Shown piece after piece: positions 1-64,000 of a stretch of 64,000 nt of DNA; the stretch's first letter is position 1; every line of letters begins with the position of its first letter. The notes under the pieces were generated by a model, which saw nothing but the letters and a program-made list of their open reading frames with translations, was not told where the DNA came from and did not search any database. The position numbers and the translations under genes were made by a program. Source of the DNA: Quercus robur (Eukaryota; Streptophyta; Magnoliopsida; Fagales; Fagaceae); assembly GCF_932294415.1 (NCBI RefSeq), contig NC_065535.1:12060282-12124281 (forward strand), given 5' to 3'.

Positions 1-96
1 CAATTTTTCCTGCTCCAATTAAAAAATAAAAACCCAAAATAATCTGAAAAGAAAGAAAAGCAAATATTGAGAGAGGAAAGAGGTTACAATACATAC

Positions 97-243
97 GAGT
101 GTGGAAAGGCCATCGGAAGAGAGACCGAAAGAGAGGAGAGAAGTGTAGGCCTCAATGTACACCTTTTCGCACTTCTTCACAGCTTCTAATCCTCTCAGAG
201 TTATGTCCTTCTCATCACCCAGTCCTAGGCCTACTATGAATAA

Positions 244-246
<3 letters not shown>
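97..246 (-). CDS. DPH5: Diphthine methyl ester synthase, first coding exon (gene runs off the left edge)
   Basis: DPH5 is the AdoMet-dependent methyltransferase that methylates the modified histidine of elongation factor 2 during diphthamide synthesis in the cytosol. The exon encodes 50 residues beginning [19 protein letters not shown], the conserved N-terminus of the family, followed by the EAYTSLL segment that starts the AdoMet-binding fold. The start at 246 is chosen because homology begins exactly at this Met. The exon ends in phase 0 before a GTATGT donor (complement of 91-96). The rest of the gene lies left of the window. A (CT)n tract sits immediately upstream of the start, and the reading frame stays open for 61 further codons to another ATG at 429, but that part has no family likeness. 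Family assignment is strong. Confidence 0.9.

Positions 247-274
<28 letters not shown>
247..274. repeat. (CT)14 microsatellite in the DPH5 leader
   Basis: A pure CT run ends one base before the DPH5 start codon. On the coding strand it is (GA)n, typical of plant 5' leaders. Confidence 0.95.
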
Positions 275-424
275 AGCTCGTAAACCCCAAACTTACTGAA
301 AACTAGAAGAGCTGTGGCTGGCGGCGGCAATCGGAACGAGTAGGGCGGGGGCGATTCGGGTAGATGCGGGTTAAAGTGTGAAGACAAGTCGGACTGTCGG
401 ACTAAACGGAAACGATATTTCCAT

Positions 425-595
425 AACATTTTAATAATATTTTTACTACAAATCTTTTTTTTTTTTTTTGGAGAAACTTTTTACTACAAATCTTAAGTCA
501 GATTGTTATTAATTGTTATTTTTATGACTAATAACAATTAATCATTTATGATTTGTTGTAAAAATATTGTAAATATAACATCTCTCTTATTTTGT
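425..595. mobile_element. Palindromic MITE with ACAACATTTTT-type ends, carrying a nested poly(T) insertion
   Basis: The two halves are imperfect inverted copies: the left half reads TTTTTACTACAAATC and the right half GATTTGTTGTAAAAATATTG, with GTTATTAATTGTTA and TAACAATTAA near the centre. Similar palindromes occur near 4050, 12840, 35260, 35470 and 37045, so this is a multi-copy family. The left half is split by a T-run flanked by a direct repeat (see 457-477). Confidence 0.6.
457..477 (-). mobile_element. Poly(A)-only retroinsertion (GTTTCTCC-An on the minus strand)
   Basis: A T-run followed by GGAGAAAC is flanked on both sides by TTTTACTACAAATCTT (about 441-456 and 479-494). Read on the minus strand this is target duplication, eight bases, poly(A), target duplication, as expected from target-primed reverse transcription of the extreme 3' end of a retroposon. 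Confidence 0.6.
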
Positions 596-764
596 TAGGA
601 TGCCAAAATTCCCCCTGTAATGTTGTTTTAATAACGTTATTTAAATATTATGAAAATACGTATGGATGAAAAAAATATTGTGAAAATACGTATTATGTTG
701 TTTAAACAACAAAAATTGTTATTTAAACAACACTAACAAACAGACCCTATAAGTCCACACACAC

Positions 765-805
<41 letters not shown>

Positions 806-2304
806 TATTTGAATCTTTTATATAATATATATTATTTATAGTTTAATTTTTACATATATTAATATTCTATTACCCTTCCAAACACTTGTTTATGTATTTT
901 CGTTGTTACCATCTCGTTTGAATTTGCCCCACTCTTTTCCATATCACTTTTCCCTATACACGAGCAAGGGTTGAGACGCTCATAGTCTAATCCCATCCTA
1001 TCCAAGGATTCGTCCTTCTATTCTCTATCCATACCTAATCTTTGATGGATTAGGTTAACATATTATGAATCATATTAAACTTTGTAATAGAGAGCAAGCA
1101 AACAAGTCAAGATGGGTCAGCTTGGGAATGACCTATTCAATAACAGATCAAATTATAATAAGTTACCGATCATATTACTCACCCCTTTTTTATAGGTGCT
1201 ATTGGGTGTGATCTAATTTTATCAAATCTAGTCGTAGTTCTCATCTTATTGTTCTTTGTAAGTAGTTGTTGTGATGACCTTAGAACTACTTATTGTTCTT
1301 TGTAAGTAGTTGCTGTGGTGACCTTTAAGGTTGTTGCAACCATCTTGCCATTCAACACAATTTTTAGTAATGATGAGAATTTGAGTTGTTTTAAGAACAT
1401 AAAAATAGGGATGACAAATGACAATAGAGCGAGATTGAGTTGGATCATGGATGCCTTGCTCCCATCCCATTCCCTCTTACGGAATAAAAACAATCTGCAT
1501 AAAATTGGAGCACGATAAATTGAGTAAAGACTCGATTGTCCATTCTTATTAACATTTTGTTGTCGTTGATGGGAAAGCGAAGGGGTAAGGGTGATAGTAA
1601 GACTATTGAAAGAGAGATAAGTGTTTTGAAATTAGAAATAGAATATATATATATATATATATATATAATAGAATAAATTATATATATAACTAATTTAAAT
1701 ATATGTGTAAAAATTATATATATACACACACACATACAACCAAGTCAAGGTGGGGCTAGCAAAATCCGTTCCTACCCGATCTCTTCTTTTGAGTAGGGAA
1801 AACCCTTCTAGGAGAGGATGAGGTTAGTTGGATCAGAGCAGGAGGGGGGCATTCACCATCCCCAAATAAATTTGCCACCATAAGCCTAAATAGTATTCTC
1901 AAACTTGCACATTTTCAAGTATAGAAACCCTTGCATTTATCAAATAGGGTGTTAAAAACAAGATTGGAGAGTGCCCACATTCTTGGAGTTAGATAGCTGT
2001 TTATCCAAAAAAATACATGATACTAGGTTTCAATTTTCAACCTGTTTCAGCCAAAAAAACAGTGTGCCGATTGTTCTTTCAGCCTTATTTGGTATATCAT
2101 AACAAAAATTAGTAAAAGAATGAAGGTGGATGGTTATATCAATAATCAAATTGTACAACAGAAAGGCATGAAAAACACTTCGACAGAAGGTAAAATAGGT
2201 GTATAGAAACACATGTAGGAAATGCGGATCTCTTCCTGTTTCTCTAGTAATGAGTTAATTATCCAATGTATTGAAATCAAAATCACTGCTACTTCTTCTT
2301 GGGT
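596..2304. other. Intergenic DNA between DPH5 and the DnaJ-like gene
   Basis: AT-rich sequence with no convincing gene. It holds a (TA)n tract at 768-799, a second near 1645-1670, and a two-copy tandem repeat with a 44 bp period at about 1245-1327 (unit TTATTGTTCTTTGTAAGTAG). The last part is probably the 3' UTR of the DnaJ-like gene. Confidence 0.6.
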
Positions 2305-5020
2305 TCAGTCATCATCCTTGAATTCTCTGTTCAAAACAAATACGCACTCCGTCAACAAAAAATTCAAGCTTTTTCATATTTTTTAGTAGGCAAGTATTTC
2401 ATGTTGGTTATACACATATGACTAGAAGTCCCACAAAGAAAAAATTTAAGAACTTAAGAAATCAATATAACATAATTAGGTTCAAACTCATAAGTTTAAT
2501 CTTTTGGGTTAAGTGGTGTCATTATATATTATACTAATTCCTCAATTGGAAAATCTAACCTAATAAGTTATTAGTAATAACCAGCTGATCTATTGGCTAA
2601 CTCATCAGTAGGATTCGCATAATTGGAACTAACTAAATAGTCAACTGTATAAACATATATTTGTCTTTCTCAATATATTCCCAATACAGAAATCTGAACT
2701 TTAAAACTATTAGGTTTATTAAATCAGCAACATCTAAATATTGCTGTGATACATTATTAGGCTAAACACAGGTAATAAACTGGTCCAGTTTGATTTCTTG
2801 TTAATGTTATTATCTCAATTGGCATAGTGGTTTTTCATTTATAACTGAGCTGTTGTAGTCAAAAATATTATTTTACTTCGTTTATTTTCTCTTCTGCTCC
2901 ATTTTTTGGTAGCACAAGAGAAAAAAACCAAGTTATATTAAAGAAATCCATACCTGCGATCAAGGTATCGAGGTTGTATCCCACTGCCTTGACATGTGGT
3001 GCACGTTAATGAACCAGCACCTTCACAATTGATGCATCGAGAGACGTCCTTCTCATCCCCACCAAGCTCTACTGTCACTGAACCAGTTCCTAGGCAAAAT
3101 CTGCATTTCTCTGGGGAAGAGTTATCCACTTTCATGAGAGTAAAGATTTGAAACAGCTATCAAGCTGATTCTTGCCAAAAAATGTTGAGTTCCATATGGA
3201 ATTGCAGTTGAGTAACTGCCCTTCTTTTTTTTTAACTATATGGTATCCAGATTGTGAGTTTGCAAAAATGAGCCCCCTTGGTGATAAACCTAAAACTAAA
3301 ATCTAGGATCAAAGAGTAATATACCATGTATAATATACTTGCACCAGTGAAGATTAATTAATTGATCAAAGAGTACTAAGGCATATACAGTTTATTTGAT
3401 CACCCTGGTTGCCAACTTTCTATATAAAATCTAAGCCTACATTTGCAATTTGCTTTAATAAAAAGTCAATAAGTTTCTGAACATAAGTTAGTCTATAAGT
3501 TATGACTAGTTCCGCAGTGTGATGGGCAATGTAAGATCCTAATTCTGGCCTGTTAACTGCTGTGAATGTAAATGGGACAGAGTTTACTTCCAACCTGGTT
3601 TGGAAGAAAATTCCTCCAACCCACTACGTGGCGATGCAAATGGCCATCCACATGTACCTTTTGTCACATTACCTATTTAATAGATCACGTGACTTGTTTA
3701 AATAATTTAATGAGTCGTGATTTAATACACGTGGATAGTTGTATGAATTGCCATAAAATGGGTTGAAGGAGATTCTCTCAAAACCTTTTCTTGATTGATT
3801 TACATTGAATCCATGTAAATGTGTAAATCAATCAAGAAAAGGTTCTTTACGCCATAATAACAAACAATTTTACCAAAATCACCACACCTTGTGGTAGCAC
3901 TAGAGATAAGAAGTTGAGTCTACTTCTCAAAAACCACAAAGAAATGGAGCGAATCTATAACCCATCGACTAGTCCAAGAATTAATAGTTGACATTGGGGA
4001 ATATCCATTTAATGAATTCTCATAATATGGTTCAGAGCAAACCTAAGGACACAATTTTTTTAACAATATTTTTCACAACTTGCTAAGGTCACAGGTTGTG
4101 ATTAGAGCAACATTACTTTCACATGACTCCATCACTGATATCACTTTTATTATGAACCAATCACAATAGGCCACATGAGCAGTTGTGAAAATTTTTGTAT
4201 CACTATAATTATTGAATTGTCGAGGTGCAAAATTTTATAATAAGAACTTAATCGTGTGAAAATTATGGACATTATCCAGAACCATCTTAGTTGTATTAAA
4301 CTGATAGATTAGAATTCAGCACCTTGACTCATTGAACAAATAAAACAAAGCATCAACTTCTTATATTACACACCATTTGGTACATACCATTCAATCTTCA
4401 TTCCTTCTTTATTAACATAAAATTTCTATAGTTTTCTATATTTTCACTCAATTAGCTTTAAGGCAAACATGAAAATTTCACAATTCAGAGCAATTTAATA
4501 TTATTACTTACGTGCACCGGTGCCATTGCAAGGGAAGCATGGCTGAGTGTTATCTCGCTTTGACTGCAGCAACATAAACAAAAAGCCTCAATTTTAGTAC
4601 ACATCAGTAAGTAAAACAAAATAGAATTTACCAAATCTAACATTACAAAATTAGAAATTTACAAGAAAGTGGAAAAAGCACTTACAGCATTATCAATTTG
4701 GGTTTCATAGAAGACAGGAATGCCTATCCCAATTGCTACACTAGCAACCCCAACAGTTATTGCCACCACCTGAAAATGTTATTTCCAAATCACTCATAGA
4801 GAAACAAGGAATATGTTATTATAAAAACAAAAACAAAAGGGAATGGAGAAAGAACCGTGTTTTGATCAAGATCAAGAGCTCGAATGCATGGATAAGACAC
4901 TGGTGACCGTTGAGTTCTTTGGGATTTGTAAGAGAAAAAAGAAGTTGTAGGAGAAGAGAGCTTGAGAGGGCAACAAAGAAATGGAGAGTGCAAGCGAGGG
5001 AGTGAAGGTGCTAGTGACAT
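2305..5020 (-). CDS. Plastid-type DnaJ Cys-rich (CxxCxGxG x4) membrane protein, 5 exons, complete
   Basis: Exons are 5020-4856, 4769-4686, 4563-4512, 3110-2954 and 2326-2305, all with GT-AG ends. They give 480 nt, i.e. 159 residues plus stop. Residues 1-50 are rich in Ser, Pro and Arg and look like a chloroplast transit peptide. Residues 56-74 (VVAITVGVASVAIGIGIP) form a membrane segment. Four zinc-finger motifs follow: CFPCNGTG (92), CRFCLGTG (103), CINCEGAG (126) and CTTCQGSG (137). There is no J-domain, so this is one of the plant DnaJ-related zinc-finger proteins thought to chaperone or assemble plastid complexes. The C-terminus is the acidic tail EFKDDD. The exact plastid role is not readable from sequence. 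The 3110 acceptor was preferred because it gives the direct ...GTGAQKCRFC join. Confidence 0.88.
3556..3780. mobile_element. Palindromic MITE in the third intron of the DnaJ-like gene
   Basis: The left end (CTCCAACCCACTACGTGGC, then CATCCACATGTA) is matched by the reverse complement of the right end (CTTCAACCCATTTTATGGC, then ATCCACGTGTA). This gives imperfect arms of about 50 bp converging on an AT-rich centre. No target duplication was identified. Confidence 0.5.
3782..3844. repeat. Perfect 23 bp inverted repeat with 17 nt loop, intronic hairpin
   Basis: Bases 3782-3804 are the exact reverse complement of 3822-3844 (arm begins AACCTTTTCTTGATTG). The 17 nt loop lies between them. It abuts the MITE at 3556-3780 and lies inside the 1.4 kb third intron, so it would be transcribed on the minus strand. 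Confidence 0.9.
4050..4205. mobile_element. MITE-like palindrome (CACAACTTG...CAGTTGTGAAAA)
   Basis: Inverted halves CACAACTTGC...AGGTTGTGATT and AACCAATCACAATAGG...GCAGTTGTGAAAA. It is related in style to the element near 36530-36650. It lies in the third intron of the DnaJ-like gene. Confidence 0.4.
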
Positions 5021-5240
5021 TTTTTAATGTAGTCCAATTTTTGTCGAGGTCTCTATCTCTAACACACAGGGTGTTTCTCACCCAGTAGAAGCAGTGTGGA
5101 ACTGAAGCAGCTAGAATTGAAGTCCATCACTAGTGGATTTGGATATGTGGGGTAGGTACAAATATTAACCACCAGACACTCGGAGACTTTCATGTATCAC
5201 AATTCACAAATGGCAAATGTTCCTCCACGTGGATTCTCTG

Positions 5241-5283
<43 letters not shown>

Positions 5284-5515
5284 AGGAAAGTGGATTCTCT
5301 GCTGTGAACTGTATATATTATATATATGTGCATTTTGTGAAATTTGGGCTTAAATTTTTTGAACAGCCCAAGTTCTGAACTATAACAAGTCCATTTCGTT
5401 CTCTAGCAGGACCAATGGGAGTTTGTTACTCTGAATCTGAATGGCCCAAGTTTCAAAGCATGCCCAAGGCTCGTGTGTGTGCTAAGAGCTAAACGATGGG
5501 AAGGCACTTGGGGTA
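5021..5515. other. Upstream region of the DnaJ-like gene
   Basis: Holds the presumed promoter and leader of the minus-strand DnaJ-like gene, and a 47 bp poly(T) insertion at 5243-5289. No other gene is seen. Confidence 0.5.
5243..5289 (-). mobile_element. Poly(A)-only retroinsertion (TTTCCTC-A40) with perfect 14 bp TSD
   Basis: T40 plus GAGGAAA is flanked by exact copies of GTGGATTCTCTGCT at 5229-5242 and 5290-5303. On the minus strand the insert reads TTTCCTC followed by A40. It lies about 220 bp upstream of the DnaJ-like start codon. Confidence 0.88.
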
Positions 5516-8500
5516 TCTTTTCTTTTCTTTTTTTTGGGTTAAAAGACGATTTCATAAAACTCAACACATTACATCTAAATCAGTACATAATCTGTTAAAG
5601 AAAACACCAGTACAATCATCCTCCAAAGCCTTAGCTAATTCCACAGGCGGACTTGAAAACAAAATGTATTCTAGTTCTTGGTCAGCTCCTAGTCTAGCCA
5701 TCAGATCAGCGCATCGGTTAGCTTGGCAATAACAATGCTTCAACTGAATTTGCTGAAATCCGGTCATCAACTACCTGCAATCGTCCAAAATGGGAGATAT
5801 AATCTGATTTACATAAGCAGAATTCTTCATGACATCCATAATCACTTTGGCATTTATCTCAACAATAAGACAAGAGATATTCAATCTACTACACAACAAA
5901 AAACCATCCCTCAGCCCCCACAATTTAGCAACAAAACTATTAGTTGCTCCTATATGCCTAGTGAATCCTACAACCCAATTTCCATGCTCATCCCTCACTA
6001 CCCCTCCATATCCCGCCCGCTCCATACACCCAATAACCGAGCCATCAGTGTTCAATTTTTTCCACCCTATGGGCGGTTTCTCCCACCTGATTCTCTTGCT
6101 AACTCTTTAGATTGGGTTGCGTGGAGATGAGACACAAAACATAAACTCTGCAGCTTGATTGGAAATCTCTCTATACAGGTTCGGATTTGGGCTCTTCCTA
6201 TTGAATACAAAAGAGTTCCTACTCTTTCAAATGCACCACACAGTAAAGTTAAACATGATTCTCCAGGGTGGCTTCCCTTGAATAAGACTACATCTCACTT
6301 TCGCATTATTATGCAGCCACTTATGCAGATTACTCCTCCAAAAATCACTATTATTTCCCTTCACACCCAACTGACTCCATATTTGCTTTACCCTTGGACA
6401 ATCTCTAAGGGCATGCAATATGGTTTCTGGATCTCTTTGGCAAATAGGGCACCCTTCATCATCCACAAATCCTCTTCTAACAAGGCAAGTTTTAACTCCT
6501 ATGCTATTATGAAAACATCTCCATATGAAAGTTTTAATTTTAGGGAGTGTATCTAATTCCCAAATCCAACCAACATCTATACTTCCCACATCCTTCACAT
6601 CAACCACCTCTCTAGTAAAGGAATAGGCACTTTTGAGGTCAAAACAACCCCTAGCATTACCTCTCCATCCTAACCTGTCCCTTCCTCCATCCCTTAAGGA
6701 AATAGGAATGGCTTGAATGATTGATTTAATTTCAGGTGTAAGCTCAAAGGGAATTCGATTCCAATCCCAACCTCCACTTACCAAAACATCTTTAATCTTC
6801 CATTGGCTTGCTTCACGGGTTAAAGGACCATGAATGAGGCTGCGGATAGGACCTTTACATGTCCAATTGTCCAGCCAAAAGCTGAGAGTACTGCCTCTAT
6901 GAACCACCCACATGCTGCCTTTGTTAAATGTTTCCCTACCCTTCTTAATGACTCTCCAAATCTGAGAGCAAGGCTGCCTATCCATATTAACAGCATTTAA
7001 TCTCCTATTGCTGCAATATTTTCTTTTTAGCACTCTCACCCACAAAGCATCTTCCTTCGTATGAAACCTCCAATCCAACTTGGCAAGGAGAGCAGTGTTT
7101 CTACTCTTTGCCTCTTGCAAATCCAGCCCACCTTCTTCTTTAGGTTTTGTAACTTTCTACCAGCCAACCCAATGTATTTTCTTTGTAGGCTTCGATGAAC
7201 CCCATAGGAAATTTCTATTAACCCGGTCTATACCATCCAAGATTCTTCCTAGTAAGTAAGTGCCTTGCATGATGTAAGAAGGGATTGTTGTCAAGGAAGC
7301 TTAAATCAAAACAGCCTAGCCAGCCAAAGAGAGCATGTTAGCTTTCCACCCGGACAATTTTTGCTTGACTCTATCTAGGATAAAATTAAACTCTTGAGTG
7401 GTGGCACCCGGATGCTTGATGGGAAATCCAAGGTATTTGCCAAGAGAGGCCATGGAAGCAAAACTAAGAATATCACATAGCGATTCTCTTGTATCCCTAT
7501 CCACATTAGGAGAGAAATATACTCTAGATTTGGTAATACTCACTGATTGCCCCGACATGCTACAAAATTCATCAAGAACATCTCTATTAACAACACACCC
7601 CCTCCCATCTGCCTTCCCAAATAACACCAAATCATCCGCAAAAAATAAATGCAAAAAAGATGGCCCACTTTGAGAAGCCTTAATAGGTTGCCACATTTTT
7701 GCCTCACATTTTTCTTGGATAAGTTGGCCAAGGAAGTCCATACACAATATAAACAAATATGGGGAGAACGGGTCTCCTTGCCTAATCCCTCTCGATGGAT
7801 AAATGGGGTCCAAAACTTCTCCATTCACCAATATTGAGGTCAAAACTGTAGAAACGCAGCTCATAATGAGATCAATCAGGCAAATTGGTTCTAACAAGCA
7901 TGCCTCTTATAAAGCTCCACTCAAGCTTATCATACGCTTTCTCTAAATCCACTTTAATGGCCATATACCCCACTTTCCCCTTCTTTTTGCTAAGGGTGTG
8001 GACAATTTCCTACATAATGATTACATTGTCAATGCCTTTCCTCCCTGGTGCAAAGGCATCTTGAAGAGGGGATATAAGCTTCTCCAAAAAAGGCCTAAGT
8101 CTAGCAACAATAATCTTTGTAATCACTTTATAGACTGTATTGCATAAACTAATAGGCCTATAGTTACCCAATGTCTCCGGTCCTTGAATCTTTGGAATAA
8201 GGACAATGTGAGTCCTATTCAAGAACTCTGAAACTTTCCTCTCAACAAAGACTTTCTTCACCAAATCAATCACAGAATTGCCAACAATCAACCAAAATCT
8301 ATGAAAAAACCCCACATGCAAGCCATCCGGACCTGGGGCCTTAAAAGCCTTAAGAGACCATAAGGCATTTTTAATCTCCTCCCCCAAAGCATCCCCACTA
8401 ATACTCACCCTTTCCTTATCTGATAATTTGCCTTGCCATATAGTGGTAAAAGGAATCGACCAAGATGCACTAGAGAGAGAGGAGGAGTACACATCATTGA

Positions 8501-9642
8501 AACCACTCCAACTGACATTTTTAATTGCCTCTTCCTCATACAGCCACTCCCCTACTAGATCTTTAATTGCCAAAATCTGATTCCTTTTTCTCCTAACCAA
8601 GGTAGACACATGATAGAAGGTAGTATTTCTATTGCCTTGAATCATCCAATTAACTCTAGACTTTAAAGCCCAAATCTCTTTCAGCACATTATCAAGCTCT
8701 TTAAGCAACTCACTCTCAAGATTAAGGATGAAGTTTGACTGTCTAATCGCTATAGCCTGCTGAATGCCATTCAAGCGAGCCATAATATTGTTTTTTCTAG
8801 CAAAGACATTTCCAAATTGCGTTCTATTCCACTTCTCTACCTCTTTAGTGAAAGAATCTATAGCATCCGCAAGCATGGGTTAATGTCTCCATGGTTGAGA
8901 TACTATGTTGGGAAAGGTTGGGTTAGACAACCAACAAGTTTGGAACTTGAAAGGTTTCTTCCTATTAATAGCAACTCTCAACTGCATATCCAACAGCACA
9001 AGGCAGTGGTCTGAATGACATCTAGTCAAGTGAACCACTTTTGCTTCAGGGTGCATAAGGCACCAGCTAGGATTAACAAAAAATCTGTTAATCCTCTCTT
9101 GAATGAGAGCTTGAACATTTCTTTTATCAGTCCATGTGAAATGCGAACCAGAGAACCCAATGTCAATCATACTACATTTATCCAAGCACTCCTTAAAGAG
9201 TAAAGATCTACTGACACTGACAGCCCTTCCCCCAAATTTATCACCCTCCATAAAGGGCTCATTCAAATCCCCAGCTAACACCCAAGGCATATTATGCATC
9301 TCAGCAACTTTAATTAAATTTTCCCATAAGACATGTCTTTCCGCAATTCTAGGACTTGCATAAATTGCAGTAAACAACTAGCTAGAGTTAGAATTTCGTA
9401 CCTTTATCACGGTATGAATCTCCTGTTTAGTGTTGGCTAATGCTGTAATCTCCACCCTATCAGAATTCCACAGCAACCATAAACCACCCGCATAACCAAT
9501 GGTCTCCGTGTGGATAGCACGATCAAAAGGTAGCCTATTTGTAATCTCCCTAGCCCTCTCACATCCAATTCTAATTTCCATCACTACCAAAATTGCTAGA
9601 TTATAGCACCGAATCAACTCCCTAATCACTATATGCATCATC

Positions 9643-9644
<2 letters not shown>
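5516..9644 (-). mobile_element. L1-type LINE with C-terminal RNase H, 5'-truncated and decayed
   Basis: In minus-strand order: an apurinic endonuclease domain (about 9644-8880, with AGDLNEP, GSHFTWTDKR and SDHCLVLL), reverse transcriptase (about 8876-7150, with KAPGPDGL, RPISLCN and the catalytic FFADDLVLFGKA at about 7640), a zf-RVT segment (about 6560-6400, WRCFHNSIGVKT...CPICQRDPET), and a plant RVT_3 RNase H (about 6055-5575, NTDGSVIG...). The 3' end reads into an A-rich tail (T-rich at 5516-5537 on the plus strand). ORF1 and the first residues of the endonuclease are missing, and the left break abuts a (TA)n tract at 9645-9671. The frame is broken by an in-frame stop near 8880, others near 9377 and 5771, and shifts between about 7900 and 8010 and near 7120-7315. 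No target duplication was found. Confidence 0.9.

Positions 9645-9671
<27 letters not shown>
9645..9671. repeat. (TA)n microsatellite at the truncated 5' end of the LINE
   Basis: Alternating TA run directly adjoining the last recognisable endonuclease codons of the LINE. Confidence 0.9.
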
Positions 9672-9673
<2 letters not shown>

Positions 9674-9681
9674 TAAAAATA

Positions 9682-9705
9682 AGATTTTTTTTTTTTTTGA
9701 GAAAC
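9682..9705 (-). mobile_element. Poly(A)-only retroinsertion (AGGTTTCTC-An on the minus strand)
   Basis: A T-run followed by GAGAAACCT sits between AAATAAGAT and AAATAGGAT, a 9 bp direct repeat with one mismatch. The form matches the other short poly(A) insertions in the window, but the repeat is short. Confidence 0.45.
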
Positions 9706-10308
9706 CTAAAATAGGATATAATTAATTTCAACTTTTAGGCTTATAGTGTGAGCTCCATGATGATTATTCATTATCATCATGACATCGTGCTAAGAATAAT
9801 CATTATGGTGTTGATAATAAGAAATTTTACCAATTTGAGTTAATTAGAACTCACATCACATGCATTATCTTTCTTAGTCATGACAAAATTAAGATTTTAA
9901 TTTTGGAGGGACCAAAGTGGGAACCAAAAAAAACAATGTTATATTTCAATAGAGGAAAATATACTTAAATTTAAGAATAGATATACCATACAAAATCAAA
10001 CTATTCAAGCAATAAATAAATAAATCTAGTATCTGTCTTACAAAATCAAATTAATCATTTATCAGAAATGAATTTGATGTTCTTTTGAATCTTGAAAATA
10101 ATAAATAAATCTAGTATCTATCTTACAAAATCAAATTAATCATTTATTAGAAATGAATTTGATGTTCTTTTGAATCTTGAAAATAATTTATGATTGAGTC
10201 TGTACTAAATTTGTATTAATTTCATTTTCAATATATGAAGTCACGTAGTCTTTAAGAAAACCACCTCCCTTTTTGTTGTGATATCTAATTTTGATTGAAA
10301 ATGTTCAT
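9706..10308. repeat. Intergenic DNA with an 85 bp tandem duplication
   Basis: An 85 bp unit (starting near TAAATAAATCTAGTATCTGT) is present twice in tandem at about 10017-10190 with only a few differences. The rest is AT-rich without a gene. Confidence 0.8.
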
Positions 10309-11110
10309 TGTAAGGACCATATTTGGATCTTAGCCCAAATGATAGATGGACTCAAGTCCGAAAACCCCAAAACAATGAATTTGTAAAGAGTGGGTTGAAA
10401 AACTGGGCTTAAACGAGTTGGATGACCAATAGAGTGGGTTCCAATGACAAGAACAAAAAGACAAATTGATTCAACTAAAGAAAATCGTCCTCGGCACAGT
10501 CCAAGGAGATCAGTTCTTATATATTTCTCTTAAGTTTGATTACAAATTTGTTTCTTGATTGCTACAGTGTTTCGATCTTTTCATTTCTCCTTTTTCTTCT
10601 TTTTTGGTGGGTCTCTTATGTTATATAGTTCCCTTTGAATGATCTTAGTCCTACACTTATTGATTATCTAAGCCACTACTTGAGTGCTTGTCCCATCGGA
10701 TACCCCTTAAGGCTCTCTGTGAGTTGGGGTAGTCAAGGCAGCACTGTTTAGGGTTTTTCTCCACATTAATGCAGTCAGAAAGTTAGCTGCAGAGCATTTA
10801 ATGCGGTGGCATCAACCTTTCCTTAGATATTTCCAGGCTTCCATCCCTCTTGTACGTTCATAATACACGTCCCTATCAATGGAATTTCCTAGAAGGTCAC
10901 TTTGAACGATAGGATATACATTTGGTCTATGCTTCGCTGATCCGAGGAGATACTCCTCCTCGAACCATCTCTCCCAACCTTTCCATTTGCCACGTACTCA
11001 TGGGACTTTAAGCTTAACACCCTCACTACTGTTTATTCGCCATCGGATCAACCAACGTCCTCGGCCAAGGCCCAAGGCCCAATATATAATTTTGGGCCAT
11101 TATCTCTACA
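10309..11110 (-). mobile_element. Solo LTR, 802 bp, TSD TTCAT
   Basis: The block starts TGTAAGGAC and ends CTCTACA on the plus strand, with exact 5 bp duplications TTCAT at 10304-10308 and 11111-11115. It shares its TGTAAGGAC end and a CCTCGGCC-rich composition with the LTRs of the large element at 13752-31007. By analogy it is in minus orientation. No internal region remains, as after recombination between two LTRs. Confidence 0.85.
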
Positions 11111-11115
11111 TTCAT

Positions 11116-12411
11116 CTTGTACTTGTATGAGAAACAAAAAGAGTAAATACAAGTACAATCATTCTATAAATGAGTAGGTAAATCGTTGATCTTTTAATCC
11201 TTACCAACCATTTGTCACACAATAGGAAGAAATGATGGTGAATAAAAATATTTGTGTGCTTCGTATTTACCATCGTTCCCATCCAAATTTTGAATTAAAA
11301 AAAAAAAAAAAAAAACTAGTATGAAATATATTGATTAAAGAACACACACGTGTTTTCTCAAAAAAAAAAAAAAAAGAACACACACGTGCACCGCGCATAC
11401 ACATAAGAACAATAAATTAGCTTAGAATAGAAATAAAAGAACAATCATGCTTGAATACACTTAGTCTCTTATTTATTGGTTTGCCCTTAATTTTATACTA
11501 ATTAAAAAAAAAGATTTTTTTTTGTGCATTTACTAAATTATTTAGTAGCATAAAACACCAAATCATAGTGAACAATTTCCTTTTAAAATGTTTTTAAGTT
11601 AAAAAGTTGTTCATTTTAGAGGATGGCCACAACTTATAAGCTAATTGACTCTTTTTTCCTTTTTTTTTTTTTTTTTTCTTTTGGAAAAAAAAAAACTTTG
11701 AAACTTATTAAATTTTTAGACTGGTAAACTTAAAATATTTATTCCATAACAAATTTTGAATTTGAGAAAAAAAAAATACATGGAGGAGGCCTTAGGGCTA
11801 GGATAGCCATGGCCCCTTGGGTCCCAACGTGAGAATGCCCCTGCTCCTAACACGTAAGTCTCTTTACAACATAACGGCACATTTTGCGAGAGAGGTTACA
11901 TATTGTGGAAGAGGTTACACACATATATATTGAATGCACGAGTTAATTATTACTAAACGACGACCCAAGTATTTATAGATTTTCAAACATGGCGTATTAG
12001 ACCAATGCCGTAATCATGTATCAGATACATACATCATTCCTCTCACAGTATATGAATCTTACAGTTGTATGGGACTCACATGTTGTGAGTTAGAAGATAC
12101 ATATATCTAATGTATGAGGTACTTTTTCCCATTTATCGGTCTAACATTATTTTGGATTTTTTAATTTATTATGAATGGTAAGAGTTTAGAGCGTAAAAAC
12201 TAGAGCAATTTTTTTTTTTTTTTAATTGAGGAGAAGACTGTCCAATTATTTAGCTTAACTTTGCTAGTTGGAAATAATTTAATGCATGTTAATGATCAGA
12301 GAACAGCCTTAAGAGTTACGTATTGAGGGAATTACAATTTTTCAACTTTACATTACCCTTTCAATTAGCATTTAGCAGTAAGAGGTTTCACTACTCGATG
12401 CAAGTAAGTAA

Positions 12412-12454
<43 letters not shown>
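11116..12454. other. Intergenic AT-rich DNA
   Basis: No gene seen. It contains A- and T-runs, the short insertion at 11353-11372, a GGCCTTAGGGCTAGGATAGC segment near 11790 that looks transposon-derived, and a (TA)n tract at 12416-12454. Confidence 0.5.
11353..11372 (+). mobile_element. Poly(A)-only retroinsertion (TTTTCTC-An) with perfect 16 bp TSD
   Basis: TTTTCTC plus an A-run is flanked by exact copies of AAAGAACACACACGTG at 11337-11352 and 11373-11388. It is the plus-strand counterpart of the minus-strand insertions elsewhere in the window. Confidence 0.88.
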
Positions 12455-12458
<4 letters not shown>

Positions 12459-12652
12459 TGATAGATCTAAAAGAGTGTAATTGGTCACATCTCTTAATTA
12501 GCATAGGATTTTTTTTTTTTTTTTTTTTTAACGGGAATTAGCATAGGAATTTGCTAAAAAATCAACTTCATTGAAAGGTTGCAGACATGCAGTTAACTCA
12601 TATGATTTATTTATTTCAAAGAATAAATCATACGGTCAATTACACTCTTTTA
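12455..12652. repeat. Duplicated segment A (matches 31845-31985), with terminal inverted repeat
   Basis: About 170 bp beginning GATTGATAGATCTAAAAG is near-identical to 31845-31985, and both copies start at the end of a (TA)n tract. This copy also has a 16 bp inverted repeat: TAAAAGAGTGTAATTG near 12466 and CAATTACACTCTTTTA near 12637-12652. It may therefore be a small MITE. It is interrupted by the poly(T) insertion at 12512. Confidence 0.75.
12512..12539 (-). mobile_element. Poly(A)-only retroinsertion (CCCGTT-An) with empty site preserved at 31895
   Basis: A T-run plus AACGGG lies between two copies of AATTAGCATAGGA. The paralogous segment at about 31890-31905 has a single AATTAGCATAGAAATTTGC and no insert, which is the pre-insertion state. 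Confidence 0.85.
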
Positions 12653-12707
12653 CAGGGACGTAGCTAGCTTTGGACTGGGGCAATGGCCCCCCTAAATTTT
12701 TATAAAA

Positions 12708-12755
<48 letters not shown>

Positions 12756-13248
12756 TATATGTACTAATTTTAGTAATTTTGTTATATAAAATTACATTTT
12801 TTTTCCCTTAAACAATATTATTGATTCTTTTAAGAGTAATGCTATACTCACAAATTTTTTTACAACATTTTTACAAACTGTTTTGGTAGCAAATTCTTAT
12901 TAGTTCGCACATGGACCCGGCACTCACATCATTTTTTTACTTACTAGTAACCACTTATTACATCAGTAATTTATAAAAAAGTTTGTAGCGCTAGTATTTT
13001 CCTCATTTTAGTAACTATGAAAAAAATTTATAGATCTAAAATTTAAAGCAAAATATACAAGCCCAAAAAAATAGCTCAACAACAAAAAAAATTACCAATA
13101 GTAAAACTTAAAATAAATAAATAAATAAATAAACTCAATTAACCAATTTTATTTAAAATAAACAACCCTGTCATTTAAAAAATTCTAAACAAAAATAATT
13201 TTGTTCTTACCGACACAAAAAAAAAAAAATCACAGCAGCTAAGTATTA
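12653..13248. other. Intergenic repeats: decayed transposon end, (ATT)n/(AT)n, MITE
   Basis: Starts with CAGGGACGTAGCTAGC and GGCAATGGCCCCCCTAAA, which look like a decayed transposon end. Then come (ATT)n and (AT)n at 12712-12760 and a palindromic MITE of the ACAACATTTTT family at about 12834-12997. No gene seen. Confidence 0.5.
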
Positions 13249-13467
13249 GAGCACTCACAGCAATGGTGCTATATAGGTATAATGCTATTTTTTAGCTCTC
13301 AAACACCAAAAAATCATTACGCAACAGTGGAGCTAAATTTAAAAGATTTAGCTCCTCAGCTATAGTGCACATCTATCTTTAGATGTGCACTGTAACTCAA
13401 AGCTAAAAAAAAAATAAATAAATAAATTTATTACACTTCTCTCTCCTCTCTCATTAAAATATTCCTT

Positions 13468-13507
<40 letters not shown>

Positions 13508-13751
13508 GCTTCTCTTCTTTCTTCTTTCTTCCTCAATTTTTTTTTTCTCTCTAGCTCGCCAGCCTCCCTCATCTCCCTCATCCCTCAGCTCGCCGGCCAG
13601 CTCCCTCATCGCCGACCTGTTCCACCAACCCAGTTCGCCGACCCACGCCAAGCCCCATCGCCGATCTCCCCAAGCCCCATCGCCCAGTCCGTGCCCCTCC
13701 GTCGGCCTCAACGTCACCGGCCCAAGCCCCAAGCCGCCAATCCACGCCTCC

Positions 13752-14434
13752 GCCCAATATGATATTGGGTTCGCACGTTGAGGGCCCAAATAATACAATT
13801 TGTAGAGCGTGGATTTGAAAGGCTAGGCCTTGGTCACCGGATGGTGGTTAGTCTTGGTATTGATACAGAACTAAACCATGTTCGCTCGAGAAATCTATCT
13901 CCTCGATACGGTCTGGGAGGCTCTGGTTCTTGGCCTTTTTTCCCAGCCCCCCTTTTTTTGGCACATTAGTCTTCACATTATATAGCCCTTCTTGGCTGAT
14001 CCTGGCCCTCCACCTGTTGATCAGGCAGGTGCCTATTCAAGTACCTGTCCCATCAGCCACCTCCCCTTGCTTTTTGTTAGTTGCAATAACCGAAGCCACA
14101 CTGTTCAGGCGTCTTTTCTCATTAATATGGTTAAGACGTTTGTGAACGCATTCAATGCAGAGGGGACGTATTTACCTTGAACCACCTCCACACCGTACCC
14201 CCACGTGGGTCCCATTCTACTCGCCTCTTCTTCTGGGGGCCTTTTGGAGGCTGCCTTTAATGACATGTCACTCTTCTCTTCGAAGTCTTGGGATGCCGAG
14301 GACAGGGTCGTCCTCGGCTGCGTCTCTAGGCTATTTTTGGTCTTTCCCTACTCGTCCTCGACAACTACCGTCCTCGGCACGGGTCCTGGGCCCTAGTGGA
14401 AAGTGGGTCGGGTCGTAAGTTCTCTGGCCCCACA
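13752..14434 (-). repeat. 3' LTR of the outer element
   Basis: About 95% identical to 30330-31007. Begins TGTGGGGCCAGAGAACTTAC in element sense. The far end is about 28 bp shorter than the partner LTR. Confidence 0.85.
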
Positions 14435-14972
14435 ATAGCCCCTCAAAATCCTGCTGTCTGGATCCTCGGCCGGATAGGAGGGTTTTGATGACATCAGGCC
14501 TCTGCCAAAGCTTGTCAATCATTGTCACCTATCGGTTCCCGAGACTCTTCGTCTGCCCGAGACATGTTCCTGGAACCTTTGGAAGGCGAAACGTGTCCTC
14601 ATTAAATGCGGGCGGCTCTGTGCTTCCCACGTTCAACGGCGCGATGGTGATCTAACGGTTGAGATTTCCTTGCCTTTATGGGCGGGAAAATTCGTGCAGT
14701 TACTTTCGATGGGAGGCATAAATGATTTTTGGAACTGATTTGTCTCTTCAGTTTTGCACTTAAGAGTTCTAGCACATATACCCTGGGTTCATCTGAACTT
14801 TCGTCCAAACTCAAGTCTATCTCCAGCACAAAAAGCCTGTCCGAGGCACCTTTTCTCTTTTCTGTAAGTTCTCTGCCTCCATTAACTCGTGTTTTTTCTT
14901 TTCTAGGTTTATTTTTCTCTTGTTCCTCTCCTTCTCCCGTAGTTGGTTGAGTCTGTTTAGTAGTTCTTAGAG

Positions 14973-17900
14973 ATGGTTAAAATGAGACTGAGAAAATTGG
15001 TTGAGACCGAAGAGGCGATGGAAAAGTTCATTGCCAATTATAGAATTCCCCCCAATGTGAGTTTGAGGCACTGTAAGATGGGGGAGTGGCATATTCTGAG
15101 AAATATAGGCGAGGTGGTAATCCCTATTCTCGCCTTCGTAGAGGGGGGTATGAGAATCCCCATGGGGCCAGTAATGAAGAATTACCTTAGGCATTTTCGG
15201 TTAGCTCCCACCTAGTGCGCCGCCAATATGTTTAGGATTCTGGGTTGTGTGGATGTCCTAAATGAGAAAATAGGGCTAAGACTAACCCATCATGACGTGA
15301 ATTGATGCTACAATCTTCAAAAATTAAAGGGAAAAATCTATTACATGAAGACCAGAGACGAAAGGGTTCGGCTAATTCAGTGCCTCCCCAACTCCAACAA
15401 GGGGTTGAACAAAGACTTTCTTATTGTATCTGGGGAATGGCACGACGGCGTTCCATGCCCAATGGTGGAGGGAGAACCAGGTGGGGTATAGAGAATGGAA
15501 GGGCGCTGATCCTTTGCGCCATTTTAATTTGATGTGGTTCGGTTACTAACCATGTGCATGTCTTTTTCTTGTAGATCCCAACGCCTTTCATCGGCACTTT
15601 CACCTAGTTTACCGGGTGGATTTGGAGACTGTTCTTCAAGTGGCAGTTTTTGTAAATGACAATGATGGTCAAGTCAGAGCTACTTACAAAATCTTAGGGT
15701 ACGCTCCCCTTCAGAAGTCATTTGCCGACCCAAAGCACGTGATTAGCGCTAATCGTCCTCAGCTTTCAAAAATTACCGTAGTTGAACAAGGGTTTTTGAT
15801 ATCCGAAGGATCTTCTGTCCCAGAGGGCATCCCATTGGTGGGCTCTTCGTCGCTCCATCGTGCAGCGGAGGACGAAGATAATTTGGATTAGGGGTGTCAA
15901 TTCGGGTTAGCGTGTCGGGTTCGTGTCGTGTCGAGGTAGGGGTATTAGACTAAATGGCTCAACCCTAACCCGACCCATTTAATAATCGTGTCAGGATCCT
16001 TCAACCCTAACCCGACCTGTTAATAAGGCGGGTTGACCTGACCCAACCCATTTGACACGTTTAATAAACGGATCGTGTTGGGTTAACACGAATGTAACAC
16101 AACCCATTTCAACCTGTATAATATTAAATATAACATCCATCTATAAATTATCTTTTTTTATATCCCAAAAACTAGTGCATACATTTTAAGTCTTCGACCC
16201 ACATTCAAAATAATATAGTTCAATAAAAATATAACATTCATCTAGAAATAAGTTCTTTACACTCCAAAAGAAGTGCAGCACTTCAACCCAAATTCAAAAT
16301 AACATAGTTTAACAAAAATAAAATAACATAGTTCAACAAAAATATAATATCCTTGGAACTCGCCAAATGCTAAGTATCAATATTGAAAGAATTTGAGCAA
16401 ATAGTAGACTAATCCTGACTATGACCACGATTATCATCCATAGATTCTTTGTTGATGTCCAAGTTCATAACATCTTCCACAAGCTCATCCAATTTCATTT
16501 GTACAAGTTCTATGCCAAAAAAAAAAAAAAATTATTAGTAGTTACAAAATATGATCACGCCTCAACAGTTTTACAAGAACTAAATAATAATAATGTAAGA
16601 GTAATAATAACTAATTAAACAAATAAGATTACCTTTCTCATTTGTAATTACTTACTTTTCTTTTTAAATTTAAAATATATATTGGATATAAAAGGTATTT
16701 TAAAATTTTAAAATAAAATAATTATTTATTTGTTATACGAGTTAAACGGGTTGTGTTAAGTGGGTCATTTCGGATTTGACACAAATAAATTGGCATGTCA
16801 AACGTGTCTATTGTGGGTTACGCGGGTTGACCCGTTTATGACACGTTTCTTATCGTGTCACTTTCGGGTCGACCCGTTTATGACCCAAACCCATTAAGGC
16901 CCAACCCTAATCCGAAAAAAACCGTGTTGGGTTCGTGTCGTGTTCGCGGGTTGGGTCGAACATTGACACCCCTAATTTGGATCCATCCGAGGAGGGTTTT
17001 GGGGCATTTGATCAAGCCGACCCATCCGAGGATCCTTCTGGCGATCTAAGGGACCCAGACTTGTCCGAAGCGGAGCTATTGTCAGTGGGTACATCTTCCC
17101 GAGCCGAGATGGGACTTAAGAGAAAGCCCCCGACCAGCTTACTCGACCTCCTCGAGGGTCAACCGGGGAAGGGTGCGCAGGGAACACCACAGTCCAGTGT
17201 TCCATCTCCACCACCTCAGCCCCAAACCATCCAGACTAGGTCATCCTCCACCAAGTCGCAGCCACAATCTCCCCGCCCCAAACTTCCTGCTCCTCCTCAA
17301 TCAGCTCTGCCTCCTCGGCCGGAGCCCACTGACTCAAAGAGAAAGAGGAGTCCCAAGGGGAAGGAACCCATGGACGGGGGAAAATCCCAATCCTCTCAGG
17401 AGAGGGATGAATCCTTGCGAGTTCAGAAACAGTTAAAGATTGGGCACCAGAGCAAAGGGAAAGGGACCGAGGCCCAATCCGCCCAAGGCAAGGGGAAAGG
17501 GACCGAAGCCCAATCCGCGCCGAGTGCTTGGCTTCCCGCCCCCATGCTCCACGGGGGGCCATTGCTGGAAACCGCATCCATGAGGGACCTTAGAGATGGC
17601 GAGGGCGGTTATGTGGCCGACGCGCTAGGGAGAACCATGCTGCTTCCCACAGATGTGGATGAGTTGAAGAACATGAGGATGCAGGAGATTTTCCTCAGTA
17701 CGAAGAGGTACTTGGGTATGGTAAGACTCTTGAAACCTAAAACTTTATTAACTCTTGCTCCCTGTCTTTTACTCACGATGTATTTATCTCACTTGACAGG
17801 CTCTCCAGGCCACCTATAGGATGGAGGAGGAAGTTAACAAGTAGAGTAAGGCCGCCGAGAATGAACGCACCAAACGCATAGACGCCGCGTGGACCCTCAA

Positions 17901-18270
17901 AGCTTTCGAGGACGACCTCGCAAAGGCTAAGGAGGCCTTAAAGGAGGCTATTCGAGAGAGGGATAGCGCCTCGGCGGGTTTAAATGGCGCCCAAAAACAA
18001 GCCGAGGAACAGACAAAACGTCTACTCGAAGCCGAGGATCAGTTGCAAATAGCCAAGGAACAGATCAGTGATTTGAAGAAAAGACTGATCATGGCAGAGA
18101 ATGCTAAAGGCGTGGCGGAGTATGCCCGGGACGAAGCCGTGAGGGCCAAGCAGGAGGTTAAGTTTGCCAGAAACGAGGCCGAAGCTGCTAGGGACAAAGC
18201 CGAGGAGGAGGGTTACGAGACAGGGGTGGCTGAAACCCAGGCCTCCCTTAAAGCTCAAATTCCTGGAGTA
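14973..18270 (+). other. Antisense ORF region of the outer LTR element (first part), fossil
   Basis: Plus-strand coding-like blocks, opposite in sense to the LTRs: a block beginning MVKMRLRKLVETEEAMEKF (from 14973), a block near 15600-15890, a Pro/Ser/Lys-rich block (about 17000-17720) and a Glu/Ala/Lys-rich coiled-coil block (about 17830-18260). The order of globular, low-complexity and coiled-coil parts resembles the 'putative gypsy-type transposon' ORFs found antisense next to the 3' LTR in the Tat lineage. Broken, and further split by the hAT element at 15889-16974 and the gypsy element at 18278. Exon-like breaks are expected for such ORFs. Confidence 0.6.
15889..16974. mobile_element. 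Non-autonomous hAT element, 1086 bp, perfect 8 bp TSD
   Basis: The ends are TAGGGGTGTCAA at 15889 and TTGACACCCCTA at 16974. They are flanked by exact ATTTGGAT duplications at 15881-15888 and 16975-16982. Subterminal regions are dense in GTGTCG, CGGGTT and GACCCG motifs on both sides, as in hAT elements with clustered transposase-binding repeats. The middle is AT-rich with no transposase. It inserted into the antisense ORF of the outer LTR element. Confidence 0.92.
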
Positions 18271-18277
18271 TGTAGAC

Positions 18278-18869
18278 TGATGATGTCACAAATAATCCAA
18301 GTCCATAACTCGTCCATATGTCTCGTCCAACGACAGAAACAACAATAGGCGAAGAGAATTACAAGCGTACCAGCGACCCTCGTCCGTATATGGACGACAA
18401 GCCTTCCAAGATGATCTCGTCCGTCTTTCACTAAAAGTGGACGAGATCATCCTGGAGGTCTCGTCCATCCTTACTATGAATGGACTAAAAGTGGACGAGC
18501 TCCTCATGAAGGTCTCGTCCATCCTCACTATGGATGGACGAGTTCATTGGCCCGTCCGACCTAGGTAACTTCCACAGCGGTTACTCCCAATTCTCCGGAC
18601 TCCTCGACACTGGGAACGGTTACCAAACAGATAACCGTTCCACACACACTATATAAGGCTTCTTCGATGAAGGAAAAAGGTATTCAGACATTTTCTTATT
18701 TTTAAGAGAATACTTCTTCGTTACAGAAAGTTCAAAGTAACTAACTTGATCATCGGAGGATTTTTGGCCGGTCATCACCGGTCCCCTCTGATTCTGTGTC
18801 TTTGGTATTACAGGAGATAGCCCGAAGATCAACGTTCAAATCAACCCACTGATAATCAAGGAATCATCA
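18278..18869 (+). repeat. 5' LTR of the Tat element
   Basis: Contains a two-copy internal repeat of about 57 bp (ACTAAAAGTGGACGAG...), a 10 bp inverted repeat (GGAACGGTTA / TAACCGTTCC) and a TATATAAG box at about 18650. Confidence 0.95.
18613..18657 (+). promoter_or_regulatory. LTR core promoter: MYB-type palindrome plus TATA box
   Basis: GGAACGGTTA (18613-18622) and its exact inverted copy TAACCGTTCC (18632-18641) stand 8 bases before TATATAAG (18650-18657). AACGG is the core of plant mitosis-specific MSA/MYB3R sites and AACGGTTA fits MYB binding in general. The same module is in the 3' LTR. Confidence 0.55.
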
Positions 18870-18928
18870 GTTGGCGCCGTCTGTGGGAACGATTGTTTTA
18901 CAGTTTGTTTCTCCGTGACAAAGGGTTG

Positions 18929-20200
18929 ATGGTTCGGACTAGATCAAGGGCTACTAGCCCAGGCCATCAGGGAAGCAGCAACCCGCTTCGCGATCGCCAG
19001 TCTGCGCCGGTCATGCAGTCATCTGCCCAACATGCACAATCTATGGCAGACGCTATGGCGGAGTTGACTCGCCAAAACCAAGAATTACGAATGGAGATTA
19101 ATATGAGGAGGCAAACACAAGAAGAACGTGAAGGAAGACAAACAGATGGTCATGGTGGAAGAGAGAATACCGAAGTCGGAAGTCAGTTTAGAGGCACCAC
19201 TTCGCGAACGGTACCATACTTGAAGGAAGAAATGGACCAAATGAAGAGAGTTATGGAGGAGATGAAAGAGAATATGAAAAGAGCGAATCCGATAGAAGAC
19301 TTGGTTCACAGGACTGATTCTCCCTTTACGGCCTCCATCAACGGTCACCCACTACCATCAAAGTTCAAGTTGCCTTCTCTGGATTCATATGATGGAACAC
19401 GTGACCCGTTTGATCACATAGCCACTTTCAAGACCACCATGCATCTTCAAGGAGTGCCTGATGAGATAATGTGTAGGGCCTTCCCAACCACCCTTAAGGG
19501 TTCGGCGCGAGTTTGGTTTAGTAAAATACCTCCAAATTCGGTGAGTTCTTTTGAAGAGTTGAGCAAGTTATTTGTTAACAATTTCATTGGAGGACAAAGG
19601 CACAAGCGTTCCTCGTCCAGTTTGTTGACGATAGAGCAGGGAGAGAACGAGAGCCTTCGGTCATTTATCACCCGTTTTAACAGGGAAGCTCTCAGTGTGG
19701 ACGAAGCAGATGATAAGCTTCTACTGGCAGCCTTCCACAACGGGGTGAATTCAGATCTGTTTATACATAAGCTCTACGAGAAAGAGCCCCAGTCCATGGC
19801 CGAACTCGTCCATTCGGCTCAAAATTTTATGAATGCGGAAGATGCAATCATTGCTAAGAAGAGGAAAAGGTCCGAGAGAATGGACGCAAATCCCAGTCGT
19901 CAGCACGAGCAAGGTACTCGTCCAAAGAAGGGACGGATGGAGGAAAGGAGAGATCGAGAAAGTAAGAAGCCAGGTCCTCCAGTACGGAACCAGCAGTATA
20001 CCCCTTTAAACGCCCCACTTGAGCAAGTCCTTATGCAAATCAATGATGATCCTTCTCTGAAGTGGCCGGAGAAAATGAAGGGTGATCCCAACAAGCGCAA
20101 CAGGAACAAGTACTGTCGTTTCCATAGGGATCATGGTCATGACACGGACGAGTGTTTTGACTTGAAGCAACAAATTGAAAATCTCATAAGGCAAGGGAAG
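18929..20200 (+). CDS. Gag region of the Tat element
   Basis: Starts MVRTRSRATSPGHQ, shortly after the primer site. A conserved gag domain lies at about 19370-19820 (LPSLDSYDGTRDPFDHIATF, then RVWFSKIPPNSVSSFEELSK). A Cys/His knuckle-like segment YCRFHRDHGHDTDEC follows at about 20110-20156. Gag forms the particle that packages element RNA. Confidence 0.9.
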
Positions 20201-20399
20201 CTGAGGGGTTTCCTTGGACGAGACCAGAGGGACGAGAAACAAAAGGGAAAGATGGAAGATTCATCGCGACCACCACTCGGGGAGATAAGAGTCATCATTG
20301 GGGGAAGTACAACTGGCCAGTCGTCCAAGTCCAAGAAAGCTTACTTGAAGGTAGTACAAAGCGTCCAGCTTTCTGGACAATCACCAATAGCAAGATCCA

Positions 20400-22810
20400 C
20401 GGACGAGCGGGCAATTACTTTCACGGACGAGGATGCTGACAGAATTCATCACCCTCATGATGATGCCCTCGTCATCTCCTTACTAATTGCAAACTACACA
20501 ACCAGAAGAGTGCTTGTGGACAATGGAAGCTCAGCAGACATTTTATATTATCCAGCTTTTCAGCAGATGAGATTAGGACGAGACCAGCTCCGTCCAGGGA
20601 ACTCCCCCCTAGTAGGCTTTGGTGGGATGAAGGTGCAACCAGTGGGTACCATTTCCTTATCCGTGATAGTGGGGGCATATCCACGACAGATTACCAAGGA
20701 TGTGAACTTCCTTGTGGTAGACTGTCCATCCTCTTACAATGCCATCATTGGGAGGCCAACTTTGAATAGTTGGAAAGCTGTTACCTCTACTTACCACTTA
20801 TCAGTCAAGTTTCCGACAGAACATGGGGTAGGACAGGTACAAGGTGACCAACTGGCAGCAAGAGAGTGTTACTTGGCCATGCTGGCCATGGATGAACAAG
20901 TTCAAGCAATGAACATTGAAGAAAAAAGGGTTGTAGCAGAACCTACTGAAGCATTGGAAGATATTCCCTTGGATGAAAATAACCCTGAGAGGTGTACCAG
21001 GGTTGGAGCAGATTTAGAAGAGAAGATTAAGACGGACCTCGTCCAATTTTTGAAGAACAACATCGACGTGTTTGCATGGAGTCACGATGATATGCCGGGT
21101 ATAGACCCTAGTGTCATTACCCACCGTTTGAATGTATGTCCTTCCTCCAAGCCTGTGCGTCAAAAGAAGAGGGTGTTTGCCCCAGAAAGAGATAGTGCAA
21201 TCAAGGACGAGGTCCAAAAGCTGATGGTAGCAAAGTTCATTCGGGAAGTGTACTACCCGGATTGGTTGGCCAATGTAGTAATGGTCAAAAAAGCGAATGG
21301 AAAGTGGAGAATGTGCGTTGACTTCACTGATCTGAATAAGGCTTGCCCCAAGGACAGCTATCCGTTACCGCGCATTGACCAGTTAGTAGACTCAACTGCA
21401 GGCCACAAATTGCTCAGCTTCATGGATGCCTTTTCAGGATACAATCAGATAAGAATGGACGAGGCTGATCAAGAGAAGACATCTTTTGTCACCAGTCAAG
21501 GCTTATTCTGCTATAAGGTGATGCCGTTTGGTTTAAAGAATGCAGGGGCGACATATCAGAGGTTGGTCAACCACATGTTCCGTCCGCAGATTGGGCGGAA
21601 TGTGGAAGTCTATGTAGATGACATGCTGGTGAAAAGTCAGGACGAAGGAAGACATCTAGACGACCTGCAGGAGACATTTGAGACATTGAGGCGGTATCAC
21701 ATGAAGCTGAATCCTAGCAAATGTGCTTTTGGAGTATCATCAGGGAAATTCCTTGGCTTTATGGTATCCCACAGGGGAATTGAAGCAAATCCAGATAAAA
21801 TTCAAGCAATACTGGACATGAAGCCACCGCAAAATACCAAGGAAATCCAATCCCTCACTGGACGAGTCGCTGCGCTTAACAGGTTTGTCTCTAAAGCTAC
21901 TGATAAATGTTTGCCATTTTTTAAGGTTCTTAAAAAAGCATTCGAATGGACCGACGAGTGTCAGAGAGCTTTCGAAGATTTGAAGGTATACCTTACCAGG
22001 GCACCGCTGCTAAGTCCATCAGTGGAAGGAGAAGAACTATATTTGTACCTAGCGGTAACCCCATATGCTGTGAGCTCAGCATTGATAAGAGAGGAAGATA
22101 AAGTCCAGAGACCTGTGTATTATACAAGCAAGGCATTGAAAGGAGCGGAAGGACGATATCCACAAATGGAGAAGTTGGCCTTCGCACTAATCACAGCTTC
22201 AAGGAAGCTGAGGCATTATTTCCAAGCACATGTCATTAATGTTATGACAGATCATCCTCTCAAAAAAGCAATGAATAGACTGGAAGCTGCAGGGCGATTA
22301 ATCCAGTGGGCTGTGGAGCTAAGTGAGTTCGATATCAGATATCAACCAAGGCATGCCATAAAAGCTCAAGCCCTAGCAGATTTTATCGCAGAGTTTACCC
22401 CAAGTCGTAATGAGGCAGATGACAGCAAGAGATGGATCGTCCACGTGGATGGTTCGTCTACACGGCATGCAGGAGGAATTGGTGTGGTCCTGCAGTCCCC
22501 AGAGGGAGACACACTGAAACATAAAGTCCGTCTACAGTACCAAGCGACAAACAATGAAGTCGAATATGAAGCCCTCCTCAAAGGGCTAGAATTGGCGAAG
22601 TCCGTGGAGGCCAAGTCCATATGTGTCATGGGAGATTCCCAACTGATCATGGGGCAAGTGAATGGGATGTATGAAGCGAAGGAAGGACGAATGAAGAAAT
22701 ACCTTGGTAGGGTGATGCGCCTTGTGAAAAGGTTCGAAAAAGCTGACTTCGTTCAAATCCCCAGGGAGGAGAACGTGGAAGCTGATACTATAGCAAAAGA
22801 GGCCTCAGCA
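20400..22810 (+). CDS. Protease, reverse transcriptase and two RNase H domains of the Tat element
   Basis: Aspartic protease with VDNGSSADIL at about 20515. Reverse transcriptase at about 21240-21790 with KWRMCVDFTDLNKACPKDSY and the catalytic YVDDMLVKS near 21611. The usual gypsy RNase H at about 22020-22390 (YTSKALKGAEGRYPQMEKLA). A second, archaeal-type RNase H at about 22430-22810 (VHVDGSSTRHAGGIGVVLQS ... NNEVEYEALL ... GDSQLIMGQV). The double RNase H places the element in the Tat lineage. Confidence 0.93.
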
Positions 22811-23084
22811 GATGAATCATTAGAGAAGTCAGATGAAGTTCAGTATATGCCGAGTATAGATGCCCAGGAAGTACAGCAGGTGGATAACAGAGAAAATTGG
22901 ATGACTCCCATTATATCATATTTGAAAGACGGACGACTACCAGAAGAAAAGGACGAGGCCAGAAAGGTGAGGGTGAGATCAGCTAGATACGTCCTTATGA
23001 ATGAAGTGCTATACAAGAGAGGCTTCTCTCAACCTTACCTTAGGTGCCTAGCTCCGGACGAAGCGAACTACGTGCTGAGAGAAG

Positions 23085-24133
23085 TTCACGAAGGGGCATG
23101 TGGCAATCACTCAGGAGCCAGATCACTTGTCCACAAGGTCGTCCGTGCAGGATATTACTGGCCGAACATGCAAGCTGATGCAAAAGCATACGTTAAAGTC
23201 TGCGACCAGTGCCAGTGATTTAGCAATGTCCCCAGGCAACCATCGGAATACCTCACCCCAATGGTAGCACCGTGGCCCTTCGCACAATGGGGATTGGACA
23301 TTTTGGGTCCCTTCCCTTTGGGAGTAAGACAGATGAAGTTTTTAGTTGTGGGCATCGATTACTTCACCAAATGGGTGGAGGCAGAACCGTTGGCAAATAT
23401 CACACAACAGAATGTTAAGAACTTCGTGTGGAAGAACATTGTCTGCAGATTTGGAGTGCCGAAGGTATTGGTGTCTGACAACGGACGGCAATTTGACAAT
23501 GCACTCTTCAAGGACTTTTGCTTACACTTTGGAATTCAGAACCATTACTCCTCGCCTGCACACCCCCAAGCCAACGGCCAGGCTGAAGTAGCAAACCGAT
23601 CCTTGTTGAAAATCATCAAGACTCGGCTTGAGGGGGCAAAGGGAATATGGCCAGATGAATTACCAGGAGTTTTATGGGCATACAGGACCACTGTGAGGAC
23701 CCCTACAGGGGAGACCCCTTTCAAGTTAGCCTATGGAAGCGATGCAGTCATACCTGCAGAAGTGCATATGGCTAATCACAGGGTGATGACGTATCAAGAC
23801 AAGGATAATGAGGACCAGCTTCGTCTGAACCTCGATCTAATAGACGAGGTAAGGGCAAACGCAGAATACAGGGCAGCAAAGTATAAGAACCTCATGGCTA
23901 GGCAGTATGATGCGATGGTGAAGCCTAGGCGTTTCAATATAGGAGATCTCGTCCTGAGAAAGGTCTCTTTGTCAACCAAGAACCCAGCACATGGGAAGTT
24001 GGGCCCAAACTGGGAAGGACCCTATAGAGTAATCAACTGTAAAAGGCAAGGATCCTACTACCTGGAGGCCCTGGACGGGAGAAAATTGGAACATCCTTGG
24101 AATGTGGAGCACCTGAGGAGGTACTACCAGTAA
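23085..24133 (+). CDS. Integrase region of the Tat element
   Basis: A zinc-binding HHCC segment (HEGACGNHSGARSLVHK...YYWPNM...CDQCQ) is followed by the DDE core (WGLDILGPFPLG, then VSDNGRQFDN and HPQANGQAEVANRSL) and a C-terminal GPYRV-type domain. No chromodomain is visible, as usual for Tat. Integrase inserts the element cDNA into host DNA. Confidence 0.92.
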
Positions 24134-24989
24134 GAGTGAACCTATGGACGAGACTTGGGTCTTATCTGTTTACTAGCGTACTATTATGAGTGATGCTGTT
24201 TGATACTACTATGTTTGGTATTGTTTGTGTGTGAAGTTTGAAACTATGATTTACTTTTTATAGTTGTGTTGTGGTTATGGACGAAGTCATGAAGTATGTA
24301 TTTATTAAATAAAAAGGCATCAGTGTGCATGTGCCTTGTCTGTAAACAATATTTATGTTATGTACAAAATGTTGTGTGAATTCTCCATGATATTGTCGTC
24401 CAATTCAATCCTCAAGAGGGTTGAAAGATCCAAGACGAACAAAATCTCTGGACGCAGAGATGTAACGTCTAAATTTTATTGAATAAAAGAAACCACATCC
24501 ATACTCGTCCAACTCATGGACGAGGTAAAGCCAACTGAAACAATCCAAATTCTGGACGAGACAAAAAGTTGGCAAAATAAGTAAATGGTATGTAAAATTA
24601 GTTTGCAAGTCTTAAGACGAATCAAGCTAATTAAAAATACTACCTGCTAAGACGAGTTAGACTACATGAAAAATATGTACTCGACATGGACGAGCTAGGA
24701 GTAAAATAGCTTAGCAGCATCCGTCCATGCAAAGAAAATCACTCGTCCATACAAAGAAAATGAAATCATTTATCCATGCAAAGAAAATAAAACTTCATTC
24801 AAAGGGTGGACATCCTACGTCCAAAAACCCTTGATTAGTTTGAAAAGCAGAAATAGTATACTTAAAAACCCGTCCTAAAACCATGGACGAGTATAATGTA
24901 TTTTTGTTACATAAAGAAGGTCCAAAAACAAAGGACCAAACACAAAAGTTACAAAAAGAAAGAAAAAGCAAGACTACAAAGGTTAAAGT

Positions 24990-27201
24990 CTCGTCTTAAG
25001 AAGGGGGAGCATTCACAGCAGGCTCGTCCTGAAGAGGCTGAGTACTGGCGTCGTCTTCCACGTTGACGTCATCAGAGCCAGTCTGGAGGAGAGAGCTTGT
25101 GGCAGCAGCAAGGTTAAGCTTGATTGTACTGAAGTCAACTTCAGGAAAGTTTTCAACAGCGTCCATTCTGAAATCTTCAAAACCAGCTGCATAATTGCGA
25201 TCCAAAGTGTCTGTATACTCTTTGGACGACTTGAACTCAGCCACAGCGTCCTCTCTTGCCTTGGAAAGACGAGCATTCAACTCATTGTTCATCTGTTGTA
25301 AGTGATCAATGCGCGTCTCCTTCTCCAATGCATCCGTCCTTAGCTCCTCAATCAACTTGTTACGCTCTTTGACCTCGTCCTTAGCTTTTTCAGCAAACCC
25401 AGCCCATTTCTTACAATCAGCGTTCACCTCCTGAATCCTTGTCTCCAACAAGACTCTCGTCTTGTCCAGCTCCGTTGCCTGTCTAGACGCTGCTATAAAC
25501 TTCGACATGGCCTGTGAATAGACAGAACAACATAGAATGATTAGATGAGGAAAATTTAATAACTGAACAAGGACGAGGGATACTGGCATACCTTGAAGAG
25601 GTCATGGACGCCTGAATGTTCAAATTCCTTCAAGCCCATGTTGTAGCACATGTTTATATCCTCGTCCTTGACGGCTGTCTGGAAACGTTCCCCAGCCAGA
25701 TCTTCGCTCTCAATAATGTTGGTAGAAGGCTGGGACGAGCCAAGCATAGTAAACTTGGCTAAAGGAGTTCTGGGCGGAGTCTTGGACGGAGTGGATTCAA
25801 CTGGAGTGGACGAGTCCACGTCGACTATCTGGACGGCAGGCTGAGTCTGAGGAGGTTTTGACTTAACCACCTTGGACGAGCTCTGCTTAACCCTTTTGTC
25901 TCTACGACTGGGGAGCCCTTCCAGGTCAATACTCTTTGGCAAGAATTTTCTTTTGTCCCCAGCCGTTGGACGCGTCTGACCCTCAGGACGATCCTGGGCT
26001 ACACCCTCAGGACGCTTCCCTTCTCCAGCAATTTCCTTCCCTTTGTTCTCTTTCATGGTTGACATTCCTAAGACGAGATGAACAAGTTAAGAAATGTATA
26101 CAAAGAAGAAAAGGGAAAGGAAGTTTAGCTAAAAACTTACTTTTTCGCACAGTAACCTCGTGAGCTATAGCTTCGTCTGAAGGCTCGGGACCTAAACCCC
26201 ACTTGGCTAGACGTCTAAGCGTGACAAGAGAATGGAAGCTCCTATCTGCGTGTAGACGAGCCCTGTGGACGCGGTCACGATGAAATTTGCTCAAGGACGG
26301 ACGTTTGGCAGCTACAACACAATGAACAAATAAAGGTTAGAAATTGTAAATGTACCAAATAGGAGTAAGAATAAAAATAGACAAGGGGAAGGGACGTACC
26401 TTCTGGACGAAGGTTCCCTAAGTCCCCAGTGTAAGGGGGAAAGGGATCCCTGCCAACGTCCACAGGGTTCCCTGCCCAGAAGCCTGAAAGAAAAATGAAC
26501 TCCGTCTTCCACTTCCTATCAGACGAAGCTAGGGACTTGATCAACCTACAATCATTCCCTCTAGCAGTAAATTGATAAAAACCTTCAGACTGACTTATGG
26601 CAGAAGGTTTATAACAATAAAGGAACTCGTCCACTGTAAGAGGACGGTCCCCACCAAAAACTTCCCTCCACAAAATTTGCATGGAGATAATTAACCTCCA
26701 TGCATTGGGATTGAATTGACAAACACCTAAACCTAACTTGACTAGTAACTCCCTAGCAAAGGCATTTAAAGGAAACCTAAGGCCACCTAAGAAATAAGAT
26801 TCATAGACGCCTATTCCAAAACGGGGCTCACAACACCACTCTCCATGGACGGGTAGCCTAGGGTTAAACTCGTCTGGGATTTGATACCAGGACCTGAGGT
26901 TACCTAACCTTTGTTCGTCCGTCTTAGAATGGACGCCTACAGCGCAACTAAAGACGGTCTCTACCTCGTCCGTAGGATTGGACGGAGAACCAGCTTGAGA
27001 GCCAGAAGCTCTCCTAAGCTGTTCTTGGACGACTTCAATAGGGAGCCCAGGGGCCCCAGAAGAGTAGTTCTCGTCCGTGCTTCCTCCACTCTCATCACTA
27101 GCACTGCTAGAGCTAGACCTATCACTAGTATCATCACAATACTCGTCTATAACCTTATTAAGGCTATCTGTAGACGAGGAAGCGACAGACATCCCTAACA
27201 A
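24990..27201 (-). CDS. Antisense ORF of the Tat element, in several exon-like blocks
   Basis: Minus-strand coding blocks lie between integrase and the 3' LTR, opposite to gag-pol. The first block (from about 27201) has an acidic Ser-rich start, then a globular part with FPLNAFARELLVKLGLGVCQ and WRLIISMQILWREVFGG, which resembles the Pfam 'putative gypsy type transposon' domain as I know it. Later blocks are Lys/Pro-rich and end in a coiled coil (LDKTRVLLETRIQEVNADC...). Such ORFs are known to be spliced in the Tat lineage, and their role is unknown. Confidence 0.7.
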
Positions 27202-27547
27202 GAAACTTAAACCTAAAGACGAGAAAAAGAAAGAGTACCTGGCTCTAGACGGAAGAAGACTCTAGACGCAGAGAACTCCTAGACGAGGCTCTAGACGGTG
27301 GATGTCAAGGAAGAAAATTTCTGGAATGAGGAGGGTCAAGGGAGGCATTCCACTATTTATAGGATGCTGACCTGGGTAATCGAAACGACCCAACCAATAC
27401 AGAAGCAACACGTGGCATCTACCTCGGAAAAATAAATCGACGGAATCAGTTTCTAATAAGAAAAAGACACGTGGTACAGTAATTATTAACCAATTGTGTC
27501 CAAGAACGTTCAACCTTTTGGACGACTCATATGGACGAGGGGGCAAC

Positions 27548-28144
27548 TGATGATGTCACAAATAATCCAAGTCCATAACTCGTCCATATGTCTCGTCCAA
27601 CGACAGAAACAACAATAGGCGAAGAGAATTACAAGCGTACCAGCGACCCTCGTCCGTATATGGACGACAAGCCTTCCAAGATGATCTCGTCCGTCTTTCA
27701 CTAAAAGTGGACGAGATCATCCTGGAGGTCTCGTCCATCCTTACTATGAATGGACTAAAAGTGGACGAGCTCCTCATGAAGGTCTCGTCCATCCTCACTA
27801 TGGATGGACGAGTTCATCGGCCCGTCCGACCTAGGTAACTTCCACAGCGGTTACTCCCAATTCTCCGGACTCCTCGACACTGGGAACGGTTACCAAACAG
27901 ATAACCGTTCCACACACACTATATAAGGCTTCTTCGATGAAGGAAAAAGGTATTCAGACATTTTCTTATTTTTAAGAGAATACTTCTTCGTTACAGAAAG
28001 TTCAAAGTAACTAACTTGATCATCAGAGGATTTTTGGCCGGTCATCACCGGTCCCCTCTGATTCTGTGTCTTTGGTATTACAGGAGATAGCCCGAAGATC
28101 AACGTTCAAGTCTTATCAACCCACTAATAATCAAGGAATCATCA
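27548..28144 (+). repeat. 3' LTR of the Tat element
   Basis: Near-identical to 18278-18869. Followed by the TAGAC target duplication at 28145-28149. Confidence 0.95.
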
Positions 28145-28149
28145 TAGAC

Positions 28150-28634
28150 TATACTGCTCCCAGGTTTGGGAAGAGGCCTTAAAATGAGCTGGGGTGGATT
28201 CTTCGTCTGACTTATAGAAGGAGGAGAACATATTTTACCTTTCAGGCATTCGTGAGACCGCCTCCGCCAACTCCGAGGCTACGAGCGATCAACACGAGGC
28301 AGGGGTTACTCAGTCAGAAGCTGGACAGATCATCGTCCCTCCTGACGAGTCGATTGAAGGGGGAGAGCTTCATGATGTGATAGAAGCACCTGAAAGTATG
28401 AATCCCGAGATGCCCAAAGAGGGTGCCGAGCCTACGGTCAGTGCTCAGATCCCTGATGCCGAAGAGCCAGTCATCCTCGCTCTGCCCCTACAGGCAATTC
28501 CCCTTGCTGAGGTCCCCAAGAGTATCAAAACCGACCCTGCTCAGCCTTCCCAAAAAGGGGGTGTCCCCATGGGCCCCGAGGCTAGTTCTGCTCTGCCTTC
28601 CGAGGACGTGAACAAGACGACATCGAAGAAGTAG
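28150..28634 (+). other. Antisense ORF region of the outer LTR element (second part), fossil
   Basis: Continuation of the outer element beyond the inner insertion. Contains a Glu/Pro-rich block (MIEAPESMNPEMPKEGAEP...) ending near 28634. Part of a broken antisense ORF. Confidence 0.5.
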
Positions 28635-29008
28635 CGGCCCTGGCCGTCCTTTGTATTTGTTTCCTGCTTAATTACTTGACTCGTTTCTTTTTTGTTTTGA
28701 AAACTTTGTAGTTTGATGGTAGTTGAACTTATTAACCATATATGTGAAATTCTTTTCTTTCTTCAAATTACATGCTGGTTGCCCTTGATGATGCTTACTA
28801 TTGTTGCGGATCTCCTGATTTTTGAACTAGTTATCTTAACATATATGAATGGTTGTACCTATGATACATTTGGGATCATATTCCGGAACTCTAACTTACT
28901 CACACCAATAGGATGTTGAATTTGTGTCCGAACCTACTTCAGTGGAGATATAGGCATCATCCGAGATGTCCTATATGTTGTTAAGACCAACTTGGTATCC
29001 AGATTTCC

Positions 29009-30058
29009 TTAAGTAGTTGGTTTCCCCATAGGTTTGAGTCCGAGGACCATGCAATACCTCGGTTCTATCCAAAACTTAGATATTTTCATTAAGTAGTTGG
29101 TTTCCCCATAGGTTTGAGTCTGAGGACCATGCAATACCTTGGTTCTGTCCAAAACTTAACTCTTTAAGTAGTTGGTTTCCCCATAGGTTTGAGTCCGAGG
29201 ACCATGCAATACCTTGGTTCTGTCCAAAACTTAGTTCTTTAAGTAATTGGTTTCCCCATAGGTTTGAGTCCGAGGACCATGTAACACCTTGGTTCTGTCC
29301 AAAACTTAGTTTTTAAGTAGTTGATTTCCCCATAGGTTTGAGTCCGAAGACCATGCAATACCTTGGTTCTATCCAAAACTTGATTTTTAAGTAGTTGGTT
29401 TCCCCATAGGTTTGAGTCCGAGGACCATGCAATACCTTGGTTCTGTCCAAAACTTGATTCTTTAAGTAGTTGGTTTCCCCATAGGTTTGAGTCCAAGGAC
29501 CATGCAATACCTTGGTTCTGTCCAAAACTTGATTTTTAAGTAGTTGGTTTCCCCATAGGTTTAAGTCCGATGACCATGCAATACCTTGGTTCTGTCCAAA
29601 ACTTGATTCTTTAAGTAGTTGGTTTCCCCATAGATTTGAGTCCAAGGACCATGCAATACCTTTGTTCTGTCCAAAACTTGATTTTTAAGTAGTTGTTTTC
29701 CCCATAAGTTTGAGTCCAAGGACCATGCAATACCTTGGTTCTGTCCAAAACTTGATTCTTTAAGTATTTGGTTTCCCCATAGGTTTAAGTCTGAGGACCA
29801 TGCAATACCTTGGTTCTGTCCAAAACTTGATTTTTAAGTAGTTGGTTTCCCCATAGGTTTGAGTCCGAGGACCATGCAATACCTTGATTTTGTCCAAAAC
29901 TTAGTTTTTAAGTAGTTGGTTTCCCCATAGGTTTGAGTTCGAGGACCATGCAATACCTTGGTTCTGTCCAAAACTTGATTTTTAAGTAGTTGGTTTCCCC
30001 ATAGGTTTGAGTCCGACCATGCAATACCTTGGTTCTGTCCAAAACTTGATTCTTTAAG
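29009..30058. repeat. Tandem array, about 14 units of ~75 bp
   Basis: Unit: TTAAGTAGTTGGTTTCCCCA, then TAGGTTTGAGTCCGAGGACC, then ATGCAATACCTTGGTTCTGT, then CCAAAACTTGAT. Starts lie near 29009, 29089, 29163, 29238, 29312, 29387, 29462, 29535, 29611, 29684, 29759, 29833, 29908 and 29982. From about 29387 the joins alternate between GATTTTTAAG and GATTCTTTAAG, so the array is partly a ~149 bp dimer repeat. It is internal to the outer LTR element, beside its primer site. Confidence 0.95.
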
Positions 30059-30302
30059 TTTGGGGAGATTAGCCCCTCGGCCAAGGTACGGGACATTGGT
30101 TTGGGGGGATTAGCCCCTCGGCCAAGCCCCTAGAACCATCCGCGCTACTGGCGTTTCGAAGCGTAGCCCCTAATGGAAAAACGTAGCCCCTAGTGGAACT
30201 TTATGTTAGGGCACTACAACGGGCTGTTGGAAGTGATGGGGGGAAATTTCTCGAATCACCGCCTGTGCCAACACACAAGCCTTCCCCACGGACGGCGCCA
30301 AT
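30059..30302. other. Internal region of the outer element, primer-site end
   Basis: GATTAGCCCCTCGGCCAAG occurs twice and CGTAGCCCCTA twice. The segment ends in the primer site complement next to the LTR at 30303. No coding sequence. Confidence 0.6.
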
Positions 30303-31007
30303 TGTAAGGACTTAATTTGTAACGACCCCAAAATGATATTGGGTTCGCACGTTGAGGGCCCAAACAATACAATTTGTAGAGCATGGGTTTGAAAGGCTAG
30401 GCCTTGGTCACCGGACGGTGGTTAGTCGTGGTATTGATACAGAACTAAACCATGTTCACTCGAGAAGTCTATCTCCTTGATACGGTCTGGGAGGCTCTGG
30501 TTCTTGGCCTTTTTTCCCAGCCCCCCTTTTTTGGCGCATCAGTCTTCACATTATATAACCTTTCTTGGCTGATCCTGGCCCTCCACCTGTTGATCAGGCA
30601 GGTGCCTATTCAAGTACCTGTCTTATCAGCCGCCTCCCCTTACTTTTTGTTAGTTGCAATAACCGAAGCCACACTGTTCAGGCGTCTTTTCTCATTAATA
30701 TGGTTAGGATGTTTGTGGACGCATTCAATGCGGAGGGGACGTATTTACTTTGAACCACCTCCACACCGTACCTCCACGTGGGTCCCATTCTACTCGCCTC
30801 TTCTTCTGGGGGCCTTTTGGAGGTTGCCTTTGATGACATGTCACTCTTCCCTTCAAAGTCTTGGGATGCCGAGGACAGGGTCATCCTCGGCTGCGTCTCT
30901 AGGCTATTTTTGGTCTTTCCCTACTCGTCCTCAGCAACTACCCTCCTCGGCACGGGCCCTGGGCCCTAGTGGAAAGTGGGCCGGATCGTAAGTTCTCTGG
31001 CCCCACA
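30303..31007 (-). repeat. 5' LTR of the outer element
   Basis: 705 bp. TGTGGGGCC to CCTTACA in element sense, i.e. TG...CA ends. Partner of 13752-14434. Confidence 0.88.
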
Positions 31008-31238
31008 ATAAATATAAAAGTTTACCATAAAACATTTCCTCAATTCAAAACTAATTATTCATGATTTTAGACTTTAGTATCAATTAAAAGGGAAAAAAAA
31101 TAATAAAATAGAAAGCTTAAAAGTTACAATTGCATAGTAAGAAAACAAATAATACTAATAAGTTAATGCAAATAAGTTACCATTTTGTCCTAACAAAAAT
31201 TCAAAAATTACAAAACTTAAAAAAAAAAAAAATTTCTG

Positions 31239-31376
31239 TACCAGCCGGTACGCCCGGCACCGGCCGGTATTGCCCGAAATTGGCTGGTACAAAACAGGGG
31301 GGTCGAGCGTACCAGATTGCTGGCCGGTACGGTATATTCCGGTCATACCGGCCGGTATGGTACGGAATCGATAACC
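31239..31376. repeat. CCGGTAC-rich inverted-repeat block
   Basis: Dense CCGGTA, GCCGGTAC and ACCGGCC motifs, with GTACCAGCC facing GGCTGGTAC. It has the composition of a transposon end embedded in the right arm of the Harbinger-like element. Family not recognised. Confidence 0.4.
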
Positions 31377-31760
31377 TTGGGTTGTTGTGGCTATGATTTG
31401 GTGGTATGGTGTTTGATTTTTTTTTCCTGTAGGTTTGGTGGCTGTGGTGGTGGATTGGTGACTATGATGGTGGTTTGATTTTTTATTTTGTTTGTGGGTT
31501 TGGTTGTGTCTGGTGGTGGTGGTTGTGGCTGTGGCTAATGGTAGAGGTGGTTGTGGATGGTGCTGGGTTGTTTTTTTAGGTAGTTGGATATATTATTTTA
31601 TTGTAGGTGATATATTATTTTATTGTGATGTTTATATTATTTTATTGCGTTGATAGCTAAAATAGATCCACTGCTGCAGCATATGTGTATGTATAATAAA
31701 TAAAGTAACTTTTAGTGGAGCTAAAAAACTAAAATTTTAACTCCATTGCTGTGGATGCTC

Positions 31761-31818
31761 TAACAGAGTCAAAGGTTAAAATCCCTGCACACAACTAACA
31801 GTAAAGCTCCCTCCTCTT

Positions 31819-31849
<31 letters not shown>

Positions 31850-34256
31850 ATTGATAGATCTAAAAGAGTGTAATTGGCCACGTCTCTTAATTAGCATAGA
31901 AATTTGCTTAAAACTTAAGTTCATTGAAAGGTTGCAGACATGCAGTTAGCTCATATGATTTCTTTATTTATTTCAGAGAATCAGGATCAAAACCTGTCTT
32001 TTTCTGATTGAGAATGCATGAGTCATGACAAAATGCATTAAAACTATGAAATTTCCTGCAATTGGAAAACTGATTCATTGTTTTACTTGTTGTTTTGGTC
32101 AGGTAACTAACTAAAATATTCCATCCTTGTAGGATATCCTGGATGAAACAGTGCCTTAAAGGAATAGAGTATAGTATATTGGTATCAGTGCGAGACACAT
32201 TGAGAGAGAGATAGAGAGAGACAGAGAGGTATTGTTTGGATTTGCTTAAGTAGGAAAAGGGAATTGACCAAATTGGCATGTACTATGACAGGATTCGTCC
32301 TCAAACAGTTGGTTTTCTTGGTTAGTTTTTAATACAATTCTCTTATTTACCAAAAAAAAAAAAAAAAAAAAGAGGGAGAGAATTGATAGGGTAAGGAGAC
32401 ATGAGAGGGACATCCCACCAAACTTTATAATTAGGAGCACATGAAAGTATGACAATGATGTTGAAACTATGTGGTATATAATGCTATATATTCGATGCAT
32501 GTTTCATAAAATGGGGCGAACTATAGCTTATAGTGCTTGATAAACGTAGAATCCGAGGCTTTGGATTTTGGGACCTCCTTCCACTTCCACATGCTTCGCC
32601 TTTTATTTGGGCTTCCCTTTTCTCTGTCATCCATAGCCATTGGGGTCCTTGCTCGTGTTCGGATAAGAATTTTCACTGGTTATTTTTTTAATGGCTCTCT
32701 GCCTTTCTTTAATTTTTTCTTACTTTTATTTCCATTGTCCATTTGTGCTTTTTGGCTTTCTTATATTTGACTCCACACACAAAGGACCATGTCCTGACAG
32801 CTGAGAGAGTGACTGAGAGATGGATATGATCTTTTTCTCTCTCTCTCTTCGAAGTTGATTCCAAGGAAGTACTTAAATAGCATGCCTATGCTATTCTTTT
32901 TTTGTTAACATGTTTATGCTAATCTTAGAACTTAAGGCTGCAACACTGTGGGCTCACAGTGAAGCTAATAAATAATAATAGATGGTTGATTCCTAAGACT
33001 TTACTTAATGATATTACTAAGTAAAGGATTGCATTACTTCAAAGCATTTTATTGGATACCTATTCATCTAGAACATGACGTTGATGATGCACCATAATTT
33101 TTTGCTTCATGTCTGCCTTATGTAGTAGTTATTTTCATGAAACAACATTCATATAAGTCTTGATTGAATATAATGACCAACAAAAAAAGAGACTTGAATA
33201 TCGATTAGGTAGGAATGACTATGAAAGGTACAATACAATACGAGAGTTTCCTTTAATCAAATTAATGGAGAAGGTGGCGACTCTTAAAGGAGGAATATGC
33301 TCTTGTTTTAGCTTTAACTTTTCCTAGAGAAAATTAAGATTTTAAACAAATTATTGTTGAGTCATAGAACGATTCCTATAGAACTAAAGTTTTAATAACT
33401 AGTTAACGTTAAGATTCACATTAGAGTTGCTTCACCAAGAGCTTTCGGCTGCAATTATTTGATAGAACTTGTGGGTCAATGGCATGTACTATTTTAAGTT
33501 TGATTAATTGCATCGTAATTAATAGAAGATATAATTGAACACTATTCTTATATTTACACGTAAATTTAATTGATTTTTTGGCCCTCTCAATCTAATCATG
33601 TTCATGATTAAAAAGACAAAAAAAAAAAAAAAAAAAAAAGCTCTCTCGTGCTTTTAATCCTGATCCAAAGGCTACATTGTGGGTGGTATAGCAATCCATT
33701 TCAAGTCTACTTTAACATGCAAACAAAGAATAAAGGTCATTATGAGGGCTTTAAGATTATGTAAATGACAAAGATGATCCAGCATCAAATCACATAAAGA
33801 CATAGATTCTTTTATAGGACGTCATGGTGTTTTTCTCATGGGAGAGTAAAGAGTAGTGAAAGTTGGGGAGTGAAGAGTGACGGTAAAGCAAAGAGAAAGT
33901 GTAACTAGTAATGCTGTAGGAGAATTCAGCAAAAAGTTTAGAGCTGTGCAGAAGAGTGTGTTGGCCAAATAAACCAACAAAAATAATAAAGTGAAGCAGT
34001 GGGGACTCCGACCAAAAAGTAATGCAAAAGATGGGTTATAAAATAGGACTAGACAGTACCAAGGCTCCAAATCAATAAAAAGAAGGCTAATCGCTAATGT
34101 TGATTTGAAAAACTTAGAGAAGACAAAGCTTAATTATGAAAACTCCACTTTTATTCTATAGTTTCCTGATGATTTTATGTTGGAGCTGGATTGATATGCA
34201 TATAGTAGTATACATGCATGTTCAATAATTTTTTTATGGGACTTAAAATATTTTTT
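31761..34256. other. Intergenic DNA, includes duplicated segment B
   Basis: 31845-31985 is the second copy of the segment at 12455-12625, again starting at a (TA)n tract (31820-31844). The rest, including T-, A- and GA-rich runs, shows no gene I can support. Confidence 0.55.
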
Positions 34257-34622
34257 AAGGCTAAAATTCAAAAGCAACGCTTAGGGTTTGGGTTAGTTGT
34301 AAAAACATCCCAGGAGTTTTGAATTCTTTTTTGTAACTCTTTGAGGTTTTATATCCGCAAAATTGATCTCTTGGATTAACTTTTGTTAGCTTTATAGATG
34401 GAAAAATCATGTGGCTATCACTTGATCACATTAAAAAGACTCACCAACTTATTTGCTTCACTAATCATTGGATGGTCATGTGATTTTTTAGTCCATAAAA
34501 GCTAAAAAAAGCTAGTCTCAGAAATCAATTTGGTGGATATAAAAGCCTCCAAGAGTTATAAGGAAGAAACCCCATAGAATATTTTTTACAGCTGACCCAA
34601 GTGTTCTAGCATTTAGCCCTTC
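34257..34622. mobile_element. Foldback/MULE-like MITE with long inverted arms
   Basis: The left arm (AACTCTTTGAGGTTTTATAT, then CCGCAAAATTGATCTC) is mirrored by the right arm (AACTCTTGGAGGCTTTTATA, then TCCACCAAATTGATTTC, reverse complement). Arms exceed 100 bp and converge near 34445. No coding sequence. Confidence 0.6.
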
Positions 34623-35062
34623 TCCTTTATTTTTTAATTACTTTTTTTTAATGATAAGCAAAACTTGAGGGGATTCGAATTTATACTTTACTGGTAGAAT
34701 TGGCAAGTTACAACACTATATGGACAAATGCTTAACAATATAGAAAACACACACACCTTTTATTAGAAATTTGTGAAGATAATATGATGCAATTGACAAA
34801 AGAAAAGTGAATTTAATTAATAGTAACATCATGCCAATAACGTTTACAGTGTGTTTGGAAATTTGGAGGAAGAGGAGGAGGGGGGTAAGGGTCCTAGGGA
34901 AGAAGTAGAGGAGATGGGATGGGAATGACCATCCCTTCATTTTGAATGGATGCTTTAAAATTTAAGGGGATAGCAATAAATATCCTTCTTGTTTGTTTCG
35001 ATGATTTAAAAATTAAAATGGGAGGAGGAGGAATGATAAAATATCATATAAATTGACAATTT

Positions 35063-35093
<31 letters not shown>

Positions 35094-35258
35094 ATAAACA
35101 TGTAAATTGAGAATTATACTCTTCTTTTATTAAAGTTTTCTTTAAAAAATAAATATAAATAGACACCATTAAGACAAAATTGACAATTTAAAAAATATAT
35201 ATAAGTTGAACCTCTACCCTCAAATCTCTTTCCTCCCTCCCTCATATAAATATAAAGA

Positions 35259-35433
35259 GAAATAATATGTCTACAACATTTTTACAACAAATCATATATG
35301 GTAGGTTGTTAATGGTTGTTATTGTTGGAGCAAAAAAGTAATCTTAATATTAGTTTCAAATTTGAGTCAATAACAATTAACCACCTGTGATTTGTAGTAA
35401 AAATGTTATAAAAATGTTGTAGACGTAGATCTC
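35259..35433. mobile_element. Palindromic MITE (CTACAACATTTTTACAACAA...)
   Basis: CTACAACATTTTTACAACAA at the left and TTGTAGTAAAAATGTTATAA followed by AATGTTGTAGAC at the right are inverted copies. A second, partial copy lies at about 35470-35560. Confidence 0.65.
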
Positions 35434-35744
35434 TCAAATATAAATGTTGTGAATGTAACACTTCTCATAATGAGAAATGTTATGTCCACAACATTTTCAC
35501 AACAAATTTTACGTAGCAGATTGTTACTTGTTATTATTGATTAGACATTTTTCACAATACTTTCCCAAGTTTTCTCTTTTAGACATTTTTCCCCTTATTT
35601 TTTGGCTATAGTTTAGGGTTTAATTTATTCATTTTACAAAATTAACCTTGTTTTATTTTAATTAAAGAACTTACCTAATTGGGTAAAATTTGGAGGCCTT
35701 CCATATTTTGGGGGCTTTTGCGGTTGCCTAACTTGTCTAGGCAA

Positions 35745-35990
35745 GAGCCGGCAATGCCCTCTTCCAAGCCTCACAAACTGGAGGAGGAAGAGTCTAGTTA
35801 TTAACGCAAATGGGGGATTTTGAGACAACAACAAACTTAGCCAAGGCATGAGCAACCATGTTTGCTTTCCTTCTCACCCAGCAAAATCAATAAGAATGAA
35901 AATCTAAGTACTCTAGAGTCAGAACAATATTTGCAAGCATAACTCCCCTCTCTACTTAAAATTGTGTCAATCACCACTTACACTCAAAAC
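35745..35990 (-). pseudogene. LINE RNase H remnant
   Basis: Minus-strand translation gives FCWVRRKANMVAHALAKF, then SPICVNN and LPPPVCEAWKRALPAL. This is the C-terminal end of the RVT_3 RNase H domain of plant L1-type LINEs. In-frame stops occur before FCWV and after VNN. No RT was found nearby. Confidence 0.65.
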
Positions 35991-36121
35991 AAGTTGTTAA
36001 AAAAAAAAAAAATGATATCCCTCACAGTGCGGATGGCCTAATATTATTGATGTTGCTCCTTATCCACAGTGATTTGATTCTTTACTCAATAATGGGTCAC
36101 CCCACGCCTGCAATGACCATT

Positions 36122-36156
<35 letters not shown>

Positions 36157-36172
36157 TATAGATTTAGAGTCT

Positions 36173-36372
36173 GTTTAGATACCGCTTATTGCTGAAACTG
36201 AAAACTGAAAACACTTTAGCAAAATAGTTTTTAAATGTGTGAATAGTACCGTGGGACCCGATTTCAAAGTTGATTTTACAAAATTTCATACTTGTGAGTC
36301 CCGTGAACAGTGTATGAGACCCATAAAAAATGCAAATGAAAATTATTTCAGCTATATCCAAACTCTCTCTTA
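36173..36372. mobile_element. MITE (GAGTCTGTTTAGATACC...GGTCCCGTGAACAGTG type)
   Basis: Starts GAGTCTGTTTAGATACCGCT, and the reverse complement of its end reads AGAGAGAGTTTGGATATAGC. Inside are GAAAACTGAAAACAC and GTGGGACCCG, facing GAGTCCCGTGAACAGTG. It has the look of a high-copy non-autonomous plant element. Confidence 0.6.
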
Positions 36373-36519
36373 ATAGAATTTCATGTCTCCACTCCATGAT
36401 GATTGCGCTTTATCATCATGCAATATGACATAAGTAGAATTCAAATCACAAATATTTTATTCCACCACAAAAAATTTCACTAATTTAGATAACTAAAACC
36501 CGTTGCAATGACCTCCATT

Positions 36520-37300
36520 GATTGGCCAACTCATGAGTTCACATTACAAAAAAGTCACAATTCGCTCATGTGACAAGTTGTGATTGGTGAAACGATTGTA
36601 ATGAGACACTGCTCTACCAACCACAACTCACCACGTGGGTGAGTTGTGGCTTTTTTTTTTTTTTTTTTTTTTTGGTGGCACAAGACTTTTCCTTCGCATT
36701 AAAACCACTACAAACTTCGGGTCAATCAAGGACGAAAACGTAAATTGGGAGTTGAAACTTGAAAAAGAACCATTATCCACAGAAATCACTTTCACAAGTT
36801 ATAAAATAACTCAAAAAAGTTTGAATACTCGCACTTAATAGAGCACAAATCACCTACAACCAAACCTATCCAAATTCGTAAAACCTATCAAAACTCTTAA
36901 GTCTTACCACACCCCCCAACCCATTAATCAAAGTTTTAACGGTGATTAGACCCTAACATCCACGCTATCTTCATACATCCTAACAAAGACAACACTTTCC
37001 TCTTTACAATATTTAAAGCTTTCCTCTTTACAATATTTAAAGCTAAAAGCAATGTTAAATCTATAACATTTTCATAATACTTTCATAATAAAACTTAAAT
37101 TACATGTGGTAATAGTTTTTAATTTGAATCTACTATTTAAATTATTTTTTTATCCAACATGTGAAATTTGTTGTAAAATTATCGCACAGTCGGCATTTCT
37201 CTCAACTAAACTCACATAAACAAATTACAAATCCATATCAAAGGTAGCTAAAAGCCAAAATAGAGACAATAAAATTTAAACGGCACAAAACACTGTTGTT
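36520..37300. other. Upstream region of the HVA22-like gene with small repeats
   Basis: Holds a near-perfect palindrome at about 36622-36648 (CACAACTCACC facing GGGTGAGTTGTG), a 24 bp tandem duplication (TTTCCTCTTTACAATATTTA) at about 37010-37045, and another ACAACATTTTT-type MITE at about 37045-37205. Confidence 0.5.
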
Positions 37301-37375
37301 TTCTCTATCATCATCTCTCTCTCTCTCTATAACTCTTTGTGAAAAATTAGGCTCCCTCTCTTACTCACTCTCTCT

Positions 37376-37378
<3 letters not shown>

Positions 37379-37414
<36 letters not shown>

Positions 37415-37606
37415 AATCACCGCCGACATCGTAACGGCTCGCCGTGGATTTCGGCGGTGCCGATTTGTTCCGAACACTCCGGCGATCTTCTGAAACCGCC
37501 TCGGCCCCCTCTCTCTCTCTCTTAACTGCCTCGGATTGACGACTCTCATTTCGGTTATTATACGGTTGCTTTGATTTCTTCATTTTCATTGAAAATAACC
37601 ACATAG
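37379..37606 (+). other. Probable 5' UTR exon of the HVA22-like gene
   Basis: A (CT)n tract (37379-37413) leads into GC-richer sequence ending CCACATAG before a GTACTG donor at 37607. A matching acceptor (GTGCTAG) lies just before the coding start. The roughly 830 bp leader intron is inferred, not proven. Confidence 0.5.
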
Positions 37607-38446
37607 GTACTGATCGAGTTCTCATTCATGTAAAAAGTTTTCGTCTATTTGATTTTCTTGTTTGTGTTTGTGTTTTGAGTTTTTTTTATTTTTTGAATAA
37701 TGTATTGGACTAGATAGTTCCCTGGGATTTTCTTTATTTTAAAAATTAAATTTAAAATTTCTTCTTGGTAATTGTGCATTCTTTTTATTTCTTTTCATGT
37801 TTTCAATTTCATAATGCTTCAATTCTTTTAATTTTTCATTTATTTTTTGTGTGCATTTGTTTGGATATGGTTTTTCTTGGTTTGTTAGGTAGTGTTCTTT
37901 ACGATTACTTCTGACAATGATTTTGCCCTAGTTTTGGGGAATCATAGGAATGGTTTGGTACCTTGGTTTGGGTTTTTTTTTGGCTTTGAAATAACTTTTT
38001 TCTTTTAAACAATATTTTGAAATTTTGGTTCTGTGATTTGTAATATACAGTAATCCTTTGTTTGGGTGCTGAGAAAATGGGATTTTCAAGGGGTTTTATG
38101 TGGTGGATTTAAAAATGTAGTACATAGTAGTGTAAATTTTTTAATTTAAAACAAACTCCGTTTTGATTAAGCTTGATTTAACCATTTAGCTTAGTGGAAT
38201 TCCCATTTTCCATTAATTTGGAGAAATAAAATTTTTTTTGTTCAGTACTAATATATTCTTTTTTTAAAAAATTGATGTTTTGTTGTTGTAAAAATTAAAA
38301 CAGTATAGGTTAATGTGGGATTTTCGACTGGTTCTTTGTGATTTACTATACTGTCCTGTTTTTCTGTGATTTCTATTAGTCACATCTTGAAGATTTTGTA
38401 TTTGTATTGACTCTTTATTTACTTTTATGTGTGCTAGGTATACAAA

Positions 38447-40469
38447 ATGATAGGATCCTTTCTCACCCGGGGACTCGTGTATGTCACTCTGCAACTCAAT
38501 TCTTGTTTCTTGTTTGACTTTGTAGGTTTATTGTTGTTGTTAGTTGTCGAAATTCAATTGCGTTGTACTGTGTTGGCAGAATGGTTTTTGGCTATGCTTA
38601 TCCAGCTTATGAGTGCTACAAAACCGTTGAAAAGAATAGGCCCGAGATTGAGCATCTTCGCTTTTGGTGCCAGTACTGGTATGTAGTAGGTTGCCATTTC
38701 TGTCAACAGTTGTTCTGCAAATAATTTCTAGTGGTAAAAGTGCAGCCCTTTCCCTTTTGCATTGCAGGATTTTGGTGGCTGTTTTGACAGTTTGTGAGAG
38801 AGTTGGGGATGCTTTTATTTCATGGTACGGGTTCTGATGCGAATTAGGAGTCAATTTTAATGCTTTCATAAATCTCTTTCTGTATTTTTAATTTTAATTT
38901 TTTAAAATTTTCTTGAAGGGTTCCAATGTATAGTGAAGCTAAGCTGGCATTCTTTATATACTTGTGGTATCCTAAAACAAAGGTATTATGGGATTCTTTT
39001 TTGGTGTTGGAGAATGAACTTATGTGTCTATATAACCATTTGTTTGATTTTCCTCCCCGTTTCTTTTACTTAATATTCATGTAACTGTGCCAGGGAACAA
39101 CATATGTGTACGATTCCTTCTTTAGGCCATACGTCTCAAAGCATGAGAACGAGATAGATCGGAACTTGTTGGAACTGAGGACCAGGGCTGGAGATATGGC
39201 AATTTTGTATTGGCAAAGAGCTGCAAGTTATGGTCAGACAAGAATATATGAGATTTTGCAGTTTGTTGCTGCACAATCAACACCACGGACTCGCCCTCCC
39301 CAGGTAGTTTATAAAGATATGATTTTGGATTTATTTTGCTTCCTGTTTGTGTTTTTTAAGCCCTTGTTTGATAACTTTATTTGGTGACTTGTGCTGCGAA
39401 CCAACACACTTGGAACAATGTTGAACCTCTCTCTCGTTTCATGAAAGGAAATTGTCAGGGCAAAGTTGACCTTCATTTTTTTTCTTCCCATCTCATCTAT
39501 TTTTGTGATGCTCTTTTGTATGTTGAGTTTTTCTGTTCTGCAATTGCAGAATATAAGTCTTACATTTTGCAAGTGATATATTATTGGAGTTGTGTGCTTA
39601 TCTGTTACACTTGGATTGTTTTTCGGATGCGCTGTAATGATTTTGCTTCAGAAATATAATAGGCCAATGTTGCCTTTTGTTCTCTCATTTGGCTTAGAGG
39701 TGAATGTGGATTACCAATTACCATTGCCATTATACTAGCTAGGGTTTTTTAGAGATGTTTCAAGCCTGTCTTCCAAATCATTATAAATGGAGCTTTCTTG
39801 ACTATAGTTTTAGATCAGTCTATGAATGCTTGGGTTTTCTGTTAGCCCGTATCCATGGTAACAAGTACAAAGTGAAAAGTTAAGGGCAATGTCCTAAATA
39901 AAAATAAAAATAAGTTTTTAAGGGTTAAGAATTTGATTGGTTCTATATTAAAATCCTACATCCTAGTTGAATTGATACTGGAATATGTTTTTAATATTTG
40001 ATATACTGTAAATAATATGTTACTATTCTGTCTTTTGTTTTTTTCTCAGTCGCAGCCTCAACAACAACAACAACAACAACCAAATGGTAGGGTTCGTCCA
40101 CCTCCTAAGCGCCAACCAGCTAAAGCACAGCCGGAAACTGAAGAGCCACCATCTCCCACTTCCAGTACATCTTCTAGTCAACACCAAAAGGAGGTAGCGG
40201 AAGAGGTTGGTCCTTCACAAGTGCCTAAAGCAGCTCCCCCTGCAGCAGACCCCCCTGCAGTAGCTGCAAATACTCAAAAAGCAACTGCTCCTTCTGAAAC
40301 AACCAGCCAGACCACACCAACTGAAGATCAACCAATGCAAATTGAAGCAACACCACCTTCTTCAGCTGAGGAGAACACAAATCCTCCTCCACCAGAGCCA
40401 GTAATGGAAGAATCTATTCGGGTCACACGTGCCAAATTGAGGAAAACCCGTTCTGCAGGAACTCGTTAG
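38447..40469 (+). CDS. HVA22: HVA22-like protein i/j (TB2/DP1/HVA22 family), 6 exons, complete
   Basis: Coding exons are 38447-38478, 38580-38678, 38768-38824, 38919-38982, 39094-39303 and 40050-40469, giving 882 nt and 293 residues. The family (plant HVA22, yeast Yop1, animal REEP) consists of ER-membrane hairpin proteins that shape tubules and, in cereals, respond to abscisic acid. Visible signs are the start MIGSFLTRGLVMVFGYAYPA, the signature YECYKTVEKNRPEIEHLRFW, a hydrophobic hairpin (ILVAVLTV... and LAFFIYLWYP), and the conserved LLELRTRAGDMA and RAASYGQTR segments near residues 110-140. The last exon encodes a long disordered Gln/Pro/Ser-rich tail with a polyQ run and a basic end (TRAKLRKTRS), which distinguishes the i/j subgroup from short HVA22 proteins. 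It appears intact. Confidence 0.93.
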
Positions 40470-43400
40470 GCAATGGAAGATGGCTGTTTTCCAATTTAAA
40501 ATCTTGCAAAACTAGCATTTCATCTTGGTGAACAACGGTGTTATTGAACGGTGATCCAGACATTGATGTAAATTTGTTGTTTTCTAGCTTCTATTCCATT
40601 TGTTGCTTTATTTTTTAAAACATTTGTAGTTAGATGGGGGTCTTGAGTTGGTTGGGGGGGGGGGGGGGGGGGTGGGAGTGGGTTGGGGCGCTCTTTGATG
40701 CAACTCTGGAATGATTAGGAATGAAGATAATAGTAAAATTGTTTATGTTTAAGATTGACTTCCAGGGTTTAACCTACTCTCTTGTGCTGAGCTGATATAT
40801 ATAAATTTGGTCTTGCAAAGTAGGTTAATGTCTTATCAAAAGGAGGGGTAAGTAGGTGAAACGTTAAAGTATACATAAATGTCCAAAGTTTTTCTTATTT
40901 TATTAGTACGATTATTTGTTGGAAGACAGAAATCTAACGGTTTAATTTTTTTTAAATTCCTAAGGTCACATGAAATTTTTCCAGGACAAGAGGGTTAGGG
41001 GGTTAGGAACTTAGGATAGCAATAACTATAGCTTGGGGCTTTCACCGACAAAAAAATAAGTGTTGGTCGGTAGTTATACGTTGACATCATAGTTCACCCA
41101 CCATCACATCACTGCTTAGAAAGTTTTGTGACACTTTAAATTAAGGTGTTAGAAAAATTATATAATTTCTCTATACTTTATGGTATTTTAAATTTAATCC
41201 TAATTTTTTTTATAAAAAAAAAGACAATTAAAAGTGACCTTTTCAATTGTTTCAATTCAAACACAGATACGGACCATTTCAAAAGATACTATTACCATTA
41301 GATTATCACTCATTTACTTAAACCTCCTAAAGTTCTTTAAATTAAATAAATGTAACATCATATATTAACATAAGTTGTGGATAAAACTTATCTAAACAAA
41401 ACTATTTCATGTGAAACTATAAGAAGTCTCGATACTAAATGACAATTATGAAATTATATAATAATTAGTTATTTAATTAGTCCAAAAAAATTAATAAAGA
41501 TATAAGTTATATAAGTTTATGCTCACATCATATCATATCATGATACTAGTTCAACTCTTCTATAAAAAAAATTGATATTAGTTCAACTATCGTATATTAA
41601 TATTATGGATTAAAAAGTTGTATAATATTCAACCAAAAAAAAAAAAAAAAAAAAAAAAGAGAGAGAGAAAAAGTTGTACATATATTGAGGTCTCGTCAGG
41701 TGGATATGGATGTCATCTTTCTATTCCTTTTCATTTTTTAACACTTTTTTCTTTTCATTTTTTCTCCTTTGCCATGTGGCACCCATTAAAAATTTTCAAG
41801 TTTACTCTATTATCAAATTTTGAAGCTATTTGCTCCAAATACAATGCTATCATCATAAGTTTCTAGAAATATAAATGAACTTTTTTTTTTTTTTTGAGAG
41901 GAATAAATGAACTTCTATTAATTTAATCATCTATCAAGTTTTTTAATAATAATATTTGGTAATATATGTCATACTTGCATTATATGGCTCATGCTTTTCC
42001 CATGCGATGCATTATAATTACATTATTATTGTGGGCATCAAAAACAAACTATCCTTGCTAGGAATATAGGCAATATTACCGGAATGGTGTTTAATTGACA
42101 GTCACAATTTATTTATCTAAAAAGGTTGGGAAAAACACTCCACAATGGGAGACTCAAACAATTGATCTAATAAACTTTGCTTGTATTTCAAGTGAAACTA
42201 GCACATTACAATAGGAAAAATTCTATTTCCCGTGGTATTGCACTATAACAGATTAGTAGTTTTCTCTCTATTTCTCTCTCTTCTCTTTTTTCAACCCCTT
42301 TCTATTTGCTTGCCCCCCCCCCCCCCTTTATATAAGCACATTTTTTGCCCTTATCCCTCCAGCTTTCCTATCTCCAACCAAATTCTCAGGGATATTTTCA
42401 TCTTCTTTATCAGTTTCCTCCCTTTCCTTATCCTAGAACATGACATTTGGGGGTGTTTGTATTGTTCAAATTGTCTCATATGCATTCAATGTGGCAGAGG
42501 TTAGGTGGAAGTCCCTTCATTAATGCGGATGTAAAGATCTCTGCCATTCTTATGTGTTTTGAAAGATTTCCTGTGGTTCTAAGTGCCAACTGTAGGTACG
42601 CCGTGAATTATCTGTGTACATTTCCTCGGATAAGACTTTGCTCCATGTATTTTATTGCCAACTTTGCGGGAACAGTCTATAAGGATTCCTTTTGCCTCCT
42701 AGATGCTATTGAGTTTTACCTTAAGCGTGTGGGTTTGGCCCATTCCACTCCATGGGGTCCAATAGGTATTTGGGCCTTAGGCTTGGGTGACTTTTCCACT
42801 CCCCATAATTATTATTAACATAATTAATTCTAAATGAAATTTTAATACAGAGGTTCATGAACATTAAAAAAATTTAAAAATTCAATAACCAAAGGGTTTT
42901 TTAAAATTTAAATAAGTTTCATTATTTATTTTAAAATTTTAAAATTAATTATATTTTTTGGTTTTGACAAAAACTCTATTTTCACAATGTTTGGTCATTT
43001 ATCTTTATTATCATATATTTTTATTTAATTTCAATTATTTAATTGAAAAGCTTTCAAGTTTCAACCCTACTTATTCACTAAAAAGGTTGAAATTCTATTT
43101 ATCAATCCATACCACACTAGCTATTTATTAAGGTGTTCCGTAAGTTGTGTCAACCTATTTAATAAATAAGTCTTGTTTAGATCAAAGGATTTTGACCTGT
43201 GCTCTAGTTGGGTTGGCGTGACTATCAAGTCATATAGTCAAGCTCCTTTCCCTTAACACAACACAAACACGACTGGCCAACAAAAAGAGCCATCATAAGC
43301 AATCCGTTCTGAATCCCATAGGCAGCAGCATCTATAAAGAACGTTTGCTTTGAGGCAGATTTTATGTAGTTTGTCTAAATCATAACAAATATCAAAATCT

Positions 43401-43786
43401 GCTGTTGATGATCCGGCATGTAGCTTATACCAGACTAATGATACTGCAGCGTTGATTTATAATGAAAAACCCATTCCATTTCATAGAGGGGGACAAAAAA
43501 AGATCTCATGCAGAATTCAAGGTATGACCTATGTCCCAGCACTTAGATTTTCCACTTTCCAGTAATATGGCAAACAAATCAGGTAGTCCATGCGAGAAAT
43601 TTAAGCATGAGAGATTGAAAAGCATTCCGGCCATTGAACATAGACTTCATCGGTTCAATAATAACAAAGAGGTAGCAGAGTTCTCAATCATTCACCATAT
43701 AAAAGAGAACTAACATGAACTCGTAAGTTCTGCAACATCTTTGAGTTTAATGTCTCCCCAGATATTTGAGCAAGAAAATAGTTTTC
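40470..43786. other. Intergenic DNA between HVA22-like and L24 genes
   Basis: After the HVA22 3' UTR there is a G19 run (40654-40672). A short poly(T) insertion lies at 41883-41900. From about 42225 to 42810 is a stretch with LTR-like composition (TTAATGCGGATG, CCATGGGGTCCAATAGG), probably a decayed LTR fragment. No gene seen. Confidence 0.45.
41883..41901 (-). mobile_element. Poly(A)-only retroinsertion (CCTCTC-An on the minus strand)
   Basis: A T-run plus GAGAGGA sits between two copies of ATAAATGAACTT (about 41871-41882 and 41902-41913). Same structure as the other short insertions. Confidence 0.65.
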
Positions 43787-46700
43787 CTAGAGGCTTGGCA
43801 TGCCCATCCCTGTTTTAGAATCGTAAGTCTTCTCCAGCACGAGATCCATTGGCGTATCCTTGGGACCAGCTGTAGAAACGAAATAACAATGTGACCAAAG
43901 TGCATAAAATATTAAGCAGAATTATAACAAGCAATAAACTCTCCAACTGGTTCTTAGAAGGAGAGGGTGGCAAGTTCAAAAGAAACTTCACAAAACAAAG
44001 AATTCATTCAGAATCCTTGTATTTTTTTTTTTTTTGGGGGGGCGGAAATTACACTTTACCATCCTAAACTATACACTAGATTACACTTTGAACCCTACAC
44101 TATTCGAATGCACACTTTGCATCCTAAACTATCACAATTATCACACTTAGCACCCCTACGTTACTTTTACTGTAAAGTTAGACAAAAATAATATTACATG
44201 ACTTGCACATGATTTTCTCTTAGGTGTCACACTATTTAAAGACCAAAACACTCTTTTCACAAACAATTAAAAACAAAATGCTTATTTTTTTTCTCATTTT
44301 TTTTCCAGTTCTGTCTCTCTCTCTCGTGCATACAGGTACAGCTCTTCCCCTCTCTCTTGCCCATGGCAGCTCTTCTCCTCTTTACCATTATTCAGTTTCT
44401 CTTCTCCCCAAATCAATTGCTGATAAGCACGAGTCCTCCTAAGGTCAAATGAAGTGATTGGTAGCTAGGATGTTTCCCTACTTTTGGGCTTTGCCTAAAC
44501 ATACCACCCTTGTTTTCTGGGAATTGTTTGAATTTATGTTTGGTTTTCCAAATAGAGGGAAATAGATTAAAACATTTCGGTCTTGTTTTGCTATTCATTT
44601 CTAAGATTAGCTCATTAGTTATTACAAGCAACGCAAAGATGGTGTTGAATTGGCTCTTGTTTAATGGAATTAAAGGACTAGCAATATTACGTAGTTCTTT
44701 GAAAATCAAAACTCATTGCAATGGCCTTCAGTGCTTTATAAAATACAATATAGTCAGTCATACAGTGCCAGCTTTGACTTCTGATGTTCTTGGAAAAGAA
44801 TAACAGTCAGTCATACAGGGGAAGAGCTGCTGGGCAGGAGAGAGGGGAAGGGCTGTATGCAGAGAGCAAGACCAGAAAAAGAAAATAAGCATTTTGCTTT
44901 TAATTGTTTGTGAAAAGGGTGTTTTGGTCTTTAAATAGTGACACCTAAGCGAAAATCATGTGCAAGTCATGTGATATTAATTTCTATTTAACTTAACAGT
45001 AAAAGTAATGTGGGGATGCAAAGTGTGATAAATGTGACAGTTTATGGTACAAAGCGTGCATTCGAATATTTTAGAGTGCAAAGTGCAATTTAGTATATAG
45101 TTTAGGGTGGTAAAGTGTAATTTCCCCTTTTTTTGATTGGTAATAATACTTTTATTGAAAAAATTGAACATCATGTTCAAGATGTATTCTCTTCTATATC
45201 TCTTTATTTCTTTTTTCTTCCCAATTTTCTCAAGGTTTGATTCTGACTTGTACATCTATTTCAAAAGGAAAACTCCATATTTTGGCAACCATATCTTCTG
45301 ATGGATGCCAGCTTAAAAGCCCTGTTGGTACCTATTGACAACCTCAATTGGAATCATACTGGTTACTGTTGAGCAATGGGTGTTTCAAAAGACATGCTCC
45401 TGTTTTTTGATGGGTAAGTTACACACAGTAGATCTTCTCCATCCCATTATTATGAGACGAGGAAGTGTCAATTGAGCAATAGCTCAATTGGCAAAAGGCA
45501 TGCTCACTTGTGTGTTTGGATGCACTTATTTTCATAAGACACAATAGACATAAAACATAGATGTTAAATATACATATGACATGATTCTCAAAAAACATAT
45601 ATACATATGACATTGCAAGGCACACAACACCAGCCATTCATGTTCCCATCCAGTCTGCCATATGGATGTAGCATACCCTCAATTCAACTAAGCCTTAATC
45701 TTGATTAAATTGATGTTGACTTCATAAATCTTCATCAAATTAGAGTCAACTACAACATGTTCCTATATTGTCCACCATATGGATGTAGCATATTCTCAAC
45801 TCAACTAAGCTCTAAACCCAATTAAATAGGAGTTGACTTCACAAATCCCCATCAATTATTTAGAGTTGATTTTGAACCTAATATTTCGCTCTTCAGCTTA
45901 TTCTACCAGGGGAAAAAGATGCCATTTAAGCTAAACTGCTAGAGCTCATTGGCGAGTCTACTACATTTATTCTTTCCTACCATTTTATCCTATTTAAAAG
46001 CCTCTATCTTGCTGCTCTAGTCAACAAAACCTTCTTTATGACTTCTACCCATATCGTTTTAGGCCTCCCTCTATGATGCAAAACAAGTTTGAAAGAATAA
46101 GAGATAAAATGGGGAAAAAACAAACAAAACAAAATACTCTAGGCTTCACCACCTAAGGGTTCTTGGAATCACCACCAAACTGTAAAGAAACATCTCTAAT
46201 TAGCAATCTTATTCAAAATGCATTGTCTGAAAACTATTCCTGGAGCCTCTTTTTAATAAGTTTCAAAGATTACATTAAGCTACAATTACATCTCACAAAT
46301 TGAAATCTACAGCCCTGATAAAGGACAAATTCATTATTTAAAAATAAAAACCTAATATCTGAAAAGAAAAATATGAAACAAGAAAATCTGAAATAATTTG
46401 GATGTGCTCCCTGCATCACTCTTACCTATTTTCACTCAACTCAGTTGAATCACTTTTTCACCAACACATGAATTGGTCTCTGTTGCAGAAGACTATCTCA
46501 AGTGGCTCTCCCCCATCACTTCTTCAATATGAGCTACACCTACCTTTGAGGCAAACTACATTCCATATCTTATCATTCCTATCATTACCCTGTATCCATT
46601 TGGACATTCTCAATTAAGCTATGTTCATTTCATAGCTAACTACAACCAGTCTTATATAGCTTTTATTATTGGCAAGTTACACATTGACCATGGTTTTTGA

Positions 46701-49054
46701 AATGACGACATCACCTTCCACCTTGCTCTTAAAGCCTTTGTGCCAAAACAGCCCCATTCTCTCTAACATAAAGCACAACTAATCATATATAGTTTTTTTT
46801 GTGGTAAGTTGCACAAGCACCAGATGGTTTTTGAAACAACAATATCACCCTCCACCTTGTTTTTATATAAGCCCTACAGAATGTGTAAATACATGCGTGC
46901 TGTGTAACTAATTGGGTGTTTGCATGTTTAAACTTTCAATACATTTTCTTAACTTTATTTCACAATAAGAATATTGAATAACTGGCTTCATGACTATCAA
47001 TCAAAATTCATAATATTAATTCTTTCTTTCTTTTTCTTTTTTTTTCTTCTTAATTCACAATATTAATAATAAAATTCCACTATTCAAATCTTTCCTTACA
47101 ACAGCTGCATATTCCTCTTTTAGAGATATGCTGTGTGGGGTTCTTAATCTAAAAAGCAAGGCAGTGACTTCAAGCCTCACATCACATGGCTTATGTCTAA
47201 TGTGTCAAGTGTTGTCATGTATTCTCCCTAGTCCCTATAATTGCAAATTGAAGCATAATGTGTAAAATATGCAACCTACAATTGTCTATTATCACACGGT
47301 TGTAAATAAAAACAAATATGCTAAAGAAAAACATCCACTGAGTCAACCAGTAGAACTTAAAAATGAAAATAAACCCCCTGGTGGGAGGGAGGGGGGGGGG
47401 GGGGGGGGGGGTTTGGATTAAGCTTGGGATAATTACCAACTGTAGGCCTCGGCGTTGTCCTTATCTTCAAGATCTCTGGACGAGGTATTATGGAACCAGA
47501 TGCTCCCAAACCTCTAGATACTCTTACTTTACTGCCATCTTCAAGATACCTAGTTCCTACCTTACAAGGCTTCCTGCATAAGTAAACATTACACACCACC
47601 CCTGTGAAATAAAGAATAGAATATCGATAATTGTTAAATCAGAAGCCTAGAGTAATTCCATACCCAGTCACTGGATCAACAACTTGAACATTTGACGCAT
47701 GCAGTGGTGCTTCAACTGTAAAGATCCCACCTTCATGACCTTGCCCTTGTTTAATATGTTTCTTTACCTGCAAAAGAGCAAGAGACAACGATAACAACCT
47801 TATATTAGACACATGGTCTTTTTCAGTACTATGTGCATCTTATTTGAAAGCCATGAATTCCTTTTAATCTCTCTAAGTCATTTTAGGCAATAATATATGA
47901 TTCAAGTAAAGAGAATGGCACAAAGTCACACAATAAAAAGAGTCACTGAACCCACAATTTGTTTGACTTCTTTTAATCTAAAAAGCGTTGCAGATTTCAA
48001 TAAATTGTGCCTTCTAAATAGTTTCAGAATGTTTATTTACTAGGAATGGAATTTGGATCATTAACACCGGTACCTTATGTTATAGGAACAAGTCTATTAG
48101 TAGAAGCACCTAAAAAAGAATAGTCAGATAAACTGTGTGGAGGAGGATTGAGCAGTTTTAAGTTTCAAAGACAGTGGCGGATTAAAATATCATGAAAGAA
48201 GCTAACTTGTCTCTTTTAGATATGGAAAGATATATCTATTAGGAAATTTTAATTGAGGACCTATCCAAAATCCCTGTTAAACGTTAATGATACAATAACC
48301 ATTTGCTGGTTGAACAGAAGAACAGCTTAAAAGGAAAATTAATGCATGTATCTTGAAAATACATACATATTACTGTATTCAAGAGCACATATTATGCGAA
48401 CTGCATATAATATTGTTGCAAAGCATATGATCACTTTAGCATTTTTTCTAAAGCATAAAGCACTTTGAAATAATCAGCGCATGCATTCACTACACATGCA
48501 CTACATTAGCATACACCGGAAGTGGGTTATTGCCAACCATCATAGCAACACATTTGGTCATAAATAACCAAACCATTTAGATTGTTCATCCTATGAAACT
48601 GCCAAGTTTGACTTGCTGTCGCTAAAACCAAATTATAACAATCACAACAAATTAAACAACCGAAAATAATATGCACCTTAACATGTTATTCTCACATTGT
48701 AAACCTTATAATAATCTGTTTAAATTTTTTATTTATTTTTTAAAAAAAACCACCCAATTACCCAAATAAAATGAAACAGTTCCTCACCAAATTCTTGCCC
48801 TCAACAATAACCCGATTCTGCGAGCGAATTACACGCTTAATAAGACCCGTCTCACCTTTGTCTTTGCCCCTTATAATCATAACCTGCAACAACCAAGCCC
48901 AGCAAGTGCCCAAAAAAAAAAAAAAAAAATCATATTATGTTAAAAAAAAAGCAAATAGTTGAAAATGAATTAGAAAGTTTTGTTTTTCCCTTACATTATC
49001 TCCTCTGACAATCTTCCAATGCCTAATGAGTTTCTGAGCCGCTTTCCAACCCAT
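43787..49054 (-). CDS. Mitochondrial-type ribosomal protein L24 (KOW domain), 5 exons, complete
   Basis: Exons are 49054-48995, 48883-48788, 47767-47664, 47573-47437 and 43869-43787. They give 480 nt and 159 residues. The protein belongs to the large-subunit uL24 family, which binds 23S-type rRNA and starts subunit assembly. It starts MGWKAAQKLIRHWKIVRGDN. The KOW motif follows (VMIIRGKDKGETGLIKRVIR, residues 21-40), then EGGIFTVEAPLHASNVQVVD, typical of organellar L24, and the plant-specific C-terminal part PRPEILKIRTTPRPT...MGMPSL. It resembles the Arabidopsis KOW-domain protein annotated as mitochondrial L24. No classical presequence precedes the L24 domain. The last intron (about 3.6 kb) is filled with transposon remnants, yet phases are kept. 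Confidence 0.92.
44038..45127. mobile_element. Long-TIR foldback (MULE-like) element in the last L24 intron
   Basis: Arms of about 330 bp start GGAAATTACACTTTACCA and are mirrored by the right end (GGTAAAGTGTAATTTCC). They stay alignable through CATGACTTGCACATGATTTT and GACCAAAACAC to GCAGCTCTTC. Between the arms is about 420 bp of unrelated sequence. The ends lie in T-runs, so a target duplication cannot be read. The middle part, in one plus-strand frame, reads ...LVITSNAKMVLNWLL..., which is faintly RNase H-like. Confidence 0.75.
45583..45598 (+). mobile_element. Minimal poly(A) insertion (GATTCTCAAAAAACAT) with perfect 15 bp direct repeat
   Basis: The 16 bases stand between exact copies of ATATACATATGACAT at 45568-45582 and 45599-45613. 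TTCTC followed by A6 matches the pattern of the other tiny insertions, though this one could also be a slippage duplication. Confidence 0.6.
45640..46620 (-). pseudogene. RTE-type LINE 3' remnant in the last L24 intron
   Basis: On the minus strand, 46080-46020 reads GRPKTIWVEVIKK, the C-terminal signature of plant RTE reverse transcriptases. It is followed near 45965 by an ERINVVDS segment (compare RIHVADP). Near 46600-46560 a frame reads MNIA.LRMSKWIQG, like the VAEMRMLRWMCG block. Stops and an extra ~350 bp between the blocks show decay. The 3' flank (45641-45876) carries a ~118 bp near-tandem duplication (CCATATGGATGTAGCAT). Confidence 0.65.
47391..47411. repeat. G21 homopolymer in the L24 intron
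   Basis: Uninterrupted G-run 26 bases beyond the L24 exon 4 donor, C-rich in the transcript. Confidence 0.9.
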
Positions 49055-51264
49055 TTCGAACTAAGCACAAAAAGGAAAAGCAAAAATAGAAAAGAAAAAG
49101 AAAATCATTTTCGAATGGAATAAAATGTGTTTAGGGTTTTTCTGGGGTTTCTCTGTATAGGGTTTTTGACTTAAACCCTAAAACCCACAACTTTTTTCAG
49201 ACCCAAATTTTTTTTTTTTTTTAAATGTGGATGTTCCATCTTTTCCAATTACTATAATTAAACCTTTGAAACACGAAGACAGATACCCTATATTTTGAAA
49301 TTTAAGATTTGGTTATGAACATTTAGTGCCATGAAAAACACTAAAAACTGAAAATACCGGTGGATTTGATACGCCGCTGTCGCCGTCTTCACCGGCTTAA
49401 CCCCTTTCTTCTTCTTCTTCTTTTTTGCTTCTTCGTCTTCTTCTTCCTTTTGTTTCTGTTCTGCTTCTTCGGTGGATCTGTTTCTTTTTTGCTTCTTCGT
49501 CTTATTTTGTTTTTTGTTTCTGTTCTGCTTTTTGTGCCTCTCACGTGAGCCACATCTCACCCTTTTTTCTTTTTTTCTTTTTTTTTTACATTGAGCCACT
49601 GAACCATTAAGCCTTTGGTCCGTGAGCCACTGAGCCTTTGGTAAGAGAGGCTTTATTTTGTACATTATTATTATTGTTATAATATGAATTTTCTATTATT
49701 ATTATTATATAAAAAAGCATGCTTAGTAATATATAAAATATATAAATAAAAATATTTTTAATAATTTTTTAATCGTTGAGTCTTGCCGCATCCGTACTCA
49801 CCTTTTTCAAAAATTGTCGAGTTCTACATTCGCATCCGAGTCCCAAAACGCACCCGTGTTTCATAGTTTAAAACTAGCTATCAATTATATCAAAGCAAAG
49901 ATTATAGTTCAATAGAGTGAAGAGAGAGAGAGATTGGGTCACCTCAAATTGCAGCAGTGCGTGGGCGTGTGCCTGAGTAAGCGATTTTTGGTAAAGGGCA
50001 GGGTCGACTAAGCTATGGATGGAAGTGACTGTGAGCTGGGTTTCAACCCGACCCAGTGAGAATTTGATGGTTTTTTTTTAATTATTTAAATTCTATTTTA
50101 TTTTTTAATTTATGGTTGCTGTGGTGGAAATTTACTCTAATCGCAGTAGATATAGTTATAAATGATAGTAACTAGTTTATCAACCAAGAAAAAAATGGCC
50201 ATCCAAAAAAAAAAAAAGATTGTAACTATTAAGTATTAATCAAAGTTTTGCAAAATGACCTCTTTGAGAATTTAAAATGAGATTTTATTAAAATTTGTCA
50301 CAAAAAATTGAATTATTTATAATGGGGTGAAGTTTTTGTCTAATGCAACTATGCACTAGATACGATATGATGCGAATACATGTGCAATTTTGGATACATG
50401 TCTGCATCGTATCATATTCAGTGTACAAATGCACTGGACAGAAGCCATATCATTTATAAAACAAAAAATATATATATATATATTTATAATATAATAGTCG
50501 CATGCAATTTTATTAATAAAGTGCATGTGACCACTTTCCATCCATTATAATCGACGGAAATGAGATTGAAAGATTAATTTTAACAATTTTGATCGCTTAA
50601 CAATTAGTAACACAAAAATTAAAAATACACAAAACATGTTGTAATCAACTCAAACACTAGGGTCTTTTTGCAATTTGAAACTAAGGTCTACCATGAATCA
50701 CTTTGAAACACCATCCTTGATCCCGCCGAGTAATACAACCATGATTTTGAAACTCAGATCGTTCGAAGAATCGAAAAATGGAGAAGGTTTTTAAGATTGG
50801 ATCGAGGTTGAACTATGATGTGTCATTTAATTGGAACAATGCCCATAAATTAGAACAATAACCAAAAAAGAAAAAAATCAACTGATTATTAAGGTATCAA
50901 AACCTTTTTTAAGAAAATTTTATTGAAAAGAAAAAAAAAATTGATTTTTTATCATTTTTTTTTTTTTTTTTTTTTCATAAAAGCAGTATCAAAACATTTC
51001 AAAAATAGTTCATTAACAAATTTTTGGTTGGTCTGAGACCTTTTTATTCTCATTTCTCTTCTTTTAGTCCCATTTGGCTAGATCTGAGAAGTCCAATAAC
51101 AACACCACGTTGGACTAAGTCACAATAACGGCAGTGAATTCAATAATCAGTTGCTCAACTCCCCCCTTCCAGCAGGCCATTCATGATTCAACCATAGCCA
51201 GTCTACTTGCATGCGACTTTCCTATAGACCATACTTACCAAAGATATGATGTGATTGCTACTTT

Positions 51265-51303
<39 letters not shown>

Positions 51304-51939
51304 TTTCTTTTTTCAATGATAGGTAATAGTGGGGAGGAATGGGAGGTGTGATGCGAACAACAAACATGGGGCAAGATGCCATTACCATTAAACTATCAAT
51401 TGAACCTTGGGGAAGAGGGGGAGGAGGTATTTGGACCCAAGTTCTCCCCATAAAAAAGACCGGATCACCAGACAGTGTCACAAAATCACAAGGCTTTTGC
51501 AACAAAATTTACTTAGTTGAACCTGCAACATTTACTAAGAATTTTACCCTCTCATTGCACCTTTACTGCATTACAAGCCCAAAATAAAGTCACTTATTAT
51601 CGTCTTACATCATCAGGACCCTATCAAACCTATACCAATTATCCTATATAGTATATACATCAGCGGGTTCCACAGAAGACTCGCATCTTTGTCAGACATT
51701 TCATAATCTTTGTGATTGGCTATCTTTGTCAGAAAACTGAAAATCTAGCTACAAAATCTACACTTCAAAATGTGAAGGGGAGTTAGCAAACCCTGAATCA
51801 GCATGTCATCTGGAACAATTAAGTACCTGCTTCTTATTTACATAGACATCCTGGTGTGATACTTTGTGGCTGAGCCAATACAGCACTCCCCTCTGAAGAA
51901 TCCTCTTGAAGGATGTCACCTATTTGGACCCAGTCCTAA
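49055..51939. other. Region between L24 and E2FC genes
   Basis: Upstream of L24 there is a CTT/GAA-rich stretch (49405-49600) that gives lysine-rich spurious frames. AT-rich DNA follows. At about 51294-51405 lies a candidate minus-strand SINE. No further gene. The part near 51940 is the E2FC 3' UTR. Confidence 0.5.
51294..51405 (-). mobile_element. Candidate tRNA-derived SINE
   Basis: On the minus strand GATAGTTTAATGGTAATGGC resembles an A box and TGTTCGCATCACACC a degenerate B box. The sequence ends in an A-rich tail next to a (TA)n tract. No target duplication was read. Confidence 0.4.
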
Positions 51940-52658
51940 TTATGCTGTCACAAAATGTAAATGGTAAGTAAGCTATACAGGTGTCCTTAAAGTGAAAGAT
52001 CTTCAAATTGATCCAGTTGCATAATCACATCTATAAATTCCAGGCATTGAAACTTGTTGAATATGGAACAGCTAAATAACGTGCTCACCCCACAAATCTG
52101 TAGTACTGACTTTAGGATCTGTTCGGAACCAGTAATCATTGTCAATCTGCAAATAAGTTGGTTAGGTTTCCTTCAGCATGACCCAAAATAGGAAAAAAGA
52201 AAAAACCTATAAGGTATGTTTGGGATGGAGAGAACTCATTTTTAGTGTATTTTTGCAAATCTTCCCCTCTTCTATCCCTCATCTCCCTCCAAAACATAGG
52301 GTTACAAATCAACTTTGAAACTTAAAAAATCTGGTTTTTTTTTTTTTTTTTAAATAAATTTTAAAAGAACACTTCTAAACATACTTACACCAGAGTCCAA
52401 AGGAATAATCTTCTGAATCCCAGACACCTCTGAAGCTGGAGAGCTGAAAGCTTCAGAAGAATTGTTTTGATTAACCTGGGGTGGCTGCACTGCATCTTCC
52501 TCTTTGCAGTGATCACTATTCCCAGCTGATGAATCTGGTGATTTAGCCTGCTTAACACTCATACTTTCATGTTGGCTGTCAAATTTGCTACAAGCATCAA
52601 CAACATGGCCATTAGAGAGAAGACACTACCTTCTCATGTAAAACATATAATGCAAGAA

Positions 52659-52696
<38 letters not shown>

Positions 52697-55600
52697 GCAG
52701 GGGATTGCGAAGAAATACAGCTGCACATGCTCATAAAAGAATACCTCAAGAGGTACAAATCAATTGGTCCAGTGGTGCTTCTAATAGTCATATTACACTG
52801 CCTCTGGTGGAAACCAATATCCTGCTGATCAAGCAGCCAACCAATCACATATATGCTAATACAATGCACAAATTTTCAAACCACATCATCCACACTACCC
52901 ACCTCGTCGGGATCAGGAACTTCAATATTACTTGCCTGTGGAGCTTTTATTGCAATAAGTGTTTGATTCTGTGACAATGATAACAACCAGAAAGTAAGCT
53001 TGAGAAATCAACAGATAAGGAACAAATTTCAAGGAGAGGGAGAGAGAGATACCTGGAAGCATGGAAGGCTCATAATATCTTCTCCTGTTAAAAAAAGGTA
53101 CCTGACAGTCCAAAGAGGCAAACTATTAACTGAAAGAACCAATATCATACACATCAGATACAGTGAGAATGTGGAGGAATTCGGAGTATACTTTTGATAA
53201 TTTTCACCTTCCTTCAGGGCATTCAGAAACTCTAGTTTTTGCCTGAGGAAAGAAAATCATGACAGCTCAAAATTCAAAACGCTAAAAAGATAAATCATAG
53301 AAAAACATCTTTCTCAATTAGTGAACCAACCTTATAAATTCATCAAGACTGCATTCTTCAAGATATAAACTCGCATTTTCAGCCTGTAATGAAACAATGG
53401 AGAGAGTTCAAGTTATTGTAATATGTCGATAGGAAAGGTTAGAAAACTTGAATTTCAATTTCATTTTATAAAATATGCCAGTTACAATCAGCTTTGAACT
53501 CTCCAAACCTAAGTTGACGTCATGATATTAAGTTGTCTTATCTAACCAAACAATTAATGCAGACAATACCGTAAATTTCTGAGTCCAGCTAAAGAAAATG
53601 ATCAGTCATCAGCAATCTGCTTCATATGAGATCTATTTGTCTTAATCTTGGATTACTGATACAAGACTTCATTTAATGTCAGCTATCCATTGGAACTTTT
53701 ATGAAGATGGATATGCTGACAATATGTTGTGAAACTGGACTTAAGCCAAATGGAAGTTTGCAAACTAGTTCACACAGCTCAACCAAACTATTCTGCATAC
53801 AAATTGAGAAAGCATCAAAGATCATGTATGTTAACTTTCCATTTTTTAGTACATTTACAGAGCAAGGCTTAAGTACTTCCAGCTGAGTATTTTTTCTGTA
53901 TAGAAATCTGCTTTTGTAATGACGAGTCAATCTATGAAGTTCCTGTCATGTTTCTTACTGTATGTATGCCAACACGGAATTTCAAAAGATTTACACTAAA
54001 TTTATACCGTGCAAGAAGCAATAACTTGAGATGCTTATCATGCAATAATATAATCAATTTGTAATTCTGTAAATTCAGCAATTAAAAAATCAACATAAAG
54101 AACATGAAAGAAATTGAAATGACTGAAATTTTATATGCACCTTTAGTGCAGCAACTTGATCGTCCAGCTCCTGCTGGCCCACATCGCCATATCCCCTGTT
54201 TAATGCTAGCATGTCATTATCAATTAATAATAAAGAAGAAAGCACTAAAGAATAAATTGTATTTTCTTTTTCTTTTTCTTTTTCTTTTTTGAATAAATGA
54301 AAAGGCCAATATCATTACTTCCAACGTATGTGGTTCTTTGAAGTTTTCTCTATCAATCCTATTCCTTCAAGGACATTTGTAATATCATATATCCTCCGCT
54401 TTTGAACCTGTCAAAAACAATATGATGCAAATACCCAGAGAGTATAAAGTAATCAGCACTAAACAATACCAGCAAGTTAAATTTCTGGCACAAGAATGAG
54501 TCATGCTTAACATACCTGTTGAAAAAGGATTAAATTCATATTCACCACAGAAATTCTTGTCATAGGAAAACATTTTCAAAATTTCAACAGAAGCAGATCC
54601 TTTTTTAACTTCCACCAATCGAATAGCAATTTTACATAGAAATTATGACAACATTTAATACCTGCAGTATCTCTGCAGTATGGTTCAGATCAAGGGTGCC
54701 ATCCTTAGCTTCCTGGATCAAACTGATAAATTTCTTGGTTAACAAGCCTGCAAAGAACATATTAAACCCATTTACCATAACCTCAGTAGCCACATCAAAC
54801 AGAAAACCAACCATTCAACAAATAAATGCAAACTGTGTGTATCTGTGTGATGTATAGAATCATATATGAAGAGCAGTAATTGAATAGAACCTTACTAAAA
54901 ACTTACCTAAAGAACTGTCATAGCGACAATTAGCTGCATTCAGACCATTAGGACACTCCGTCAGAAAAAAATAATAAATTAGAAATCAATATGCCCATTA
55001 CATGGGCCCAAGATATTAATATATGGACTAATTAATAGATGTAATAAAGGGATGTTACCAATATCTGTTTTCTGAGTCCCAGATTTGGTTTGTTTTGGAG
55101 CCTTTGATTGAGTCTGATGCTTTCTACCAGTGCGTGACTCTGGTTTAAGTGGAAGATCATTTGCTAATTCAGTCTGTCCGGGGATGGCGGCCTGTCCACT
55201 TGTCTGGGCCTCACACTCATCTAATTCATTCATTTGCCTCAACTGCAGTGATTACAGTATTTTATATAATTACATAAAGAGGTACAAAGAATACACATCA
55301 AACACCTGCTGGACATATACTGTTGCAACAGAAGTGGAATTAACTCATACAATTTAACTTCTGTTCATGCAAGATTTTATATTAACCAGATAAGAGGTAA
55401 CAAGATGTATGAGTATATGGTTGAAACCTCTTAATTAAGAAAAGGCAAACTCAATATTCACAACCATCCCAGCCACTTCCCAACAATAATTCTTGTTTGT
55501 GTTCTCACTGCATTTATATCAATTCATGATGTACAAAAGAAAATTCACATAAATGTGAGGCCATCATAAGCTAACTGTATGACAATCATGGATAAAGAAT

Positions 55601-57657
55601 CCACATCTCCAATATTTAAGTCATTATTTTTGTACCAAAAGAGAAATACATAAGTAAATGTATGTGAACAATCAAGCAAAATTTTAAGTGCCATAACAAT
55701 ATATTTTTAAAAAGTTCTCAACACGCATCCAGCCTCCCATACCATAAAAACCAAGTATGAAGCGTACAAAGTGCCCAAGACCCACTTAGCTTTTAATTAA
55801 ACGCTAATAAGTATGGAGTTGCATATGCATTTTCAGTTGAACATACAAGTGATTACATTTATAAAGCTTTATCAGCCCAGCAGGTAAGATATTGTTTGTC
55901 TACCCCTTACATTGTCGCAGGTAACTTTTAAAGGGGATGTCAGCTGGGCTCATCAAAGGAAAGCTCGGTTCGTTAGATGCCCCAGTCAGATTCAGCACAT
56001 AACAGAACAAAGATCTGAAAATATCTGGGGCATTGTGAAATACTTTTCAAGCCAATGAGCTCTAGCTCAAACGACACTTTCTCCTCCCATTATAATGTGA
56101 CGGAGGGTGAGGTCTTGGGTTCAAGACCTGGGTGCATGTGGAAAAATTAAATAAATAAAAGTATAAGAAAATGAAATACTTTGCAAGTCATTTACATATT
56201 TTCCAAATTACAACGAAATTTACTGCTTCCATCTTTAAAATTATTTCTTCTTACTAACACAGTATCCCTAATCCATGGGTTTTGAATAAATATAGATTAA
56301 GAACACTCTCTATATTCTTTCTGATGATTCAATAGCCAAGACATTCCATCTACATTGTTTAATTATGGATGTTCACATGGAGTGTCAGATTCTAGACAGT
56401 TCCTTTGTGCCCTTAGTTGAAAATATAAACCTTCTTCTTACAAAAAAATGCTATTTCCACTGACCATAATTGTAGGTTGCAGATATGGACAAAAATATAA
56501 CGTAAAGAATCACATTAAGACATAATACCACACGATTTGCCAAGATAGCAATCTAAAAGACATGCTCGAGATATATAAGGTTTGTTTTAGAAATACAAGG
56601 AAACAGCATTCCAAATTAAAAGCATGCAATATTTGCATTGAACTTGCACTTAATGTGGCTCACTGCATAAGTAACAAAATCACAAAACTTGCCTGCAGTA
56701 CAAATTCATTTACCTAAGAAACAATAATTAAAAATCTTAGTAAAAACTTAAAATGCCCAACCGAAATTCAAAATGGAGAAACGAATAAATGCTTTTACAA
56801 GAATCGTCTTGACAACATAATTTATTTATTTTTGGATGACGTAGGAGTACTTCACTCAGATTAGTTACACGTCACTGATAATCAAACTCCTACTCCACTC
56901 GCCAAAACCAATTATCGGGTAATCCATGGGGCTTTTCACCCTTGACGGGATAAAAATTAGTTTCCCCAAACCACAACACAATGCCAAACAGAGTTATAAA
57001 TATTGAACCATATCAGCTTGTTCGGCTAGAATTTATCACACTGGCCAGTACCACCAATCCAGTACACTTACCCTTTTGAAATATACCATCCTACTATACC
57101 AGGTTGTTTCAATAGCGGCTATTTTGGCTCATAAAAAATCATTCAAAATTCCTTTTTTTCTTAGTATGTAATGAATAAATGAAATAATATCTTAATGTGT
57201 TGAATAGAGATCATAAGAATGAATTCTGTTTCTCTGATTCAGATAATGCAAATGGTTATATGAAGTTATTTTGAGTTCATGAATATATATATATATAAAA
57301 ATGGATCACAAAAACGATACACTGTGATCAAACCGAAAAGGCTCTGATTCCATTCCAAAAAAAATTGAAAACCTAACAAAATCTACAAAATTATCGTTTG
57401 TGCTAAAAACAAAATATAAAAGGCGTAAATGTAAAGTGAAACGAAACGAAGAAGCTCACCGCCAGTTCGGCAAAGGTGGCGGAATGAGCAACGGAGGCGG
57501 CCGCGTGAGAGTAGGAGGGAAAGGGATTAGTAGCGAAGAAGGAGAAAGGTTGAATTCCCTGGAAAGCTGCTGCTGCTGCTGCTGCGTAGGGATTGTGATT
57601 GTGAGTGTGGAATTGCGAGCCAGGTTGTTGATTTGGAGGGTTTGGATCGTTCGCCAT
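51940..57657 (-). CDS. E2FC: E2F transcription factor, E2FC-like, 14 exons
   Basis: Exons: 57657-57460, 55242-55059, 54933-54907, 54747-54662, 54407-54319, 54195-54141, 53383-53331, 53242-53192, 53101-53053, 52968-52903, 52821-52745, 52587-52389, 52146-52089, and a probable 5 nt coding end 51944-51940. This gives 398 residues, close to the length of Arabidopsis E2FC. E2F proteins pair with DP partners to control S-phase genes and are held by retinoblastoma. The DNA-binding winged helix spans about residues 130-196 ([14 protein letters not shown] ... [18 protein letters not shown]). A Leu-zipper dimerisation region and marked box follow ([32 protein letters not shown]). The C-terminal [16 protein letters not shown] is the retinoblastoma-binding type motif. 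KNHIRWKG and LLSKF favour E2FC over E2FA/B. Residues 24-31 include an Ala run coded by a GCN repeat. The last exon is the least certain. Confidence 0.92.
56052..56171 (+). mobile_element. tRNA-derived SINE in the first E2FC intron, 16 bp TSD
   Basis: Starts CCAATGAGCTCTAGCTCAAA (A-box region), has the B-box-like GGGTTCAAGACC and ends in an A-rich tail. The flanks are TGAAATACTTTTCAAG (56036-56051) and TGAAATACTTTGCAAG (56172-56187), 15 of 16 identical. A related truncated copy lies in minus orientation at about 45449-45495. Confidence 0.85.
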
Positions 57658-59414
57658 TGAAGCGTGCTCGAGAGAAATAGAGAGATAGAGAGAGATAAGA
57701 GAGTGATTGATATGTTGGAGTGTTTGGAGGGAAAAGATGAGAATGAGAGGGAGAGTTTGTGTTTGTGCCTGTGTTTGTTTGGGTGTTTTAGAGAGAGGGA
57801 GAGTTCAGGTTTGAAAAGGAGTGAAAGAAAAGAGTAAGGAAACGGAAGAAGAGGAGAGAGAGATTCGATTCTTTCGAATCGCAAGCCTTCCCCGCCACTC
57901 CCTCTTGCCTAAGTTTCCTCTTTTTTACTTTTTTTTTTTTTTTTTTTTTTCCGCTCTCTCCTTCATTCTACTTTTTTTGAGTTCTTCTTCATTTGGGCTT
58001 CTTCTGTTTTTCCTTTTTGTGTGATGACTTGGAGCCCATTTGTATCTTTTTTTTTTTTTCTTTTCTTTTCTTTTTTGGGCTAAATAAAAAGGGGTCTCGG
58101 GTCTTGACGTGGACTTATTGACTATACGCGACGTAACAATAAGAATAATACAACATATATCATCATAGATTTTATAGGGCTATTATTGTTGTATCTATTG
58201 TTTCATTTTGACTTATCAGGCTCTAATGGATGTGAGTTCCAGTAAGCTCAATTAGTAAAGTTTCTGATGATTGAATAAGAGATTTGAAATTCAATCTCCA
58301 CCTACACTAAAAACTAATTGGTGTTTTGGTCTGATAATAAAGAGATATTATCAGGAGCGGATGTCATAGGTTAAAACACTCTTTAAAAAAAATTTTAAAA
58401 AGAGGCCCCAACGGATACTTACTAAACTATATTATTAAATATGGTTTACAAAATCTATTTTAGACTTTAATAACCAACAAAGATTTGCTTACAATTATTA
58501 TAAACTACTGAGATAAGTGCTTTGGTAGGCAAAAAAAACTAGCCGAAAAAGTAATGTTTTTTAGAGTATGAATTTGGTAAGGATGGAATATAAAACTCAT
58601 ATTTTACACCATCCAATAATAGATTGTTACATCAGCATTTTACTTAAAATTCAATACATCCTACCACATCTAATAACATCTCAATAAACTCTCAATTTTG
58701 TTGGATTTGTATATGAGTATTAGAATTGATTTGGTGTAGTTGTACTTCTTCTTAAATATGTGATAAGATGGTGTGGCATGTTGGAATTGGAGGAGTAAAA
58801 TATGAGTTTTATACCACATTCTTACAGAATTTAATCTCATTTTTTTATGGTATGTTTGGTTAGGATGGAAAGGGAGGGGAAAGAAATTGGGGAAGAAAAA
58901 TGGAATGGAGTTTTCTATTTTGGACCCACTATTTCTTTCCTTCCAAATAGGGAAGAAAATGGCTTTGAGAAAGAAGTACAAATTACCCTCATTTTTAATT
59001 AATTATCTCTACCAAACACACCTGACGGAACATACAATTTTTTTTCCTCCTATTTTTCCAACCTCCCAACCAAAGAAAGCCTCAACTTTCATAAGAGACT
59101 AAAATTCTTAAAACTTTATTTATCATACCTAGGTGAGAAAATCGTTACTCCTAAATAAAATACCAGCAACTAAAATTCTTAAAACTTTATTTATCATACC
59201 CATGTGTGAAAAAAATGTTACTATTAAATAAATACTGCATGCTAATACCCCTCCCATTGAATCCTTCAATTACCTTCCATTTTAGCTTGGATGTGATACA
59301 GATGATATTTATTTGATTTTTAAATGCCATTTGTTTTACATCTAAATAAAAATGGAAGGAAATGGGAGGGGGATTTAATGGTAGGAAATTTTATCCTTAG
59401 AGGTAAGGCATCAT
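57658..59414. other. Upstream region of E2FC and intergenic repeats
   Basis: Contains the GA-rich E2FC leader (57658-57880), T-runs, a SINE (58235-58391) and a 71 bp tandem duplication at about 59098-59235 (CTAAAATTCTTAAAACTTTA). No other gene seen. Confidence 0.5.
58235..58391 (+). mobile_element. tRNA-derived SINE (second family)
   Basis: A-box-like AAGCTCAATTAGTAAAG, B-box-like GAGATTTGAAATTCAATCTCC region, then TGGTGTTTTGGTCTGATAAT and AGGAGCGGATGTCATAGG, ending ACACTCTTT plus an A-run. This order is that of a common eudicot SINE. The target duplication is unclear. Confidence 0.65.
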
Positions 59415-60393
59415 TAGGGATGGCAATTGTTACACGACCCGATAAATAGTAGGGTCAGGTCTAGATTTTTAAAATAAAACCCGAAACAGGTCTAGGTTTT
59501 TGCAACACCATCCCGAACTCAGACTCAGACTCGCCCCGCTTAGTTTAGCTAACATTACAAAAATACCTAACTATATATATACCCTTATACCTAACCATAA
59601 CTCACTTTCATTCTAATTCTCACTCTCTTCAACAACCACCCCTCACGCCTCACCCTTACTCAGTACCCACTCTCACTCTCAAGTCTCAAGCCCTCCCTCA
59701 AGCGATCAAGCACCATGCAACTCACCCAAACCACCACAGCCACAACCAAGATCCAAGAAAAAAAATTCTTCACCGACGGATCATCCCAAATCCTCGTTGA
59801 CAGGTCGAAACTCTCATCAATCATAAAAATCTCCACAACCACCGTGAACCATCCCTTACTTGTTACAAACCCACAACCGGTTGGGTTTGGGTTTTTTTGT
59901 GTTTTTGTGAGCCAAATTTGGGTTTTTTTTTTTTTTTTTTTTTGGTGGTTTTTTAGATTTGCTAATTTTCCTTCTGAGTTTGCAAATTTTTTGGGATTTG
60001 TTGGATTTTTGGTATGGATTGGTTTGTTAGATCGTGGCATTTGTTTGGATTTTTGGGATTTGTTGGGTTCGGTTTATTCATTTTTTTTTTTTGCTTTTAA
60101 TTTCAAAGATTGGAATTCAAAACACATTTTCTGGTTTGGAATATTTGGTAGTCTTAATTTCAATGGATGGTGATTTTTTTTTTAGACATGGCTGGACGGG
60201 TTGGGCCACGGATTGAGGCCAAATCTGGCATGGCTGGACTAGACCCGTAGGCCTCGCAAGGGCCTGACAGGGCAGGTTTGGGGGTTAAAAAACCTCTTTA
60301 ATAAACGGGCAGGTTCAGGTAACCAGGGCAAGCATGTATGTCAGGTTCGGACATAAAGAAACCCAGCCCGAACCGGACTTGTTGCCATTCCTA
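59415..60393. mobile_element. hAT element, 979 bp, perfect 8 bp TSD, with gene-like interior
   Basis: The ends are TAGGGATGGCAA at 59415 and TTGCCATTCCTA at 60393. They lie between exact GGCATCAT copies at 59407-59414 and 60394-60401. Subterminal parts are rich in GGTCAGGT/CCCGAA and GGGC/CCGAACC motifs. No transposase is present. About 59650-59930 is base-composition-balanced and open in two frames, followed by long T/G-rich sequence. It may be captured host DNA. Confidence 0.92.
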
Positions 60394-60401
60394 GGCATCA
60401 T

Positions 60402-60839
60402 AAAATTATATAGTACAGACCACTAAAGAAACACGACTAGCTGACTACTGAATCTGATACCTGAAACTCATCTTATGCGAAATTACCACATTGGCTTATG
60501 ATTGGTTCAAGAACTGAATTAATAAGCGAATTGAAAACTAGAGATTTCAACCCATACACACTCCCCACAACAAACCAAAGACCAAAAAAACTAGAGCAGA
60601 AGCCCAGATCATCATCATAAACTCATAATGGGAAACTAATAAAAGTGCCGTAACTAGCAAATGGAAAAATCAAAATGTACAACAGATTGCAACCACGCAA
60701 GAAAAAACTGCAGCAGTTGCAGGTTTACAGATAATATAAAAACTAAAAGCTAGTGTACATTCGGGAGACATTTGTTTTACTTGCCAACAGATAAGCAATG
60801 CAGGCAAATGGGAGCAACCTTATTCCATTGTAGGCGGGA
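60402..60839. other. TRM6 3' flank
   Basis: Mostly the likely 3' UTR and downstream DNA of TRM6. Nothing else recognised. Confidence 0.5.
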
Positions 60840-63157
60840 TTAGCTGCTGCTACATATTTTAATCCCACTAAGAATATACCCACCAAATGCACTCATTTGC
60901 ATGCATGGATGGGTCCGTGAAGGCAGCACCTGCACAAAATTATTAAAAATCAAGAGGAAAGGTCAAGTATATCATTTGAAGGACAACGCCCTATCTATCC
61001 CCTTGCATAGATATATTTCAGACATCAATCAATGGGATTAAAAATAGAAGGAAGATGTCAGTGTTTCAAATTCAGCACTATAATGGGAACAGTTATTAGC
61101 ATTGCCTATAAACCCCCCACCCCCCACCACCCCCCCCCCCCCCCCCAAAAAAAAAAAGATGGATCTTTACTTTAAAGCACTGTAGAATTCTAAAGAATGA
61201 CTCCTTAACTGGCTTCAACACAATTTAAAATTCAAGAAATTTGCTGTACCAGTATGTTAGTTGACAAGTGCACTAAGAACATCAGTAATAGGAGACAATC
61301 AACAATTTCACAAGCAGCAGCATCCCAATCAAAGGAAGGGAACCATCAACAAGAGAAGTTACAGCATTTATCATACTTCTGCATCGTTGGCCATTTAGGT
61401 CATGGCCTCATCCTAAGCCCTACCCAGACAGGTCTGCTTTTGCTCTAGAGGTTGTCTTAGCCTCTTAGATATGGATAATAAAAAAGTCTACTCTGGTGAG
61501 TTCGTTTCTCACAAAGAGTGCATTCAAGTGATATGTATGACTCTCTCTCTCTCTCAAGCATATGCACACCACACAAAATTTATGTATTGAGCAAGGAATA
61601 TTAGAATATTAAAATGGATGTTGACACAGAAAATTCCACACATTCTTTTTTTTCAATAACATTTTAACAATGAATATTTAACTGCGAAACATCTAATACT
61701 GTTGGCAAAAAATATAAGATTACAAATGTAGAAGAACTTCCACACCATAGAGTGCATAAAAAGCAAGCAAAAAACCAAACCTGGTATTCACGCAACCAAG
61801 GTTCTGAAATTTGCAAGCCAATTGCCATCTTCTTAAGCTGCAGATTATGCATGCAAGTTGCAAGAGGCTGCATTCAACAGAAAAAATAGTTTGAGTTTTT
61901 GTTCTATCAATAAGTGAATGCTTATCTACTTATCCAAAAAAAAAAAAAAAAAAGGAAGAAGAAGTGAATGCCTATCCATGAATCAAACTGCTTTTTCATG
62001 ATAATTAACATGAAAATTTTATTAAGAGGAGGAGAAACCTTATTTACACAGGTTGTATTAAAAAGGTTCGCCTAAGAATCTACAAATCGAATTCCATCTA
62101 AAAATTATGAAAAACATTCATATAGAGGGAACAGTAGCAACAATCCATTAACCTGAATCATTACCATTACCAAACCAATTCAAGAGTTGCAGACTTGTCT
62201 TAAAACAAACTACGACCATATCGACATGATCACATATAATAGTTGCAAATCAACTGTTGGGAACTGAGCTGAAACTTTCATATTTTTAAAAAATAAAAAA
62301 AATAAAAAATCCCTTAGATTGCTATACCACAATTATCAATCTAGCATTAGATCACCTACTTTTGAATTTTTGAACTACTCCAAACACAAAGCTTAAAAGA
62401 AATTGGACCGAAACCAAGTGGAAGATTCGATAATGGAGCAAAAAGTGTTCCAAACTCACCCTTTCAGAAAAAGTGACAAAAAAGACACATTAAAAAGTCA
62501 AAATTTTCTTAATACCAAGAATTTGAAAGAAATGACCTGAAGATACTGGTGATAAATTGCAAAAGGAGCTGAATTTGCTAGGAGTGGCAAAAGATCTTTA
62601 AGCAGACTCCAAAGATCCAGCTCTGGTGCGGCAATTATTAGGCTGCATAAAATATTTAAAAGAATTGTCAACTAATGCTTCTTCTGATTAGTATAACAAA
62701 CATTCACTGACTGTAGCTCCCAGGAAAATGAGTTCTCAAAAAACCATCAACTAAAATTTTCTCCTGATATGTTAACCAAAAACACAATAATTACCTAGAA
62801 AAACCATTTTCCTTCCACAAGTCAATGGCTTGTTTTGAAGCCTTATTTCCAGCCTTTGTGGACTTGCCCGTTTTGTTTACAGGAGAAACAGTGGTCTCAG
62901 AGATAAGATCTGATTTCTCATTTTCAGTAGGAGTAATATCTTCCGTGCCAACTGATGAAGATATTTGATTCTGCACAAATCAATCTTATGACAAAATTAG
63001 GGGACCTAAAATGAAATATATGCCAAAAATAAGGCAAAGTCAATACTCACTTACATTTGACAGACATTCCATGTTAATGTCGTCTCCCTGCTGGTGAATT
63101 TGTTCAGAAGTTCCATTTTGGGATAAAGAGAGGTCAGTGAGAGGAGACCGCACAATC
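60840..63157 (-). CDS. TRM6: tRNA (adenine-58-N1) methyltransferase non-catalytic subunit TRM6, last five exons
   Basis: Visible exons are 63157-63055, 62970-62795, 62642-62537, 61867-61781 and 60929-60840, with consistent phases. The 5' part lies beyond the right edge. TRM6 (Gcd10 family) binds tRNA and pairs with catalytic TRM61 to make m1A58, needed for initiator tRNA stability in the nucleus. The C-terminal domain is recognised from SLIIAAPELDLWSLLKDLLP, NSAPFAIYHQYLQPLATCMH, LQISEPWLREYQ, VLPSRTHPCMQMSAFGGYIL and the short end SGIKICSSS. Two exons upstream encode a poorly conserved Ser/Thr/Lys-rich linker between the two halves of the protein, as in other TRM6 proteins. No breaks seen. 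Confidence 0.9.
61131..61146. repeat. C16 homopolymer in the last TRM6 intron
   Basis: C-run preceded by CACCCCCCACCACC and followed by an A-run. Confidence 0.85.
61927..61961 (+). mobile_element. Short A-run insertion with direct repeat, TRM6 intron
   Basis: TACTTATCC, an A-run and GGAAGAAG lie between AAGTGAATGCTTATC (61912-61926) and AAGTGAATGCCTATC (61962-61976). It resembles the poly(A)-only insertions but has extra bases after the A-run, so origin is less sure. Confidence 0.45.
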
Positions 63158-64000
63158 CTGAACCAAAATTAATTTAATAATAAGCAAAAAAAAAATACCC
63201 CACAACAAGAGAAAAAGGAACCATCAAAAGGACATGGCAGAAAATAACAAGGCAATAAAGCCCACAAAATTCAGGATATACAAGGACTAAGAAAAACTTG
63301 TGGCAAATCCTACATTTATTTAATGTCCCATCACTACCCAAGAAAGGCACCGGCCACCTCAATAATTCTAGGAAGCTTCTATCATAAGGAATCAACCATA
63401 ACATCTAGCCAGCAACTTGGACCAGTTGATCCCTGGGCCAACTAAATCATCAGGCAAGATGACTACATTTTTAATATTTCTTGTGAAAACCTAAATCCAA
63501 TCCATGTTTATGCACAAAATATTGTTCAACTACCAACGGTTGCTAGTTAACAAAATGGGAGCAGGGGAATAGCATCACACCTTAAAAAACTTAACAGACA
63601 ACAGACCTAGCAAGCAAAATGAGAGTGGGAGCAGACCAAGGTTACTAACACCTTCATAAACCTAATAGACAGGAGAGTCCAGAAGTCCCAAGCCACACAA
63701 GTACAGGAAAAAGAAGGAATTGAAGTCACCCTCTTTCCCTTTCTTGCTCTCCTGCTGGCCACCTTTAACCATCATGGGGAATAATATGAACTAGCCCATA
63801 ATATCCACCCAATACATATTCGATCGAAGCCCAAGTTTTGAGCTCAGATTGGAAAGATTTGGTTGGAAGTCAGAGTGTGCTGGGAAGGCCAAATAATCCT
63901 TATTCAAATCTCAACATAATGCTAACTTGTTTGCGCAAAGTGGGGTCATTAAAAAAAACCTTCAAGTAACTGCAATTCTGAAAAAATGGGAGAACTCAAA
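63158..64000. other. TRM6 intron running off the right edge
   Basis: No exon with TRM6 likeness was found here. Ordinary AT-rich intron sequence with no recognised repeat. Confidence 0.55.

Follow-up and report, generated by a model that had tools for sequence, protein, structure and literature searches.

A 64,000-nt window of the Quercus robur genome (contig NC_065535.1, positions 12,060,282 to 12,124,281) contains several A runs that are preceded by only a few other bases and lie between direct repeats, and the question this locus raises is whether these are simple repeats or insertions made by a retrotransposition machinery and, if the latter, why so little was inserted. An earlier note on this DNA listed seven such inserts. 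The sites found in the window are given below, with all insert sequences and tails in the poly(A) orientation and with the direct repeats (TSDs) that flank them.

457..477, minus strand: insert 457, GTTTCTCC-A13; TSD copies 440..456 and 478..494, 17/17 bp identical
5243..5289, minus strand: insert 5243, TTTCCTC-A40; TSD copies 5229..5242 and 5290..5303, 14/14
5528..9377, minus strand: decayed L1-type LINE with RVT_1 and zf-RVT matches and 3' tail TTTTAACCC-A8, the 3' end judged by eye
9676..9717, minus strand: site 9682, probable insert AGGTTTCTC-A13 at 9686-9707; weak TSD, 9/10 (9676-9685 and 9708-9717)
11353..11372, plus strand: insert 11353, TTTTCTC-A13; TSD copies 11337..11352 and 11373..11388, 16/16
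12513..12535, minus strand: insert 12512, CCCGTT-A17, not a TTTCTC tail; TSD copies 12496..12512 and 12536..12552, 16/17
41557-41572, plus strand: additional insert, CTTCTAT-A8-T; 16-bp TSDs 41541-41556 and 41573-41588, 15/16
41883..41902, minus strand: insert 41883, TCCTCTC-A13; TSD copies 41871..41882 and 41903..41914, 12/12
45583..45598, plus strand: insert 45583, GATTCTC-A6 followed by CAT; TSD copies 45568..45582 and 45599..45613, 15/15

Clear TSDs of 12-17 bp, within the roughly 7-20 bp typical of L1-mediated insertion, flank six of the seven inserts first listed, for which the earlier description holds. The exception, site 9682, has a TSD score of 7, under the cut of 8; it is one of the GGTTTCTC-A12 places listed and is counted here as a probable, candidate insert only. 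One site, that at 41557-41572, had been overlooked. The 3' poly(A) adjoins the TSD in the inserts, except at 45583, where there are three extra bases. To call six of the seven tails variants of TTTCTC was generous, as the motif is exact in 457, 9682 and 11353, the tails of three others are one or two changes off, and CCCGTT is unrelated. Scanning the window against Rfam and for tRNA genes returned no matches. The window's own LINE was rejected as the source of the TTTCTC tail, as it ends in TTTTAACCC.

Tiny inserts of the TTTCTC type are confirmed as real and genome-wide. Among 372 A8+ runs from the window and from 20 randomly chosen 10-kb loci (including a satellite, L009), 16 had a TSD score of at least 10, whereas permuting the downstream flanks 20 times gave 0.25 on average. 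Three of the 16 rows are not sound examples, L027:1153 because it falls within a tandem repeat and L020:4882/4896 because it represents a single poly(T)/poly(A) doublet counted on both strands. When L009 was excluded, leaving the window and 19 loci, TTCTC directly preceded 10 of 174 A10+ runs (0.45 expected), and AAAAG (10 versus 1.07), AAACC (5 versus 0.48), AACCC (5 versus 0.41) and CAGTG (5 versus 0.15) were also enriched there. Across the genome, TTTCTC-A12 occurs at 7,068 sites and the reversed pattern at 440. The structure of TSD, 5-11 nt, An and second TSD was present in 21 of 40 fetched TTTCTC-A12 loci, all on one chromosome arm, compared with 0.48 by permutation, and TSDs are well above the level of permuted flanks in both sets. 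Extra 5' bases beyond the LINE tail are common (CTTTCTC in five of the 21 inserts), a point against the explanation favoured below. Extrapolation of 21/40 to the 7,068 sites, from that one chromosome arm, gives approximately 3,700 stubs with a TTTCTC tail and A12 or longer. Insertions of the last six to eight letters plus poly(A) are many in the oak genome, and probably number thousands. A different tail that gives inserts of similar size, ATTCAGC-A12, is found at 518 sites.

The target sites were examined in the TTTCTC-A12 set, using the 16 TSDs scored at least 12 (L076 excluded). Counted by hand, 13 of the 16 start with AA and 14 follow a pyrimidine; the leading As are in part artificially inflated, since any A there will match the A run that adjoins the second copy. 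The L1-type cleavage consensus is TT/AAAA, and only a relaxed form of it, AA starts after T or C, was seen, with the same inflation of the leading As. An empty site is provided by a repeat copy (L040) carrying CTCCTTCTC-A15 with a 13-bp TSD (12/13), for which a paralogous copy (L112) has the site once when the two are aligned by eye, and a second, more diverged paralogous pair (L072 and L026) gives a less clear one. Comparison of 43 inserts with all fetched sequence of the oak genome revealed no new empty site. The only spanning matches were those of a window insert to itself, in L001, and of L076 to a sister copy with the same run.

Ends of larger elements carrying the same tail were found. 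The pattern GGTTTCTC-A12 occurs at 636 places in the genome and its reversed form at nine, and the 20 loci fetched comprise six short inserts and 14 that are not, from which, by extrapolation of 14/20 to 636, roughly 450 ends other than stubs would be expected. GGTTTCTC-An forms the 3' end of L1-type LINEs, with a Pfam RVT_3 (RNase H domain) match in eight of the ten upstream frames tested. SINE-like ends with a TTTCTC-An tail, judged by eye, were seen at five of 40 loci (L057, L066, L077, L087 and L088). The suggestion that the inserts represent one retroposon family was not upheld, as the tail is common to LINE ends with different hairpins and to the SINE-like repeat, and other tails give inserts of similar size. 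The internal pol III promoter that is the hallmark of a SINE is absent from the inserts, which include only about 6-12 non-A bases. The 6-8 nt that match the LINE tail are too few to prove from which element a given insert descends, and SINE-like RNAs have this tail as well; presumably the inserts derive from the TTTCTC LINE RNAs rather than from the SINE-like ones.

Many of the TTTCTC LINE ends include a covarying stem-loop, the 3' arm of which ends in GG directly before TTTCTC. The hairpin pattern GTCTGGTTTCTC-A8 was found at 165 places versus one. CCAG..CTGG/TTTCTC-A8 was found at 102 places versus 0 (the 100 listed are distinct loci), the arms CCCC..GGTGG in 85 rows representing 46 distinct loci, and the mismatched arms CCAG..GGTGG at none; CCTT..AAGG arms, at three places, were too few for a two-by-two test. 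In a set of 39 distinct printed hairpins, a standard pair occupies position 5 in 35 cases, where shuffling gives 28.3, and position 7 in 27 of 37, where shuffling gives 20.8; position 6 shows no excess (36/39 versus 35.2). A stem of at least 4 bp was present at 17 of 37 non-short loci and three of 35 short loci, a modest excess over the 8.58 expected from the shuffled non-short set. Using a cut chosen post hoc (MFE of -6 or lower), an abutting hairpin was found at 11 of 18 GG non-short loci versus none of 35 short loci; in the TTTCTC set, all 19 non-short loci fell short of this cut. Two LINE ends with an RVT_3 match (L046 and L050) do not have a strong hairpin abutting TTTCTC, nor do L048, L038 or the repeat L040/L112. 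By eye, L073 and L074 resemble LINE ends without an abutting hairpin.

Insert length was surveyed in 284 kb using an exact TSD of at least 12, A8+ and a non-A part of up to 1500 nt. The non-A lengths were 6, 6, 7, 7, 7, 7, 8, 8, 8, 11 and 14, then 59, 79 and 1257 nt, with none of 0-5 nt (three further rows all fall in one tandem repeat). Of the 11 inserts no longer than 14 nt, nine thus have a non-A part of 6-8 nt, and most scars stop where the base of the stem-loop lies in many source LINEs. With lengths this narrow, at that position in many LINE RNAs, truncation at random does not seem to account for the stop. Intermediate lengths do exist, namely a 62-nt SINE-like insert (L077, TSD 13/13) and one of 26 nt that is a complete hairpin plus tail (L049, TSD 16/16).

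The earlier proposal that target-primed reverse transcription (TPRT) aborted almost immediately, leaving the 3'-most scraps, is backed by the TSDs, the AA-rich targets, the paralogous empty site, the 7,068 sites and the matching LINE tails, and a TPRT origin of the inserts is well supported. Growth of A runs by microsatellite slippage beside chance direct repeats can draw on the fact that A runs are common and that the flagged rows include some, L027 and L076, that are no more than tandem or simple repeats, but it is contradicted by the TSD excess, the motif excess and the empty site and we give it practically no credence. Ordinary 5' truncation of LINEs over a broad length range, with the stubs as the shortest tail of the distribution, would leave the same tails and TSDs and accommodates the two intermediates, L077 and L049; however, the 284 kb yielded ten inserts of 6-11 nt, none of 0-5 nt and at most four credible ones of 12-1500 nt, making this account very unlikely. 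It is also unlikely, if less decidedly so, that the templates themselves were tiny, such that short 3' pieces left by RNA decay (some 6-8 nt with the poly(A), shielded by a tail-bound protein) were copied to their 5' end. The narrow length and the diverse tails are in its favour. Yet, by argument only, a 5'-to-3' nuclease stalled by the hairpin would keep the hairpin in the fragment, whereas the stubs exclude it, and of the 14 GG loci in the first set that are not short, L049 alone is a TSD-flanked insert of hairpin plus tail.

The best explanation, and one that we consider probable, is aborted TPRT, most likely halted at the base of the 3' stem-loop of the RNA. An L1-type endonuclease would nick an AA-rich target site, and the end so exposed would serve as primer on the poly(A) of a LINE RNA or of a SINE-like one that shares its tail. 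Reverse transcription would halt once the A run and roughly the final six nucleotides before it had been copied, and joining of the stub to the upstream side would give a TSD, approximately TTTCTC, An and the second TSD. The stop would be set by the stem-loop that, in many source LINE RNAs, has GG at the end of its 3' arm, right before UUUCUC-An, the enzyme being unable to open it or being blocked by a protein bound there. That the hairpin causes the stop is something we infer, because some LINE ends are without one and inserts with other tails are of similar length; the protein acting at the stop is likewise putative. The same observations bear on the possibility that the stop is hairpin-independent and intrinsic to the enzyme, which would pass from initiation into elongation once a few nucleotides beyond the poly(A), a reading that we take seriously but rather doubt. 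Inserts with the unrelated tails CCCGTT, GAATTC, ATTCAGC, TTGCACAAC, GTTAACC and CATGGCTTATT, whose source RNAs were unseen, are also 6-12 nt and would fit such an early stop, as would tail-bearing LINE ends with no strong abutting hairpin, but it leaves unexplained why inserts of the TTTCTC class usually stop just where many of its LINE ends have the base of their stem.

Returning to a halt at the stem-loop, a broader proposition, which we find not quite as easy to accept as to doubt, is that the 3' stem-loop is an initiation checkpoint at the base of which most TPRT stops, with stubs of about 6 nt plus poly(A) as the main heritable product of the element, outnumbering its real copies several-fold and forming a fossil record of failed retrotransposition. 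If this is right, thousands of loci usually dismissed as simple repeats mark where the L1 machine cut and failed, and the stubs display the initiation-to-elongation step of TPRT in DNA and help to account for a share of the A-run length polymorphism in plants. Comparison of stub length with hairpin position, family by family, makes this step testable in any sequenced plant.

Among known systems, 5'-truncated insertion of L1-type LINEs by TPRT shares with the oak stubs the TSDs and the poly(A) end and, apparently, the AA-rich cleavage site and a tail identical to a LINE 3' end. It differs in that the oak stubs mostly include 6-8 nt of the element, with a narrow length mode, and, unlike the usual 5'-truncated class, are more numerous in the 284 kb than longer inserts with TSDs. 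In human disease, L1-mediated insertions of poly(A) only likewise place almost nothing except an A tail between TSDs, but they are rare single cases, whereas the oak inserts recur with a common tail and a narrow stop. The literature matches listed, which were open-licence papers and so do not establish absence from print, include no description of a class of tail-only inserts with a fixed stop. Tailless retropseudogenes, for which the excerpt of PMC3747384 cites Schmitz et al., are similarly aberrant short products ascribed to the L1 machinery, but they lack poly(A), whereas the oak inserts consist almost entirely of it. A conserved 3' hairpin has been described for a lineage of plant L1 elements, with maize and sorghum given as hosts (Ohshima 2013, PMC3747384), and the excerpt of that paper makes no mention of aborted stubs for it. 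As in that lineage, part of the oak LINE ends have a covarying 3' stem-loop near the tail, and the tail is common to LINEs and SINEs; however, according to the same excerpt, CGAG lies 3' of the stem and the loop is UCU, whereas in the oak LINEs UUUCUC follows the stem and the loops vary.

The earlier note described seven short inserts in the window, each flanked by direct repeats. Six are clear both by inspection and in a scan for target-site duplications (TSDs), but the seventh, at 9682, is weak (9/10 matching positions) and falls under the scan cut. A further insert, at 41557, was absent from that list.

Inserts (matching positions/length of the TSD) and other features of the window
457, insert, TSD 17/17, upstream of the tetrapyrrole-methylase match
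5243, insert, TSD 14/14
11353, insert, TSD 16/16
12512, insert, TSD 16/17
41557, insert, TSD 15/16
41883, insert, TSD 12/12
45583, insert, TSD 15/15
32897, weaker candidate insert, A7, repeat 11/12
61936, weaker candidate insert, A18, repeat 16/18
19-494, minus strand, frame whose tetrapyrrole-methylase match barely passes the cut-off (27.9 versus 27.8 bits), presumably diphthamide synthase
18430 and 27700, the two occurrences of a 54-bp repeat
18821-24133, LTR-retrotransposon polyprotein frames, the polyprotein itself at 18821-23218
29009-30059, 74-bp tandem array, 14 copies
Minus strand, decayed L1-type LINE

When the window was scanned together with 20 random loci of 10 kb from the same assembly, a TSD score of at least 10 was found at 16 of 372 A8+ runs against a permuted mean of 0.25 (downstream flanks shuffled, 20 rounds), though one of the 16 lies within a tandem repeat and two are a single doublet read on both strands. 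With the satellite locus L009 set aside, the window and the other 19 loci contain 174 A10+ runs; TTCTC precedes 10 of these, where 0.45 are expected from the frequency of this 5-mer before any A; further 5-mers are also enriched there, e.g. AAAAG (10 versus 1.07). A scan of 1,253 A6+ runs from 32 sources, made without a permutation control and used solely for listing tails, returned 34 rows, tandem and simple repeats among them. At L007:2521-2610, short GAATTC-A13 and ATTCAGC-A7 inserts face each other and their target sites overlap.

Insert length was surveyed over 284 kb (the window and 22 random loci) using exact TSDs of at least 12, A8+ runs and up to 1500 nt. Three satellite or tandem-rich loci were excluded: L010, L009 (C5:37565689-37575688, mostly a satellite array with many short A runs) and L029 (C2:7022620-7032619, a tandem array of period ~1 kb with recurring A8 runs). 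The non-A parts of the short class measure 6, 6, 7, 7, 7, 7, 8, 8, 8, 11 and 14 nt, the window itself supplying 5 of the 11, and beyond them are only 59, 79 and 1257 nt and three rows inside the L027 tandem repeat. No non-A part measures 0 to 5 nt. Such a distribution would be unexpected under broad 5' truncation.

Genome-wide counts covered the assembly of 785,749,727 bases in 42 contigs, in which the window is C2:12,060,282-12,124,281. The window looks like flowering-plant DNA. TTTCTC-A12 occurs at 7,068 places (3,513 + 3,555) and its letters reversed at 440, a rough control since composition is the same but the A run is on the opposite side. GGTTTCTC-A12 occurs at 636 places (9 backwards) and a second tail, ATTCAGC-A12, at 518 (6 backwards). 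For TTTCTC-A12 we fetched 40 of 60 loci, taken from the first 66 places listed minus six (five already fetched as loci with GG directly before TTTCTC, three of them short inserts, and one adjoining another place); all 40 lie within the first 6.7 Mb of C1 and hence are not spread over the genome. A TSD score of at least 9 together with an insert no longer than 30 nt was found in 21 of the 40, against 0.48 in 50 permutations; the 21 include L076, whose surroundings are a simple TTTC repeat and whose sister copy is L059. Non-A lengths were 5 nt (L076), 6 (five inserts), 7 (nine), 8 (three), and 9, 10 and 11 (one each). Extrapolation from 21/40 on this one chromosome arm would give about 3,700 TTTCTC stubs genome-wide. 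Five of the 21 short inserts in this set of loci (L054-L093) read CTTTCTC, where the LINE tail has G; the extra C is possibly an untemplated addition or the mark of a different LINE lineage.

Gain of an insert in a single step is seen in two paralogous copies, L040 and L112, of one repeat, possibly a LINE, that ends in GGTTTCTC-An. In L040, CTCCTTCTC-A15 is flanked by GTACCTTAATCTT and GTACCTTAATTTT, and the same site, aligned by eye, is single in L112; L040 thus gained the insert together with a TSD, and not by growth of a run. A less clear empty site is offered by the SINE-like L072, which carries a TTTCTC-A22 insert, and the uninterrupted copy at L026:7428-7257 (76% identity). This SINE-like repeat (L026:7257-7428, L072, L105) has a B-box-like GTTCAAGTC stretch, and TTTCTC-An inserts sit near its 3' end. 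Among TSDs scored at least 12, 13/16 start with AA, the leading As being inflated by the A run beside the second copy, and 14/16 are preceded by T or C; the cleavage context is relaxed.

Comparison of the shared bases with LINE and SINE 3' ends, as the earlier note had suggested, located the tail on LINEs and on a SINE-like repeat. Six of 20 GGTTTCTC-A12 loci fetched with 400 bp upstream are short inserts, L036 among them despite a weak TSD (15/17), and the other 14 are not. Pfam was run on 10 upstream frames, the most coding-like among 17 printed, covering all the non-short loci but L038, L040, L047 and L049. Eight frames (L037, L039, L042, L045, L046, L050, L052 and L053) match RVT_3, the terminal RNase H-like domain of plant L1-type LINEs; those of L043 and L048 gave no such match. 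A SINE-like end, CCCTCTCCCTTGTGTGTGTGTTTGTTTCTC-An, is common by eye to 5 of the 40 TTTCTC loci (L057, L066, L077, L087 and L088). Hence, in this genome the tail of the window inserts is a LINE 3' tail that is also carried by a short repeat.

In many of these LINE ends the GG directly before TTTCTC forms the 3' arm of a hairpin (e.g. in L039, L047, L052, L053 and L097; the hairpins of L037, L049, L096 and L106 contain a bulged U). Genome-wide, CCAG..CTGG followed by TTTCTC-A8 gave 102 rows (control 0; 100/100 distinct loci among the matches listed), CCCC..GGTGG arms 85 rows at 46 distinct loci, CCTT..AAGG arms 3, and the mismatched CCAG..GGTGG none. Among 39 distinct hairpins of 56 printed, related copies of which are not independent, pair 5 is standard in 35/39 (28.3 with 3' letters shuffled) and pair 7 in 27/37 (20.8); for pair 6 there is no excess (36/39 versus 35.2). 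Of 80 loci compared, 8 could not be classed as short or non-short. Counting against the hairpin, an abutting stem of at least 4 bp is in modest excess, present in 17/37 non-short loci (8.58 on shuffling this set) and 3/35 short ones; under a stricter energy cut, set post hoc, it is present in 11/18 non-short loci with GG, 0/19 other non-short and 0/35 short ones. No strong stem abuts TTTCTC in L038, L046, L048, L050 or the pair L040/L112.

Most likely, an endonuclease would cut at an AA-rich site, the cut end would prime on the RNA tail, synthesis would copy the A run plus roughly six bases and then stop, and the stub would be joined to the target. At this stop, a reverse transcriptase arriving from the 3' side would run into the stem base. 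Were the template instead shortened before copying by a nuclease trimming from the 5' side, the product would retain the hairpin; L049 is the only one of the 14 non-short loci with GG where a TSD flanks hairpin and tail. This speaks for an arrested enzyme rather than a template shortened beforehand. The argument does not separate an effect of RNA structure from an intrinsic early stop, as inserts with other tails are similar in length.

A class of tail-only inserts with a fixed stop is not described among the literature matches listed. L1 elements are known, in principle, to leave short, A-rich products flanked by TSDs. For one plant L1 lineage, a 3'-terminal hairpin is described (PMC3747384).
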